Shown here: piece by piece, positions 1 to 64,000 of the stretch | How positions within the stretch are numbered: position 1 is the stretch's first letter | Layout of the letters: each line of letters begins with the position of its first letter | Source: Eutreptiella sp. 'Long Island Sound 2002' | Lineage: Eukaryota > Euglenozoa > Euglenophyceae > Eutreptiales > Eutreptiaceae | DNA length: 64,000 nucleotides | Direction: 5' to 3' | NCBI GenBank assembly: GCA_964036045.1 | Contig: OZ038378.1 | Coordinates: 159,224,576-159,288,575 of the forward strand | The notes under the pieces: model-generated | What the model was told of the DNA's origin: nothing | Seen by the model: only the letters and a program-made list of their open reading frames with translations | Databases searched by the model: none | Made by a program: the position numbers and the translations under genes

Positions 1-870
1 CTGCAGGCAGACACTGGCTCTCAGTCAGTGTGGGGATAAAAATATGCCTGCTGCAGCTCCACTGGCAGGGGTGGGACTGTTGGTGTAGTGCCAGTGGGCT
101 GGTTTGTTGTTGGGGTGGGGTTTGTGTGGAGGCTGCTGATGGCACGGAGAGGCCATACAGCCCGCACTGGCGTTTTCACCCTTGCAATAAAAAATACCAC
201 ACTGTCCAGCAACGCAGCATTTTGCTGGTGGTGGATCAACTGTTGCACGCGTGCGTGGGGTGGCGGGGGAAGTGAAAAGTTCCTCACTTTTTTCTGGGAA
301 AAAGGTTAAACCCGGAACTTAGGTAGATGATAAAAGTAGATGAAAAAAAATGATAATAAAATCTCAAGGCACATTGTTTCACTCAGCATCTTTCGCGTGC
401 ATTTGCACAGTGCCTCCACACACCACTCTAGTCCCGTTAAGTGGGTGGGGGCTGACACAACCTCATTTTTGAGCTTTTGTGGGGGATTCCCCTTCCCCAC
501 GCCAGCCAGGCCCAGCCCAAGGCGCCGGGCCAACACCCAGACAAACTCAAGGGGCGTGTTTTTACGGGACCATTCCGGCCTCTGCAGGATGTTGGTCCCA
601 CAGTGGATTGGCCACTGTCTCCTCCCTGGGGCAGCCAATTTTGGCGAGCCTGTTGCCCAAAAATGGGAGGAGAAACTCATTTTTGCGAGGACCTGCTGCC
701 CTGCAAACCCCGTGTGCGCCCGAAGAACACCGCCGGGTTTGCCTCAAGCATTTTTGCTCGTGTGCGCGACACTGCACCGGTGCCGCTCTGCACCTGTGCT
801 GCCGCGGGCATTTTATATGGACGTTTTGCTCAAAAAGAAGACTCGCAGAATTCATTGGTTCTTATACCCC
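1..870. other. Non-coding stretch, no recognisable gene
   Basis: Open frames here are short, overlap on both strands and have no recognisable domain. No RNA gene or terminal repeat was seen. Part of the stretch (480-830) is GC-richer than its surroundings but shows no coding pattern. Confidence 0.5.
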
Positions 871-1183
871 GCCCAAGAGTAAGCGTCTTCAATAACCCAA
901 GACGGACTCTTTGTTAGTTTTCAGTGCCCAAGAGTAAGCACTTTCAGGCAGATGTAAAAAAAACAAAGCAAAGGTGCACCTCAGTGCACCAATAGGATTA
1001 CAAAAACAGGGGCCCTCAGGGTGTTTGGCCCCCTGGGCTGTGACCCAATGTTTACATTCCTACAGATTTGAATCAGATCTAGCAGTGCCATCAGCGCAAT
1101 GCCCAACCATCAAAGGCCTCTCAGGGCCACACAAGCAAAGAAGAAAGTCGTTGTCAGTTTAAAGTGCCCAAGAGTAAGCACTG
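871..1183 (+). repeat. Three short direct repeats (GCCCAAGAGTAAGC)
   Basis: The 14-mer GCCCAAGAGTAAGC occurs at 871-884, 926-939 and 1166-1179. The second and third copies share a longer context (a TTGTNAGTTT-like block, then AGTGCCCAAGAGTAAGCACT at 924-943 and 1164-1183) and lie 240 bp apart. They look like remnants of a degraded tandem repeat or a repeated protein-binding site. No function can be assigned. Confidence 0.6.
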
Positions 1184-1406
1184 TGACTGCAGGCCTCAGC
1201 CTGTGGTCCCTGCCATAGCAGCCCTCAGTGGCTACAAGCAGGCTACTGCACAAAGCGGGGGTAGGGAGAGGGAGAGGGACAACATAGAAACCTTAAGTTT
1301 TTCATTTGTTTGCTTCGTGTCTTGGCACTCCTGTCCTGCATCAGTCGTAGAACTCATTGCGTGGGCGCCTTTGGGCGCAGAACTCGTTGCGACGGCGCCT
1401 TTGGTT

Positions 1407-1670
1407 CCATCCTCCTTGGCAGCAACACGCGCATCCTTCTTGACAGCCGCGCACGCATCCTTCTTGCAAGCAGCGCACCCATCCTTCTTGGTAGCAGTGC
1501 ACGCAATGTTCTTGTCAGCAGCGCACTTATCCTTCTTGGCAGCAGTGCACGCATCCTTCTTGACAGCACTGCACCTTTCCTTCTTGGCAGCAGTGCCCGC
1601 ATCCTTCTTGACAGCAGTGCACGCATCCTTCTTGCCAGCCGCGCACCCATCCTGCTTGGCGCGGCGAGCT
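1407..1670. repeat. 24-bp minisatellite, about 11 units
   Basis: Eleven imperfect 24-bp units begin at 1407, 1431, 1455 and so on to 1647, with core CATCCTTCTTG-n-CAGC-n-GC. Because 24 is divisible by 3, every frame stays open across it. This explains the overlapping open frames: Ala/Ser/Phe-rich on plus and Lys/Cys/Asp/Ala-rich octapeptides on minus. A slightly degenerate 30-bp duplication lies just upstream at about 1348-1406. I treat it as non-coding, although a coding role of the minus frame (1687 to 1232) is not excluded. Confidence 0.8.
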
Positions 1671-4600
1671 GCCTCCAAAGGCGCCACGTCGCGGCTTCAT
1701 CGCGCGGCGCCCTTGCTCCCACAAGCGCCGCGTCGCGCCTGTCACACTTCGGGTGTTGCTTCTTGTCCTCCGCGTTTGCGTGCGCTCTCATCTGTCCATG
1801 GAGTCCTCCCTGCGCTCGCCGGCGGTGCTTCACGGCCTGTTGTCCTCTCCGGCGTCATTGTGGTACTATCTTTCCGGCGGCACGCACATACTTCAAAATT
1901 TGAACTCCTTCTTCGGTGGCATAGTGGAACTCTGTTTCCGACGCCATGCACATACTTGAAGTCTTTGGACTCCTTCTTTGGCGGCGTTGTGGAAGTCTGT
2001 TTTTTCAAAGTCTCTTCAGTCTTCGGCGATCTCTCCGGAGGCCGACGGACAACAAGATTGTTATGGGCTTCTTGTCTATTTCTTTACCTCCCCAGATCAA
2101 GTTGGACTTTGTCTTTCCACCTTTTATCTCCGCCTTCACTGCCCTTGGATCCGCACGCACCAATACTGTGAAACCCATATTTTGCAAGACATCTTGTTGT
2201 TCGTAGAACAACAAGATCACAGTGCAGCCCTAATTTACAACAATCAGAATTATGCACAGCAATGTACCGTAACCTACATGCATACACACAATGAAAAGAT
2301 ATTTTGTTCTAACTAAAAAGCCCATATCAGGACCAAAATTACAGCAATAAAATCCTACACTTCTGTACGCCAAAATACAGACACTCGCGATGCGCAAGCG
2401 CCAGAGGACACAATGTATCTTCTGGCGCCAGCAGAGAAAAATAATGTTTTTCTGTAAAACATTCAACAGAAAATGTCCTGAACTAAACTGACATCCCAAT
2501 ACAGGCTCCTATCAGGGCATGTGCCCATTGCATCATGATGCACCGCGGCAGCCAAAGCAATGGCAACACCTGAATTGAGAAGATGCAGGAGTCAAGGTGC
2601 CGTTGATCCAAGTATTTGCTTCAATTTGGCATTGTAGTTGTCACTGCTAGGCAGAAGTCGGTGAACTAGAAATGCGCATGGTAGATTTTAGGGCTGTTTG
2701 CAAATCAAAAAAATAATTGAACGCAATCCAAATTGCGTTCCGAAGCACTAGCAACACTAAGATATCGGCAAGAATCGTGGTAAGCAAGCTCAAACACAAA
2801 TGAACGGAAATCGGGGACATCAGCACTCATCATTGCAATCTTTGATCGGCAGGTCATTTAAGAAAGCCCATGCAATCTACTGGAATCTAGGTGCAAGCAA
2901 AGGACTCTAGATACCTGTTGGTCGCATCGCTCCGCCATTAATGCATCCGTTGAAGAGAGATTAGGACAAACACAAAGCATGGTAGAAAAGATAATGCATA
3001 ATCACAATAACCAGGAATACAATGTGTTTGGGAAACAACCATTTTCTCGATCAGCCGCCACGCCGAAGCTCATTAAGTCAAAAGAGCATGTTCAATAGTG
3101 CAATGCAGCGCACATGTGTGCACAAATCAACAGCCGTGAAACAGAAACGGAAAAACAGGCATGAATAGACGCGTAGCAGGTTTCAAAATGTTGGGTTGCA
3201 AATTGGTAAACAAAATACGGATGGTGGAAGAGCCACACCGTTAGTTCTGAAAAACTGTGTAGTGTTCTACAAGACGTGAAGCTTGTTTTTGTAATTTTTT
3301 TTTGTACTTGAACCGAACATTGTTGTCGGTTTGGGTCCCACCCCATCTACTAGATGTGATACATCTAGTGTAATAGTGAGACAAAAAGTGAGATAGAAGC
3401 ATTGATGTACCAACCTAAACCAGCCCATGTTTAAAATTGGTCCCAAGGCGTTTCTAGATTGACACAAATCAAGAATAAAATGCAATAGTAAAGCATTTTC
3501 AGTGAATATAGAACATGGCATTACACCATCGAAGAACCGATTTTATTGCATGGTCATCAAAAGGTTTTGTGACTTGGGAAAAGAAGATTTAGCACTTTTT
3601 GGAAAAGTTGACGGTTTGATTAATTAGATCAACCTGGCAACTCAAGTCATTCATAAATGTTTTTTGATGCTACAATTTGCCCTCAGTTTTTGGCTATTAG
3701 CAGTGATTAAAAAACGCTGAAGTGCGCAATTAGCAGTAGTGCATTCACATTCGCTTTCCTTTTTTTTCTTTACGAGATGTTTCGGCATAACCATTATTGT
3801 CATTGACCCTGAAATATATACTACAATGAAATTCAACCAGTCGCATTGTGTGACGTGGTCTATGGAAAAAGCGCCCGCATGCATCCAGTGCATCTAGGCA
3901 AAATATCAGATGGAACAGCAATAGATAGTATAGATTGAGTTTGTTTTGTGTTCATCCATCAACGGATGCCCGCTACATTCACTATGTCGTTTTTTTGAAC
4001 CGTCTCAACATGTGTGCGGCTGTCCTTTCGGGTTCTTCCATCTACATTATGGCTCCTTACAGCAAAGAGGGGGGGTGATGTGGCTACCTGTGGCTGATTG
4101 GGGTGCCTCGGGCCCATTTCGGCTTGTTGAGGGCCGCTGTGGGTTTCCATGGTCCCGCTTTGCACACATGTGGCCTACCCAGCACACCTCTCACCTGTGA
4201 TAGTTTACACCTGTCTAGGTTTCAACCCATGTGCAGCCGGAGGCTGCCACCCCACAAAATCAAAGACTTCGTGTGCTGGTGGGTGTGAATATCTCAGCTT
4301 TGCTATTTACAAACAGAAAACTGCGGTAAATATACACTGCTGCCAGCTTAGAGCAGAAGTGTTTCCACTTCCAAAAGAAAAATGAAGCCAAAGACTTTGT
4401 TTTGGAAACAAAAAACCCCAAAACATCATCTGCAGTTAGCTGAAAAGGTTGGTGGTTGATGCTGTGAATTCAATGGTTGAATGACTGTGAGCATAATGAA
4501 CTGAGTGACTGAAACAAAGAAAACTTATGCCAGGGTAATGGTCGCATGGAAAACCAATGCAATCGTTTAGCCCCTAGGGGAAAATACAGATACTTCAGGA

Positions 4601-4820
4601 TAGCAACGCATCAGGATCAAGGCAACTGAAGGCGCTCTGATGGAATTCAGTAGCACTGGCCATGCACAGTTGCTGGAAGAATTGTTGGGGCTCACTGCCC
4701 TGTAGAGACTGCAGTCCGGACTGTGATAAGGATGGCACTGTACACCTTTCCGCAGCTGGCCTGTTGTCATAGACGTACGTGAGCAATGCACTTTGAGCTC
4801 TGGGTGGGCGTGTTTGCATG
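1671..4820. other. Intergenic stretch, nothing recognised
   Basis: About 3.1 kb of AT-leaning sequence. All open frames are below about 90 codons, apart from those running out of the minisatellite. No terminal repeats, RNA genes or domains were recognised. A minus-strand frame at 4790-4595 reads fairly like protein and could be a downstream exon of the interrupted ORF ending at 4956, but no clear splice sites support this. Confidence 0.45.
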
Positions 4821-4824
4821 CATG

Positions 4825-4849
4825 TTGTGTGTGTGTGTGTGTGTGTGTG
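4825..4849. repeat. (TG)n microsatellite
   Basis: An uninterrupted run of TG dinucleotides, about 12 units. Confidence 0.9.
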
Positions 4850-4955
4850 CGTCCTGTGACTGTTCGTTTGTTGTGGCTGTATGTGTCCCGTGTATGTATT
4901 GTGTGGCCATCACTCGTGAACGCCATGTGTCTGGGCCTACGGCAGTGTCACTGCA

Positions 4956-5111
4956 TTAACAGAGGTCACACTCCATAATAGGAAGTGAGGAAGTAAAGAG
5001 GGACTGCTGCAGCGTGACCCCTTCTAGCTCAATACAGGATGTTATATAATGCAGGATGTGCAGTTGCAATAAGTCAGCAAAAGCTACCAAGTGCTCTGGG
5101 CTCTCGTCAAA
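4956..5111 (-). pseudogene. C-terminal part of an ORF split by Gypsy-1
   Basis: Reading on the minus strand from the Gypsy-1 left junction, the frame is open for 51 codons and ends at TAA (4958-4956). It is exactly in phase with the minus-strand ORF on the far side of the element (16622 to 15873) once one copy of the CACTA duplication is removed. The joined ancestral ORF would be about 301 codons. I do not recognise the product. Both the conserved phase and the protein-like composition argue that this was a coding region before insertion. The true gene may have further exons, for example around 4790-4595. Confidence 0.55.
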
Positions 5112-5116
5112 CACTA
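5112..5116. repeat. Target site duplication of Gypsy-1 (left)
   Basis: CACTA abuts the first TG of the left LTR and is repeated exactly at 15873-15877. Five bases is the normal duplication made by Ty3/gypsy integrases. Confidence 0.9.
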
Positions 5117-5648
5117 TGTAAGTGCGGCTAGCCCCATCTGCTCAGATTTTCAGACATTCTGCCCAGATTGGCTACATTTTGGTCATTTTCTTTGCTTCGG
5201 CGGAATTGCCGCCTCGCAGCTCAGTCACAGGATATTTCCTATATATTTCTGATATGCCGGATTTGATTCCGCGGTCCATTTCCCGTAAATCCGCCGCATT
5301 CCGCTATTTTAGCTGGAATCGCCATTTGCCGTTGACGCGCGCTCGCGGCCCAGATCGGCCAGACAATTTTACATAAATGGATTATTTAAATTCATTCGGA
5401 CAGTTTTGGACACTCAGATGTATTTAGAATAATTCCCCTCAATTTTCTTCATAGACTGGGATTTTCTGCCGGACCACAATCAGCATGGATCTTGCTTCTG
5501 TTGTCGCTGCTCTCGCCTCCGTTGGTGTCCGAGTGTCCGGTTCCAACCCCAATAACAACATCCAGGGAGACTCCTCGCGTGCCTGCCCCACTGGTCTTGC
5601 CGGCCCCGAGCCCTCCGGCACCCACAACGACCCAGGGCAGCACTTTCA
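5117..5648 (+). repeat. 5' LTR of Gypsy-1
   Basis: 532 bp, starting TGTAAGTGCGG and ending GCACTTTCA, matching 15341-15872. Differences are at the sites reading AGCTGGAAT/AGCTTGAAT and ATTCCCCTC/ATTCGCCTC. The gag frame opens inside it at 5485, so the LTR is partly coding. Confidence 0.95.
5240..5246 (+). promoter_or_regulatory. TATA-like box in the LTR
   Basis: TATATAT in the left LTR, 245 bp upstream of the gag ATG at 5485, with an identical copy in the right LTR at about 15464-15470. Its position fits a pol II start upstream of the gag ATG. This is a motif match only. Confidence 0.35.
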
Positions 5649-8511
5649 TGGTAGCAGAGGCTACCTGAATGTTGTTCCTTTGGTGTCCCAACCACAGCTA
5701 GCCCCTCAGTACGACTCCGCAACCTCCGGAGACGTAACCATCACGCTCCCGTGGTGCTGTGCGAACGAGGCCTTGAGAGGAATGCCTTGCGCTAGCCCAA
5801 ATTGCCCAAGAAGGACCCAAATCAGCAGCTGTGGAGGCCCAGATTACAATCAAGATCCCAGTCGAAATTGGCCATCAAGCAGCTGGAATCTCCCAGCTTA
5901 CGCTCATGGCAACGCTCCGGTGGACCTCACGGAGCTGGCAGGTACCCACATCCCTTACCAATGTCCCACATTCGAGACCATCGAAGCCGACATTGACGAC
6001 ATTGAGATGGGTGGTCCAGGTGAGGTACCTGATTACAATCGACCAGCCTCATGGGCACAATTGGACAACCAATTGTCTTCGGAAGTGACCCGTAACCTTG
6101 AGGCGCTTGAGGCCCTTTGTCTATTAGCCACGTCTAAGCTGATAGGACAAGAGAGAATCGCCTCTGAATTTTTATTTGAATATTTTTTCCTTCTTCAAGA
6201 AGAAATTAATACCAGGATGTGGTGGTGTTCTCAAGAAGATGAATCTTTTGCCATTTTCTTGCAGATCTGGGAGGCAAGCCCCTTCCCGAAGGAGAAGACC
6301 AAGGCACCGGTTGCTGGGCCCTCCGCCCCCCATCCCTCTGTCTCCATCCGCGACGATCTAGCCGCCGCGGTTGAGGAAGGAATCTTAGAGGCAGCTAGGC
6401 AGGCAAGCCTGGAAATTAGGACTGAAGGAGCTCCCCAAGTAGACTCCTGGCTGCGAACCACTGAGATTAGCGGTCCGACAGCCTGCTCAGGTCCTTCAGG
6501 ACACGGTATGTACTGCCCTGCCGACTGCTCTTGCAGATCTCAGCGAGATTCTGAGCTCCAATTGCTCAAAGATCAAATGCAACTCATCATTCAGACGCTG
6601 GGAATTAAAGATCTTTTCAAGACCCACATGCGATCTGAGGGTGCATCATCGGTGGATCAGACTACAGAACCGTCGGAGGAGGCGACAGAAATTTTTTCGA
6701 TTGCTCCTTCGGTGGACTCTAAGACCACCGATGCACGAATCAGCAGGACTAAACTAAAGGAAAGGGTTACAATCTCTCGATCACAGAGTAGATCGGCGAA
6801 GGCTAGGACTGAGGTTCAAAATGCCAAAAGAACTGCCTCTCGTACTACCCTTCCTGCTGTTGATTCCAATGCAATTGCCCAGATGTTGCTCGCCCAGACC
6901 CTCGCCGGAGCTGGTGTGGCTAATGATGCCGCCAAGGTGTCTGCCATTACGGCCGGTGTTGGGCTGGATTCACTCCTAAATCCCACTTCATTGCGACTTC
7001 GTCAGGTTGCCAAGCAACCGAAGTATAATGGGAACCCCAGACGTTGGCCTCAGTTCCAACGGGAATTTAAACTGTGGGTTAAGACGCAAAAACTCCAGGA
7101 TGATCAGTTCCTGATGGCGCTCCTGGACTGCCTTGAGGGAGCGCCGGCCAACACTTGGCTCAGAACCTGGAGTGATCGTGAAGATTCAAGTTCCCCCCTT
7201 ACCTTTGATGAGGTGTGGGAACAGTTGGAGGTACGTGGATCTCGACTGCCAGAGGACCATTACCACCAGATGTTGAAGAATTTTCCTTCGTTCTCTCGAT
7301 TAATCTTGCATGAGGTGCAGGATAAGAGACAGCGCTTCTGGAATCTCGTAGAAGAATCTGAACATTCAGGCGAAAAATTTTCCAGTGCCGAACTGAAAAA
7401 TCTGATTTTTGACAAGATCCCCTCAGAAACCGCCGCCACCCTTCGGAATCGACAGTCCGAAGAAAAGGTCAAGACCTGGTGGGCGGAGATCGATGGCTTT
7501 GACGCCTCGGCGAACCGGTTTACCGTCAGGGAGGCACTTCAAAAGTGCTCCCCCACGTCGTTTACCAAGGTGAAATTCACTGAAAACACGTGGAAAATCA
7601 AGTTCAATGAACACGAGGATCGGGACTTGTTTGTCCAAGTCCTCAACAGGGGAGTAAGTTTCCACGGCAATCGCCTGAAGGCCAGGAACTGGGTGTTTTC
7701 GTTTACTCCGCAGGAACTGTGGGAAGAGGTTGAGAGGCTCGCTGACGCCGCCAATCAAAATTTCCATGAGGGTCTTGGGGGAAACAGGAATACCCAGCAA
7801 AACACCCAAAATGGGGCCCAAAAGGGCAACAAAAAGGTGAATGACACCCGGAATGTTCAGGATCATTGTAGCATCTGCCTTCTTTTAGGTTCTACGAACC
7901 GAGCTAAGACGCATTCCACTGCTAATCACCGATGGTCTGCTTACGATCACAAGGTGATTGGTGAAAATGTCAGTAATCCTCATAATTCAGACAGGAATGA
8001 CAGACAGGTGCATGGTGCTAAGGGGGGAAAGGGTAATTTGACTCCCTCCGGTGGGAACAAAAATACCGGAGGCCCTGGCGGGTCCCAAGGCAAAGGGAAT
8101 CGGACTCCATCCGGCTTCGGTGGACAGCCAAATGGCCAGACAAGTCCAAATGTCAACGCCGGAGGCGGAAATCGAAATCCAGGCCAAACCCCTCAATCCG
8201 GTACAAATAAAGGAAATGCTCCAGGATCACAGGGTAAGGGTAAGGGAAATCCTTCAGGAACCCCCTTCTCTGGTAAGGGCAGAGGGCGTGGCGACGGTGG
8301 TGGCCCATCATCCGGCGGTCGTGGCCGTGGACGAGGAAAGGGCAATCATCGTGTGGATCAGGTCTCAGGTGCAGACCAGGTGTCTGATGCAGATCGAGAT
8401 TACGTCGAAAACGCTCTGAATCCAGCGGATGATCCGTTCCAGGATGAATGGATCGACGAATCAGGCTGTGTTCACAACGTTAACGCAGCAGCTGGAGGTC
8501 AGAACGCCTAG
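5485..8511 (+). CDS. gag: Gypsy-1 Gag polyprotein
   Basis: A 1008-codon frame ending in TAG. It opens inside the 5' LTR at 5485 and reads through the PBS. The next in-frame ATG is 5782 (codon 100), so either start is possible. It encodes the structural nucleocapsid/capsid protein that packages element RNA. The first half is low-complexity and Ser/Thr-rich. Around residues 505-760 is a retrotransposon-gag-like capsid region (motif PKYNGNPRRWPQF at about 7018). A C-x2-C-x11-H-x4-H zinc motif has Cys codons at 7867 and 7876 and His codons at 7912 and 7927. After it, 8020-8345 is Gly/Asn-rich, ending in an RG-rich basic box likely to bind RNA. At about 1000 residues it is far longer than typical gypsy Gags. 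Pol follows in the same frame after a single stop. Confidence 0.85.
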   Translation: MDLASVVAALASVGVRVSGSNPNNNIQGDSSRACPTGLAGPEPSGTHNDPGQHFHGSRGYLNVVPLVSQPQLAPQYDSATSGDVTITLPWCCANEALRGMPCASPNCPRRTQISSCGGPDYNQDPSRNWPSSSWNLPAYAHGNAPVDLTELAGTHIPYQCPTFETIEADIDDIEMGGPGEVPDYNRPASWAQLDNQLSSEVTRNLEALEALCLLATSKLIGQERIASEFLFEYFFLLQEEINTRMWWCSQEDESFAIFLQIWEASPFPKEKTKAPVAGPSAPHPSVSIRDDLAAAVEEGILEAARQASLEIRTEGAPQVDSWLRTTEISGPTACSGPSGHGMYCPADCSCRSQRDSELQLLKDQMQLIIQTLGIKDLFKTHMRSEGASSVDQTTEPSEEATEIFSIAPSVDSKTTDARISRTKLKERVTISRSQSRSAKARTEVQNAKRTASRTTLPAVDSNAIAQMLLAQTLAGAGVANDAAKVSAITAGVGLDSLLNPTSLRLRQVAKQPKYNGNPRRWPQFQREFKLWVKTQKLQDDQFLMALLDCLEGAPANTWLRTWSDREDSSSPLTFDEVWEQLEVRGSRLPEDHYHQMLKNFPSFSRLILHEVQDKRQRFWNLVEESEHSGEKFSSAELKNLIFDKIPSETAATLRNRQSEEKVKTWWAEIDGFDASANRFTVREALQKCSPTSFTKVKFTENTWKIKFNEHEDRDLFVQVLNRGVSFHGNRLKARNWVFSFTPQELWEEVERLADAANQNFHEGLGGNRNTQQNTQNGAQKGNKKVNDTRNVQDHCSICLLLGSTNRAKTHSTANHRWSAYDHKVIGENVSNPHNSDRNDRQVHGAKGGKGNLTPSGGNKNTGGPGGSQGKGNRTPSGFGGQPNGQTSPNVNAGGGNRNPGQTPQSGTNKGNAPGSQGKGKGNPSGTPFSGKGRGRGDGGGPSSGGRGRGRGKGNHRVDQVSGADQVSDADRDYVENALNPADDPFQDEWIDESGCVHNVNAAAGGQNA
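5649..5660 (+). other. Primer binding site (initiator Met tRNA)
   Basis: TGGTAGCAGAGG starts at the first base after the 5' LTR. It is complementary to the 3' end of eukaryotic initiator methionine tRNA (…CCTCTGCTACCA), the usual primer for minus-strand DNA synthesis in many LTR elements. It lies inside the open gag frame. Confidence 0.85.
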
Positions 8512-8546
8512 GGGAGCCACGAAAATCGCCCCTCCCCAGGCGATTT
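8509..8546 (+). promoter_or_regulatory. Candidate UAG readthrough signal between gag and pol
   Basis: The gag stop TAG (8509-8511) is followed in the same frame by an uninterrupted pol. Eleven bases downstream is a perfect 8-bp stem, AAATCGCC (8523-8530) with GGCGATTT (8539-8546), around an 8-base loop. The loop bases CTCCCC (8532-8537) can also pair with GGGGAG (8511-8516) right at the stop, so a pseudoknot-like fold is possible. Gammaretroviral gag-pol readthrough likewise uses UAG followed by G and a structure a few bases on. That readthrough happens here is inferred. Confidence 0.65.
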
Positions 8547-11500
8547 CAGGCATGATCCCCAAATTCCTGATCGACCATTACTTGATGTAGGGTCGCTTGT
8601 CTCCTCTCCCCTGGATCCGGCAGCGGATCCTTCTGTCGTAGTGGACGAGGTTGGTGTACAGTCCAAGCACAGGGCTCGTCAGTTTGTCACAAAGCTGTGG
8701 ATCTCTGATTGCAAGGGAAAGTTCCACCTCGCCACTTGTTTGTGTGATAATGGATCGGAGGTAAATCTCCAATCCAACTCCTTCTTACCCGACGACTGCG
8801 TGTTTGAATCGCCTCATCCTGTTACCCTCGAGGGAGTTTCTGGACATTCTCTCGCAGGTGGGCAACGCGGTTGTTATATATCCACCCATTTGGTCGCTCA
8901 AGACCTTTGGGAAGAGCAAAATGTGGAAGAAGTTGTCCTTAAGGATGACTACTTCTACCGTGCTGACATAAAATATGACCTTTATTTGGGGCATCCTTGG
9001 CTTCGCAAGAACAGGGTAGCGCCCGTAGGTCATCGTCGTTGTTTTTTGCTGGAGTCAGGTCCCTTGGAGCGTCCTGAATTTCGTTTTTTGCACGCAGGGT
9101 TTAAAAGTGCAGAAGAATTTTTGAAGCAAAAAGTGACACCAAAATTTGGTGAAGATGTCACCATTGCAGAGGTGAATGGGAGTGCCGATTACTCCCAGGA
9201 GTTAGAATGTCTTCGTAGGGACTCCCAGCCACGACGCCCTTCGCGCTGGCACTCTTCATCCTACAGAGTTGTCGACAAATGGCGCGATGCAATTTGTGAA
9301 TACTTTCATGAACATCACTCCTTTTGGCCACAGTATGATGCATTTGCTAACTGTATGAACAAGCGCTTTGACAAGCACTTCAGCGACGCTTGGACCCACA
9401 AATGGGACAAGAAGTTGTGGATTAATCCTCCGTTTCACTTAATCCAGCAGGTCATCCACAAAATCAAGCAGGATAAAACCCAGGCAATTTTAGTTGTACC
9501 CCTGTGGGACGACAAGCCTTGGTTTCAGGAATTACAAGACATTTGTGTAGATTACATCGAACTTCCCAGGAAGATTAAGCTGTATGCCAGGGACGACACA
9601 GGTCCCCTGCCACAGCGCTCCTGGAGTTCGCTTGCATTCCTGGTGGATGGAAAGCTTTCTGACTCTAATTCTGCTGATTCTGGTACAGATTCCTGTGTTG
9701 GGTCTGAATCTGAGGTTGAGCGTGGTACTGACGATGAATCTATTTTTTCTGATTTTTGTTCGTCAGATACCCAAGGTGATTCAACGACCAATGGATCCGC
9801 CTCGGCTCCCTCGTCACCAATACGGTTGACATCGAAAAGAATCTTCAGTGCACGGGCGAGGAAAAATCTCCAATCGCGCCGCAAATTCAGAGTTTTTTAT
9901 GAAAAACCCCCTGTGGAAGCTTTCATGGATCCTTTCGAGGAGCTGGATCGCGAAGAAAATCTCTGGGATTTCGACACAAGACCCACCTATCTTCAAGAGG
10001 CAGTGGATACGGACCTGTTTAGGGACATCCGTAAGAGGATTCTTCCTGCCAAAGCCGAAGAAGTCGCCAAAGTTTTTTCGACAGTGATTCCTGGCGATCA
10101 GGTGGACACTGAATTGTGTTCGAGGTCAAGAGAAAAGATTTTTGAGGAACGGAAGGACACAACCCTTTCAGGGAAGTTGATCAAAGATCCCCCTGTCCGT
10201 GGGCAGTTCGGTGAAGCCTTCATCGAGCTTCGTGAAGGGTACAAGGCAAAAAAACAGCGCCCTTATGAAAATCATGGACACAAACATGAGATTCTCAGAA
10301 AAATCATCGAGAGAAATCTCAGGGAATTTGGTTGGCTTGAGGGTTGTATGACCAGCGAATGGTGTTGTTCGCCCTTCACAGTCCCGAAGCCACCGCCTGC
10401 AGACCAGAACACCATTGATGGTTGGCGAATGGTTGTTGATTTTCGCAATCTCAACGCCGAAACAAAGGCGGATTCACACCCCCTGCCCCTCATTGAGGAG
10501 GAAATCGCCAAGAGGGCAAGAGGTCGTTTGTTCTCTGTGCTGGATCTTCGTCACGGCTTTCACCAAATGCCGTTGAGGAAGGACAGCAGACCTCTTACCT
10601 GTATGTGCACGCCATGTGGCCCAGTCCAATGGACCGTCATGCCCATGGGATTGAAGAACGCCCCCTCATTTTTTCAAAGAATGATGGAGGATGTGCTGTT
10701 CACAACCCATCCTGAGCTTCGTGCCTTCGTGAGTGTGTACATAGATGACATAATCATCGCGACGGAGGGGGAGGGACTGACCGAAGCCGAGCTGGTGGCC
10801 CTACATGAGAAGCAGCTGAACCAAGTTTTGGATATTCTTGACGCCAATCAGCTGATCTGTGGGCCAAAGAAGGGAAAATTATTTTTAAAATCAGTCGAAT
10901 TTTGTGGTTCGCTCCTAGAGAATGGCACTCGACGACCCAGTCCAGGGAAGCTCGTCGCTATTCAGAAGTGGAAGCGCCCTGAGACGATCACGGAGTTGCG
11001 AGGATTCCTAGGTTGTTGCAATTTTTACCACACTTTTGTGCCGAATTATGCCAAATTTGCTGCCCCCCTCACTGAATTGTTGAAGGTAGGGAGAGATGCA
11101 GGCAAGGCAGGTTCAAAGGTTCGTGTCAAGTGGACTGACGAGTGCGAGGAGGCCTTCCATCACTTGAAGGCAGCCCTCTGCGAAGTCGCCACGTTGCATG
11201 TGCCCCAATTTGACCGACCCTTCTACATTAGAACCGACGCATCTAGGTACGCGATCGGAGCTGTCCTTGAACAGGTTGATGAAGCCACCGGCGATCATTA
11301 CCCTCTTGCATTTTGGTCACGGAAGCTAGCCCCACGCCAAATGCAATGGTCGCCGCGTGAGCAAGAAACGTATGCCATAATTTGCGCTCTAAAAAAGTAC
11401 CAATCGTGGGTTGGCACCAATCGAGTCGAGGTCCTGACGGATCATCGATCTCTGGAGTATTGGGCCACCGAACACATTGATACTGTCGCGAGCCCAGCTG

Positions 11501-13695
11501 GTCGACGGGCCAGATGGCACGAATTTCTCTCTCTGTTTGACCTCCATGTGTCGTATCTGCCTGGAAAACACAACACGGTAGCGGATGCTCTGAGCCGATG
11601 GGCTTACCCCGCCTCAGAGGGGCTGCAAAGTACCAACATCCATGGTACGGAGCAGGACCGCCATGTAATCATCGAATGGGATCAGGAAGAAAAGAAACTC
11701 ATTCGACGTGCATGCATGCAGTGCGCTGTTAAACAGCACGCATTGCCGTGTCACGACATCACGGCCATCTCAGATCCGGCGCATGCCCACGAGATCTGCA
11801 CCAAAACGATGAAAGTCGTGGAAAAGGTCACCGATCCCTCTTCAGGGAGTGTAAAACGGTTTGACTACACCCGACGAGTAAATCGATTTCGGTTGATTCA
11901 AGGCATTAAGCGTCGAGATCCGGCCAAAACTCCACCCCTGCCTAAGGATTCCCTGATCATCCGTGACTGGACGTCCGATTACCTGCAGGATCCCATGTTT
12001 AAAGAGGTCTTTGGAAATCTCAAATCCAAAGATGCTCACAGGGATGGGATTTTTGCAGAGTACTCGTTGGATGGGGGGAAGCTGTGGATGGAGGGTAAAT
12101 TGTGTGTGCCAGACGCCCTAGCCCCCCGAGTGTTAAACTGGTGGCACAAATGGGAGTCCCCCCACGCACATGGCCGTCGACTGTGGTCGATGATTAAGCA
12201 TAGGTTGTTTGGATCGAGGCTCTACACTCACTGCATGAAAGTAGCTGCCGGATGTGCCCAATGTGCTGTCTCGACGCCCCCCAGCGCGAAGAAGCACGGC
12301 CATCTGAGGCCTCATCCTATTCCGGAGCGCCTCTTTAACAGAGTCACCAGTGATTTCTTCTATCTCGGTGAGCTCGATGACGAAGAGTGCCATTGGACTA
12401 ACAAAAAAGTCAATGGTGTGCTCCTTATTCAGTGCCGTCATTCCGGCTACATTCAAGTGTTGCCTTGCAACATTGAGTCGATGACTGGCAAGGCTGCCGC
12501 CAAGTGGTGCGCGCAGACCTGGATGGGAGGCTGGGACGTCCCATCCGAGGTGGTCACGGATTCAGGCAAAGAGTACACCTCCGAATGGTGGAGAGAATTG
12601 TGTGCTCGCCTTGGAATCCACCACCTCCGATGTGAAATCCACTCGCATCGAGCGCTGCCTGGCGAAAGAGCCGGCCGCTCAATAATTAATATGCTTCGTA
12701 AGGAGCTCGCGAGTGAAAAGGATTTCCATTGGATGGAAGTTCTCTTCGCATTGCTTCGCCGTTACCACAACACGCCTTTGTATCATGGCCTTTCTCCAAA
12801 TGAAATTGTCTTTGGACGAAAGAAGTGTTGGTGGAACATGCCGTTGAATAATCCTCGCCCCTGTAAAGATGCTTCGCTGTTTTTGGACGAAGTCCAACGA
12901 GGAGACAAATCTGTGTCGAAATTAATCGAAAAGCATCAAGCTGACTGGCTTTGGGTTCAAAATCAAGGTCGAAAAAACCCCAACAATTTTGAAGTCGATG
13001 ATCGAGTTTGGCTTCGAAAATCCGAAACCACCCTGGACGGAGATGACAAGCTTCTTCCCTTGTGGGAAGGGCCATTTGCTGTTACAGCACGTCTTGGTGA
13101 GAACAGGTGGAGGATCCGTGTGGATGTCAGCAGGGAAATTGACGTTTCGGGCGATCGCCTCAAGAGAGAGATCCCCTCCCCCAAGGATCGAGTTAAACCC
13201 CTTTTTTGGACTGCAAAACACTTGTCCGATCGGGTAATCGAAGGGGGAAAGTACGAACTCAAGAGGATTGTTGAAGCAAGACGTGACGCCAAGGGCGAAT
13301 GGGAATTTCTGTGTGAGTGGAGGGGCTTTGATTCCAGTCACAACAACTGGGAACCAGCCCAATCTTTTGTCCATGGATACACCAAGGGGTTCATTGACTT
13401 CCTGAAGAAGCACCCCGAAATTGGCGTACTCCTGACAGATTGTTTGTCGAAACCAGACAGACAAGTGGAGAGCGACGGAAAACGACCTGTGGTGAATCGA
13501 GATCCAGCCTTTTACGGCCCTCAGCAGCCACATTCCAGGGCTGATCCGTCGATCCCCCCTCCTGCGGTCAGGCCAGCCCAGGAGCCAAATGAGGACCAAG
13601 CTTCGAGTTCGGCCGCTGATTTGCAGCGCCCAAGCCGTACCAGGGCCAGGCCAGACAGGTTGGTGGTCACATGCATTCGTGCTTGGCCGAATTAA
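8512..13695 (+). CDS. pol: Gypsy-1 Pol: protease, Dam-like region, RT, RNase H, integrase, chromodomain
   Basis: An uninterrupted frame continuing gag after UAG to TAA at 13693. No ATG lies near its start, which supports synthesis as Gag-Pol. Domains in order: aspartic protease with DNGS (about 8746); a Dam methyltransferase-like region with DAF (9337) and NPPF (9424-9435); reverse transcriptase with YIDD (10738-10749); RNase H with TDAS (Asp codon 11236) and the LTDHRSLEYW and ADALSRW motifs; integrase with an HHCC-like zinc finger (about 12140-12270) and catalytic Asp/Asp/Glu (SDFF, VTDSGKEY, PGERAG; 34 residues between the last two); a GPF motif (about 13066); and a chromodomain (about 13237-13410; YELKRIVEAR, WRGF, NNWEP). 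Together these copy the RNA and integrate the cDNA, and the chromodomain probably guides targeting to chromatin. All catalytic motifs look intact. Confidence 0.93.
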   Translation, partial: GSHENRPSPGDFRHDPQIPDRPLLDVGSLVSSPLDPAADPSVVVDEVGVQSKHRARQFVTKLWISDCKGKFHLATCLCDNGSEVNLQSNSFLPDDCVFESPHPVTLEGVSGHSLAGGQRGCYISTHLVAQDLWEEQNVEEVVLKDDYFYRADIKYDLYLGHPWLRKNRVAPVGHRRCFLLESGPLERPEFRFLHAGFKSAEEFLKQKVTPKFGEDVTIAEVNGSADYSQELECLRRDSQPRRPSRWHSSSYRVVDKWRDAICEYFHEHHSFWPQYDAFANCMNKRFDKHFSDAWTHKWDKKLWINPPFHLIQQVIHKIKQDKTQAILVVPLWDDKPWFQELQDICVDYIELPRKIKLYARDDTGPLPQRSWSSLAFLVDGKLSDSNSADSGTDSCVGSESEVERGTDDESIFSDFCSSDTQGDSTTNGSASAPSSPIRLTSKRIFSARARKNLQSRRKFRVFYEKPPVEAFMDPFEELDREENLWDFDTRPTYLQEAVDTDLFRDIRKRILPAKAEEVAKVFSTVIPGDQVDTELCSRSREKIFEERKDTTLSGKLIKDPPVRGQFGEAFIELREGYKAKKQRPYENHGHKHEILRKIIERNLREFGWLEGCMTSEWCCSPFTVPKPPPADQNTIDGWRMVVDFRNLNAETKADSHPLPLIEEEIAKRARGRLFSVLDLRHGFHQMPLRKDSRPLTCMCTPCGPVQWTVMPMGLKNAPSFFQRMMEDVLFTTHPELRAFVSVYIDDIIIATEGEGLTEAELVALHEKQLNQVLDILDANQLICGPKKGKLFLKSVEFCGSLLENGTRRPSPGKLVAIQKWKRPETITELRGFLGCCNFYHTFVPNYAKFAAPLTELLKVGRDAGKAGSKVRVKWTDECEEAFHHLKAALCEVATLHVPQFDRPFYIRTDASRYAIGAVLEQVDEATGDHYPLAFWSRKLAPRQMQWSPREQETYAIICALKKYQSWVGTNRVEVLTDHRSLEYWATEHIDTVASPAGRRARWHEFLSLFDLHVSYLPGKHNTVADALSRWAYPASEGLQSTNIHGTEQDRHVIIEWDQEEKKLIRRACMQCAVKQHALPCHDITAISDPAHAHEICTKTMKVVEKVTDPSSGSVKRFDYTRRVNRFRLIQGIKRRDPAKTPPLPKDSLIIRDWTSDYLQDPMFKEVFGNLKSKDAHRDGIFAEYSLDGGKLWMEGKLCVPDALAPRVLNWWHKWESPHAHGRRLWSMIKHRLFGSRLYTHCMKVAAGCAQCAVSTPPSAKKHGHLRPHPIPERLFNRVTSDFFYLGELDDEECHWTNKKVNGVLLIQCRHSGYIQVLPCNIESMTGKAAAKWCAQTWMGGWDVPSEVVTDSGKEYTSEWWRELCARLGIHHLRCEIHSHRALPGERAGRSIINMLRKELASEKDFHWMEVLFALLRRYHNTPLYHGLSPNEIVFGRKKCWWNMPLNNPRPCKDASLFLDEVQRGDKSVSKLIEKHQADWLWVQNQGRKNPNNFEVDDRVWLRKSETTLDGDDKLLPLWEGPFAVTARLGENRWRIRVDVSREIDVSGDRLKREIPSPKDRVKPLFWTAKHLSDRVIEGGKYELKRIVEARRDAKGEWEFLCEWRGFDSSHNNWEPAQSFVHGYTKGFIDFLKKHPEIGVLLTDCLSKPDRQVESDGKRPVVNRDPAFYGPQQPHSRADPSIPPPAVRPAQEPNEDQASSSAADLQRPSRTRARPDRLVVTCIRAWPN

Positions 13696-15330
13696 GGAAG
13701 CCATCCTACCACATTCTGCTCAATCCACTGTTCATTCTTTCTGTTTATGTCATGATGTGGAGAACTGCGAATGTTTGATAATTTGACGTCAATCAACTTT
13801 TCTTTGGTCTCCGTTAGGCAGACAAGGCGTAGATACGCTGACGGAGTGTGCTGCCGTGTTCAGAAAAAACCAAACTCAGGCTTAATTCAGGCAGATTCGG
13901 GGTAATCTTGTCTCTGTTGGTCTGTGCATCTTTGGAATTTGGCTACTCGTGCAGATGGAAGCAAATGTACATAATCAAAACGCTGGCCAGCGACATTCAC
14001 CCCTACAGGCAACCCCTGTAGTACTGGCTGCCCTAGAGGCGACGCCAGGAGCTCAGATCTCAACTTCATTTGCTGTGATGCTGACGCCAAAGTCCAGATT
14101 CAGATCCAGGATCCTCAGATTTACCTTGAATTTCTCAGGTTTGTCCATCATTCTGCCACTGTTGTACGAAACCCAGACGTCAATTGTTCAGACAATCTTC
14201 ATGTAGGAGCTCTAGGGACTTCTAACAGCAATCTCTGAAGTCCGTAAGCTTCGTTGTATTTTTGGCACACGCCAATGTGAGCTCAATTCGACCAGAAACT
14301 GTCGAGAATGGTGAATCCAAGTGTCTTGTGGGATTTCAACGAAAGATTGGCCTTGTCCAAGTCGATTGACACCACCGCCACTGTAAATTCGGTGTCTCTC
14401 AGTTATATACTGTCAGTAAAGTGCCTTCAGCGAACCTTCGGCGCGTTACATGCCAAGGATCCAGGGCCAGCATGTCCCATCATGATGCATCATCACATGA
14501 TCCACATTTTGATAGAATCTGTTAGATGCTCGCGAACCAACGTGCCGGAAAGCACAATTGAGCTGAATAAACGACAATATATATTAACTTTAGTCTAAAC
14601 GAAGGTGTTGGTAGTTTCAGTTGTACACATTCCGCTTCATTTCACCTTCATCTCAGGGAATTTACTCATGTTAGGACGATTTAGATTGATTTCCTTGTCA
14701 TCTCCTCTCATTCCTCGAAGATCTGTCGACGGCCTTGCCTAACTTCGTTGACGCTTATGATCTTCTGTGCATTTAGGGTCTGTAGACTACATGTGTATTT
14801 GTTTAACCTCTCTGTGATTGCTTAATCCCTTCAATCTCTGCTCAAATTCATTCTCATTTTTGCTGAATCTTGTGATCATCCACCAGATGCGCCAAATCTG
14901 AGCCACATGCTGTACTTTTCAGAACGAGAAAAGCGGGATAACACGATGTAGAGTTCGGCGAGGACACCGTAGCGTGCCCGCGACAGCGAAACTGTGCCAG
15001 AGCGCTGAGATGTCACTCCAATTCTTGATTCCCCCACTCAATCCACCAATAATCTACCTCATTCTCAACCAATGCATGGTTTGGTATCGATTCTCGATAC
15101 GTTTACATGCTTTTTAGCCCGTGACCTAATGTTTTACTGCACGGAGGACTGTTCGTCACTTCTCATTCTGTCTCATTTCAGGTTCATCCAGCCTGATTCA
15201 GTGCCAATTCAGCCCAATTCAGGTCAGATCAAGCAGATTTCGCCTCATCGAGGCTACATTCCTATGTTTTTCTGGGACTTACCCGCACTACGTTCTTCGT
15301 TGACGTAGCGACACACCCCAGTGTGTTTTT
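13696..15330 (+). other. Long 3' non-coding region of Gypsy-1
   Basis: 1.6 kb between the pol stop and the polypurine tract with no ORF above about 100 codons and no recognised domain. It is inside the element by its LTR boundaries. Sense or antisense accessory frames were looked for and not supported. A small cluster of TTCAGNC-type repeats lies at about 15178-15230. Confidence 0.7.
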
Positions 15331-15340
15331 GGAGGGGGAG
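15331..15340 (+). other. Polypurine tract of Gypsy-1
   Basis: GGAGGGGGAG immediately precedes the first TG of the 3' LTR, the position of the plus-strand DNA primer in LTR retrotransposons. Confidence 0.9.
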
Positions 15341-15872
15341 TGTAAGTGCGGCTAGCCCCATCTGCTCAGATTTTCAGACATTCTGCCCAGATTGGCTACA
15401 TTTTGGTCATTTTCTTTGCTTCGGCGGAATTGCCGCCTCGCAGCTCAGTCACAGGATATTTCCTATATATTTCTGATATGCCGGATTTGATTCCGCGGTC
15501 CATTTCCCGTAAATCCGCCGCATTCCGCTATTTTAGCTTGAATCGCCATTTGCCGTTGACGCGCGCTCGCGGCCCAGATCGGCCAGACAATTTTACATAA
15601 ATGGATTATTTAAATTCATTCGGACAGTTTTGGACACTCAGATGTATTTAGAATAATTCGCCTCAATTTTCTTCATAGACTGGGATTTTCTGCCGGACCA
15701 CAATCAGCATGGATCTTGCTTCTGTTGTCGCTGCTCTCGCCTCCGTTGGTGTCCGAGTGTCCGGTTCCAACCCCAATAACAACATCCAGGGAGACTCCTC
15801 GCGTGCCTGCCCCACTGGTCTTGCCGGCCCCGAGCCCTCCGGCACCCACAACGACCCAGGGCAGCACTTTCA
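15341..15872 (+). repeat. 3' LTR of Gypsy-1
   Basis: 532-bp copy of 5117-5648, with PPT on its left and CACTA on its right. It contains the first 55 codons of gag, which do not lead into a gag here because host sequence follows. Confidence 0.95.
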
Positions 15873-15877
15873 CACTA
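15873..15877. repeat. Target site duplication of Gypsy-1 (right)
   Basis: CACTA, an exact copy of 5112-5116, directly after the 3' LTR. Confidence 0.9.
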
Positions 15878-16622
15878 ACTCCTTATCAGGGAAGGTTGTT
15901 TGCCACAAGTCAACGAAGGATTCTTGAGCTTCCTTCAGGAGGGTGTGGACATCGTCGCCTTCCGGGCCAACAAGTGAGAGCGCTGAAGACGGGCTGACTG
16001 GGGGCGATGCAGATTTCTGCGATGAGCCCACAAGATCCACAATCCAGGCCGACTCACTCTGTTCAATGGCTTGTAGGATGTCTTTGTGGGTGGGCACATC
16101 TGGCGGAGGCGGAGGCGTGGTTTGTGGCGCCACGTTTTCCCATGGAGGTGCGCGTAAGTGGTGGAATACGGCGGCATCTCTGACCGTTCCTTGGTGGCGA
16201 AGAAAAGCAAGGAGGCTGTTCTCAGAGTGGCGAAAAGGGTCCACATGCTTGCCACAATACTTCAACCATTCATCACCTTTTTGACCCTTCGAGATCTGCT
16301 TCGTTAGCCATGCGTATACGCGGTTCTCGTAAGATATTGGAGTGTTTGGGCCTATGCGCTTTTGTTGCTCCTGCGTGCATTCATTTTCCAATTGCCTGCG
16401 CATCAGCGGTTCGTCGGCTAGCTCTTTGTGCAGCTGGACTCCGTGCTGCAACGACTGCCGCAGTTGCTTGTGGTGAAGAGGTTGGGGGGAGGGCAACCTC
16501 CAAGCTTCCCTTGGCATGCACGACCCCAATCCCACGAAATCCAAGACTTCCTCTCGAATTCTTACTGATCTTCCATCAGTCTGGGTTTCTCCAAAGAATT
16601 GTGTGATCCTTGCCTCGGCCAT
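15873..16622 (-). pseudogene. N-terminal part of an ORF split by Gypsy-1
   Basis: Minus-strand frame from ATG (16622-16620) for 250 codons to the CACTA duplication, where it would hit TGA inside the LTR. The frame resumes in phase at 5111 and ends at 4956. Upstream codons (to 16706) are also open but AT-rich and less protein-like. The protein is soluble-looking, with no signal peptide or membrane segment. It has a run of prolines near residue 175 and a Trp/Lys/His-rich middle part. I do not recognise a family, and a host gene or a gene of another mobile element are both possible. The insertion separates the last 51 codons by 10.8 kb, so it is inactivated unless the element is spliced out. Confidence 0.55.
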
Positions 16623-16750
16623 GACACAATCTGGCGTCCTGGGCAAGAGATGAAGGTATATGTAGACAATATAAACATGTAGACAAGTAATATGTATATG
16701 TAACACTTCTATACTATAAAATAGCTTAGAAAAGAGGACGCAATGAAGGC

Positions 16751-16833
16751 GGCGGCGTCGCCGCCATCAGAAAATCTGACGGCTACGAGTCGTCGCCATC
16801 AGGATCTCCACTGAGATCCTGCCCAAACTGGGC
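16751..16833. other. Cluster of four short hairpins
   Basis: Four perfect inverted repeats lie head to tail: GGCGGCG/CGCCGCC (16751-16765), TCAGA/TCTGA (16767-16779), AGGATCTC/GAGATCCT (16801-16820) and GCCCA/TGGGC (16821-16833). They sit 130-210 bp upstream of the ATG at 16622. They may be remnants of a foldback transposon or a structured 5' leader. Confidence 0.55.
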
Positions 16834-17045
16834 CAAACAGTGGTTTTTGGGCGAAAAACAGTGAAATATAGTGATTTTTGAGCCAAAAACACTCATTTCG
16901 CGTGTCTCCCCCCAACGCGTCGCGTAGCCGACACGACGCGTTTCTGTCCCAATTCAAACTATATATGAGGAGGGCCACTGTTGGGCCACACCATGGGCGC
17001 CTGGCTGATTCCTGGGATCGCCTCAGGATTTTTTAAAAAAATCGT

Positions 17046-17104
17046 GAACGTGACTGATTTCGCAAAAATTGACCTTCGCGGAACGCCGCGAAAAAGGTCA
17101 CGTT
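17046..17104. other. Nested hairpin
   Basis: Inner stem TTCGCGG (17075-17081) and CCGCGAA (17086-17092) around a 4-base loop, extended by TGACC/GGTCA with a 3-base bulge. The outer arms AACGTGAC (17046-17053) and GTCACGTT (17097-17104) compete for part of the same bases. Role unknown. Confidence 0.5.
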
Positions 17105-17378
17105 ATATTCCTATATTTCTAAAAACGATAAATCAATACTAAAATGGATTAAAATCTCCAGAAATCGAGAAATAAAACTTCGATCTGGGGCTGCATTGTG
17201 CAGGCGACGAACGTCGTCGCCAGCCCAAAATGACGAAAAATGACGATTTCTGGGGTATTTTACAGAAATTCCACAGAAATCGGGATGCCATAAGGCTGGA
17301 AATCAGCCCAGGAAAATTCCTGATGAGAAGAGCGCCACAGGCTGGGCAGCGGGTATGGGTGAGGCACCCCATACCGCT

Positions 17379-17903
17379 TCAGTGGCACACTGCCTCTAGT
17401 CTTTGTGTGAACTGGGACAGTACTTGGTGGGAACGGAAGAGTTCTTTCGAGAGTACTGCATGACGGGCTTCGGTTTCGTCTACCAACACCTGCAGCAACC
17501 CAAGGGCGGTGCGTTCCACGATTTCTTTTCCAACGATTTCAGACCGTGCGTTTGCCATCTTCAACATGAAGTCTTCTGCAACCTCCTCAGAGGTCTCAGC
17601 GATGTCAACAGTGGGCTCTGTGGATTCTTCGGTCGTAGTGTCGTCTTCGTTCAATGGCACCTCGGAGCCATCAACGGGATCGTTGTAGTCCGTGAGCACC
17701 GAGAAGTAACCAAGCGTAGACTCAACCGGGGATTGGGCATATTGTGGTTCGTCGTGTGATATTGGGCTGGCGCACGGAGTGTTGAGCGAACTACCGCAAA
17801 CCTGTGTGACAGTTCCACACGGGGAAAGCGCCTCATCTTGATTAAGAGAATCTTGCGAGGTCAAAGGTGGCCTGTCGTAGGTGAACTGGGCACCGTAGGG
17901 TTC
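17379..17903 (-). CDS. Hypothetical acidic protein segment, downstream of an in-frame stop
   Basis: Open minus-strand frame of about 174 codons after the TAA at 17906-17904, ending near 17379. There is no ATG at its beginning. It is rich in Asp, Glu, Thr and Ser in the middle and ends with a helix-prone stretch that could form a coiled coil. The amino-acid balance is protein-like, unlike the shadow frames. It is in the same frame as the ORF at 18356-17904, so the two may be one protein with a nonsense mutation, or two parts joined by readthrough or splicing. Function unknown. Confidence 0.4.
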   Translation of the reverse strand, partial: EPYGAQFTYDRPPLTSQDSLNQDEALSPCGTVTQVCGSSLNTPCASPISHDEPQYAQSPVESTLGYFSVLTDYNDPVDGSEVPLNEDDTTTEESTEPTVDIAETSEEVAEDFMLKMANARSEIVGKEIVERTALGLLQVLVDETEARHAVLSKELFRSHQVLSQFTQRLEAVCH

Positions 17904-18356
17904 TTAAGAGCCATCGCCCTGATGTATGGTGTGCCGCCGCGTGGGATCCTCGGGGCCTTGTTGTGAATATGGCTGCCAGGAGTCGTTCACGAAGTTCACT
18001 TCGGGCTGCGCTGGTTGCGGGGGGAGATTGTAGGCGTTGTGCTGTGGTAAAGCTTGCGCTTGTTGCGGCGTGTTGTCATACGCGTTGTGCTGCGGATAAA
18101 AATCGTGCTTTGGGCAATCGAACTCGTAGGCGTAGTGCTGCGGAGGGTGTTGCATTTGTTGCGGCGGCCTGTCATACACGTTGTGCTGTGAAGAAGAAAC
18201 ATGCCTTGGATATTCAAACTGCGGAAGAAAACAGGGTCCGCCTGTTTCAGCGCTGCGGGTTGCGGAAATAGCGGTCTCCGTGACTATGGAGTTCAGCAGT
18301 GCCGTTAAGGAAGTAAGAGCGACGTACATGAAATTCTGGTGGATGGGCAGCGTCAT
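17904..18356 (-). CDS. Hypothetical Gln/Pro/Tyr-rich repeat protein segment
   Basis: Minus-strand frame from ATG (18356-18354) to TAA (17906-17904), 150 codons. After a hydrophobic N-terminal stretch (about residues 10-30) it has degenerate repeats around QHNAY/PPQQ, encoded by an imperfect DNA repeat at about 18020-18190. The next frame (to 17379) continues in phase after the TAA. No family recognised. The open frame continues upstream to about 18458 without ATG, so the real start or an upstream exon is uncertain. Confidence 0.4.
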   Translation of the reverse strand: MTLPIHQNFMYVALTSLTALLNSIVTETAISATRSAETGGPCFLPQFEYPRHVSSSQHNVYDRPPQQMQHPPQHYAYEFDCPKHDFYPQHNAYDNTPQQAQALPQHNAYNLPPQPAQPEVNFVNDSWQPYSQQGPEDPTRRHTIHQGDGS

Positions 18357-18772
18357 TTTGTAAGTGGCGAGCGTGTTTTTATCCACAAACGAATTCTTGC
18401 GGCACTTTCTGAGCGTCTGGGGGAGTTGCGATCTTGAGCTGCGATAACTGTACTGCACCTGGACTTACAGCCTGTCTGTCCTGTGGTTTCACAGGGCAAG
18501 CCAGGATTTGGCGATGCATTAAAAAAATGCTTGCATTCAAAAAAAAATAGACACTCAGAAAGTGACATTCACTATGTCGTTAAACCTGGTCTACAAGAAA
18601 GGACTACACATAGAAATCCAAAGCGCATATAATGAGCATATTCACATATATCTAAACGTTGTGAAAAAATTTAAAATAATCCGATTGGGATATCACGAAC
18701 GACAAATGCGGCTCGGCAAGCGCTCACGGGCGACATCAGTTGGCGACGAAAAAAACAATGAATGGAACGGAA

Positions 18773-18780
18773 GAATTATC
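18773..18780. repeat. 8-bp target duplication of hAT-like element (left)
   Basis: GAATTATC, repeated exactly at 20308-20315. Eight bases is diagnostic for the hAT superfamily when combined with a CAGGG terminus. Confidence 0.8.
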
Positions 18781-20307
18781 CAGGGCTGGTACCATACAGT
18801 ACGTGTACCGTTCGGTATCGATACCATACAGTACTCCGGTGTCCTGTATGGTATCGCCTAGCCCCAATGAAGACCCAGTAGGCACCACTAAATGTCCGCT
18901 GAATCCTTGGTTTTACGATATATTCCAGCTGATTCCAACAACCAAACTTTTGTCCCAAAAACACCAGAAAATTTCAACAAATATTTGTTACCACAGACCT
19001 GCTTTTAAATGTTTCTCAAAACACGCTGCAAATGATTCACACCTTAAATTGTTTGCTTCCCTTTTATGCACTACCCTGCCTGGAGTTCAGCCAAAAAGAC
19101 AATGTTTCTTAAAACACCGTGCAAATGACTTTTCAGCTCTACCCTGTCTTGCCCTGCAACTCAGACACAAAGAATACTTTAACGTCGACTTTACTGCACA
19201 CTGTCTTCTTCCTGGTCCAGCGCTAAGCGTGGGCCTTGAAAGAGGGGTCCCAGGATGCAACAGAGCTAAACAAAGGCAAGGCTACACATCAGGATATCAA
19301 TACACACATGCATGCCACGCCTCAGGGTTGATGGAGGCACAGAGGCCAAAGTCAAATTTACAGATCCACTCATTGCATGTGAATGACAGGCACACGCACG
19401 TGACACACACTGAAAACAAGACTTCTGGCGAATACAACTGGAGGCAGACGACGCTTATTTACCTTGGCGCTTGGGCGCAGCGCGGAGATTGCCCCAGGCA
19501 GTGCCGCGTCGCCCTGACTTCACGCGTCGCCCTGACTTCACGCGCCGTGCGCGCAGTGCTGCTTCGCTCTGATTCTACGCTCAGTGCTGCTTCGCCTTGA
19601 CTTCACGCGCAGTGCTGCTTCGCCTTGACTTTACGCGCAGTGCTGCTTCGCCTTGAAGTCCCGCGCAGTGCGCGCAGGGCTGCTTCGCCCTGATTCTATG
19701 CCCATTGCTGAGGCTTGCACGTTGGTCGACGCATCACTGGAGCATGAGGCTTGCGCTTGCACAGGGAGAGGGGCTGAGGCCCGAACATACACGCCGCTCG
19801 TCAGTAGGGTGGTCATCACGCTGATCGCTGCAAGCTTCGGCGACGGCTTTGAACGCGTCCTGCACGAGCACGTCCTCACATGGCCCATCTAAAAGGAGGG
19901 ATTTAAAACCTTGCGAGCAGTGTTTTTCAGCGTACACGGCACCGCTGCTGGAAACTCATACACCGCTGAATGCGCATTTGCAACGCGGTCACAACAATAC
20001 TAGTATTAGCAGAATTCGTTCTTATGTTCCCAAAACTGCGACATTACGATTCAAGACTAAAAGTGGTGCCGTAATGCATAATAATGCTAATTACCAACAT
20101 CGGTAGTAAACTTGCGATCCAGCAGCGTGTTTTTCGCAATATTTCAATTCATCTGGCAATTTTCCGTCTAGCGTGCGCGCGGGCTGCAATGCGGTGCCTG
20201 TCTGCGGCACCATCTCAATACCGCACACGTGCTGTGCGGTATTAATACCGGATGGTACGCGTTCGCGGACGGTACGCGTTCATGAACGCCGTTCGGTACC
20301 AGCCCTG
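18781..20307. mobile_element. Non-autonomous hAT-like DNA transposon
   Basis: 1,527 bp bounded by perfect 13-bp terminal inverted repeats CAGGGCTGGTACC (18781-18793 and, inverted, 20295-20307), with an 8-bp duplication GAATTATC on each side. CAGGG ends plus an 8-bp duplication are the hAT signature. Each end also carries a subterminal perfect hairpin: a 13-bp stem at 18819-18831/18844-18856 and an 11-bp stem at 20217-20227/20233-20243. No transposase is recognisable in its ORFs, so it would need a transposase in trans. It contains a 28-bp minisatellite. Confidence 0.82.
19506..19705. repeat. 28-bp minisatellite inside the hAT-like element
   Basis: Units of 28 bp (core CAGTGCTGCTTCGCCTTGAC) begin at 19554, 19582, 19610 and 19638. 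Degenerate flanking units on both sides include a duplicated GTCGCCCTGACTTCACGC block at about 19508-19542. Internal minisatellites are common in non-autonomous transposons. Confidence 0.75.
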
Positions 20308-20315
20308 GAATTATC
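20308..20315. repeat. 8-bp target duplication of hAT-like element (right)
   Basis: GAATTATC, matching 18773-18780. Confidence 0.8.
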
Positions 20316-22455
20316 AAAACTAATGTACATCTGAAAATCATTGAAATCGAGATCATCATAATGTATAAATGATCGTTGCCACTGATGTTGTTACATGCAC
20401 ATGGCAACCCAACGCTTTGGTGCACTGATGGATAACGCCAATTAGCACACAGTACCACCCTCCGTAGCACTTCCTATATTCCGGCAATCCAACTATTTTT
20501 GGACTAACACACTACCAAATGTGTTTTTGCTTGCGTACTGCCAATATATTATCGTTCTTTTGTGCATACTCATTGTGTGGTCCCCGTGGGTGTCCAACAT
20601 TAGGCACCATAATGTAAATGCTGCAATCTTTACAGCCTTGTAGCTCTTTAAGCTTCGCTTAAACAAAATTCTCATTCAATACCCTTGTTGCACGAAATTA
20701 CAAATGTCTTCTATTTGTCTTATAACCGAGTACCGCTACCGATCAATATGGACAATAAACCAAAGTATCATCAAAGATGCTGTTGAAGCGCGTCCAAACC
20801 TAAAATAACCTTGCACCTTGCTTCAGCACATTTCCAAGCAAGCAATACCAGCTTGTTTCCTTGTCCCGTACCAATGACACATTGCATTGCATATCTAAAG
20901 AGCATGCTTGTTCATGAAATGCAACCAGGCTATTACGAAAAATTTTACCTTGTTCCACATCTCAACGATCACCAAAGAGATCACTTTGTGCATCCTCAAG
21001 CGGCGCATTAGACAACGACAGCTCATGTCCGTCATCTTCCGTCGGACAAATGTGCCCTCCAACCACTACAGGCAGCCGAGGGTCTTCCTCTAGCACCTCC
21101 TCTTTGGGGCCCACCTTAATAGTTAGAAGAAGTGTATTTCAGATGCATCGAGAGTAGCCTTGGTTGTATTAAAAATACACCGAGAACAAAAACACACTTT
21201 CATGCAAATAGTTGTCTTTTCATAATGGGATCGATGTATTTCTACCTATAAAACCAAACACAAACAATGAGCAAGAATCACCCTAGATACCTACGGTCCT
21301 TAGGGAGAGAAGCGACCCCTACCCTACTACTTTATTTCGTTTTCGTGGCATCCTAAACTGTTATCCCAAATTCCCGGGGCACTGCTTTGGTACACAGCCC
21401 ACACATTTTTATCTAGTTTCTTATTCGAGCATCTACCTGTCCAAAAGGTAGGCACCCTAGGGGCTCAAGTACCCGTTTTTGAGAAAGCAGGGGTTCAAAC
21501 CCTAGGTATGGCGGATATTGGAGCGACATGCATCACATTGTCAAATTGAGCAATACTCGCCCATTTCCTCCCTTGATCCCATGACTGCACAACGTTTCAT
21601 ACTTGTGTACAACCCTTCTACTGTACAACCAGTCGCTTTTGTGTCACTCTTTGCTACAAAGCACCTACCTCCTCATCACAAATGCACAATGCGAGCCCAT
21701 TCTTTCTCCATCATCCGGCCAGTTTTCGCATCCACCTTCTTCTCTTCCTCTTCTGGCCGTTCGCCAGCACCCCGATCCACTTCCACTTTACCCTTATTGC
21801 ATTTCTCACCCCATGATGTATCTCTAAGCCCTTTCTGTATTTTAAACCCCATGTCCGCCTCGGACACCCGTAGTCTAGAGGTTTTCAGTACCCATTGTCA
21901 CAAATACCCAAGCGGATGCCACCCTACCATGCATGCAAGTGGGAGCGGTGGGATCACACATGCGCCGCATACCCAACCGTTCGGAGGTGCCGGACACTAT
22001 GTGACAACAGAAATGTTTTTCATTTGGTTCCCATGTATGCCAACCCTTTATGCCACAGCGTCCCTGCCCTACCATGCATCTACTCCCTTCTTCAACTCCC
22101 CTCTTGTCCCCCTCCCCTCTGCAAGGAGCCTTGCTGAAGTTTCAGGTGCAACTCGAGGGTGAATGAGCACTAGGAATTATCAGCAACCATCCACAGTCCA
22201 CCACCAATATCAGCCTAACACTTTCTGGTGCTGAAACCCCCCCGGGTCCAACCCCGCCCCCCTCCTCCGCTCCATCGCTTGCTTGGTTGAGTTCCCAGAA
22301 AGAGGGAGGGGTAAGGTCTGGAAGAGGGGGCTCCATCGTCAGAGCCCTTCTATAACGACAGTGTGTTGGCTTGACGATGGCTCGGAACTTGGGCCGCTAA
22401 GCGGCCCGGACAGAAGATTTTCTACAAGTTCTTTTCCCCATGATACGCCCCTCCA
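20316..22455. other. Intergenic stretch, nothing recognised
   Basis: About 2.1 kb with only short or compositionally poor open frames. The longest, 214 codons at 21518-22162 plus, is Ser/Pro/His-rich and unconvincing. A GGTTCAAACCC motif near 21493 resembles a pol III B box, but no tRNA fold surrounds it. Confidence 0.45.
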
Positions 22456-22471
22456 GTTGTAAAAGCTACGC

Positions 22472-22714
22472 CCTTGTCCAAGCTACAGTAGGGGTGGGGA
22501 CCGTATTGATTTGGTAGGTAATTTGATTCGGTACAAATGTAGTGCGGCCACATAAGACTTGGGTTTGGTGACACATTCGCCAGTTACACAGGGTCAAGGA
22601 CACATTTAAGGTGAGTGTTTGCCCACTTGAACCCACATGGCTGTTAGTCTGGGGATGTTTGTGCATTGTAATCCTCTTTCTGGGTGTCTACGGCCTTGTC
22701 CAAGCTACGGTAGG
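22472..22714 (+). repeat. Short direct repeat pair
   Basis: CCTTGTCCAAGCTAC followed by a GTAGG-like tail occurs at about 22472 and again at about 22694, 222 bp apart. Perhaps a decayed tandem unit. Confidence 0.5.
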
Positions 22715-22874
22715 TGTAGAAATGATATTAATTTGGGCCTTTTGCGCAGCTTATGAAAAGGCTGGGGGGGGGCAAACCCCAAAATGCGCGTTGTGGGGAT
22801 CATTTTAAGGCTTCAGAATGTGGGGGTATTAAGTATAATGTGATTATATTATAACTATAACTATATTATACTAT

Positions 22875-22876
<2 letters not shown>

Positions 22877-22920
<44 letters not shown>
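22877..22920. repeat. (CT)n microsatellite
   Basis: 44 bases of uninterrupted CT, preceded by AT-rich TATAACTA repeats and followed by three TGTCT units. Confidence 0.95.
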
Positions 22921-23935
<1,015 letters not shown>

Positions 23936-26900
23936 CACCACTCTTTCATCCCCCCCCCTCTCTCTTCCCCCCTTCACCCAGAAGAGGGTGGTTGCCCTCT
24001 GTGTGGACGCGACACGGAGCAATGAAACAGAGAAAGTCCGGGGGCTCCGTTGGCACAACCCACCACGGGAAAGAAAGAGGAAGCAGAGAGGTAAAGATAA
24101 GCCAAGGAGGGAGAGGGAGGATACACGGTGGTGAGAGGCCGATGTGCACCGCCGTATATTTCAAGGCAGTAAGTAACGATCGGCCCACTGGCTAGGATTT
24201 GAACGAAATTTTCAAACAAAATTTTTAATGAAATTTAAGCTTATCTTTCAAACGAAAATTTCACTGAAAATGTGCCGTTCTTTCTTTCTTTTCATAAACC
24301 TGTCCGATACGCCCCCTGTGCTCGAAAAAATGCCCGACCTACACGGCTCATGGACCCTGCACCTACCAATTTCCAGACCAACACCACACCGGCACTGAAA
24401 AATTTCATTGCCACACACATGCACCACCACCAATAACTACACTGGACAACTCATACACTTAGGACAAAACCAAATTCATACTGAAGCGGTACCCAGAACC
24501 CCATGGCCAGGTTACGGCATACAGCCGATCTCCGGTCCACTAACCTCATGTACTGAAGGGAAGACGCCTGTTGATGCTCCATTCCGTGCCGTAAAGCCCC
24601 GCATCGGCAACCGATGCACCGCCAGCGGAGATCTGTACATCAGAACATCAGGAATCAACAGGGTTTTATTTTCATATTGTTTCCGTCAATTTTTACGCTT
24701 CCGTTCTGATATTCACTGTTTTGACTGCTGGCGGTTGGATCGCGACTTTACCGTAACCGCCAGTTTAACTGTTTATAATGGAAATTTTAACGCAATCCGT
24801 CACGAAGGCTCCAAAGCCTTCAGGAACTGCATGGACGCTTCCGCAATTTTCATAATTAATACTCGCAACCTTAATCCGAATTTTTCAGGATGTCGAAATC
24901 GGATTTTCGACTTCGACATCCCCGCACTTGATTTGACCTCTTTCGAGTGGACCTACGTGCTTCCCTATGCACGAATCAACTTCCCTTTTATCCTGCCCTC
25001 CATTTGTCTTAAAGATATGGGCAAAACAAAGTTGATTCGTGAGGCCACTTGTGAAGGTCATATCTCGTGTTGCTTGCGAGGAATTACGATAAAGAAACGT
25101 GGGATGTATTCACAATACTCCCGACGTAATTTAGGAAGCATTATATGCCTTGCGTCTCCACACGTGCGCGCTAGTGTAATGGATCATGGTCAAGAGGGTA
25201 GAGTTTGCGTTGTAACTCTTTGGCCATGATATTGCGTGCGTTAAGATAACTTTCGAGTGTAGCGCGCAAGTGTTGGTGTTGCATAGGAACTCTCCTTGAG
25301 TTCCTATGAGCGATTGACACAAAGTTATGCCCTTGGAGGGGCATGACATATCGTGGTGGGAGCTACCTTTTGGGGCAATATGTGGTATGTGCCATGTGTT
25401 GTGTTGCGTGCCCATTTGGCGGGTCCATTACTCCAAACCAAGCCCGCCAATGGACCTCATATTGTGCAAGCCCCTTCTCCATACTCCCTACGGTCAATTG
25501 CAAGCCTAACCTTCGTGAAGGGAAGCTTGTGTGGTGATCCCGAAGCGATGCGTTGGGAGCAAGGTGTGTATTTTGCAATTTTCCATATTTTCATGTGCCC
25601 ACTTAAGAAGTAGCGCTCGTAACCTTTCAAGGCGCCCCAAGTGGAGCACATATGTGGGATCGAAGGTCATTGGTGTCAAGTCATTGTGTTTAGAAGGATT
25701 AGTTGATTGCACGATCCAAGCCAAAGATATTATAATATAATTGTGCGCCTTTCAAGGCACTTTGGTTTGTCTTTGTGCCAATTTTGCCGTTTTTGGCCCG
25801 TCATGATGTCAAGTGGCGACCTTGTATCTCAACGTTGCGCTCAATTGACATCATGACCCAAGTATGATATGGGGGTACATACTTCGGTGCCCAACATATC
25901 TTGGACCCGGCGAATAACTCCTCTTAGGCTTGGCATACCCTGGCCGCCACGTTGGCGATTTGGGACTATCCCAAATCATGGGCTCACTTGGCGACCCTGC
26001 CATTCCCAATATCGGAGGAGTTGGGCGACGCCCAAAAGATATGTTGAACCAACATGACTTGATACCAATCCTATGGCACACTCCGGTCCGAGTCGGGCAT
26101 GTGCCTCACTTGCCTCAACCATGAGTGTGCGCATTTTTGGCCATTTTGAGCAATTTTCCACTTTTGCTGCCCGCCGTGCCCCATGTTCTAACCTTCGTGC
26201 ACGCCGGACGCATGGACCAATGGACCATATATGACATGGGTGTTATGGGTAATGGTCCCCATGGTCCACACGCCACGTGGGCGAAGCGGAGCCGCCTTCG
26301 TTAAGGCGCTAGCCCAAAGTGAGTGTGGGCAATTTTGCAATTTTGACATTTGTGGACCCAATTGGGATCGTCACCACGCCGAGTGGCATGGAGATCTTTG
26401 GGAGCCAAGAGCATGGGAGTCTCCATTGGACTCCCGGTGGATCGCGTATGGGATGGCAGATCCGATCTCCAAGTCGGCGTGGAGATATACTGTTGGGAGC
26501 ACATCGAATTTTGGCTCATTTCAAGCAGCCAAAATGACCCCATTTTGGGACCCCAATTTCCCCCTTCCGTGTGGTCAATTGGCGGCCCCATTTCTCTAAG
26601 CCCATAGGGAGCCCGGACCTAAATCCAAGTTGTACACTCAGATATAAGTCCTAGGTCCTGCCTCCTACCCTGTGAGCCATTGGCCTTACCTTGGCCGGGC
26701 GAGCCACGCGTGGGAATGACGCCAATTTTGGTGATTTGGGCATCATGACCCCACATGACTCATCCGTGTTGCCCTGATGCCGGGACCTCAGAGGGAACCA
26801 GGTTGGGTGAGGGCTCCAGGGAGTTCGTACTCGAAGGGCATAGGGTCAGTTGCCTCGTCCCTACCTCTGACGGGTCCGGACGAGGGGTCAATTTTGGAGT

Positions 26901-27860
26901 TTTTCAAGCTAATATCAGTTTGGGCTGAAACAGCCCATTTTCAGCTACCAACTCCTGGGTGATAATGGCGAGGCCATATCTCTGGCTCAGAGAGGAGTTA
27001 GGACCTGCCGTTGAGGGAGCATAGGGAGCCACTGTCGGTTGGCCTTGGAGCCCCTTGGTCCCCAGGAACTCGCCTGTGGCTGGGCGGGACACCTCTCCCA
27101 TTGGCAGGGTTTCAGGGTCCGGACTGAGCAGGGCATGGGTTGTGTTTGAGCCCCCGCCCCCATCAGCCACTGAGAGGGTCGGGCCTGGGATTGGGATATG
27201 AGTTGGGACTGAGTGTCTACTGTCCCTTGATGCCCTTACCCCAGTCCAGTCTTAACCCCATGTGTACATATCCTGATGTGTTGCTGTACATACTTTCGTT
27301 CCCTCTTTGCAGAGTGGCAAGGATTCTGAAACGCTTTGTCACATGACATGAGCGCATTGATGCCCCTGTGAGCGTAGTGCTTTGCCTGCCTGCTCACTTG
27401 CGCGTGTCCCGCAGCGTCCCGTGGCCGGCCCCCCACGGGAACGCGTCAAGAGCGTTTCACCGCCGCGGGGTTACCCAGCCCTCGCGTGCCACTCGGGGCC
27501 ACCAACCCCGAGCAGCGCGTCGCAGCAGCGCGGCGCAGCTCGCAGCTCGCAGCGCAGCGCAGCGTCTCGCAGCGCAGCGCAGCAGCTCGCAGCGCCACTC
27601 AGCGACAGCGCCGAGTTCGTCACGGAGCCCGCAGCGCCGTCCAGAGCATCGCCCTGACCGCGCAGCGCCCGTGGAAGAGACGCACAGACCAGGACTCCTG
27701 CATCAGCCCCATCGGCCGACCCGGAGTCCCATCGGCCGACCAGCAAGGCCGCGTCAACCACCTCCACAACCACCGGCTGACCAGCACCAGCCGCACTTCC
27801 AATCCAGTGCTACAGCACCCTCCTCAACAACCACAACCAGTTCGTTGAGTTGAACGAGTG
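23936..27860. other. Non-coding or decayed sequence upstream of Gypsy-2
   Basis: 3.9 kb without a convincing gene. The longest frame (24408-25229 plus, 273 codons) has no recognised domain and its composition changes along its length. A perfect 13-bp inverted repeat lies at 24970-24982 and 25029-25041 (CACGAATCAACTT). GC rises sharply from about 27380. This last part, with GCAGC-type short repeats (27500-27650) and a duplicated CCCATCGGCCGACC (about 27706-27740), is probably the Gypsy-2 leader or LTR, but no LTR could be delimited. Confidence 0.45.
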
Positions 27861-27899
27861 CACGTCAAGGACCTCAAGACCAACTACGCCCCCGCTGCC

Positions 27900-30800
27900 A
27901 TGGTGAATTGGCAAGAAGCGGGTAGGAGGTGGCCGCAGCCCCACCCCCATGTGGCGCGCCTGCTGCGCGGATTGCTGTGGGACCAGCAATACCGCTACAG
28001 CAATCCCCAGTGCGAAGGCGGCATGCCCGGGAGCTTCGAGCTCCGGGAGGACATGGGGGAGGACCGCCTGCGGGCAGTGGAGGAGTGGCTGCGGGCGGAA
28101 GGGTACGAGTACCGCTTCCGCCGCAAGCGCTGGAGGACGTGGACCCGGCCGGACAGGCCCGGCGAAGGGCTGCGCCCCGACGGGATCGAGGAGGACGAGG
28201 ACCCCAACGCCTACCCGTCGGGCGCCTCGATCAACGTCTCCCTGTGGGACGTGATCGAGAAGAACTTCCGGAACCGGGGAGCGAGCGCAGGCTGCAGGGC
28301 AGCAGCAGCGTGTCTCCGGGGAAGGAGAAGCGGTCCGCCGGGGACAAGAAGAGGGACCGGAGGTGGCGGGAGTACCAGGAGTCCCTGGCCGCCGAAGCCG
28401 CCCAAGGCGCCAAGGGCGGAACCCCAGCCCCCAGTCCCCAACGGGCCAATGGTGGTCACCACCCCGGCTCCACCACCCTTGGCGACTACATCCAAGTCGC
28501 CAAGCAGACCCCGGCCAAGCCCCGTCCGCTGCTCCTGAGGGCCCGGCTGGCCCCAGCAGGCCCCAGCAGCGACGTGGAGTCGGCCCACCGCGGGAGGATG
28601 CCAGCCGACCAGGCCAGCTCCAGCACCAGTGTCGCTCCCGAAAGGGACGTGGCGCGCGCCTGTGAGCGCGCCTGTGGGGTGCCCTGCAACCGTCGGGTTG
28701 CCCGGCAACGGGCCAGGCAGTACAGCGCTGCCGTGGAGGGCGCCGTCCGCATCGCCCAGGAGGAGGCTGCGGAGTGGGCGCATGGCATGGCCATCCACGC
28801 CCAGACCGTGGCGGCCATTGCGGCCGGACTCACGGCCGTAGCCGCCCATGGGGCAGCGACTGCCCAGGTCAACGGTGAGTTGGCGGCAGCCGACGAGGAA
28901 GCCCGCCTGACGCAGGAGGCCATTGCCTGCAAGGAGGCCGAGGTGAAGGCGCTGGAAGAGGCGCTTGCCCAAGAGAGGGCAAAGAAGGAGGCGGAGGAAA
29001 GGGCCCACGCCGAAGCAACGGCTAAGGCCCAGGAGGACGCCGCCAAGAAGGAAGCCATCGAGGCCGCGCGACGGAAGGTCGCTGAGGAGAAGGCCAAGAC
29101 GGAGGCGGAGCTGGCGGCGTTGGAGGCGCAGAAGGCACGGCTGCAGCAGGCCCGGGAAGCCGAGGCGGCTCGTGCTCGGGAGGAAGCCGAAGCGCGAGCT
29201 GCCGCAGCCACCGCCGCCGCAATGGAGGAGGCAGAGGCCAAACTCCGCCGCGATACTCCCCCGGGAGGATCACGAGTGGAGACCCTTCGAAAGCTTTTCG
29301 AAGGGGACGCCTCCTCCAGGATGAAGCTGGATGAGGCGGACACGGGCAGCAGTGGGAGCAGTGGCACCACCGCCCATCGACGGAGGAAGGGCAAGGGGAA
29401 GACCCCAGAGAGGCCGCGGAGGCCAACGGGTGGGCACCCCCACGACAGTGACCCCTTCTTCACCGCCAGTGACGGGGATGAACGAGGCCGTCGACATCGC
29501 CAAGTTGTGGCTTGGACGGGCGGAGGCGGCGGAGATGTCCCCATGGAACCGGAAGGTGAGGATGAGGATCTCCCTCCTCCCTACCGGAGCTCCGAGTCCT
29601 CCGTGACCGAGACGCCCAGGTGGGGCGACATGGACGAGGATGACGACATGGAGTTCGGCATCACGAGGAAGCGCCCATCCTCGGACCCACCGAGGGGACC
29701 CGGCGGAGACCCACCGGGACCCCCTAGGGGAGGACCTTCAGGACCCCCTGGAGGACGCCCACCAAGTGGACCCCCTGGAGGCGGACCACCGGGCGGGGGA
29801 GGACCCCCTGGACCGGGCGGACCCGACGGAGGCCCTCCTGGAGGACCCCCTGGGGACCCCGACGACCCACCAGGGAACGGCGACCCGGATACCACCTGGC
29901 GGTGGATTGTCTACCTCCGCAGGAGAGTCCAGTTGCTCGAGCTGGAGGTAGACACGGGCAAGAGCGAGATGGCTCGCATCTCCACGGTCGCCGCGCGCGC
30001 GCAGAAGGACCTGGACATCGCCAGGGCCGAGACCAAGTCGCTGACCAACGTCGTCAGCGGCCTGCAGGAGAGGCTGGACGCGCTGGAAGCCCGTGGGAGC
30101 GTCGGCAGCGACCACCCACCCCTGGAGTCTGGCTCGTCGGACGACGGCTGGGGACCCGGACCAGGTCCAGGCAGACCCCACGCCCCCGGTGGAGCCCCCA
30201 GGAGTCGCCCCAGCGCCAGTGCCCCCTCTCTCACCGCCCCCTCTCACCACAGCGCGGGCCGCCGCAACGAGCGCGTGCCGCCCGGCAGTGGCAGTGAGGA
30301 ATGGCGTGATGAGTGGCTCAGCGCGGAGTACCGCAACCGCCGTGCTCCACCGCGGACACCGGTACGCCCCCGGCGCCCCGCACCACCACCTGGACCACCA
30401 CCTGGCCCGGTGCCAATCTCAGTGGCTGGAGGACGTTATGGTGGACTCAGGGATGAGGTTCCCAGAGGAGACGTGGAGTGGGATGTCGGCGAAGGTGAGG
30501 ACCTGGACCTGGACCTGGAGGAGTTCGACATCAGCCCGCCGCGTGGTGTACGACGGGAGGCCGCTGAACTCAGCCGCCGGCGCCGTGATGAAGATGCGTA
30601 CATGGAAAGAGTACGGCGTGAACATTTTGGTTCAGCGTACGTGGAGGAACCGCGGCGTAGCCACAGGGATTCCATGGAGGAGATGGACGTGGCGGCCGTG
30701 GGAGTCCGTGGGCGAGGCCGATGGGAACCTCGGTCGACCTCGCGGCCGGCGTTCATGGTCTCTAAGGCCGCGGACGCCGCCGTGTGGGAAGACTTGAAGG

Positions 30801-32239
30801 ACATCAAGCCCCCCATGTACGACGGCAACCCCCTCAACCTCGACCGCTTCCTGGAGAAGCTGGACGATTGGGGGCTGACCGTCACTGAAGACCTGCCTCC
30901 CGCGGATGCGGAGAGATATGTCTTCAAACGGTTCAGGTACCGCCTGCCGGAAGTGCTCGGCGAGCTATACTTCGTGGCGACCAAGGAGGGGAAAATCAAG
31001 ACCCTCAAGGACGCCAAGAAGTGGCTCAACGAGCAGGAGCGGGTGGACGCTCCGCAGGTGGCTGCCAAGCGCTGGAAGTCCATCAAGCTTGAGCATGATG
31101 GACGGGAGATCCGCCTACAGGACTGGCGTGACTTCCGAGGGAAATACACCCTCTTCCGCCGCAACGTGGAGGATTGGAACGAGGGTGACGAGCAGGCTCG
31201 CCTGCTCTCCATGCTGCCGGAAGCATGGATCAAGAGGGTCACCAAGGAGGAATCCAAGAGGGCCAAGTCCAACCACACGGTCAAGATGATGCTCCCCAAG
31301 GAGTATCATACGAACGTGGTGGCTTGGGCGAAGAAGAACGTGGCCCGGGATGTCAAACGGCACTCCCTGCGGAACGCTCTTCTCATCACTGTCTCGGGCG
31401 ATCGCGAGAAGACCGCGATGTGGCGCCTTGACGATTGTGAGTTGAGCGGCCAGACCATCCGTCTGCAGCCCATCCCGGCGCGGATGAGCTGCGACGAGAT
31501 CCTGGAGTGGGTTGGCGAGGAAGTACTCAAGGAGTACCGAAACCTCCACCACACCCGCGGGTTGAGGCCCGGCGACCGCGACGTCAACTACGTTGGCGAG
31601 GGACCTGGCGGGGAAGATGCCATGGACCCAGCGGGAGCCGGCGGCGATGAGACTCTCGTCGACGATGACGACGACGATGAGCCCGCCGAAGTGGCCGTTT
31701 GTGCCTTCGTGGCCAGGAACCTGAGCTCGGGGAGCAAACCGGGAAACTGGAAGCCCCTGCAGCAAGGTTGGAGGAAGCAGGAGAAGAGGGACCCTCGCCG
31801 CATTGGCGACCCTCCGCTGTCCTTTGGGGAGTTCATACGAGCTCACCCTCAGGGCTGTCTCGTGTGTTATGGGAGGAAGAAAGGCTTCAACCATGACCAC
31901 CGAACATGCCCTGTCCACAAGGCCGACACGGAGGCTTACAAGAAGGCGCACGGGTCGAAGAAGCGTGCGCCCGCGGGTATCCGGGAAGCCAAGATGGAGG
32001 TGGACAAGGACGAGCTGGCCAAGCTGATGTCGTCGGTGGGGACCGAGTTGGCCAAGGAGATCCAGGAGATCAAGCGGAACTGGGTCCCCAGGTCGGAAAA
32101 CAAGAACAAGGAGAACAACCAGAACAACCAGAACAAGGACAAGGACAAGAAGCCTACTCGTAGTGAGAGGAGGAAGAAGGGCGTCAACGACGTTGAGGCC
32201 GAGGAGAACACCCCCTCTTCCACAACCGACGCCCCCTAG
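27900..32239 (+). CDS. gag: Gypsy-2 Gag polyprotein, with an apparent 1-nt frameshift
   Basis: The likely start is ATG at 27900 (context GCCATGG). The first about 125 codons read in that frame and look like real protein (MVNWQEAGRRW). At the G-run 28276-28279 the protein-like reading moves by one base into the frame that runs to TAG at 32237-32239. One extra G would join them. Next come a long Ala/Glu/Lys/Arg coiled coil (about 28870-29260), a collagen-like Gly-Pro-Pro tract (about 29680-29890), a second short helical segment (about 29900-30090), a capsid-like region from about 30800 (MYDGNPLNLDRF) and a zinc motif C-x2-C-x8-H-x-H-x2-C-x2-H with Cys codons at 31856 and 31865. A Lys/Asn-rich tail precedes the stop. 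At over 1,400 residues it is exceptionally long. Programmed -1 frameshifting or a sequencing error are alternatives to mutation. Confidence 0.75.
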
Positions 32240-32272
32240 CGGAGCCCCTGCAGCCAAGGGCCCCAGCTAGGG
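32237..32272 (+). promoter_or_regulatory. Candidate UAG readthrough site of Gypsy-2
   Basis: The gag stop TAG is followed by CGG and an open, same-frame pol. CTAG-N-GGAGCC is shared with the Gypsy-1 stop context (8508-8518) although the elements are otherwise diverged. A stop followed by CGG is a known readthrough-prone context in some RNA viruses. CCCTAG (32234-32239) can pair with CTAGGG (32267-32272). No strong downstream hairpin like that of Gypsy-1 was seen. Confidence 0.5.
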
Positions 32273-34220
32273 CGGTCGCAGGATGGTGACGTGGGAAGCG
32301 CCGAACCATCCCAGTCGGGAGTCGATAAGCACAAGGGGACTGCCGCGGGCGGAAGGCCCGGTCCGGCGCCCAGTCGCGGAGGCGGGGTGAGGGCAAGTGA
32401 AGGCACGAACCCTTGCACCCGTCCGTCCTTCGCGACCAAGAATGTGTTTGATGTACTACAAGATCTTTCCGAGAGTATCGGAGGATCACCCGGACCGCAG
32501 CTGGATGCTGCAGATGGGCAGCCTGAGCCCATTGTCCACGACCTGCACCAGTCGCTTGTTGAGCTTCTGGAACGGCCGGAGATCCTGAGTTTGCACGCCG
32601 TGCGCCGTGTCGGTCGCGAGCGGCAGTTGCATCTTAAGGTCCGTGCCTTATGCGGGGAAGTGGAAAAGGTTTTCGACGTGTTGGTCGACACGGGACCTCA
32701 AGTCAGCTTGGTCAAGGCTGGCCTGCTTCCGCCAGAGTGTCTTACCGACAGTCGGAAACCTGTCAGGCTGAAGGTGGCGAACGGCCAGTACATGGTGGGA
32801 GGCACGAAGGAAGCGGCCATTGGGCTGCAGTTCGTGAACCATCGTGAGCTGAGCCGCCCAGACCTCGGCAAGGAAATCCTCCTGCACGGTCGCTTCTACG
32901 AGGCCGAGATGGACTGGGACATGATCGTCGGGTACGACTTCATGATGGAGACGGACTCCGGCGTCCTCCCGGCCCAGGCCTCCATGACCCTGTACCAGGA
33001 CGACCAGCTCTCGTGGCTTTCGTCACCTGAGCACCATGTGGAATGCCAATGGATCCACCCCGAACGCAATCAGCTCGAAGTGGCCGCGCTGGACACTGAG
33101 CCCACTGGGCCAGCAAACCAGGAGTACGGCGTAAGGCCGGAAGTGGCGAACCGAGTGGTCGCGGACCTGGGAGTGTCGGATCTGGCCCTGGATGCGTTCT
33201 CTTCAGGAACCTCCGCCCATCTGCGGGTGTGTGAGAAGTACTGGAGCGCACAGGACTCCGCGTGGAAGAAGCACTGGGGTCCGCATCAGGGATTGATGTG
33301 GATCCATTGCCCCCGTTGGGACATTCCAAGAGCGATAGCGAAGATTCGCAAGGACCGCTCCAAGGCAGTGCTGGTTGTTCCTATGGGATGCACCGAGGAG
33401 GAAAGTACCCGACATTGGGTAGCCTCATTGACCAACATGACCTTGAACAAGGTCGTCCTACCGGCTGGAGAGAGTGTCTATCAGGACGCTAAGGGACAGC
33501 CCATGCCACCCCGCAGATGGCCAACAGAATTCCACTATGTGGATGGGGGCCTTGATCAGGCCGACACCACGGACTTTGTGTGTGTCAACCGTATCATAGC
33601 AGAACCTTGGAGGCAATGCTTTGCGGTTCCCCCTGTTGACATCGAAGAATCGGACTCCGAAGACCCCCTCACTGAAGAGGAGTGGGATCTGGTTCAGGGG
33701 TATATGGATCAGCCCTTTCACGACTGGGGGAACCAGCGTGAGGGCAAAGGCCAGGACAAAGCCTGGTGGGAAGTGGACTGAATCGTCTCCGGTTCCTATG
33801 ACGGGAATACCTTCGTACAGAGGGTGCTGGATCACATGTCCAGCCAAGACGAGCCGCCTGGCGGTAACCCACCCACCTACGGCGATCTGTTCCGAGGCAA
33901 GACCAGGGATGGCCCTTTGGGCCACCTGGGAAGACCACCTGAGCCGAAAGCGAGCGGGGTCGCTACCCCTCAAGTAAGCTCCGTGGTTCAAGTGCCCGGA
34001 AAAGCCAAGGCGGAGTCCGATGACTGCCCCAAGATCCAGGCATTGAGGGCCAGGCTGAAGCAGAAGTATGGTGACACCTTCTTCAGCGGTAAGCCTGTGT
34101 TTCCCCCACCGGTGCGTGGACCGTATGGCGAGGCCAAGATACGACTGAAGCAGGACCCCCGTGTGTATCGCCACCGGGAGTTTGCCCTGAGGGGCGAGAG
34201 AAAAGAGGCCATGGAGAAGA
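32240..34220 (+). pseudogene. pol: Gypsy-2 Pol, N-terminal part (protease and Dam-like region)
   Basis: Continues the gag frame after UAG. It contains an aspartic protease with DTGPQVSLV (Asp codon at 32687) and a region homologous to the Dam-like domain of Gypsy-1 (about 33120-33560), with DAF at 33191 but HCPR in place of the NPPF catalytic motif. A TGA at 33779-33781 interrupts the frame. The same frame is open again from 33782 to 34220, where the LINE begins, so the TGA is probably a point mutation such as CGA to TGA. The reading frame ends a few codons into the LINE. The linker before the reverse transcriptase resumes at 57011 in the proper phase. Confidence 0.85.
34207..34220. repeat. 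14-bp target duplication of the giant LINE (left)
   Basis: GGCCATGGAGAAGA, repeated exactly at 57011-57024. It is Gypsy-2 pol sequence encoding AMEK. Removing the insertion and one copy restores the pol frame into ILRDFIQRGW. Confidence 0.93.
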
Positions 34221-34241
34221 GGTTTGAGGTTTGAGGTTTGA
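34221..34241 (-). repeat. 3' tail of the LINE, (TCAAACC)3
   Basis: Three tandem GGTTTGA units on the plus strand, i.e. TCAAACC on the element's sense strand, directly abutting the duplication. Short tandem tails instead of poly(A) occur in several LINE clades and guide priming. Confidence 0.85.
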
Positions 34242-35350
34242 TTTTTGCGGGTACTAGACGCCTTTCGGCCCCGGGGGGCCACCTGGTCGGGCCAGGTGAT
34301 ATCCTCCCCACCGGGTCCTAGTGGGGGGCCCTCCAAGACGCACCTCCTGCCTGGTGGCGGAGTCCCCCGGGTTCACAGAGCTCGGAGCCCCGTCCTTCCC
34401 CGGCGTCCCCGTTTCGCCACTCCCCGGTCAGTGCATCAATTCGCAGCCGTGGCCGCGGGCGCTTACCCACTGCGTCGCCCCCCTAATGCGTGGTCGCCCG
34501 GGGCACCGGCGCCGCCGGGCCCGTGCTACTGGCTTGTCGCCAGTGGGACCCCCTTGGGCTGGCGCGGTGGCTGCCTAGCCTAGGGGTTGGGGCGTGGCGC
34601 TGTGCGTCACTACTGCCTTGGCGGGTGCAGTGTCCCGTCTGTGTGTGCGCGGCGCTCGCGGCCGGTTCGGGGGGGTTCGGGCCGGTACCTGGTGTTGTGT
34701 TTCCCCTTCTTCCCCCTTCCCGCCCCGCGTATCCCGCGTTGCGTGTGGCGGGCCGTCCCGTCCGGGTGTCCCTTACCCTCGCTCGCTGGTACGCCATTCC
34801 AGGTGGTCTGTGCGTTCCGCGCGCTCGGTCCGGTTGCCCTTCTGGTGGTCCCCGCGTGTCCTTTTCGTGTGTGTGCGCTCGCGCTCTCGCGGTGTCCGCT
34901 CCCCGCTGGGTGGTGTGGCGCGCGCATCTCGCGTGGTCCCGGCACTGGGCGCTGGTAGGGCCGTTCCATGTGGTCCGTGCCCCTCCGTGTGTCCTGCCCC
35001 GGTCCCGTGCTCCGTCTGGCGTGCTTGGGGGGGGGCGGTCCGGTCCCGGTTCCCCCCTACTTGGCTTGGGGTTGCGGGGGCGGCGGCTGGGCGTCCCCGG
35101 GGGGGTGCCCTCGTCCGCGGGAGTCTCTTACGCCGCTGAGGGGTGTCGTCGGCTATGTATCCTGCCTTGAGGGTGGGGCTGTGCGCCGTCCACGCGCAGT
35201 CCACGCGCACGGGGTCGGGACTGGGGAGGGGGCTGGGTGGGGTGCGTTGGATCGCCGACTGACGTGCACTGGGGTAAGAGGCGGGCAGTAGCACCACCGG
35301 GTCGCCGACTGACTGTAGGGCGGGGGGTCGCTCTGTCTCTTTCCGTCCCT

Positions 35351-36122
35351 CTGCCTTCCCTGGGCAGGCAACAAAGCGGGCGTCACTGGCGTTGCGCCGT
35401 CCATGGGGGGCGTGGCCCCCCATACCACTCCGGTTCGTGTTCACCCAGCCTCTCCGGGTACGATCTGTGCGGCGTCCCTGTGCGCAGGCGTGGGCCCGTT
35501 TGTTCTTCGCGGCCCCCTTGTGGGCCGGCGGCCGGAGCGGGGGGGGCGGGTCACACTCCGGCCCCCCTCTCGGGTGGGGGGGCCCATTCCCCTTGCCTCG
35601 GGGGGGGTGTCGCGCTGCGGCCTCCCCGCTCTCGTTCCGGGCGGCGGCCTGTGGTACCCCTTTCTGGCCCTCCCCTCCGGCGCGCGCGTGCGGTCGGGGC
35701 TGATGTGCCGCCTCGGGGCGGGGGGGGGTGAGGGGCGGCCCGTGGACCGCTCCCCTGGGGGCCCCGGCTGACCTGCAAACCCCCCCTCCTTCCCCTCGGA
35801 GTGGGCTGTGGTCACGGGAGGGTCATGTGGGGCGCGGCCTCCTTCGTGCTCCGTTGTGCGCGTTGCTCCGGCACGCCGGTTTGGGTCCGTGGGGGCAGGT
35901 CCAGCCGCCGCCGCCCTTACCGTGTCGCCGTTCCTCCTGTGGGTGGGGGCGCCCCCCCGGCCCTGGGGGGGCGGAGGGCCGCGCCTGTGGCTCCCCAGCT
36001 GGGGTGGGTGCGGGGGGGGGGGGGGGGGGGGCCACCCCGCCTGCTCCCGGGCCTGTGTGGGAGGGGGGGGGGGGGGGAGTGGGGGGGGGTCCTCCGGTTC
36101 CCTGGCGATGCCCCCTGTCGGC

Positions 36123-36171
<49 letters not shown>

Positions 36172-37140
36172 GGGGGGCGGCTTGGCGGTCCCAGCCCCGG
36201 GGGCCAGCCATCGGCCAGGGGGGTCGCGCCCTTCCCCCGCCCCCCTCTACCGAGTGCCGGATCCTCCCGCAGTCCCTCCCTGGGGCCCCTCATTTCCCGG
36301 CCGTTGCCGCGCGGCGCTGGCCGGCCGGGGGTGGCCGTGAGGGTCAGCGGTCAGTGGTTAGCGGGTTGCGGGGCCGCCTTCCCTGGGTAGGTAACAAAGC
36401 GGGCGTCCCTTGGCGTCGCGCTGTCCATGGGGGGCGTGGCCACCCATACCATTCCGGTTCGCGCCCACCCGGCTTCTCTGGGCACGATCTGCGCGGCGTC
36501 CCGGTGCGCAGGCGCGGGCCCACTTGCTCTTCGCGGCCCCCATTGGAGCCGGCGGCTGGGGCGTCGGGGCGGGTCACACTCCGGCTCCCCTCTCGGGCGG
36601 GGGGGTCCGTCCCTTCAGCCTCGGGGGGTGGGGGCCGGGGCCCCTGCGGCCGGCGGGCCGGCGGGGGGGCGGGGGGGGGGGGGGGGTGTCGCGCCGCGGC
36701 CTCCCTGCTCTCGTTCCAGGCGGCGGCCTGTGGTACTCCTTCCCGGCTCTCTCCGCGTCGCCGGTGCTCTCCCTTCCGGCGCGCGCTTGCGGTCGGGGCT
36801 GAAGTGCCGCCCCGTGGTGGGGGGGGTGAGGGGCGGCCCGTGGACCGCCCCCCTGGGGGCCTCATCTGACTTGACACCCTCCCTCCGTCACCTCGGAGCG
36901 GGCTGTGGTTACGGGAGGGTCATGTGGGGCGCGGCCTCCTTCCTGCTCCGTCGTGCACGTTGGGGGGGGGCGGGGGCGGCATGGCGGCCCCGGTCCCGGG
37001 GGCCAGCCCCTACCGAGAGCTGGATGCCCGCGCAGGCCCTCGCCGGGGCCCTCTCCTCCCCGGCCGTTGCCGCGCGGCGCCGGCCGGCCGGGGGTGGCTG
37101 ATGGTTAGCGGCCAGTGGTTAGCAGGTTGCGGGGCAGCCG
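35351..37140 (-). repeat. Tandem duplication in the LINE 3' UTR
   Basis: Copy A is about 35351-36370 (1,020 bp) and copy B about 36371-37140 (770 bp). Shared landmarks include TAACAAAGCGGGCGT-like and TCCATGGGGGGCGTGGCC blocks and, at the ends, the CCGGCCGTTGCCGCGCGGCG block (about 36297 and 37059). Copy A has about 300 extra bases (about 35865-36163) that end in A40. Copy B lacks them. Confidence 0.8.
36124..36163 (+). repeat. A40 homopolymer (U40 in the LINE RNA)
   Basis: Forty consecutive A on the plus strand followed by 14 G. In the LINE transcript this is C14 followed by U40. Confidence 0.95.
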
Positions 37141-37273
37141 GTTCCTCCCCGCGCTTGGCGCCCCCGCACTCCCTCCCGCGGGTGGCGGCGCATCCCCGCA
37201 CGTCGTGCCGTACCGTGGGGGGGGCGTGGGTCAGGGGGCCCATCCCCCCCTCCCGTGCCCGCCGTCTGGGCCT

Positions 37274-40200
37274 TCACTTGCGCCGCCGCTTGTGTGGGGG
37301 CTGGGGCTGCGGCGGCGGCGGGTTGTGCCGGCGGTAGCGCCAGTGGGCGAGGGCGCTACGCAGAGCCCGGGGGAGCCAGTTGTTGGCGTCCGCATCCGTG
37401 ATGCGGAGCACCGCCCCCCCCTCCAGGAAGGCCGGCCACGTCGGCTCCCTGTCGGGCCACGCCGCCCGGATCACTGACCTGAGGACCCTCTCGTGGTCCC
37501 CTGGTGCCGCCCACCCCCCCGGGGGTGCCTCCCGGTGTCCTCCGTCCCTCCGGAGGAGCACGGCATCGAAGGGCCGGTTCCGCGACCTCCTGGAGGTCCC
37601 CTGGTTGGCCCAGCACAACCACCCGTACACTTCCCCCACCAGAGGGAGGGTCTCCCCCCCCAGCGGGTCCGGGACTGCGCCCCAGTCCACGTTCCACGGC
37701 CGGCTCTCCTCCGCCCCCTGTGCCGGCCCCCCTCGCTGCTCCTGCACCTGCGGCGCCGATGCCACGCCCCGTCCCCCCTCCGCCGAGGCCACCCGCGCCG
37801 GCTCCGCCCTCGGCGCGGGGGGGGCTTGCTGGTGCTGGTGTCGTGGGGGTTGGGGGGGGATGAGCTCGCCGGCGTCAGGGTCGATGTTGTAGAGGTGGTG
37901 GTGGTGGTGGTGGTGGTGGTGGTAGGTGTGGTGTGCCGGCATCTGTTGGATGCCGGGGGGGATGCACCTCACCGGCTGCACTTCCGGCTGCGGGGGTGCC
38001 CCGCCCTCTGCCCCCCTCCCCCCGCCCCGCCCTCCCCCCTGGGCTCCCGTGCCCCGTCCCTCCTGTCCCTTGGGGCCCTTGCCCTTGCCCTTGCCCTTGC
38101 CCTTGGGCCCCTTTCCGGTCCCGTGCCCATGTCGCGGGTCCCGCCTCTCGTCCCCCACACCCCGGCCCGCTCGCTCTCCCATCCCCCCTTGTCCAGCCCC
38201 CTGCGCCTGGGTACCCTGCCCGCGCCCCTGAACACCCTTCCCGTGCCCTGGCCCCTCCCCGACCCCCTGCCCGCGTCGCGGGTCCCGCCTCTCGTCCACC
38301 ACGCCCCGGCCCGCTCGCTCTCCCACCACCCCTCGCTCCGTCCCCTGCACCTGGGCCTCCTGCCCGCGCTCCCGCGCGCCCTTCCCGTGCCCCGACCCCT
38401 CCCCTGCCCCCTGCCTGTCACTCCGTCCGCCGCTCCCCTCCCCCTCGCCGCTGCGCCCTTCCTGGACCACTCGCCGGGCGTCCCGCTGCCTTTGCAGTTG
38501 CGGCAGCGTGACGCCCGGCGGTGAGCGCTCGCGCTTCGGGGGGCGGTCATGCCGCTCCCGCCCCGGGGGGAAGGGCTTGGGGGGGTACGGCTTGGGGGGG
38601 CTGGTGTGGGTGTGGGCGGGGTTGGCGTGGGCGCGGTACTTCTCGCTCTCCCTGCCCACTGCCGCTGCTGCGGCGGCCGCCGGCGAGGCGTCCGCGGCCC
38701 GTGCGGGGTTCTTCCCCCGCTTGCGCGGCGTGCCAGGGGCCGCAGCCCCTCTCGCGCCCTCCGCACTCTCCTTCGCTGCCGCGGCGGCCGCCGACGAGGC
38801 GCCCGTGGCCGCGGTCGCAGACTCTCGCGCATCCTTCTCGGTCTTCGCTGCTGCCGCGGCGGCCGTCGGCGAGGCGCCCACGGCCCGTGCAGGGCCCGTC
38901 GCAACCCCTCTTGCGCCCTGCTTGCTCTCCTGCGCTGCCCCCCTTGCCGGCGGTGTGCCGGGGGCCGCGGCCGGGGCCGCGGCGTGGCTCGCCGCGGTCT
39001 CCGCCTCCTGCGCGTCAGGGCGGGGCGGGGCGGCGGGGCTGGCCGCTTGGGCGGCGGGGGCGGCCGTCTCGGCTGGCCCAGGTTCCCGGGCCGGCAGCGG
39101 CGGTCCGACCACCGCCGCCTCCGCCAGCCTCCGCTCCTCGCGCTCCGCGAGGGTCTCCCCCGTCCACTCTGGGGAGGAGACGGGGGAGCGGGAGCGGGAC
39201 CGGCGGTGGTGGCGGTCGTCCCGCCCGAGGGACCCATCGGAGTCTGCCATTACTGTCACTCTGGTAGGCATGCGTGGTGGCAGGCGCGCCCCTCCCACTA
39301 CCTCCTGGTGCATCAGTGCCGTGTCGTGGGCAGTGCCGTGTGGTGCTCTGCGGGGGGGGGGGGGGGGAGGGGGTGGGGGGCCGGCTGTGGCGTCAGCCCC
39401 GCATGGCCGGGGGTCCGCGGCCATCCACCGGCATTGGGAGGGGAGGCGGGGGAGCCACGCGGCCCACGCGTCGCGCCACAGCTCCCAGTCTGGGACGGGG
39501 CTCAGGGCCCTGGGCCCCCGGGGGTCGTCGAGCGGTGCCGGGGGCAGCCGCACCAGATGGACCCCCGTAACGGCGGTGACCTCCTGTGTGCGCAGGAAGG
39601 TGTGTACTCCGTCCCGCGCCGCGGGCGCCGGGAGGGGGGGGCGGGGTACAGGTGTGGCCCCATAGAGGTGGGTGGGGGTGATCCCCAGGATCCGCCCCGA
39701 GCCCCCGCGGGACGCGACGACGAGGAGGAGGAGGGGGGTGCCAGGGCACTCTTGCCAGAGGACCTGCCCCCTGTGGTGGGCACCCCTGGTCCTGGAGAGG
39801 GGGGGGGACAGGTCTGGGTTAGCCCAGCCGCGGGGCGCGTGCGTCGCCGGTGGGAGGGCGGGGCACCAAGTGGGCTCCCTGGGGAACGCCTCGTAGACGA
39901 CGGCGTACGGGGGGGTAGGCCCGGTGCCGTCATACACCGGGTTGGTCGGCCGGGGGCGGGCGGACGCCTCGCCCGCGCCTTCCACGAACACCGTGACCTC
40001 GCCCACCTCCAGGTCCTCGTCCGGCGGGTGTAGAAGGTGGAGCGCCGCATCCAGCTCGGACACTCCCCCCGGGTACGTGGCCCGCGCCTGGTTCAGGTAC
40101 GGGGCCGCGTCCCCGGGGTAGCGCGTCCTGAGGGCGTGCAGCAGGGCTGGGGCGCTACTGCGGAGGGACATGGCAGACCCCGCTCCCGTCAGCCGGAGGG

Positions 40201-40546
40201 CGTCCCCCATGGACAGGGGCCGGCCCGACCGATTGGACTCGCGCCACTCCATCCAGTGCCCGTAGAGGGCCGCTTCCGGGCTGATGAGCCCCGGCCGGAC
40301 GGCGTTCACGATCCGGTGCATTGCCGGGAGCAACGTAGGGGCTCCCGCTCCGTTCAGGGCGCGGACGGCCGGGAGGGCGGTCTCGTTGAGGAAGGCCCTC
40401 GCACTGCCCTCCAGGTCGCACCGTGCGGCAGCGTGCGCTCCTTTTGCCTCCGCCACCGCGTCCGCCACCAGGCCCCGGACGGCCGCCTCCTGCGCTCTGC
40501 GGCGGGCCCTGGCGTGCCCCGGCCCATCCCCCCGTCGGCGTGGCAT
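37274..40546 (-). CDS. LINE ORF3: basic, low-complexity, putative RNA-binding protein
   Basis: 1,090 codons from ATG (40546-40544). It lies in the same frame as ORF2, 13 codons after ORF2's TAA. The N-terminal third (to about residue 400) is ordered and Ala/Arg/Pro/Leu-rich. Then come an SR-like segment (RSRSRSP), a long Ala/Pro/Lys region, three related about-35-residue Gly/Arg/Gln repeats with RRDPR, a GKGKGKG tract, nine histidines (GTG repeats near 37900) and a final ordered part with Trp and Arg (to 37274), ending KRRRK. No catalytic motif is recognised. Position downstream of the RT ORF is unusual, since LINE nucleic-acid chaperones are normally ORF1. The ACC-ATG-CC context is acceptable; internal entry, reinitiation or splicing could express it (CCCTTTGCAG just upstream resembles a 3' splice site). 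Confidence 0.7.
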   Translation of the reverse strand: MPRRRGDGPGHARARRRAQEAAVRGLVADAVAEAKGAHAAARCDLEGSARAFLNETALPAVRALNGAGAPTLLPAMHRIVNAVRPGLISPEAALYGHWMEWRESNRSGRPLSMGDALRLTGAGSAMSLRSSAPALLHALRTRYPGDAAPYLNQARATYPGGVSELDAALHLLHPPDEDLEVGEVTVFVEGAGEASARPRPTNPVYDGTGPTPPYAVVYEAFPREPTWCPALPPATHAPRGWANPDLSPPLSRTRGAHHRGQVLWQECPGTPLLLLVVASRGGSGRILGITPTHLYGATPVPRPPLPAPAARDGVHTFLRTQEVTAVTGVHLVRLPPAPLDDPRGPRALSPVPDWELWRDAWAAWLPRLPSQCRWMAADPRPCGADATAGPPPPPPPPPRRAPHGTAHDTALMHQEVVGGARLPPRMPTRVTVMADSDGSLGRDDRHHRRSRSRSPVSSPEWTGETLAEREERRLAEAAVVGPPLPAREPGPAETAAPAAQAASPAAPPRPDAQEAETAASHAAAPAAAPGTPPARGAAQESKQGARGVATGPARAVGASPTAAAAAAKTEKDARESATAATGASSAAAAAAKESAEGARGAAAPGTPRKRGKNPARAADASPAAAAAAAVGRESEKYRAHANPAHTHTSPPKPYPPKPFPPGRERHDRPPKRERSPPGVTLPQLQRQRDARRVVQEGRSGEGEGSGGRSDRQGAGEGSGHGKGARERGQEAQVQGTERGVVGERAGRGVVDERRDPRRGQGVGEGPGHGKGVQGRGQGTQAQGAGQGGMGERAGRGVGDERRDPRHGHGTGKGPKGKGKGKGKGPKGQEGRGTGAQGGGRGGGRGAEGGAPPQPEVQPVRCIPPGIQQMPAHHTYHHHHHHHHHLYNIDPDAGELIPPQPPRHQHQQAPPAPRAEPARVASAEGGRGVASAPQVQEQRGGPAQGAEESRPWNVDWGAVPDPLGGETLPLVGEVYGWLCWANQGTSRRSRNRPFDAVLLRRDGGHREAPPGGWAAPGDHERVLRSVIRAAWPDREPTWPAFLEGGAVLRITDADANNWLPRALRSALAHWRYRRHNPPPPQPQPPHKRRRK

Positions 40547-40585
40547 GGTGCTGCGGGCTCTGCAAAGGGCGGCGGCGGGTGGGGG

Positions 40586-43500
40586 TTAGGGGGCGAACAC
40601 GTGCGACAGGTGCGCAATGGATGTGGGGTCCCGCAGGTGCACGTGGATCCATAGAAGGGCAGCGCCCGCGGGGCCCGCCTGTTCGTGTGAGGGGGTGTGT
40701 GCCCCCTCGATGCGCCGGCGCAAGGCCTCCTCCTCTGTGCGCCTGCGCGGACCTGCGGGAGGTTCGGGCCAGGGGCACGCGGCTACCTGGGTGCACCGCT
40801 CGCACCTGTTGGCGCCTGTCGCTGCTGCGGAGGACACCGTGTCACACTCTCCGCAGAGTCGGCAGGTGTGCGGGAGGTGGGAGGGCGGCGACCAAGGGTC
40901 GAGATGGCGGAGCCAGAGGTCGTCCCACCTCTGTCGGAGGGGGTCCCGGATCTCCAGCAAGCGGGCGCGGACGCGGCGCCGGTAGTCCTTGCCAAGCGTC
41001 TTCCGCTGGACCTCCTGCCACGTGTCGCCGGGGAGGATCCCGTGGTCGTGGAAGGCGGCGATGAGGTCGTCCCACGACGGGCGGGGGTGCCCCTGGTGGG
41101 GGCTCGCCATGTACACGTGGCGCCCGGTGAGGTGGGGCGTCAGCGCGTCCCATTGGCACCCGTTCGCGGTGTCCCTGTGGAGGAGGGCCAGCAGGGTGCC
41201 GTCCGCGACCGCTTCCCACCCCACTCGCAGCCCTTCGCAGCCGTCCAGCTCCTGGCGCAGCGCGGCTGCGATACCGGTGGGGAACATGAGGAGCAAGGGC
41301 CCCTGTGTGTCGCCCAGCCGGGACAGGGCGTCGTCGTATACCGGCCCCCCCGCTTTGAAGTGCGCCACGGTGAGTTGGGTGGCCCCGTCCTCTGGGGGTT
41401 GCCACCGGACGGTGGCCGCAGCGTGTCCCCACGTGCGTATCTCCGTGGCCCGGAGCACGTTGGCAGTGTGAAGGACGATGCGGGGCGGGACGGGCGTCCT
41501 GACGAGTGAGGATACGTCCCCAGCCCATCCCGTTTGCGGCCCTGGGGCCGCCTGCAGCCATCCCCCTGTCGCCGCGTCCCACGGGTGGTCAGGTCCCGCC
41601 CCTCGGACCATGGTGGGTCTCGGCCGGGTGTCCGGCCCCCACCCCCGGAGCGGGATGGCGGCGTATCGTTGCGCAGGGGTCTCCGGGGCGCGCGTGGCGG
41701 CGCACCACCGGCCCCACTCCCGCGCCCACTCCTCTCCCACGATGCGCGCCTCCCATGCGGTCATGGAGCCGCGCCCGATGATCCACGGTGGGAAAAGGGC
41801 GTCTTGCAGGTGCCTCGAGAACCCCCCCGGCAGGTCCTGATACGGGTGGGGGCCCTCTTGGAGTGGGCACTCCAGAGTGCCATTCACAACACGGAGGGAG
41901 GCTACGAAGTCCTTGTCAGGGCGCGGGGGAGGGGGAGGGTGGTCGCCCTCCGCCGCAGTGAGCCACCGGTGCGCCCGGGCCGCCGCGCTTAGGGGGTCGC
42001 GGAGGAGTTGCTCCAGCCGGTGGTTGCGAAGCTCCCACGCGAAGTCCCCTAGCCGGAGCATGTGGTGGAGGAAGTCGTCCACCGAGGTCCCTCCCGGCGG
42101 GTCGTATCGGGTTATGGCGCGGAGCTGCGCCTCCGCATCCTCGGGCACCAGTCCGGAGCAGAACACCTCTGTCCACGTGGCGCCTGCGGAGCGCCACGAG
42201 GCCACCCACAGGGCCTTGTCCCCAGGTGGGAGGTGGCGGGCCGCCTCGTGCACCGCCTGGCGGTAGTGGGGCCAGAGGAGCCGCGAGTGGGTGCAGCCCA
42301 CGTGCATGTGCACCGGGGTCTCTTCCGGGCCGCCGCAGAAAAGGCACGGCTGCGGGACGATGGCGACGCCGGAGAGCCGCTCCTTCCGGACGCGGAGCCT
42401 GCGCTGCACCGGCGTGTGGCCGTCCCGGGCCCGCAGCGCCCGGCGGTTGGTGGCCGCCGCGGTGAGGTCCCGGGCGTGGACGTAGGCCGTGGCGTGGGCC
42501 GCGCCCAGAGGTGTGTGTCCCCGGTGCGTCAGCGCATGGTCCGTCTGCGCCCGTTGTGCGACCTCGCCGAGCACCCGCATCGTGGGGGGCCGTAGATCGA
42601 GATGGCCGTCACGGCCGGCGACGATGAGTTGGGCGTGGCCAGGGTCCGGGGGCGTGTTCTGCAAGACGGTGTCCTGGGACGCCGCCCAGTCCGCCTTGTG
42701 CAGTAGGGCGTCACTGTGGTGCGAGGTGGCTCGGACGTACCAGACCGGGTGCCCGGCGTGTTGCCCCCGCGCGCACAGGCCGTCCCGGAGCCACCTCAGG
42801 GGCATCTGGTTGACCACCTTCGCTGCGCCCGCGGGGACCCCCGTGGTTCGCTCGCGATCTGCGTGCCGTAGGAGGTGGAGGATGACCTCGGCGTCCACCG
42901 TGTGGACCCATGGTCTGTGTGCACCGTAATGTAGGGGGAGGGAGGCGGCCACCCCCTCTCCGTCAGGCACCGTGCCCGAGATGGCCACCGCCCACGTGCG
43001 GGTGAGGTCGGCGGCGAGAGCGACGCTGGTGGCGTGTTTGCAGGGTCCGCCCCCGGATGCGTCAGAGGAGGTGTGTCCCCAGGCCTCCGGGATCCAGTAG
43101 TATCCGGTGGGGCTGAGCCACCCCGCGTTGAGGTCGGTGGAGTGCCACCGGACGTCGGGGTGGCTGTGGGTCAGTTGGTCCATGCTCAGCGCCCTGGTGT
43201 CGCCTGGGCTGATCGCCGGGTGGTCGTGCAGCCGGATCTCCGCTCCGGCGATGGTGCTTGCCCAGGACCGTAGCGCCGTCACATGTTCCTTGAGCCACGC
43301 CGGGCCTCCGCGCTGGTGTACCACCAAGTGTCCTGTGTCCCCCGGACGGTCCTCCAGCGCGTGCACCGCCATGTGTGGGTCGTGCGGCACCCCCGTAGCC
43401 ACCAGTAGGGCGGTGCCACGGGGGAGTCCACGGGGTTCGGGCTGGCCTGCCCCCACTTGCACTATCACCCACTCGGCCCGGAGCTGCGCTTGTCCCGCCG

Positions 43501-46500
43501 CTTGGGTGCACTGGTCGTCTGTGGTCACCAGCCACAACGGCATCGGCGCGTGGGGCCGGGGGCGTAAGGGCTCTGGCCACGCCACGTCCGCGTTGGGCTC
43601 TTGGTGCTCGCTTTCCGCGAGTACGTCGCGGAGGATGTACATGAGGGCCGCCGGCGGGTGGTACGCCGCCCCCCGCGTGGGGGGGGACAGGCCGTTCCGG
43701 CGGCGGTAGCCCCCGACGTGGAGGTGCAGGCCGTGTGGGGTCACCCGTGGGCCGGTGTGGGCGTCCTGCTTAGCCCTCGTGGGGTGGACGAGTCTCAGGC
43801 GGGGGTCCCGCGTGCCGGTGGTGTGGAAGAGGTGGGCCAGGGCATCGCGCCACCCGGGGTGGTTGGTGGGCCCTTGCTCATGGCGGCAGTAATGGAGGTG
43901 TTCATCGGCGCATTGGTCGAGGCACTCCCGCACCGCCGTCGGCCACGGATCGTCGTTGTCGGGGAAGGGGTGGCGTGGCCCGTGGTGCCCATGCCACGGC
44001 GTTGCGTGTGGCACCGTCAGGCGGCACGTGTCGCGGTGTCGCAGCTTGGCGGTGCGCAGCGTGACGATTTTGCCTGGCGGGGACTGTAGTTGGACATGAG
44101 CCGCCCTGGGGCACTCGATGGGGTTGTACAGCCCCACTCCCAGGGCGGCCAGGGCCCGGGGTATGCGCTGGACCCAGTCGCCTCCCGCCAGAGTTGCGAA
44201 CTCCGGGACGGGGTAGTGCACCTCAGGGCATATTCCGTGCGCGCCGGCTATCTCCCAGAACATCTTGGTGACCTCCGCGCGCACGGAGGTTGCGCGGTGG
44301 TGGACGAGTGTACCCACGAGGGCCACCGCCGCCTGCTGGCACCGCGTGGGCACCCGTGTAAGCCCCAGGGTCCGGTCATCCTGCAGGCTGTCCCGCGAGG
44401 CGTCGAAGGCGTACCGCGCCCTGTCCTTCGCGACCTGGACCGTGATGTGGTCCAGGTGGCGTGCAGTGTCGGAGTCGTCGGCGATGAAAGGGGCGACGTA
44501 CTGCGTCACCCCTCCGAGGATCGCCAGGATGACGTCCTGCACCACTTTCGGTGGCGCGAGGGTGTTAAGGCACCAGTGGTGCACTGCCGCCAGGCGTAGC
44601 CGGTGCTTGCGCTGCAGGGAGAACTCCCCGTCCGGCTGCAGCTGGAGTCCCAGGTAGGGGACGGAGTCCGCCGCTGGTACCCAGTGCCACGGGTTTTCCA
44701 GGTGGGGGCAGAGGCGTAGCTGCAGGCCCGGGACCCCCTCCGTGGTGGCCATGGCGCACTTGCGGGGGTTGAGCTCCATGCCCATCATCCCCAGGTACGC
44801 GGCCACCGCCTCCACGCCCTCGACGAAGTGCTGCAGCGTGTGGGCCACCACCAGCAAATCGTCGATATAGGCCTGGATGAGGCCGTGCTCGGCTCCTCCC
44901 GGCGGGCGCAGGCGGTGCCCCTGTGCCCTGAGTAGAGGCTCCAGGAGGAGCGCGTACAGCAGGGGGCTCTCGGGGTTGCCCTGCCGGACGCCGCGTAGCA
45001 TGTAGACGGGCTGCGTTAGCCCGTGTGCCGTGACGATGCGCAGCCTGGCGCACGTGTGGAGGAAGAGCAGGAGGTCAATGACGTCCGGCGGCACGGAGAG
45101 GTGGCGCAGGATGAGGTGGAGGGCGCCGTGTGGGGCGGTGTCGAAGGCCTTGCGGGCGTCGAAGGAGAAGACGTAGTTGGGCCTTCCCCGCTGGAGCTGC
45201 CGCTGCGCCATGAACAGCGGGGGGCCTGTGTTGGAGCCAGGGAGGGCCCCCTGCTGCCAGTCGCTGACCACCCCGTGCCGTGTGAGCACCTCCGTGATGC
45301 GCTGGGTGAGGGGGCCCGTGAGCAGCTTCATGTCCAGCTGGCCCAGGGCTATGGGCCTGTAGTCGTCCAGTCTGGCAGAGCCCGGTACCTTGGGGCTGAG
45401 CCAGATGTGCGCGTCCCTCCAGTGCATCGGTGGCGGGGCGCCGCGGAGGATGGCCCGGTAGGAGTGGACCAGGAGCCACTGGACGGGTGCCGGGAGGGCC
45501 TTGATGAAGCGGGCCTCCACGTGGTTGGGGCCTGGGGCCTTGCCATCGGCCTTGTCCAGGGCGGACTTCAGGTCCTGCATGGAGTACTGCTGGACCTGTG
45601 TCCAGGCTCCCTCAGGGACCCGGGGGACGTGGCGGCCGAGGACCGCCTGGAAACCCGGGAGGTCCACCGGGCGTTTGTCATACAGTTCTCGCCAGAAGGC
45701 GCGAACTGCGAACATCACGTCGTGGGCCTCCGTGAGGAGCGTTTGGGTGTTGGGAACCCGCACGTTCCAGAGGCCTGACGGGCCTGGGGCCTCTACCTCT
45801 ACGGCTCCCCGCACGGCTTTCCACCGCTGGGCGATGTCGGGGGCGTGGCGGCGCCAGAATTCCTTGATGGCGCGCTTGCGGTCTGCCGCCAGGAGGGCGC
45901 GGAGCTGGCGAATGTCCTCCTCGAGGGCGGCTGCTTGCCTCTCCAGCTCCTCCTGCAGCTGGCCCTGCGTGGTCGGGCGGAACCCGGGCGACACACTCTG
46001 CAGTTCCTCCGTGAGCCGGAGCGCCGCCTCGGACCGGACGCCATGCCTGGCCGCGTCCGCCTGGTACGCTGCCGGGGCGCGCGCTGCCAGGGTGTCATAG
46101 CGGAGGACCGCTGCCTGGAGCTGCTTTCCGCTCTCCGGGGGGTCCCCCTCCGCCGGGTCCGTTCCCGCCGGAGACGGCTGCCGGCGTCCCACCACGCGCG
46201 CCAGGGCGTCATGCGTCGCGTGGAGGTGTTCGAACACCTTGCCCACCGCAGCCGCGGGCATGGACCCGTAGTCGTGCTGCTCTGCGGGACCCAGCCAGGG
46301 CGCCAGTGAGGGTTCATCCTGCGCGGCGGTGACCGCCGCCCACAGGCAGTGTTGGACGGGCGCGGCCTCGGCGTCGTACGGGAGGAGGCGGCCTTCCGTG
46401 TGGCTGTAGGGGGTGGGCATCGCCGCGTGCCCCGCTGCGCTGAGGAGGCCCGGCAGGGCCAGGCGGACCGGGAGGTGGTCCGAGCCGACCACCTGGGGGT

Positions 46501-47281
46501 GTGCCATGCCGCGAGCCCAGACGCTCTCCCGCAGGGACCACGGCAGGAGGGGCTCGTTGACCAGGAAAGTGTCCACCCTGTGCTGGGACGGGTGGAGCGT
46601 GGGGGTCATGTCCTCCTCTCCGCCCGCCGCGGCTCTTCGGAAGCCGCAGGCTTCCCAGCCCGCTCGGAAATGCTCCGTGGCCGGGTTGGCGGGGACATCC
46701 ATGTAGATGTTGGTGTCACCGGCGATGATCACCGGGTGTCTCCCGCCGAGGCTGCGTGCCGTGGCATACATTTGTATGTCGGCCCAGAACGCCGCCCGTC
46801 CCGCCCACGGGGAGCAACCTGCCTGCGGCCCGTGGACGTTGATGAGGGTGAGGCCTCCCCCGTCCGTGCGGATCTCCAGGGCCGCGGCTTTCCCGGGGAC
46901 AATTTCCGTGAAGCTGAGCACCTCGTGCTCCGCCACGTACTTGCTGCTGACCGCGGTGAGGAGGCCCCCCCCTCTCGAGGTGGAGGTGGCCCCCGTCTCC
47001 GCCAGCCGGCTGCTGAAGTAGGCGGTGTACCCCTTGTCCCGGAGCGCCGCGGCCACGTGCATCTCCTGCGCCCTGGTGGCGATCCCCGTTTCCTGGAGCA
47101 TGATGGCAAAGCCCCCCTCCTGGGGCAGCATGCCGGTGATGAGGTGCTCCTTGTCGGTGCAGGCCGCCGGCCCCCTGCGCCGCCGGAGTGTGTCCCGGAG
47201 GGACCGGTCTGGCGGCACGAGGCCGTTGCGCAGGTTCCACGAGAGGAGCCACAGGGCGTCGCCCGTCGTGTCCTCCTGGAG
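40586..47281 (-). CDS. LINE ORF2: APE endonuclease, reverse transcriptase, RNase H, zinc fingers
   Basis: An open frame of 2,231 codons directly following ORF1's TGA in the same frame. The first endonuclease strand, LLSWNLRNGL with the conserved Asn, lies at about 47245-47216, before any Met. Next come LQET (Glu, about 47092), GDTN (about 46715), RVDTF and SDHLP (about 46475), the residues of APE-type nucleases. Reverse transcriptase has FDARKAFD (about 45160), GVRQGNPESP and YIDD at 44869-44858. Type I RNase H has SDASGG (Asp codon 43063), VDAE (about 42893) and HHSD...KADWA (about 42715-42680). A CCHC finger C-x2-C-x8-H-x4-C (about 42345-42290) is like that of many plant LINEs, and a terminal cysteine cluster (CRLCGEC...CERC) sits near 40870-40790. 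It nicks the target and reverse-transcribes the RNA there. At 2,231 residues it is about twice the usual LINE ORF2. Expression by readthrough or non-AUG start is inferred. Confidence 0.92.
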   Translation of the reverse strand, partial: LQEDTTGDALWLLSWNLRNGLVPPDRSLRDTLRRRRGPAACTDKEHLITGMLPQEGGFAIMLQETGIATRAQEMHVAAALRDKGYTAYFSSRLAETGATSTSRGGGLLTAVSSKYVAEHEVLSFTEIVPGKAAALEIRTDGGGLTLINVHGPQAGCSPWAGRAAFWADIQMYATARSLGGRHPVIIAGDTNIYMDVPANPATEHFRAGWEACGFRRAAAGGEEDMTPTLHPSQHRVDTFLVNEPLLPWSLRESVWARGMAHPQVVGSDHLPVRLALPGLLSAAGHAAMPTPYSHTEGRLLPYDAEAAPVQHCLWAAVTAAQDEPSLAPWLGPAEQHDYGSMPAAAVGKVFEHLHATHDALARVVGRRQPSPAGTDPAEGDPPESGKQLQAAVLRYDTLAARAPAAYQADAARHGVRSEAALRLTEELQSVSPGFRPTTQGQLQEELERQAAALEEDIRQLRALLAADRKRAIKEFWRRHAPDIAQRWKAVRGAVEVEAPGPSGLWNVRVPNTQTLLTEAHDVMFAVRAFWRELYDKRPVDLPGFQAVLGRHVPRVPEGAWTQVQQYSMQDLKSALDKADGKAPGPNHVEARFIKALPAPVQWLLVHSYRAILRGAPPPMHWRDAHIWLSPKVPGSARLDDYRPIALGQLDMKLLTGPLTQRITEVLTRHGVVSDWQQGALPGSNTGPPLFMAQRQLQRGRPNYVFSFDARKAFDTAPHGALHLILRHLSVPPDVIDLLLFLHTCARLRIVTAHGLTQPVYMLRGVRQGNPESPLLYALLLEPLLRAQGHRLRPPGGAEHGLIQAYIDDLLVVAHTLQHFVEGVEAVAAYLGMMGMELNPRKCAMATTEGVPGLQLRLCPHLENPWHWVPAADSVPYLGLQLQPDGEFSLQRKHRLRLAAVHHWCLNTLAPPKVVQDVILAILGGVTQYVAPFIADDSDTARHLDHITVQVAKDRARYAFDASRDSLQDDRTLGLTRVPTRCQQAAVALVGTLVHHRATSVRAEVTKMFWEIAGAHGICPEVHYPVPEFATLAGGDWVQRIPRALAALGVGLYNPIECPRAAHVQLQSPPGKIVTLRTAKLRHRDTCRLTVPHATPWHGHHGPRHPFPDNDDPWPTAVRECLDQCADEHLHYCRHEQGPTNHPGWRDALAHLFHTTGTRDPRLRLVHPTRAKQDAHTGPRVTPHGLHLHVGGYRRRNGLSPPTRGAAYHPPAALMYILRDVLAESEHQEPNADVAWPEPLRPRPHAPMPLWLVTTDDQCTQAAGQAQLRAEWVIVQVGAGQPEPRGLPRGTALLVATGVPHDPHMAVHALEDRPGDTGHLVVHQRGGPAWLKEHVTALRSWASTIAGAEIRLHDHPAISPGDTRALSMDQLTHSHPDVRWHSTDLNAGWLSPTGYYWIPEAWGHTSSDASGGGPCKHATSVALAADLTRTWAVAISGTVPDGEGVAASLPLHYGAHRPWVHTVDAEVILHLLRHADRERTTGVPAGAAKVVNQMPLRWLRDGLCARGQHAGHPVWYVRATSHHSDALLHKADWAASQDTVLQNTPPDPGHAQLIVAGRDGHLDLRPPTMRVLGEVAQRAQTDHALTHRGHTPLGAAHATAYVHARDLTAAATNRRALRARDGHTPVQRRLRVRKERLSGVAIVPQPCLFCGGPEETPVHMHVGCTHSRLLWPHYRQAVHEAARHLPPGDKALWVASWRSAGATWTEVFCSGLVPEDAEAQLRAITRYDPPGGTSVDDFLHHMLRLGDFAWELRNHRLEQLLRDPLSAAARAHRWLTAAEGDHPPPPPRPDKDFVASLRVVNGTLECPLQEGPHPYQDLPGGFSRHLQDALFPPWIIGRGSMTAWEARIVGEEWAREWGRWCAATRAPETPAQRYAAIPLRGWGPDTRPRPTMVRGAGPDHPWDAATGGWLQAAPGPQTGWAGDVSSLVRTPVPPRIVLHTANVLRATEIRTWGHAAATVRWQPPEDGATQLTVAHFKAGGPVYDDALSRLGDTQGPLLLMFPTGIAAALRQELDGCEGLRVGWEAVADGTLLALLHRDTANGCQWDALTPHLTGRHVYMASPHQGHPRPSWDDLIAAFHDHGILPGDTWQEVQRKTLGKDYRRRVRARLLEIRDPLRQRWDDLWLRHLDPWSPPSHLPHTCRLCGECDTVSSAAATGANRCERCTQVAACPWPEPPAGPRRRTEEEALRRRIEGAHTPSHEQAGPAGAALLWIHVHLRDPTSIAHLSHVFAP

Positions 47282-47284
47282 TCA
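47254..47284 (-). promoter_or_regulatory. In-frame UGA between LINE ORF1 and ORF2
   Basis: TGA (47284-47282) followed by CTC, then an open frame in the same phase. No ATG lies before the catalytic Asn motif of the endonuclease. A small hairpin GGGC-GAC-GCCC lies at 47264-47254. A CTG in good context (47254-47252) and a GTG (47218) are possible non-AUG starts. UGA readthrough is the simplest reading, but a nonsense mutation of this copy is possible. Confidence 0.55.
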
Positions 47285-50200
47285 GCTATCCCGCGTCGGC
47301 ATCGCCGCCGGGTTCGCTGGTGCCGCCAGGGCATCTGGGTGCGCCGCATCCGCTGAGCCCGTTCCCAGCGGGGCCCACAAGGGGGCCCGGGGGACCGGGG
47401 GAGTCAGGGGGGCCAGGGGGGCCAGCCCCGCGGGGATGGACATGGGCCCTGGTGGGGCCGCACCGCCGGCCCCCGGGGCCGCTCCGGGTGCCTCCTCACC
47501 TCCATCTGCGTGGTCGGCTGCCTGGGGCGGGGGGCGCCGGGTGTACGGGGCGTGCCACGGGGACCTCCGTGCTCTCCCCTGCAGGATGTTGGCGGCCGCC
47601 TCCTTGCCGTCCGCCGGGGCCGCAGCGTGCACCGCGTGCCACGCCAGGTGTTCCAGCATCGCCCCGCTGGTGTAGTACTTGTCCGCACACAGGGGGCATT
47701 TCGTCGGCTCCGTGGCCCCTCGCGCCGGGGGGAGCTGCACCGACTTCCGAATGGCGCCCTCCGCCGCTGGTTCGAAGGGCAGGTTGGCCAGCGGCACCGT
47801 GTGTGGTGCCAGCGTGCGGCCCGGGGCCGCCGCATCGAGGGCTCGCGTTGCGGGCGCGGGCCCGAGGCCTCGGATGGCATCGCGCTGCACGTCTGCTTGC
47901 AGCCACCTTTGCCAGTGCGTGGAGCCGATTTGGCGGTCGGGTTTGCTCCTCCACCGCAGGTCGTGGAGAGCCTGTAGCCAGTGGTACACCGTGGTCGGGA
48001 CCGCCAGCTGGAGCTCCAGGTCGGCGGGGTGCGCCGCTGCCGGCCACACTCCCGGCCTCGCCGCCCGGGCGTTGTCCTTCAGCCTGACCTGGAGCAGGAG
48101 GGCGTGGTGTTCGCCCTCCCGCAGCGCCTTGATGATCATGCGTGTGCAGTCTGCCACGCGGATCACGGCTTCGGGCCCCGGCAGGCGTTCAGGGTCGCAG
48201 ACGACGACGTGCGCGTCCGCCGGGCTGAACATGCAGACCACCCACTGTGGGTTCTGCTGCCCCCGTTGGGCCACCGCCAGGGTAGCCGCTGGGCGGGCGT
48301 GCGTGATGGGCCCCGCGTGGAGGTCCGGGACGTCCGTGGCCCTGATGGCGTCTCCCTGCCACGCGGCCCGTAGATGCTCCTCCTGGTCGGGGCTCCACAC
48401 CAGTGCGGGGGGGTTGACCCACCCCGGTTCCTGCCTCTTGTTGGGGGCGCTGACCGTGTGCAGCAGGACCGCCAGTGGCCAGGGGTCCGCCGACATGTAG
48501 TAGGCCTGGGTGGGCCCCTGTCGCCAGTCGACGTGGGACAGGGGCGGGAATGCCCCTTGCCTAGCGGTGCTGTGCCAGACCGCCCATCGGCCTCCGGCCA
48601 GGACGTGCGACCGGTACCCTCCGGCGTGGCCGTGTACGATGGCTTGGTATCCTGCCGTCTGCAGTACCAGCGCCTCCCCCTGCTTAGGCCCGGGCGGGGG
48701 TGCGCCATCGCCCGCACCCCAGACGCGGGTGCGCCCGCGGAGTGTGGCATGCCACGGGTCTGATGCATCGCGCTGGGGCCCTTGTATGCACCCCGCAATT
48801 TGCGCCGGGCCGTGGTGGTGGACGAAGCTCTCCCCGCCGTCTGCTAGCAAAGCCGCCGCGACGACGTATAGTTGCTCCGCCGTGAGGGGCGCCGTCGGCT
48901 CGTGTGTCGCGGCCGGCCGTCGGGGCCGCGTGTCGCGGCAGGGGACGTGGGGCAGCAGCTGCGCCGGCCACGCCGCCACTGGACCCATGGTGACGGCCGC
49001 GACCGCGGACGCCAGCGCCGTGCGGTCCGTGGGTCTGTACTGCCGGAGTCCCGTGGTATCTCGGGTGAGGTGCCTGCAGGCTGCCATCCAGGCCACCGCT
49101 CCGCAGTTCGTGCAGTCTGGTTCGGTACCGCTCGCATCGTCGCCTCCCCACTGCTGTACCGTGGTGGCGGTGTCGAGCGGGGGGCCCCGCTGTAGCGCCT
49201 CCGGGCCCTGCCCCGGCGGGAGGGCGGGCGGGATTGGCTGTGGGTAGTTTTGCGCGCCCCGGCGCTCCGGGTGCGTGTGGTACGGGTCCTGCCGGCGGTG
49301 TTCTGGGGCTGCCCGTGGCTGGAAGAGGAGCTGGTGCAGGTACCAGTGGCCCTCCGCGGCGGACGGATTGCGGAGCGTTAGCCACTGTTCCACCACGCCT
49401 CCTGGGTGCGCGGCCTCGACGCGGCGCTGCAACCCCAGGCGGCCTAGGCGGTTGGACGTGCCCGCGGGCGGGATGTGTGCCTGCGGGTAGAGCACCCGCA
49501 GCGGCTCCAGCGCCAGGTCCAGCACTTCATCGTTGAGCTGCTTCGTGAGGGCCGACGCCCTGTGTAGGGCGTGGAGGACCCCGGGTGTGGGGGCCGTGAG
49601 CTGTTCGAGCACCGGTCCCGGCGGGTACCGCGTACCCGGGTTCGTCAGCCACTCCCTGGTGTGGCTCAGTACGGCCTTCGGCAGGTCCCTTGTAAAGGCG
49701 TGCCGGGGGGCCAATGAGGGGACCATCCGTAGGAGGCGGTGGCACGCCGGCGGCGACCGCATGGGCTGTGGGGCGGCCGCCGTGATCCACCTGCACGCCG
49801 TGCCGGGCACGATCGCCCCCCATTCCACGGTCCCCATGCCCTCGGCATGAATCAGCGCCTGGCCTTGGACCATGGGGAAATAGGGGCTCGAGCGCCCCTT
49901 CCCTTCCCTCCACCGTACCCAGGCAGCCCCCGCCTGCAGGCTGCGGAGCAGGGCCACGCCGGGGAGGGGCGGCTGCGGGAAGGCCCCCTTGACGGCCTGG
50001 GTGGCGTGGGCCAAGGTGCCCATTGGTAAGTACCACAACGGGAGGGTCCAGGGGCCCGGCAGTGGTTGCGCCACCCCTGCGTCCCATCGCCACTCGGAGT
50101 CTGGCGGGGCGGCCGGGACCGTGCCCGTCTGCAGGAAGTGGCGTGCATACTTGTCGGGGTGCCGTTGGAGGGTTGCCGCGAGGCTGAGCCCCTCCGCTGC

Positions 50201-50977
50201 TGGTGCCACCGGGAGGCCGCCCCGGGGCCTGCGCCAGGGGTATTCCTGGTCGGCCGGCCAGGTGTGGAGGTCCCGGGCGATGTCCTCCGCGGTCCCTGTG
50301 GGGGCGTCCTCTGGTGCCAGGTGCCACATGACGGCGAGCACCGCCCATGTGGAAAAGGGCCACGCCCGCGGGGGGGTGTACACCTGGATGGTCCACTGTG
50401 GGCACGCCCGCCGCACGCGGGACACGTGGAGCACCCCTCGGGCCATGTCCGCCGCCAGGACCAGCACCATTCCCGAGGGATCCACAATGATCCCCTCTGC
50501 GGGTCCACCGTGGCGGCCCCGGGTGTGCAGGGCCACCGCCGCCTGTCCCGCGTGGGTGACGCGGTCGACGGCCTCCTGGATGTTCACGCTGCCGCGCGCG
50601 GTCTCATCCAGGATCCAGCCCTGCGTCACCCCGTAGCGTAGGGCGGCGTGTGCGGCCGCGGGTTTCACCTCGGGCAACGCTCCGTCGTCGGCATCGGGCT
50701 GGGGGTGCTGTCTGGGGCACCAGCCTTCGCCGGTGCAATGGCCCCGTTTCCACGCGGGGCAAATCGCGGATACGCTGCCCGCCGGCGGCGCAGGTTCCGC
50801 GGGCGCGCCCCCCGCGGGGGGCTCCGGTAATGCCTCCAGGTCGGAGTCTGTGCCCGCGTCCTCTTGTGGGGGGTCTCCTTCGCCGTCTCTGAGTCCCAGC
50901 GCCCTGATGACCTCGTGTGCTTCGTCCAGCGTCGGAGATCGGGGGCGTGTCTTGCGTGGTGCCGCGGGTTCCGCCAT
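47282..50977 (-). CDS. LINE ORF1: zinc-finger protein with ubiquitin-protease-like region
   Basis: 1,231 codons from ATG at 50977-50975 (MAEPAAPRK) to TGA. The frame is open further up to 51529, but that part is 212-bp repeat. A CCCH finger, C-x7-C-x5-C-x3-H, lies near residues 73-91 (about 50761-50705), and a classic C2H2 finger, CPLC...H-x3-H, near residue 1095 (about 47693-47630). Around residue 620 (about 49118-49066), NCGAVAWMAAC resembles the USP/UCH cysteine box with Ala where the nucleophile should be. At about 48652-48600, YQAIVHGHAGGYRSHV resembles the USP histidine box with GGY in place of GHY. The region may be an inactive deubiquitinase fold. Zinc fingers suggest RNA or DNA binding in the retrotransposition particle. 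Other fold assignments are possible. Confidence 0.75.
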   Translation of the reverse strand: MAEPAAPRKTRPRSPTLDEAHEVIRALGLRDGEGDPPQEDAGTDSDLEALPEPPAGGAPAEPAPPAGSVSAICPAWKRGHCTGEGWCPRQHPQPDADDGALPEVKPAAAHAALRYGVTQGWILDETARGSVNIQEAVDRVTHAGQAAVALHTRGRHGGPAEGIIVDPSGMVLVLAADMARGVLHVSRVRRACPQWTIQVYTPPRAWPFSTWAVLAVMWHLAPEDAPTGTAEDIARDLHTWPADQEYPWRRPRGGLPVAPAAEGLSLAATLQRHPDKYARHFLQTGTVPAAPPDSEWRWDAGVAQPLPGPWTLPLWYLPMGTLAHATQAVKGAFPQPPLPGVALLRSLQAGAAWVRWREGKGRSSPYFPMVQGQALIHAEGMGTVEWGAIVPGTACRWITAAAPQPMRSPPACHRLLRMVPSLAPRHAFTRDLPKAVLSHTREWLTNPGTRYPPGPVLEQLTAPTPGVLHALHRASALTKQLNDEVLDLALEPLRVLYPQAHIPPAGTSNRLGRLGLQRRVEAAHPGGVVEQWLTLRNPSAAEGHWYLHQLLFQPRAAPEHRRQDPYHTHPERRGAQNYPQPIPPALPPGQGPEALQRGPPLDTATTVQQWGGDDASGTEPDCTNCGAVAWMAACRHLTRDTTGLRQYRPTDRTALASAVAAVTMGPVAAWPAQLLPHVPCRDTRPRRPAATHEPTAPLTAEQLYVVAAALLADGGESFVHHHGPAQIAGCIQGPQRDASDPWHATLRGRTRVWGAGDGAPPPGPKQGEALVLQTAGYQAIVHGHAGGYRSHVLAGGRWAVWHSTARQGAFPPLSHVDWRQGPTQAYYMSADPWPLAVLLHTVSAPNKRQEPGWVNPPALVWSPDQEEHLRAAWQGDAIRATDVPDLHAGPITHARPAATLAVAQRGQQNPQWVVCMFSPADAHVVVCDPERLPGPEAVIRVADCTRMIIKALREGEHHALLLQVRLKDNARAARPGVWPAAAHPADLELQLAVPTTVYHWLQALHDLRWRSKPDRQIGSTHWQRWLQADVQRDAIRGLGPAPATRALDAAAPGRTLAPHTVPLANLPFEPAAEGAIRKSVQLPPARGATEPTKCPLCADKYYTSGAMLEHLAWHAVHAAAPADGKEAAANILQGRARRSPWHAPYTRRPPPQAADHADGGEEAPGAAPGAGGAAPPGPMSIPAGLAPLAPLTPPVPRAPLWAPLGTGSADAAHPDALAAPANPAAMPTRDS

Positions 50978-51044
50978 TGCTATGTCGCTGTGTCTAAGAG
51001 CAGGGGGCGGGGTGCGGATGTCCCGTGGCTGGTGCGTTGGTGCG

Positions 51045-54000
51045 TTGGTGCGTTGCTCGCTGTGGGGGTGGCGGGAGGGCGCCCCCGGGGGGGGTGCCTT
51101 CCACCGTTGTGAGGGGTGCCTGGTGTCAGGCGCCGTCCCTTCCCCGGCCGCTCGTCCTCCGGAGCGTGCAGCCAGGGTTCCGCGACCCGCGTGTCCCGGG
51201 TGCGGTCGATGCGGGCATGTGGACCCAGCACCAGCCCCACAGCGTGCGCCCTTGCGGGCCGGCGTTGCTCGCTGTGGGGGTGGCGGAAGGGCGTCCCCGG
51301 GGGGGTGCCTTCCACCGTTGTGAGGGGCGCCTGGTGTCAGGCGCTGTCCCTCCCCCGGCCGCGCTCGTCCTCCGTAGCGTGCAGCCAGGGTTCCGCGACC
51401 CGTGTGTCCCGGGCGCGGTCGATGCGGGCGTGTGGACCCAGCACCGGTCCCACAGTGTGCGCCCTCGCGGGCCGACGCTGCTCGCTGTGGGGCTGGCGGA
51501 ATGGCGTCCCCGGGGGGGGTGCTTTCCACCGTTGTGAGGGGCGCCTGGTGTCAGGCGCTGTCCCTTCCCTGGCCGCTCGTCCTCCGGAGCGCGCAGCCAG
51601 GGTTCCGCGACCCGCGTGTCCCGGGCGCGGTCGATGTGGGCGTGTGGACCCAGTACCGGTCCCACGGCGTGCGCCCTTGCGGGCCGGCGTTGTTCGCCGT
51701 GGGGGTGGCGGAAGGGCGTCCCCGGGGGGGGCTGCCTTCCACCGTTGTGAGGGGCGTCTGGTGTCAGGCACTGTCCCTTCCTCGGCCGCTCGTCCTCCGG
51801 AGCGTGCAACCAGGTTCCGCGACCCGCGTGTCCCGGGCGCGGTCGATGCGGGCAGTGGACCCGGCACCGGCCCCACAGCGTGCGCCCTTGCGGGCCGACG
51901 CTGCTCGCTGTGGGGGTGGCGGAAGGGCGTCCCCGGGGGGGGTGCCTTCCACCGTTGTGAGGGGCGCCTGGCGTCAGGCGCTGTCCCTCCCCCGGCCGCT
52001 CGTCCTCCGGAGCGTGCGGCCAGGGTTCCGCGACCCGTGTGTCCCGGGTGCGGTCGGTGCGGGCGTGTGGACCCAGCACCGGCCCCACAGCGTGCGCCCT
52101 TGTGGGCTGGCGTTGCTCGCTGTGGGGCTGGCGGAAGGGCGTCCCCGGGGGGGTGCCTTCCACCGTTGTGAGGGGCGCCTGGTGTCAGGCGCTGCCCCTC
52201 CTCCGGCCGCTCGTCCTCCGGAGCGTGCAGCCAGGGCTCCGTGACCCGCGTGTCCCGGGTGCGGTCGATGCGGGCGTGTGGACCCAGCACCGGCCTCACA
52301 GCGTGCGCCCTTGCGGGCCGGCGTTGCTCGCTGTGGGGGTGGCGGGAGGGCGTCCCCGGGGGGGGTGCCTTCCACCGTTGTGAGGGGCGCCTGGTGTCAG
52401 GCGCTGTCCCTCCCCCGGCCGCTCGTCCTCCGGAGCGTGCAGCCAGGGTTCCGCGACCCGCGTGTCCCGGGCGCGGTCGGTGCGGGCGTGTGGACCCAGC
52501 ACCGGCCCCACAGCGTGCGCCCTTGCGGGCCGGCGTTGCTCGCTGTGGGGGTGGTGGAGGGGCGCCCCCGGGGGGGGTGCCTGCCACCGTTGTGAGGGGC
52601 GCCTGGCGTCAGGCGCTGTCCCTCCCCCGGCCGCTCGTCCTTTGGAGCGCGCAGCCGGGGTTCTGCGACCCGTGTGTCCCGGGTGCGGTCGATGCGGGCG
52701 TGTGGACCCAGCACCGGCCCCGCAGCGTGCGCCCTTGCGGGCCGCCGTTGCTCGCTGTGGGGGTGGCGGAAGGGCGTCCCCGGGGGGGGTGCCTTCCACC
52801 GTTGTGAGGGGCGCCTGGTGTCAGGCGCTGCCCCTTCCCCGGCCGCTCGTCCTCCGGAGCGTGCAGCCAGGGTTCCGCGACCCGTGTGTCCCGGGTGCGG
52901 TCGGTGCGGGCGTGTGGACCCAGCACCGGCCCCACAGCGTGCGCCCTTGTGGGCTGGCGTTGCTCGCTGTGGGGCTGGCGGAAGGGCGTCCCCGGGGGGG
53001 TGCCTTCCACCGTTGTGAGGGGCGCCTGGTGTCAGGCGCTGTCCCTCTCCCGGCCGCTCGTCCCCTGGAGCGTGCAGCCAGGGCTCCGCGACCCGTGTGT
53101 CCCGGGCGCGGTTGATGTAGGCATGTGGACCCAGCACCAGCCCCACAGCGTGCGCCCTTGCGGGCCGGCGTTGCTCGCTGTGGGGGTGGCGGAAGGGCGT
53201 CCCCGGGGGGGTTGCCTTCCGCCGTTGTGAGGGGCGCCTGGTGTCAGGCGCTGTCCCTCCCCCGGCCGCTCGTCCTCCGGAGCGTGCAGCTAGGGTTCCG
53301 CGACCCGCGTGTCCCGGGTGCGGTCGATGCGGGCGTGTGGACCCAGCACCGGCCCCACAGCGTGCGCCCTTGCGGGCTGGCGTTGCTCGCTATGGGGGTG
53401 GCGGAAGGGCGTCCCCGGGGGGGGTGCCTTCCACCGTTGTGAGGGGCGCCTGGTGTCAGGCGCTGTCACTCCCCCGGCCGCCCGTCCTCCGGAGCGTGCA
53501 GCCAGGGTTCCGCGACCCGTGTGTCCCGGGTGCGGTCGATGTGGGCGTGTGGACCCAGCTCCGGCCCCACAGCGTGCGCCCTTGCGGGCCGGCGTTGCTC
53601 GCTGTGGGGGCGGCAGAAGGGCGTCCCCGGGGGGGGGTGCCTTCTACCGTCGTGAGGGGCGCCTGGTGTCAGGCGCTGTCCCTCCCCCGGCTGCTCGTCC
53701 TCCGGAGCGCGCAGCCAGGGTTCCGCGACCCGTGTGTCCCGGGTGCGGTCGATGCGGGCGTGTGGACCCAGCACCAGCCCCACAGCGTGCGCCCTTGCGG
53801 GCCGGCGTTGCTCGCTGTGGGGGTGGCGGAAGGGCGTCCCCGGGGGGGGTGCCTTCCACCGTCGTGAGGGGCGCCTGGTGTCAGGCGCTGCCCCTCCCCC
53901 GGCCGCTCGTCCTCCGGAGCGTGCAGCCAGGGTTCCGCGACCCGTGTGTCCCGGGTGCGGTCGATGCGGGCGTGTGGACCCAGCACCGGCCCCACAGCGT

Positions 54001-54950
54001 GCGCCCTTGCGGGCCGGCGTTGCTCGCTGTGGGGGTGGCGGAAGGGCGTCCCCGGGGGGGGCTGCCTTCCACCGTTGTGAGGGGCGCCTGGTGTCAGGCG
54101 CTGTCCCTCCCCCGGCTGCTCGTCCTCCGGAGCGCGCAGCCAGGGTTCCGCGACCCGTGCGTCCCGGGTGCGGTCGATGCGGGCGTGTGGACCCAGCACC
54201 GGCCCCACAGCGTGCGCCCTTGCGGGCCGGCGTTGCTCGCTGTGGGGGTGGCGGAAGGGCGTCCCCGGGGGGGGTGCCTTCCACCGTTGTGAGGGGCGCC
54301 TGGTGTCAGGCGCTGCCCCTCCCCCGGCCGCTCGTCCTCCGGAGCGTGCAGCCAGGGTTCCGCGACCCGTGTGTCCCGGGTGCGGTCGATGCGGGCGTGT
54401 GGACCCAGCATCGGCCCCACAGCGTGCGCCCTTGCGGGCCGGCGTTGCTCGCTGTGGGGGTGGCGGAAGGGCGTCCCCGGGGGGGGCTGCCTTCCACCGT
54501 TGTGAGGGGCGCTTGGTGCCAGGCGCTGTCCCTCCCCCGGCCGCTCGTCTTCCGGAGCGTGCAGCCAGGGTTCCGCGACCCGTGTGTCCCGGGTGCGGTC
54601 GATGCGGGCGTGTGGACCCAGCACCGGCCCCACAGCGTGCGCCCTTGCGGGCCGGCGTTGCTCGCTGTGGGGGTGGCGGAAGGGCGTCCCCGGGGGGGGC
54701 TGCCTTCCACCGTTGTGAGGGGCGCCTGGTGCCAGGCGCTGTCCCTCCCCCGGCTGCCCGTCCTCCGGAGCGTGCAGCCAGGGTTCCGCGACCCGCGTGT
54801 CCCGGGTGCGGTCGGTGTGGGCGTGGGGGCCCGGCACCGGCCCCACAGCGTGCGCCCTTGCGGGCCGGCGTTGCTCGCTGTGGGGGTGGCGGAAAGGCGT
54901 CCCCGGGGGGGGTGCCTTCCACCATGGTGAGGGGCGCTTGGGGTCAGGCG
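51045..54950 (-). repeat. About 18-19 tandem 212-bp monomers, 5' region of the LINE
   Basis: The landmark CCTTCCACCGTTGTGAGGGG recurs about every 212 bp, 19 times between 51100 and 54915, with few substitutions and indels. Because 212 is not divisible by 3 and stops are rare at this GC content, long frames run through in several phases. They are artefacts. The array lies just upstream of ORF1 in the sense direction, the place of the promoter monomers of mouse L1, which are about the same size. Confidence 0.95.
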
Positions 54951-56049
54951 CTGTCCCTCTCCCGTCTGCCCGCCCACTGCCGGGTGGGTTGCCGGGGTTC
55001 GTTGGGTGTGTGCGGTGTGTGTGGTGCCTGTGCCGTGCGTGTCGTGGTGTGTGGTGCTGCTCTTTCCTTGGTCCCCCGGTGCTCCCCTCTCCGGTGTCTC
55101 GGTGCGGTGTTGTGCTCGCCGTGTGCCCGCCGTGTCCCCTCCTCTGTGTGCACCCCTTGCTCGTTCGCTGGCTTCCCCTTGTTCCTTTCGCGGCTTCGTT
55201 GCTCTTTACCCTTTCCTCTACCCCTCTCCCTAGCATGCACTTTTTCCCTGCCTCCGCTTTGTTGTGTGTCTCTGTCTTTTTTCTTGTCGGCCCGGGCTTC
55301 CTCTTTTGAACCTGCGTAGGGAGAGAAGGGTGCGTAAGCAAACGTGCGGCGGCGGCGGTTTTGTCGCGGCACGGCACCTCGAGCTGGCCGGTACGTCATG
55401 CGACATTCATGTGCGACCGGCTTGCGTGTAGGTTTATCGCCCCATTTGCTCCCGGCTTGTTTCCACCCCCCTTTGGTCGCTACCTGTTCCCGTCGCCCGT
55501 TCCGCGTGCGCGGCGTGACATTCAACATACCTGCCTCTTTCCCCACTACCTTGACGTGTTCTAGTCCTCCCGCCTTGTCGGGCGTTCGCTTATGTGTGAC
55601 GACGGCACGACGCAATACTTGCCTAAGCGTCTAAGACAACCCTACTTTAACGCCCGGACGCCCGGACGACACGAGCATACGCTTCTCTTCGGGACCTGTG
55701 AGGATAGGACACGGGTGCGTGCACGTGTGTTTGTTGGGACCCGGCACTCGCCGGCGCTATGCCATTTGTGTGTTTGCTCTTCCTATCCCCCTCCGTGGCT
55801 ACTTGTGTGTTCTAACCCACGCAACTCCGCGGTTGGCGACGTGGCACGACATGGTAACATACTTGCGTTCTTGGTGGCGGTGTGTGGCTTGTCTACTATT
55901 CGTTTGCATGCGGCGGCATACCTTTTGTTCCCTTTCGCTCCCCTTCGCCTCCTACATAAGCGGGCGTGTGGGTGGGCGGTGGGCACGTCTCGGTTACGTA
56001 GCGTAGCGTGGCAACATACTTGGACCCCACTAGTCACGTGTGTATGCTT

Positions 56050-56088
<39 letters not shown>

Positions 56089-57010
56089 TTTTTTGTTGTG
56101 TTGTGCTTTACCTCGGTGGTCTTTTTGTTCCTCCCTGTTTGTCCCTTCATACCTTGCCGCTCGTCCGCGGCGGTGTTGGCCTTGCGGCGTTCCGGGCATG
56201 CGCGTGCGGGCATACCTTTCTTTCCCTATGCGAGTGGGGGTGAGCATAGGCGTTCTTTCGGTGCTACCTCTTGTTGGTTTTCCTTGCCGGTGCGGTTTTC
56301 GTTGCGCTTTTCGTGGCGGCGCACTTTGGCGTTGCTTATCACTTTACTTGTTTTGCGCTTGTTACGGCGTTATGCACACAACATATGGCACATATGCACA
56401 TAACATACTTGCTTTCCGGCGGCCGGTGGCGTTGTTGTTGCTTGTGTGTATTTTTCATGCACGACATTCAACATACTTGGGTACATGTGCGGCTTCTTGC
56501 TCTTTTTGTTGTGATCCCCTTCGCGCGTATTTCCTACATGAGTGGGCTTGCATTGCTTGGTCGTGTACTTGGTATATCTCCACCGTGGTGCGGTTCGTTA
56601 CCTATGTTTTCTCCTTGTCTACCTCTTTCCGCGTTGTGTTTGTTTCGTTGGTTTTTCGCGGTGCGTGGCACATAACATACTTGCTTGTCGGCGGCCGGTG
56701 GCGTTGTTGTTGTCTATGTGTGGGTTGTTTTGGGGCGCGCACAAGTCCCTAGCGCCTAGGGCACGCACTTTGCTAGGTGGTTTGGGGCAAGCAACGCTCA
56801 GTTTCTTCGCCGTCGCGACTCTATTGTTCGTCTTTTTCGGTGAGTGTCCTATATTTTGCGACCTCGCCAAACAGCGGCGTAAAATTGTTGGGGGGGTTTC
56901 TGAGGTCGGAAAAGACGATTTTTCGCTTTATTTCTGCTGGCGGTGCGTCTTTTTCTCGTAATTTTATTTTTCTTCTGCTGCGATCGCGCGACACCACGAT
57001 TCAGAACATT
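54951..57010 (-). other. 5' leader of the giant LINE
   Basis: About 2 kb between the insertion's 5' end (57010) and the monomer array, less GC-rich than the ORFs. It holds a T36 tract on the plus strand (56052-56087; A36 in the RNA) and five copies of AACATACTTG (plus strand: 55856, 56013, 56402, 56470, 56674). Two of these (56402 and 56674) sit in a longer duplicated block containing CGGCGGCCGGTGGCGTTGTT. No convincing ORF. Confidence 0.7.
56052..56087 (+). repeat. T36 homopolymer (A36 in the LINE RNA)
   Basis: Thirty-six consecutive T on the plus strand in the LINE leader, complementary in RNA to the U40 of the 3' UTR. Confidence 0.95.
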
Positions 57011-57024
57011 GGCCATGGAGAAGA
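57011..57024. repeat. 14-bp target duplication of the giant LINE (right)
   Basis: Exact copy of 34207-34220. Gypsy-2 pol continues directly from here. Confidence 0.93.
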
Positions 57025-60000
57025 TCCTCCGTGACTTCATCCAGAGAGGCTGGCTTGAGCCGTGCCACTCCGAGTGGGCCTCTCCCTGCTTCGTCGTCCC
57101 CAAGAAGGTTGCCGGTGAGTGGCGGCTCGTGGTCGACTACCGCGGCCTGAACGCCCAAACGCAGCACGACAGCTATACGCTGCCCCTCATTGAGGACATG
57201 CTGCAAAAGCAACACCGGCGGAGGATCTTCACGGTGATTGACCTGAAACATGGTTATCATCAGATGCCTCTCGCCGAAGAGTCCCGTGCCTGCACAGCCA
57301 TGAGCACTCCACTTGGACCTCTCCAGTGGAAGGTGATGCCCATGGGCGTCACCAACGGCAATGCGGCTTTTCAGCGGATGCTGGAGAACCTGCTTGAGCC
57401 GGTGCGCGACTGTGCGGACCCCTTCGTGGACGACGTGATCATCGCGTCCGGGGACCCCAGCATGAGCTACGAGGAGCTCCTGGAGGCACACGAGAGGGAC
57501 GTCACTCGAGTGCTGGACCTTCTGGTTCGGCACAAACTCACGGGCAGCAGTGACAAGGCCACCATTGCGGTAAGCAAGGTGGTCTGCGCTGGCCACGTGG
57601 TCAGGAACGGACAGCGAAAGCCCATACCTGGCAAGGTGGCTGCGATTGAGCACTGGGAAAAGCCCAAGACGGTCTCTGAGCTACGGGCGTATCTGGGGTT
57701 CTGCAATTACTACTCGGGGTATATCAAAATGTATGCCGAGTATGCAGCACCCATGACGACCATGCTCAAGGGCAACCGGGAGGAGACCAAGAAGGGGTCC
57801 AAGAAGGCTCTGGTCTGGACTGAGGAGTCCGACCGTGCCTTTGAGGGGATGAAGCAGGCGCTGCTATCCGCAGTGGGTCTGCACCTCGTGGATCCCGACC
57901 GAGGGTTCGTCCTGCGCACCGACGCTTCCGACTACGCCATTGGCGCGGTGTTGGAGCAAGTGCTTGACGACGGGAGGCACGTGCCCGTTGCCTTCTGGAG
58001 CCGAGTCCTGGCGGAAGGCCAGAGACGGACGTGGACGCCCCGTGAAAAGGAGGCGTATGCCATCGTCATGGCTCTCAGGAAATGGGCTGGGTACATAGCC
58101 CTCCATCCCGTCACCGTCTGCACCGACCATCAGAGTCTGCAGTCGTGGCACAAGGAGCACGTGGACACCCCCTCAGGTCCCGCCTCCCGACGGGCAAGAT
58201 GGCACGAGACCTTGGCCAAGTTCGACCTTACGGTTGTTTATATTCCTGGAAAGGATAACACCGTGGCGGACTGTCTCAGTAGGTGGGCCTATCCCGCCAG
58301 CAAGGGCATGCAGGACATCTCTGCCCATGGCGATGAGGCTGAGACCGCTGAAGCCAAGAGGATCATCGAAATGGAGCGCCTGATGGAGGAGGAGGGTGCC
58401 AAATGCTTCGTCGTCATGGCTGCGGATGCCCCCCTCGCGACGAGGGTGAGCAGAGCGGTCAGAGTACTCGCCCCTGAGGGGTCTGAGTCCGACAAGCACC
58501 TCTTCCCGGAGTCTTGCCTCCAGGACGACTGGACCGACGATTACGCCAAGTCTGAGGCTTTTGCGGCCGAGTATAGGGCTGTGACCGACCCTGACGACGG
58601 GCAGAAGTGGCCAAAGGGGCTGACCGAGGAAGATGGCAAGCTCTACCGTAATGGTAAGCTGCTAGTACCGGAGTCCCGGGTGCTCGAGCTGTGTGAAGCT
58701 TGGCACCACCACATGCTGCACCCAGGGGTCAAGAAGCAAGCCCTTGACATGCAGCGTCGGTTCGAGATCGACCATATCGTTCTCTACACCGCCATCAAGA
58801 AGGTCAGGAAGGGTTGCTCGGTCTGTCAGGCGTGCAATCCCGACAACCGGAACGTCAAGGGGGAACCCCAATGGACCCCGGTTCCTGATCAGCCCATGGA
58901 GAGCGTGGCCATGGACGTCTTCTCCATGCCCGAAGTGCACATTGGCAAGGAGACCTTTGACTGTGTGGTTCTCTGTGTGGACCGCCACAGCGGCTACGTT
59001 GTAGCCGTTCCGGCACGCAAAAAGGGGTTGCTTGCCAAGGAAGTGGCAGTCATGATGATTCGTCATTGGCTGACCGTCTTTGACATCCCCCGCACCATTT
59101 GCAGTGACCGAGGGCCCCAGTTTACTGGTGGCTGGTTCAAGGCTATGTGTTCCCTCATGGGGATACGTCATGCCAAGAGCGTCGCCTATCTCAGCCGGTC
59201 TAACGGCCGTGCTGAAGTGGCTGGACGGCAGCTGTTCGAGAAGCTGCGCAAGATCCACATCACCAATCCACGGCGGAACTGGTTTGAGGAGATGTGGCCC
59301 GCTCTGAAGGCCCATCATGACACCCCCACTCCGGGCGGTTTGTCCCCTCACCAGATTCTGTTTGGCAGGGACCCCCTGGGTAGGGGACTTCCCTTGTCTG
59401 GTGATGGCATGGCTATGGATGCCAAGGAGTTCTTCGCGCGGCAAGAGCAAACGGCGCGGGACATCCGCCAGCAGCTTGAGAAGGAGCATGCTGAGCGTCC
59501 GAAGTCCGCCCCGAGCTCGACAGCGCAGAAGTTCAGGGTGGGAGACCCGGTGTGGGTGATCAGACCCCGCCCCATGGGCACCCACCGCACCAAGACCTGG
59601 TTCACACCCGGCGAGGTGGTCCGCAGGATTGGTGAGGACACCTACCGCATCAAGGTGGGTCACGGACAGTTCCGGGAGCGCCACGAGAGTCAACTCCGTG
59701 TGCGGGAACCCGACCTCCGTGGCCGACATGTGTCCCTGGACTACGCCAAACATGAGGCCGATTCGGACGACGACTATGCTGAGCAGGACGACTATACTGT
59801 CGAGAAGATCCTGGCTCAGCGTCCGAAGGCCTCGGCACCCGGAGGTCTGGAGTTCAAGGTTCGTTGGCGAGGCTATGGGCCGTCCCACGACACCTGGGAA
59901 CCCGTCTCCTCGTTTGTGCCGCGGGTCAATACTCCCTTCATGGAGTACATCCGCAAGCACAAGACCAAGATCCACGTTTCGGACTTGGCAGCACTCACCC

Positions 60001-60026
60001 GGGCGATTGCAGCCAGGGGTGCCTGA
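57011..60026 (+). pseudogene. pol: Gypsy-2 Pol, C-terminal part (RT, RNase H, integrase, chromodomain)
   Basis: The open frame begins artificially in LINE sequence at 56943; true pol starts at 57011. Reverse transcriptase has WRLVVDYR and FVDD (57423-57434). RNase H has RTDAS (about 57918), CTDHQSL and ADCLSRW. Integrase has an HHCC finger (HH...CSVC, about 58707-58830) and the Asp, Asp, Glu triad (AMDVF, SDRGPQF and RAEVAGR, with 35 residues between the last two). A chromodomain (about 59790-59950; VEKILAQR, WRGYG, DTWEP) precedes TGA at 60024. Catalytic residues are intact, but the part is cut off from its gag and protease by the 22.8-kb LINE. It is close in layout to Gypsy-1 but clearly a different family. 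Confidence 0.93.
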
Positions 60027-60169
60027 TCAGCGCCCTGGGCTCTCCCCTGATGTGTTGTGAGCGCTTGTGAGGCCGACGAATCGTCCCTTACTTGCTTGCT
60101 CTCTTCCATCTTTCGGTGACAGAGTGGCCATCACCTATGATTTTAGCAGCTGTTTTTTCCCAAAATTCA
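60027..60169 (+). other. Remnant of the Gypsy-2 3' region
   Basis: About 140 bp after the pol stop with no polypurine tract or LTR start. It then runs into the satellite array, so the 3' LTR is missing, probably lost by truncation. Confidence 0.5.
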
Positions 60170-60760
60170 AAAAGTCAGCAAAAAGGGGTTTTTCGCGAGA
60201 AATGACCTATTTTTTTGGTTTCTACGGCCCCAAAATAGGGGGGGGGGGGTCCACCTACCCGAATTTTGTCCAAAAAAATTAAAAACCCTGAAATTTGGCC
60301 TATTTTGGGGTATTTTTGCCTGCTCTGGGCTGGTCCTGCAGAACAGTGCTGCACACCAGTGTACCTGCTTATAGAGGATTTTCGATAGAAATTCCAATTT
60401 TCTTTGGATTCTCTGGCCCCAAAATAGGGATGGGGGGGTTCCTCCCACCCGAGCTTTCTCCCAAACCATCAAAAACCCTGGAATTCGGCCTATTTTGGAG
60501 TATTTTTGTCTGCTCTGGGTTGGTGCAGCAGAACAGTGCTGCACACCGGTGTGCCTGTATAGTATAATATAGGCACGAAAAAACATGAAAATAGGTTTTG
60601 TACCCAAAAAGACCAAAAGTAACCTTTTGTTTTAATTATACCCCGAATAGCAGGGGGGGGGGGTTCCTCCTACCCCATTGTTCCCCAAAAATAACAACCT
60701 AAGCCCCAAACATGTGTGTGTACGGTGATAGGCACGCAAAAGCCTACCTATGAACCATAT
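60170..60760. repeat. Satellite family A, about 189-bp units
   Basis: GGCCCCAAAATAGGG landmarks at 60226 and 60415 (189 bp apart), with a more diverged unit around 60630. Shared blocks include GCAGAACAGTGCTGCACACC (about 60338 and 60529). Each unit has a G run followed by TCC(T/A)CC. Confidence 0.8.
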
Positions 60761-60881
60761 GGAAACGGACCACAAACGGTGCAAAATAGGGCCAAAAACA
60801 CCTCAAATGTTCATCGCTCATCCCATTCTTATGCACATACTATCATATTTTATGTAGTTCTTTGGCGTATTTCGCTTTTTT

Positions 60882-62760
60882 GCAACGAGCACCCTCCAAT
60901 CGGGAGGGGGGCTGGTTCAACTGCTTGTTTCAGGCTAAAAAAAACAAACAATTTTTGATAAAAAAAATGGCTATTTTTCGCCGATACTGTTGAAAAATGG
61001 CAGATTTTGTGGCATAAGAATGCTGTAAATTGTGTTTGGGCAATCGGTGTGTCCACACAGCATGCTTTTTTGCATCCAGCACCCTCAAAATGGGGGGGGG
61101 GGGGGCTCTGCAACTGCCTGTCTGAGGCCAAAATACTCAATTTTTGACCAAGAAACGGCCATTTTTGGCAGTTTTTCCATGAAAAATAGCAAATTTTGGT
61201 GCATACAGATGCTGTAGATTGTGCTTTCGTAGTCCGTGCGTGCATACAACTTGCTATTTTGCATCCAGCACCCTCAAAATAGGGGGGGGATCCTTCAACT
61301 GCTTGTACGAAGCCAAAAAAAATCAATATGTGACCAGAAAAGGGCCATTTGTGGCCGTTTTTTTTCGTGAAAAACGGCAAATTTTGGTGCGTACGGATGC
61401 TGTAAATTGTGTTTGCGTGATCTGTGTGTCCCTACAATCTGCTTTTTCGTATCCAGCACCCTCAAAATAGGGGGGCAGTCTTCAACCGCTTGTCTGAGGC
61501 CAAAAAAAATCATTTTTTGACCAAGAAATGGCCATTTTTAGCCGTTTTTTCCATGAGAAATGGCAAATTGTGGTGCATACGGATGCTACAAAATGTGTTT
61601 TCGTGATCTTTGTGTGACCACAACTTGCTTTTTTGCATCCAGCACCCTCAAAATAGGGGGGGGGGTCCTTCAACTGCTTGTACAAAGCCAAAAAATCAAT
61701 ATTTGACAAAAAAACGGCCATTTTTGGCCGGTTTTCATGAAAAATGGCATATTTTGGTGCGTACGGATGCTGTAAATTGTGTTTGCGTGATCTGTGTGTC
61801 CCTACAATCTGCTTTTTCGCATCCAGCGCCCTCAAAATAGGGAAGAGCCCAAAAATCCCAACTTTTGACCAAAAAATGGCCATTGTTGGCCGTTTTTTCA
61901 TGAAAAACGGCAAATTTTGGTGCATACGGATGCTGTAAATTGTGTTTGCGTGATCTGTGTGTCCCCACAATCTGCTTTTTCGCATCCAGCACCCTCAAAA
62001 TAGGGGGGCAGTCTTCAACCGCTTGTCTGAGGCCAAAAAAAATCATTTTTTGACCAAAAAATGGCCATTTTTAGCCGTTTTTTCCATGAGAAACGGCAAA
62101 TTGTGGTGCATACAGATGCTACAAAATGTGTTTTCGTGATCTTTGTGTGACCACAACTTGCTTTTTTGCATCCAGCACCCTCAAAATAGGGGGGGGGGGA
62201 TCCTTCAACTGCTTGTACAAAGCCAAAAAATCAATATTTGACAAAAAAAGCGCCATTTTTGGCCGGTTTTCATGAAAAATGGCATATTTCGGTGCGTACG
62301 GATGCTGTAAATTGTGTTTGCGTGATCTGTGTGTCCCTACAATCTGCTTTTTCGCATCCAGCACCCTCAAAACAGGGGAGAGCCCAAAAATCCCAACTTT
62401 TGACCAAAAAAATGGCTATTGTTGGCCGTTTTTTTCATGAAAAATGGCAAATTTTGGTGCATACGGATGCTGTAAATTGTGTTTTCGTGACCTGTGTGTG
62501 ACTACAACTTGCTTTTTCACATCCAGCACCCTCAAAATAGGGGGGGGGGTCTTCAACTGCTTGTCTGAGGCCAACAAACTCAATTTTTGACCGAAAAACG
62601 GCCATTTTTGGCCGTTTTTTCATGGAAAAACGGCAGATTTTGGTGCATACGGATGTTGCAAATTGTGTGAGTCACGATCTGTGTGTCCCTACAATCTCTT
62701 TTTTCGCATCCAGCACCCTCAAAATAGGGGAGGGGGGTCCCTGACCTGTTGTTCAGGGGG
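60882..62760. repeat. Satellite family B, about 187-bp tandem array with higher-order repeat
   Basis: Units start with GCATCCAGCACCCTCAAAATAGGGG-like sequence at about 60882, 61072, 61261, 61449, 61635, 61819, 61982, 62168, 62354, 62519 and 62706. Spacings are 184-190 bp, except two short units of 163 and 165 bp. Blocks 61449-61981 and 61982-62518 are nearly identical three-monomer higher-order repeats. Most units hold an AACGGCC/GGCCGTT hairpin and a 6-10 G run. The monomer period close to nucleosome spacing is typical of eukaryotic satellites. Confidence 0.95.
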
Positions 62761-63339
62761 CAAAGGCAACATTTTGGACCCATGGTACAGCCTGAAATAT
62801 GGGGGGAGGGGGCTAGGGATAATCTTTTTTTCAAACGCAACAAATGATGCCCAAGACGTCTTCCTTGTGGAGAAGGGGACCACCTTGAGAAATACAGAAC
62901 CTGCATCCATCCCTGTGTGCACCATGGTCCGCACATGTTGACTGATCATTTGAGGACATTTGGAAAGAGCAACAACTTGAGCATGAAATTCTGGGCCAAA
63001 TTGTGCACTGAGCAGTGCCTGCACTGAGTAATGCATTTGCCCCATGGGGTCCCTCCCTCCTCCAAGGAGCACAGCATTCCTGCACCCAAGGCCAATACTC
63101 ATACTGCATTGGACTGTATGCACTGGCTAGCAGAGGTTTGCTCGACGGCTTGCCAAACAAGATGATCTGAAACACCAGAATTAAATTAAAGACCACGGTC
63201 TCCATGCTCCCCAATAGGAGTGGGATTTGTTTTCAGATCCAGGAGGCCTCCATGGAGTAGGCCAGAACGGATGCCCCATAGAGAATGTTCCCAGGTATGG
63301 CCAACAAAAATCAGTAAATACAGAGGTCCTGCCAAAAGA
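62761..63339. other. Intergenic stretch, nothing recognised
   Basis: About 580 bp between the satellite and the 22-bp minisatellite. Short overlapping frames only. Confidence 0.5.
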
Positions 63340-63745
63340 CGGTGCAGTGTGCACAGTGCATGCGTACGGTGTGCACAGTGCGCATGTTCACAGTGCGTGT
63401 GTGAAGTGTGCGGAATGCGTGCATGCGCACAGTGCAAATGTTCACAATGCGGGCGACGATGAGTGCGTGCAGTGTGTACAATGCGTGCGTGCAGCGTGCA
63501 CAATGCGTGCGTGTAGCATGCACAATGCGTGCGTGCAGTGTGCACAATGCGTGTGTGCAGCGTGCACAACGCATGCGTGCAGTTTGCACAATACGTGCGT
63601 GCAGTGTGCACAGTGCGTGCGTGCAGTGTGCACAGTGCGTGCGTCCAGTTTGCACAATGCGTGCGTGCAGCGTGCACAGTGCGTGCGTGCAGTTTGCACA
63701 ATGCGGGCGTGCAGCGTGCACAATGCGTGCGTGCACACTACAAAC
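63340..63745. repeat. 22-bp minisatellite
   Basis: Twelve 22-bp units (core ACAATGCGTGCGTGCAGNGTGC) run from 63478 to about 63741, with degenerate copies back to 63340. Since 22 is not divisible by 3, all three frames read as Cys/His/Ala/Val repeats on both strands, which is not evidence of coding. Alternating purine-pyrimidine GC/GT steps could adopt Z-DNA. Confidence 0.9.
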
Positions 63746-64000
63746 ATTTTCATCAAGCCCCCATCCCCCATTTGGTTGCGTTAACGCCACCCTGCAATCG
63801 ACGCTGCCGTAACCATTTGCCCAAATATCAAAAAAGCTGTCATAATGGTTGCCATGATAGCAACCACTGCCGCCATCGCTTTTCCTAGGGATGAAAAGTT
63901 GGAATGTGTTGTGAGAGGCGGTGAGGGACTCACTTACCGCCATGCCAGCGACCGCGCATCACAGGGGGTAGGTACCGAGGGTGGCAGAAACTGGATTCCT
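63746..64000. other. Window end, nothing recognised
   Basis: About 255 bp with no feature seen. Confidence 0.5.

Follow-up and report, generated by a model that had tools for sequence, protein, structure and literature searches.

A 22.8-kb segment in a chromovirus pol gene is probably a giant LINE with three open reading frames

We found that a segment of 22,790 bp (positions 34221–57010 of the window, the 64-kb stretch of DNA that was analysed) is very probably a giant LINE, probably a full-length RNA copy inserted in one piece into chromovirus pol by TPRT. Ordinary LINEs measure about 4–8 kb, and the element is several times longer. The first-pass annotation had described a monomer array, three large open reading frames (ORFs) and a 3-kb trailer, and all of these were located on the minus strand (Table 1); their end-to-end order is that of this one copy. 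Perfect 14-bp direct copies of GGCCATGGAGAAGA bracket the segment, and this target-site duplication (TSD) occurs exactly twice in the window; some shared 14-mer was found in 302 of 200,000 random pairs of 40-nt windows drawn from the same DNA, microsatellites included. Removal of the segment together with one TSD copy joins RGERKEAMEK to ILRDFIQRGWLEPCHSEW and restores the chromovirus pol frame; the duplication and the return to phase, both claimed in the first-pass annotation, proved exact on recomputation. Self-comparison of the segment revealed no LTR pair at its ends, and a TSD without an LTR pair is the arrangement of APE-type non-LTR retrotransposons. The TCAAACC tail was also found as described, as three heptamers at the minus-strand end that abut the TSD, and in this copy it provides the simple-repeat 3′ tail expected of a LINE.

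Table 1 Features of the element and its target site, in the order of the sense strand.
Feature	Positions	Strand	Description or basis
TSD copy, element 5′ side	57011..57024	.	exact 14-mer
5′ leader, 2,046 nt	54965..57010	-	A-rich on the sense strand (composition)
Monomer array, 18.5 copies of 212 bp	51050..54964	-	TRF score 6850, 93% matches
ORF1, 1,231 aa, TGA end	47282..50977	-	ORF scan; clusters of equal length
In-frame TGA, next base C	47282..47284	-	predicted readthrough site between ORF1 and ORF2
ORF2, 2,231 codons	40586..47281	-	APE endonuclease, RT (YIDD), putative RNase H, CCHC finger
Putative RNase H (ORF2 D1407, E1442, D1463, H1521, D1531)	42689..43063	-	motif alone
ORF3, 1,090 aa	37274..40546	-	starts 39 nt past the ORF2 TAA, same frame
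3′ trailer, ~3.0 kb	34242..37273	-	internal duplication and possible terminal hairpin
3′ tail, (TCAAACC)3	34221..34241	-	sequence, directly before the TSD
TSD copy, element 3′ side	34207..34220	.	exact 14-mer

In ORF2, Pfam identified an APE-type endonuclease (Exo_endo_phos, PF03372, 1.4e-9, residues 13–269) N-terminal to a reverse transcriptase (RT; RVT_1, PF00078, 1.6e-22, with the YIDD box at residue 805). Compared with solved LINE-type RTs, the ORF2 profile matched 8gh6 ('Reverse transcriptase-like protein', 4.6e-20), LINE-1 ORF2p (9.1e-20) and chains named R2 (from 5.8e-13), which together with PF00078 marks the RT as LINE-type. The R2 chains align around the RT only, and no Pfam match to a restriction-like endonuclease was found in ORF2. 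The earlier reading of an APE–RT–RNase H protein was therefore borne out by Pfam for its first two domains, and the putative RNase H was seen as a D-E-D-H-D motif only. These five residues, for which the motif spacing of E. coli RNase H served as reference, are invariant in six rows from two families (the window, P0001, P0002, P0003, P0005 and P0007), and the spacing pattern, with ranges chosen after the fact, arose in 14 of 5,000 column shuffles. Neither the PDB (four-row profile, up to E 10) nor Pfam (four rows, up to E 10) returned an RNase H, the sole Pfam match being GGDEF_2 (0.034) in one row, and AlphaFold modelled the region with low confidence from seven sequences (pLDDT 31). A CCHC finger after the RNase H region was read by eye (zf-RVT reached E 0.059, below the cut-off); past it lies a C-terminal extension of about 570 residues that has no known relatives and is common to other copies. 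Cluster P0001 (438 members; the member counts of all protein clusters are cluster sizes, not counted loci) is 99% identical to ORF2, with 2,181 aa from the first AUG. In two smaller ORF2 clusters, P0002 and P0003, the frame is lost near residue 2065, and therefore the ORF2 end is not intact in every cluster.

The start, end and length of ORF1 are identical in clusters P0023 (439 member sequences) and P0024 (177). By eye, ORF1 contains a CCCH-like zinc motif at residues 73–91 and a C2H2-like one at residues 1094–1114. Pfam yielded no credible family among 38 rows (E 0.12–0.5 for three families, each matched in a single row), the only PDB match was a CCCH finger at E 2.4, and the AlphaFold model was of low confidence (pLDDT 32). 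A protease (USP or other papain-like), prompted by NCGAVAWM and GYQAIVHGHAGGYRSHV, was considered for ORF1 and rejected: Pfam and the PDB gave no support, and, judged by the catalytic motifs of such enzymes, the His and Asp of the active site could not be fitted to the sequence. ORF3, for which Pfam revealed no known domain or family, has a conserved N-terminal part of about 390 residues followed by basic, RS/KG-rich low-complexity sequence of variable length; cluster P0130 (171 members, 1,104 aa) is near it in length, and mouse L1 is not known to carry a comparable ORF.

All three ORFs lie in a single minus-strand frame, and no bases separate ORF1 from ORF2. The TGA between them is kept in 11 of the 13 matches that extend to this point in frame, and the first AUG of ORF2 is codon 51, downstream of the start of the endonuclease match at residue 13 (motif LSWNLRNG). 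Because the frame is shared, the UGA is conserved and the endonuclease begins ahead of the first AUG, the sequence suggests that ORF2 is probably translated by UGA readthrough. UGA as an amino-acid codon was rejected: the 4,568 codons of ORF1–ORF3 hold 127 TGG versus 2 TGA, the latter at the ends of ORF1 and ORF3, and TGA is therefore no sense codon in this element. There is a sizeable minority chance that the UGA is the plain end of ORF1 and that ORF2 is started otherwise, by a non-AUG start, by reinitiation or from a spliced or shorter mRNA. Folding detected no stimulatory RNA structure 3′ of the UGA (z 0.21), consistent with a plain stop, and an AUG at ORF2 codon 5 in P0002 indicates that a near start is possible in a variant. 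However, a plain stop fits poorly with two ORFs abutting in one frame, with an endonuclease motif that, in the window copy, lies ahead of the first AUG, and with two matches (P0060 and P0115) that stay in frame with a sense codon replacing the stop.

The 212-bp array is likely to be the promoter, judging from its position and repeat structure. Upstream of it, the leader contains scattered AGTATGTT-type repeats, a 54-bp repeat (91%, spacing 272 bp) and an A-rich tract (56052–56094). Its inner part (54965–55290) is joined to the array and ORF1 in P0124 too, and the sequence of its outer part (55291–57010) comes from this copy alone, as does that of the last 106 bp of the element. At the other end, the trailer holds an internal 1.0–1.1-kb duplication, with repeats at 1,023–1,099-bp spacing. 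No strong 3′ hairpin for RT recognition was found (z −1.58), equally stable folds being obtained from 13 of 200 shuffles for 70 nt and from 67 of 200 for 120 nt.

The first-pass annotation also held that the segment had entered as one unit, which agrees with the recurrence of its junctions at other loci and with the lack of a further TSD copy in the window. Array-coded residues stand ahead of ORF1 in at least 10 of the 107 ORF1 matches; one match runs from the leader (to 55290) through the array into ORF1, seven cross from ORF1 to ORF2, eight from ORF2 to ORF3 and two from ORF3 into the trailer. Trailer-coded stretches adjoin ORF3 or ORF1 in P0110, P0111, P0149, P0153, P0162 and P0172, and the ORF3/trailer matches are weak (49–60% over 45–175 residues). 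Since proteins from other loci have the same junctions, the parts were not joined at this locus by chance. Many of the matches are frameshifted or truncated, and therefore many copies have decayed. We consider it improbable that a shorter ORF1–ORF2 LINE was enlarged here, whether through nested insertion, template switching or a join made during assembly, so that the leader, the array, ORF3 or the trailer would be of foreign origin. Such a history would accommodate the sharp change in G+C at about 55 kb, the A-rich tract of the leader, readable as the poly(A) end of another element, and the trailer found in inverted order beside coding parts in P0110, P0149 and P0162, which means that rearranged copies exist. 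It is opposed, however, by the TSD being present in two copies only, by the recurrent junctions and by the shorter leader repeats that flank the A tract on both sides; moreover, a comparison of nine internal boundary points showed shared 11-mers at the two array ends and at one GGC-rich run, and nowhere else. Separate insertions or an assembly join, which the first-pass annotation had named as the case against it, are thus contradicted for the array and the ORFs and, with less force, for the trailer. That the segment is a telomere-type composite like the rotifer Terminons, and no LINE, is highly improbable: its great length and several ORFs recall Terminons, which reach 40 kb (PMC5537684), but this reading is largely refuted by the internal insertion with a TSD and by the APE-type endonuclease, the RT matches LINE-type chains, and a Pfam search of all three ORFs (up to E 1) yielded neither a GIY-YIG domain nor an Athena-type RT, its matches being confined to APE, RVT_1 and, below threshold, zf-RVT.

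An RT tree of 21 rows placed the element together with a second family (P0005 and kin) on a separate branch (100/100, length 1.15); the remaining rows sit on long branches, and the tree includes no curated LINE-clade reference set. The new giant LINE group raised in the first-pass annotation is a candidate. Close to evenly balanced, though on the doubtful side, is the broader proposal of a lineage of giant LINEs that exceed 20 kb and combine a monomer promoter with an ORF1–UGA–ORF2 readthrough cassette and an RNA-coating ORF3; these would be the longest self-copying LINEs described, and their RT would copy more than 22 kb per TPRT event. No LINE of this length was among the top matches listed from word searches of open-licence papers. 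Two scans of viral contigs and one of prokaryote genome contigs found no relatives, and scans of the 64-kb window for Rfam families and tRNAs returned none.

Known LINEs that combine an APE-type endonuclease with an RNase H comprise the I group, plant L1, Proto1 and Dualen/RandI (PMC4640811). The element resembles them in its APE–RT order, putative D-E-D-H-D RNase H, later CCHC finger (by eye), TSD and repeat 3′ tail, and differs in its 22.8-kb length, third ORF, post-CCHC extension of about 570 residues, a UGA that divides ORF1 from ORF2 within one frame, and the lack of a database match for the putative RNase H. Dualen/RandI carry both an APE and a restriction-like endonuclease; in the element, Pfam identified the APE and returned no restriction-like match. 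One of the nearest named RT relatives, the LINE-like P0014 of Haematococcus lacustris (28–29% identity), combines the RT with a Josephin protease domain and a sub-threshold PHD-like finger, neither of which Pfam detected in the element. The HeT-A/TART telomeric LINEs, which build chromosome ends, are likewise unusually long and have long untranslated regions. They average six to fourteen kb (PMC5537684), whereas the element is internal with a TSD and is 1.6 times their upper figure. Mouse L1 (PMC9022269) similarly has tandem monomers upstream of ORF1 and a short non-monomer gap (73 bp in the element), with an average of 3–4 monomers in its youngest subfamilies in contrast to the 18.5 monomers and the 2-kb leader upstream of the array found here.

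These features allow us to propose how the giant LINE may copy itself. Transcripts would begin either within the leader or, as in mouse L1, at the monomers, here the 212-bp array. The ORF1 protein may bind RNA, and occasional UGA readthrough would yield an ORF1–ORF2 fusion and hence small amounts of endonuclease and RT. ORF3 could be translated by reinitiation 39 nt past the ORF2 stop, and its product, basic and of low complexity as it is, may form a coat on the RNA. A nick made by the endonuclease in the plus strand after GGCCATGGAGAAGA would free a DNA end, and this end would act as primer on the UCAAACC repeats of the tail, where its last two bases, GA, could pair with the UC of one more repeat; from there the RT would copy the entire 22.8 kb. 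The ORF1–UGA–ORF2 order suggests that a LINE uses gag/pol readthrough in the manner of retroviruses. If the proposal is true, one TPRT event of 22.8 kb would mean that LINE reverse transcription reaches farther than was known, and the limits on LINE length would become testable in a natural system.

The 14-mer GGCCATGGAGAAGA was found at 34207–34220 and 57011–57024, as two exact copies 22,790 bp apart, and no third copy occurs within the window. Once the intervening segment and one copy of this target-site duplication (TSD) were removed in silico, the pol reading frame was uninterrupted across the site. The interrupted pol is that of a chromodomain Gypsy element (Gypsy-2), whose downstream ORF (56904–60026) matched RVT_1, RT_RNaseH and Chromo above the Pfam cut-offs and an integrase core below cut-off. 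On the minus strand, three TCAAACC repeats form the last bases of the segment and directly abut the duplication. The perfect 14-bp duplication, the in-phase restoration of Gypsy-2 pol and the TCAAACC tail described in the first-pass annotation were thus all recovered, and its segment coordinates were correct to the base. The frame of Gypsy-2 (27926–34220 and 57025–60026) is broken by a TAG at 32237 and by a TGA at 33779, and the window yielded no LTR pair belonging to this element. Directly past the Gypsy-2 ORF lies an AT-rich, satellite-like array that repeats about every 186 bp (60874–62752), and a second array of 22-bp units occupies 63459–63735.

Features of the giant element, in sense order
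Feature	Position	Strand	Details
Leader	57010–54965	minus	
Monomer array	54964–51050	minus	212-bp units, 18.5 copies, 93% matches
Spacer, array to ORF1			73 bp
ORF1	ATG 50977 to TGA 47282–47284	minus	
ORF2	codon after ORF1 TGA to TAA 40586–40588	minus	
Spacer, ORF2 to ORF3			39 nt
ORF3	ATG 40546 to TGA 37274–37276	minus	
Trailer, then tail	after ORF3	minus	

The three ORFs share a single frame, with 85% G+C at third codon positions; in 1-kb bins, G+C is 68–78% in the body and 50–60% in the leader. Nine monomers excised by an exact anchor were each compared with the next listed, giving an average identity of 95%. Within the trailer, a stretch of approximately 1.0–1.1 kb is imperfectly duplicated (35353–37139; pieces 81–91% identical).

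Pfam matches among the three ORFs were confined to ORF2, comprising Exo_endo_phos (1.4e-9, residues 13–269), RVT_1 (1.6e-22, residues 638–881) and, below cut-off, zf-RVT (0.059, residues 1626–1670), in agreement with the earlier assignment of APE and RT to the minus strand. A ten-row ORF2 profile including the window retrieved 10 distinct PDB sequences at E up to 0.01, among them 8gh6 ('Reverse transcriptase-like protein', 4.6e-20), LINE-1 ORF2p (9.1e-20) and chains named R2 (from 5.8e-13). The RNase H also proposed in the first-pass annotation was not recognised in ORF2 by Pfam or by a PDB profile search, but D1407, E1442, D1463, H1521 and D1531 (spacings 35-21-58-10) are invariant in six of six rows: the window, P0001, P0002 and P0003, together with P0005 and P0007 of a second family. 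Frameshifts, or ends that fall ahead of or inside the region, led to the exclusion of P0004, P0006, P0008 and P0009. The conserved residues of LINE RNase H are given as D-E-D-H/R-D in PMC4640811. The spacing pattern occurs once among invariant ORF2 columns and was present in 14 of 5,000 column shuffles, or 2 of 5,000 when shuffling was restricted to residues 1001–1750, figures that flatter the motif because the permitted ranges of spacing were set once the residues were known. ORF2 likely carries a putative RNase H. In ORF1, CCCH-like and C2H2-like zinc motifs were noted by eye; the CCCH stretch matched RBM22 in the PDB at E 2.4, which is no evidence by itself. The N-terminal part of ORF3 is conserved, and the remainder is basic and repetitive.

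Three protein searches, each scoring the 7,986–7,991 candidates with the most shared words (cluster source stated as ENA), yielded 22 matches to the RT region, 107 to ORF1 and 54 to ORF3 among the scored candidates; we assume that most matched clusters derive from the window's own genome. Full-length clusters, whose members are sequences rather than counted loci, were found for ORF1 (P0023, 439 members, and P0024, 177 members; both 1,231 aa), ORF2 (P0001, 2,181 aa counted from the codon-51 AUG; 438 members, 99% identical) and ORF3 (P0130, 1,104 aa versus 1,090 in the window; 171 members). The 99% identity of P0001, P0025 and P0030 to the window suggests recent activity of the family. In P0002 and P0003, smaller clusters of ORF2 with 5 and 10 members, respectively, the frame is lost near residue 2065. 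The nearest kin is the second family, P0005 (1,689 aa, 1,283 members), which shares 46% identity across the RT region. In an RT tree of 21 rows, the window groups with P0001–P0004, with the P0005 family as sister (100/100 for those ten rows); the remaining rows mostly form long branches, about which the tree program gave a warning. Among relatives for which an organism is named, the closest are a pseudoscorpion protein (P0013) and P0014 of Haematococcus lacustris, which are 29% identical over 54–58% of the RT query. P0014, which is LINE-like, combines a Josephin deubiquitinase domain (1.4e-10) with RT and a sub-threshold PHD finger. P0017 (ENA, 3,704 aa), in which a single unbroken frame encodes endonuclease and RT and approximately 860 residues precede the endonuclease, is by its sequence another very long LINE-like protein.

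Separate arrival of the array, ORF3 or trailer at the window locus, the possibility raised against a single unit in the first-pass annotation, is contradicted, more weakly for the trailer, by junctions that recur in the same order at other loci. The array is joined to ORF1 in P0035, P0042, P0054, P0055, P0073, P0083, P0105, P0111, P0124 and P0126, and P0124 also includes the inner leader (from 55290) in the same order. ORF1 and ORF2 lie within a single protein in P0044, P0060, P0092, P0115, P0118, P0125 and P0128; ORF2 is joined to ORF3 in P0011, P0157, P0163, P0169, P0173, P0176, P0177 and P0180; and ORF3 continues into the trailer in P0172 (60% over 45 residues immediately past ORF3) and P0153 (49–55%). 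The leader beyond 55290 and the last 106 bp (34221–34326) lie outside this junction evidence; the leader is indirectly supported as part of the element by TAACATACTTGC-type repeats flanking its A-rich tract on both sides and by the lack of a third TSD copy. In rearranged copies, the trailer adjoins ORF1 or ORF3 in antisense (P0110, P0149 and P0162, predicted fusion proteins) or in sense (P0111); the antisense fusions suggest inversions, or copies inserted into one another. At other loci, sequence from ORF1 or ORF3 of the family lies beside Gypsy-type sequence, matching Gypsy-1 LTR regions in antisense (P0122) or Gypsy pol (P0159, P0179), perhaps representing more LINE/Gypsy nesting. Its own boundaries and the recurrent junctions show that the giant element is genuine and a single unit, an APE-type LINE of unusual length and with new features, the length being taken from one complete locus. 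HeT-A and TART are listed at six to fourteen kb and Terminons, which are a different kind of element, at up to 40 kb (PMC5537684).

Twenty protein matches reach the ORF1 end, of which 13 were usable for stop comparison after setting aside six that are out of frame (P0044, P0092, P0106, P0119, P0125 and P0128) and one that is divergent (P0112). The same stop is present in 11 of the 13, as judged by alignment to the last residue (P0023, P0024, P0029, P0043 and P0049) or by eye over the last 26 residues (P0028, P0032, P0071, P0093, P0109 and P0110), and P0060 and P0115 have a sense codon; this sharing indicates that the UGA is probably ancestral and retained. The ORF2 endonuclease match starts at residue 13 and the first AUG is codon 51, so a ribosome starting there would give an endonuclease without its first motif. 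The simplest solution for ORF2 expression would be that ribosomes read through the UGA (next base C) between ORF1 and ORF2; alternatively, a non-AUG start could supply ORF2. Use of TGA as a sense codon in the giant element was ruled out by codon counts.

Gypsy-1, a complete-looking chromodomain Gypsy element, has a 532-bp LTR pair (5117–5648 and 15341–15872, 99.6% identical) and ORFs at 5455–8511 and 8512–13695, the upstream one without a Pfam match; its RNA past the TAG is more stably folded than most shuffled sequences (z -2.2; 3 of 200 shuffles were at least as stable). In both Gypsy elements of the window, a single TAG (8509 and 32237) divides one frame into two long ORFs, the upstream ORFs being gag-like by position only. 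Thus, as proposed for the UGA of the giant element, readthrough may be in widespread use among mobile elements of the Eutreptiella genome.
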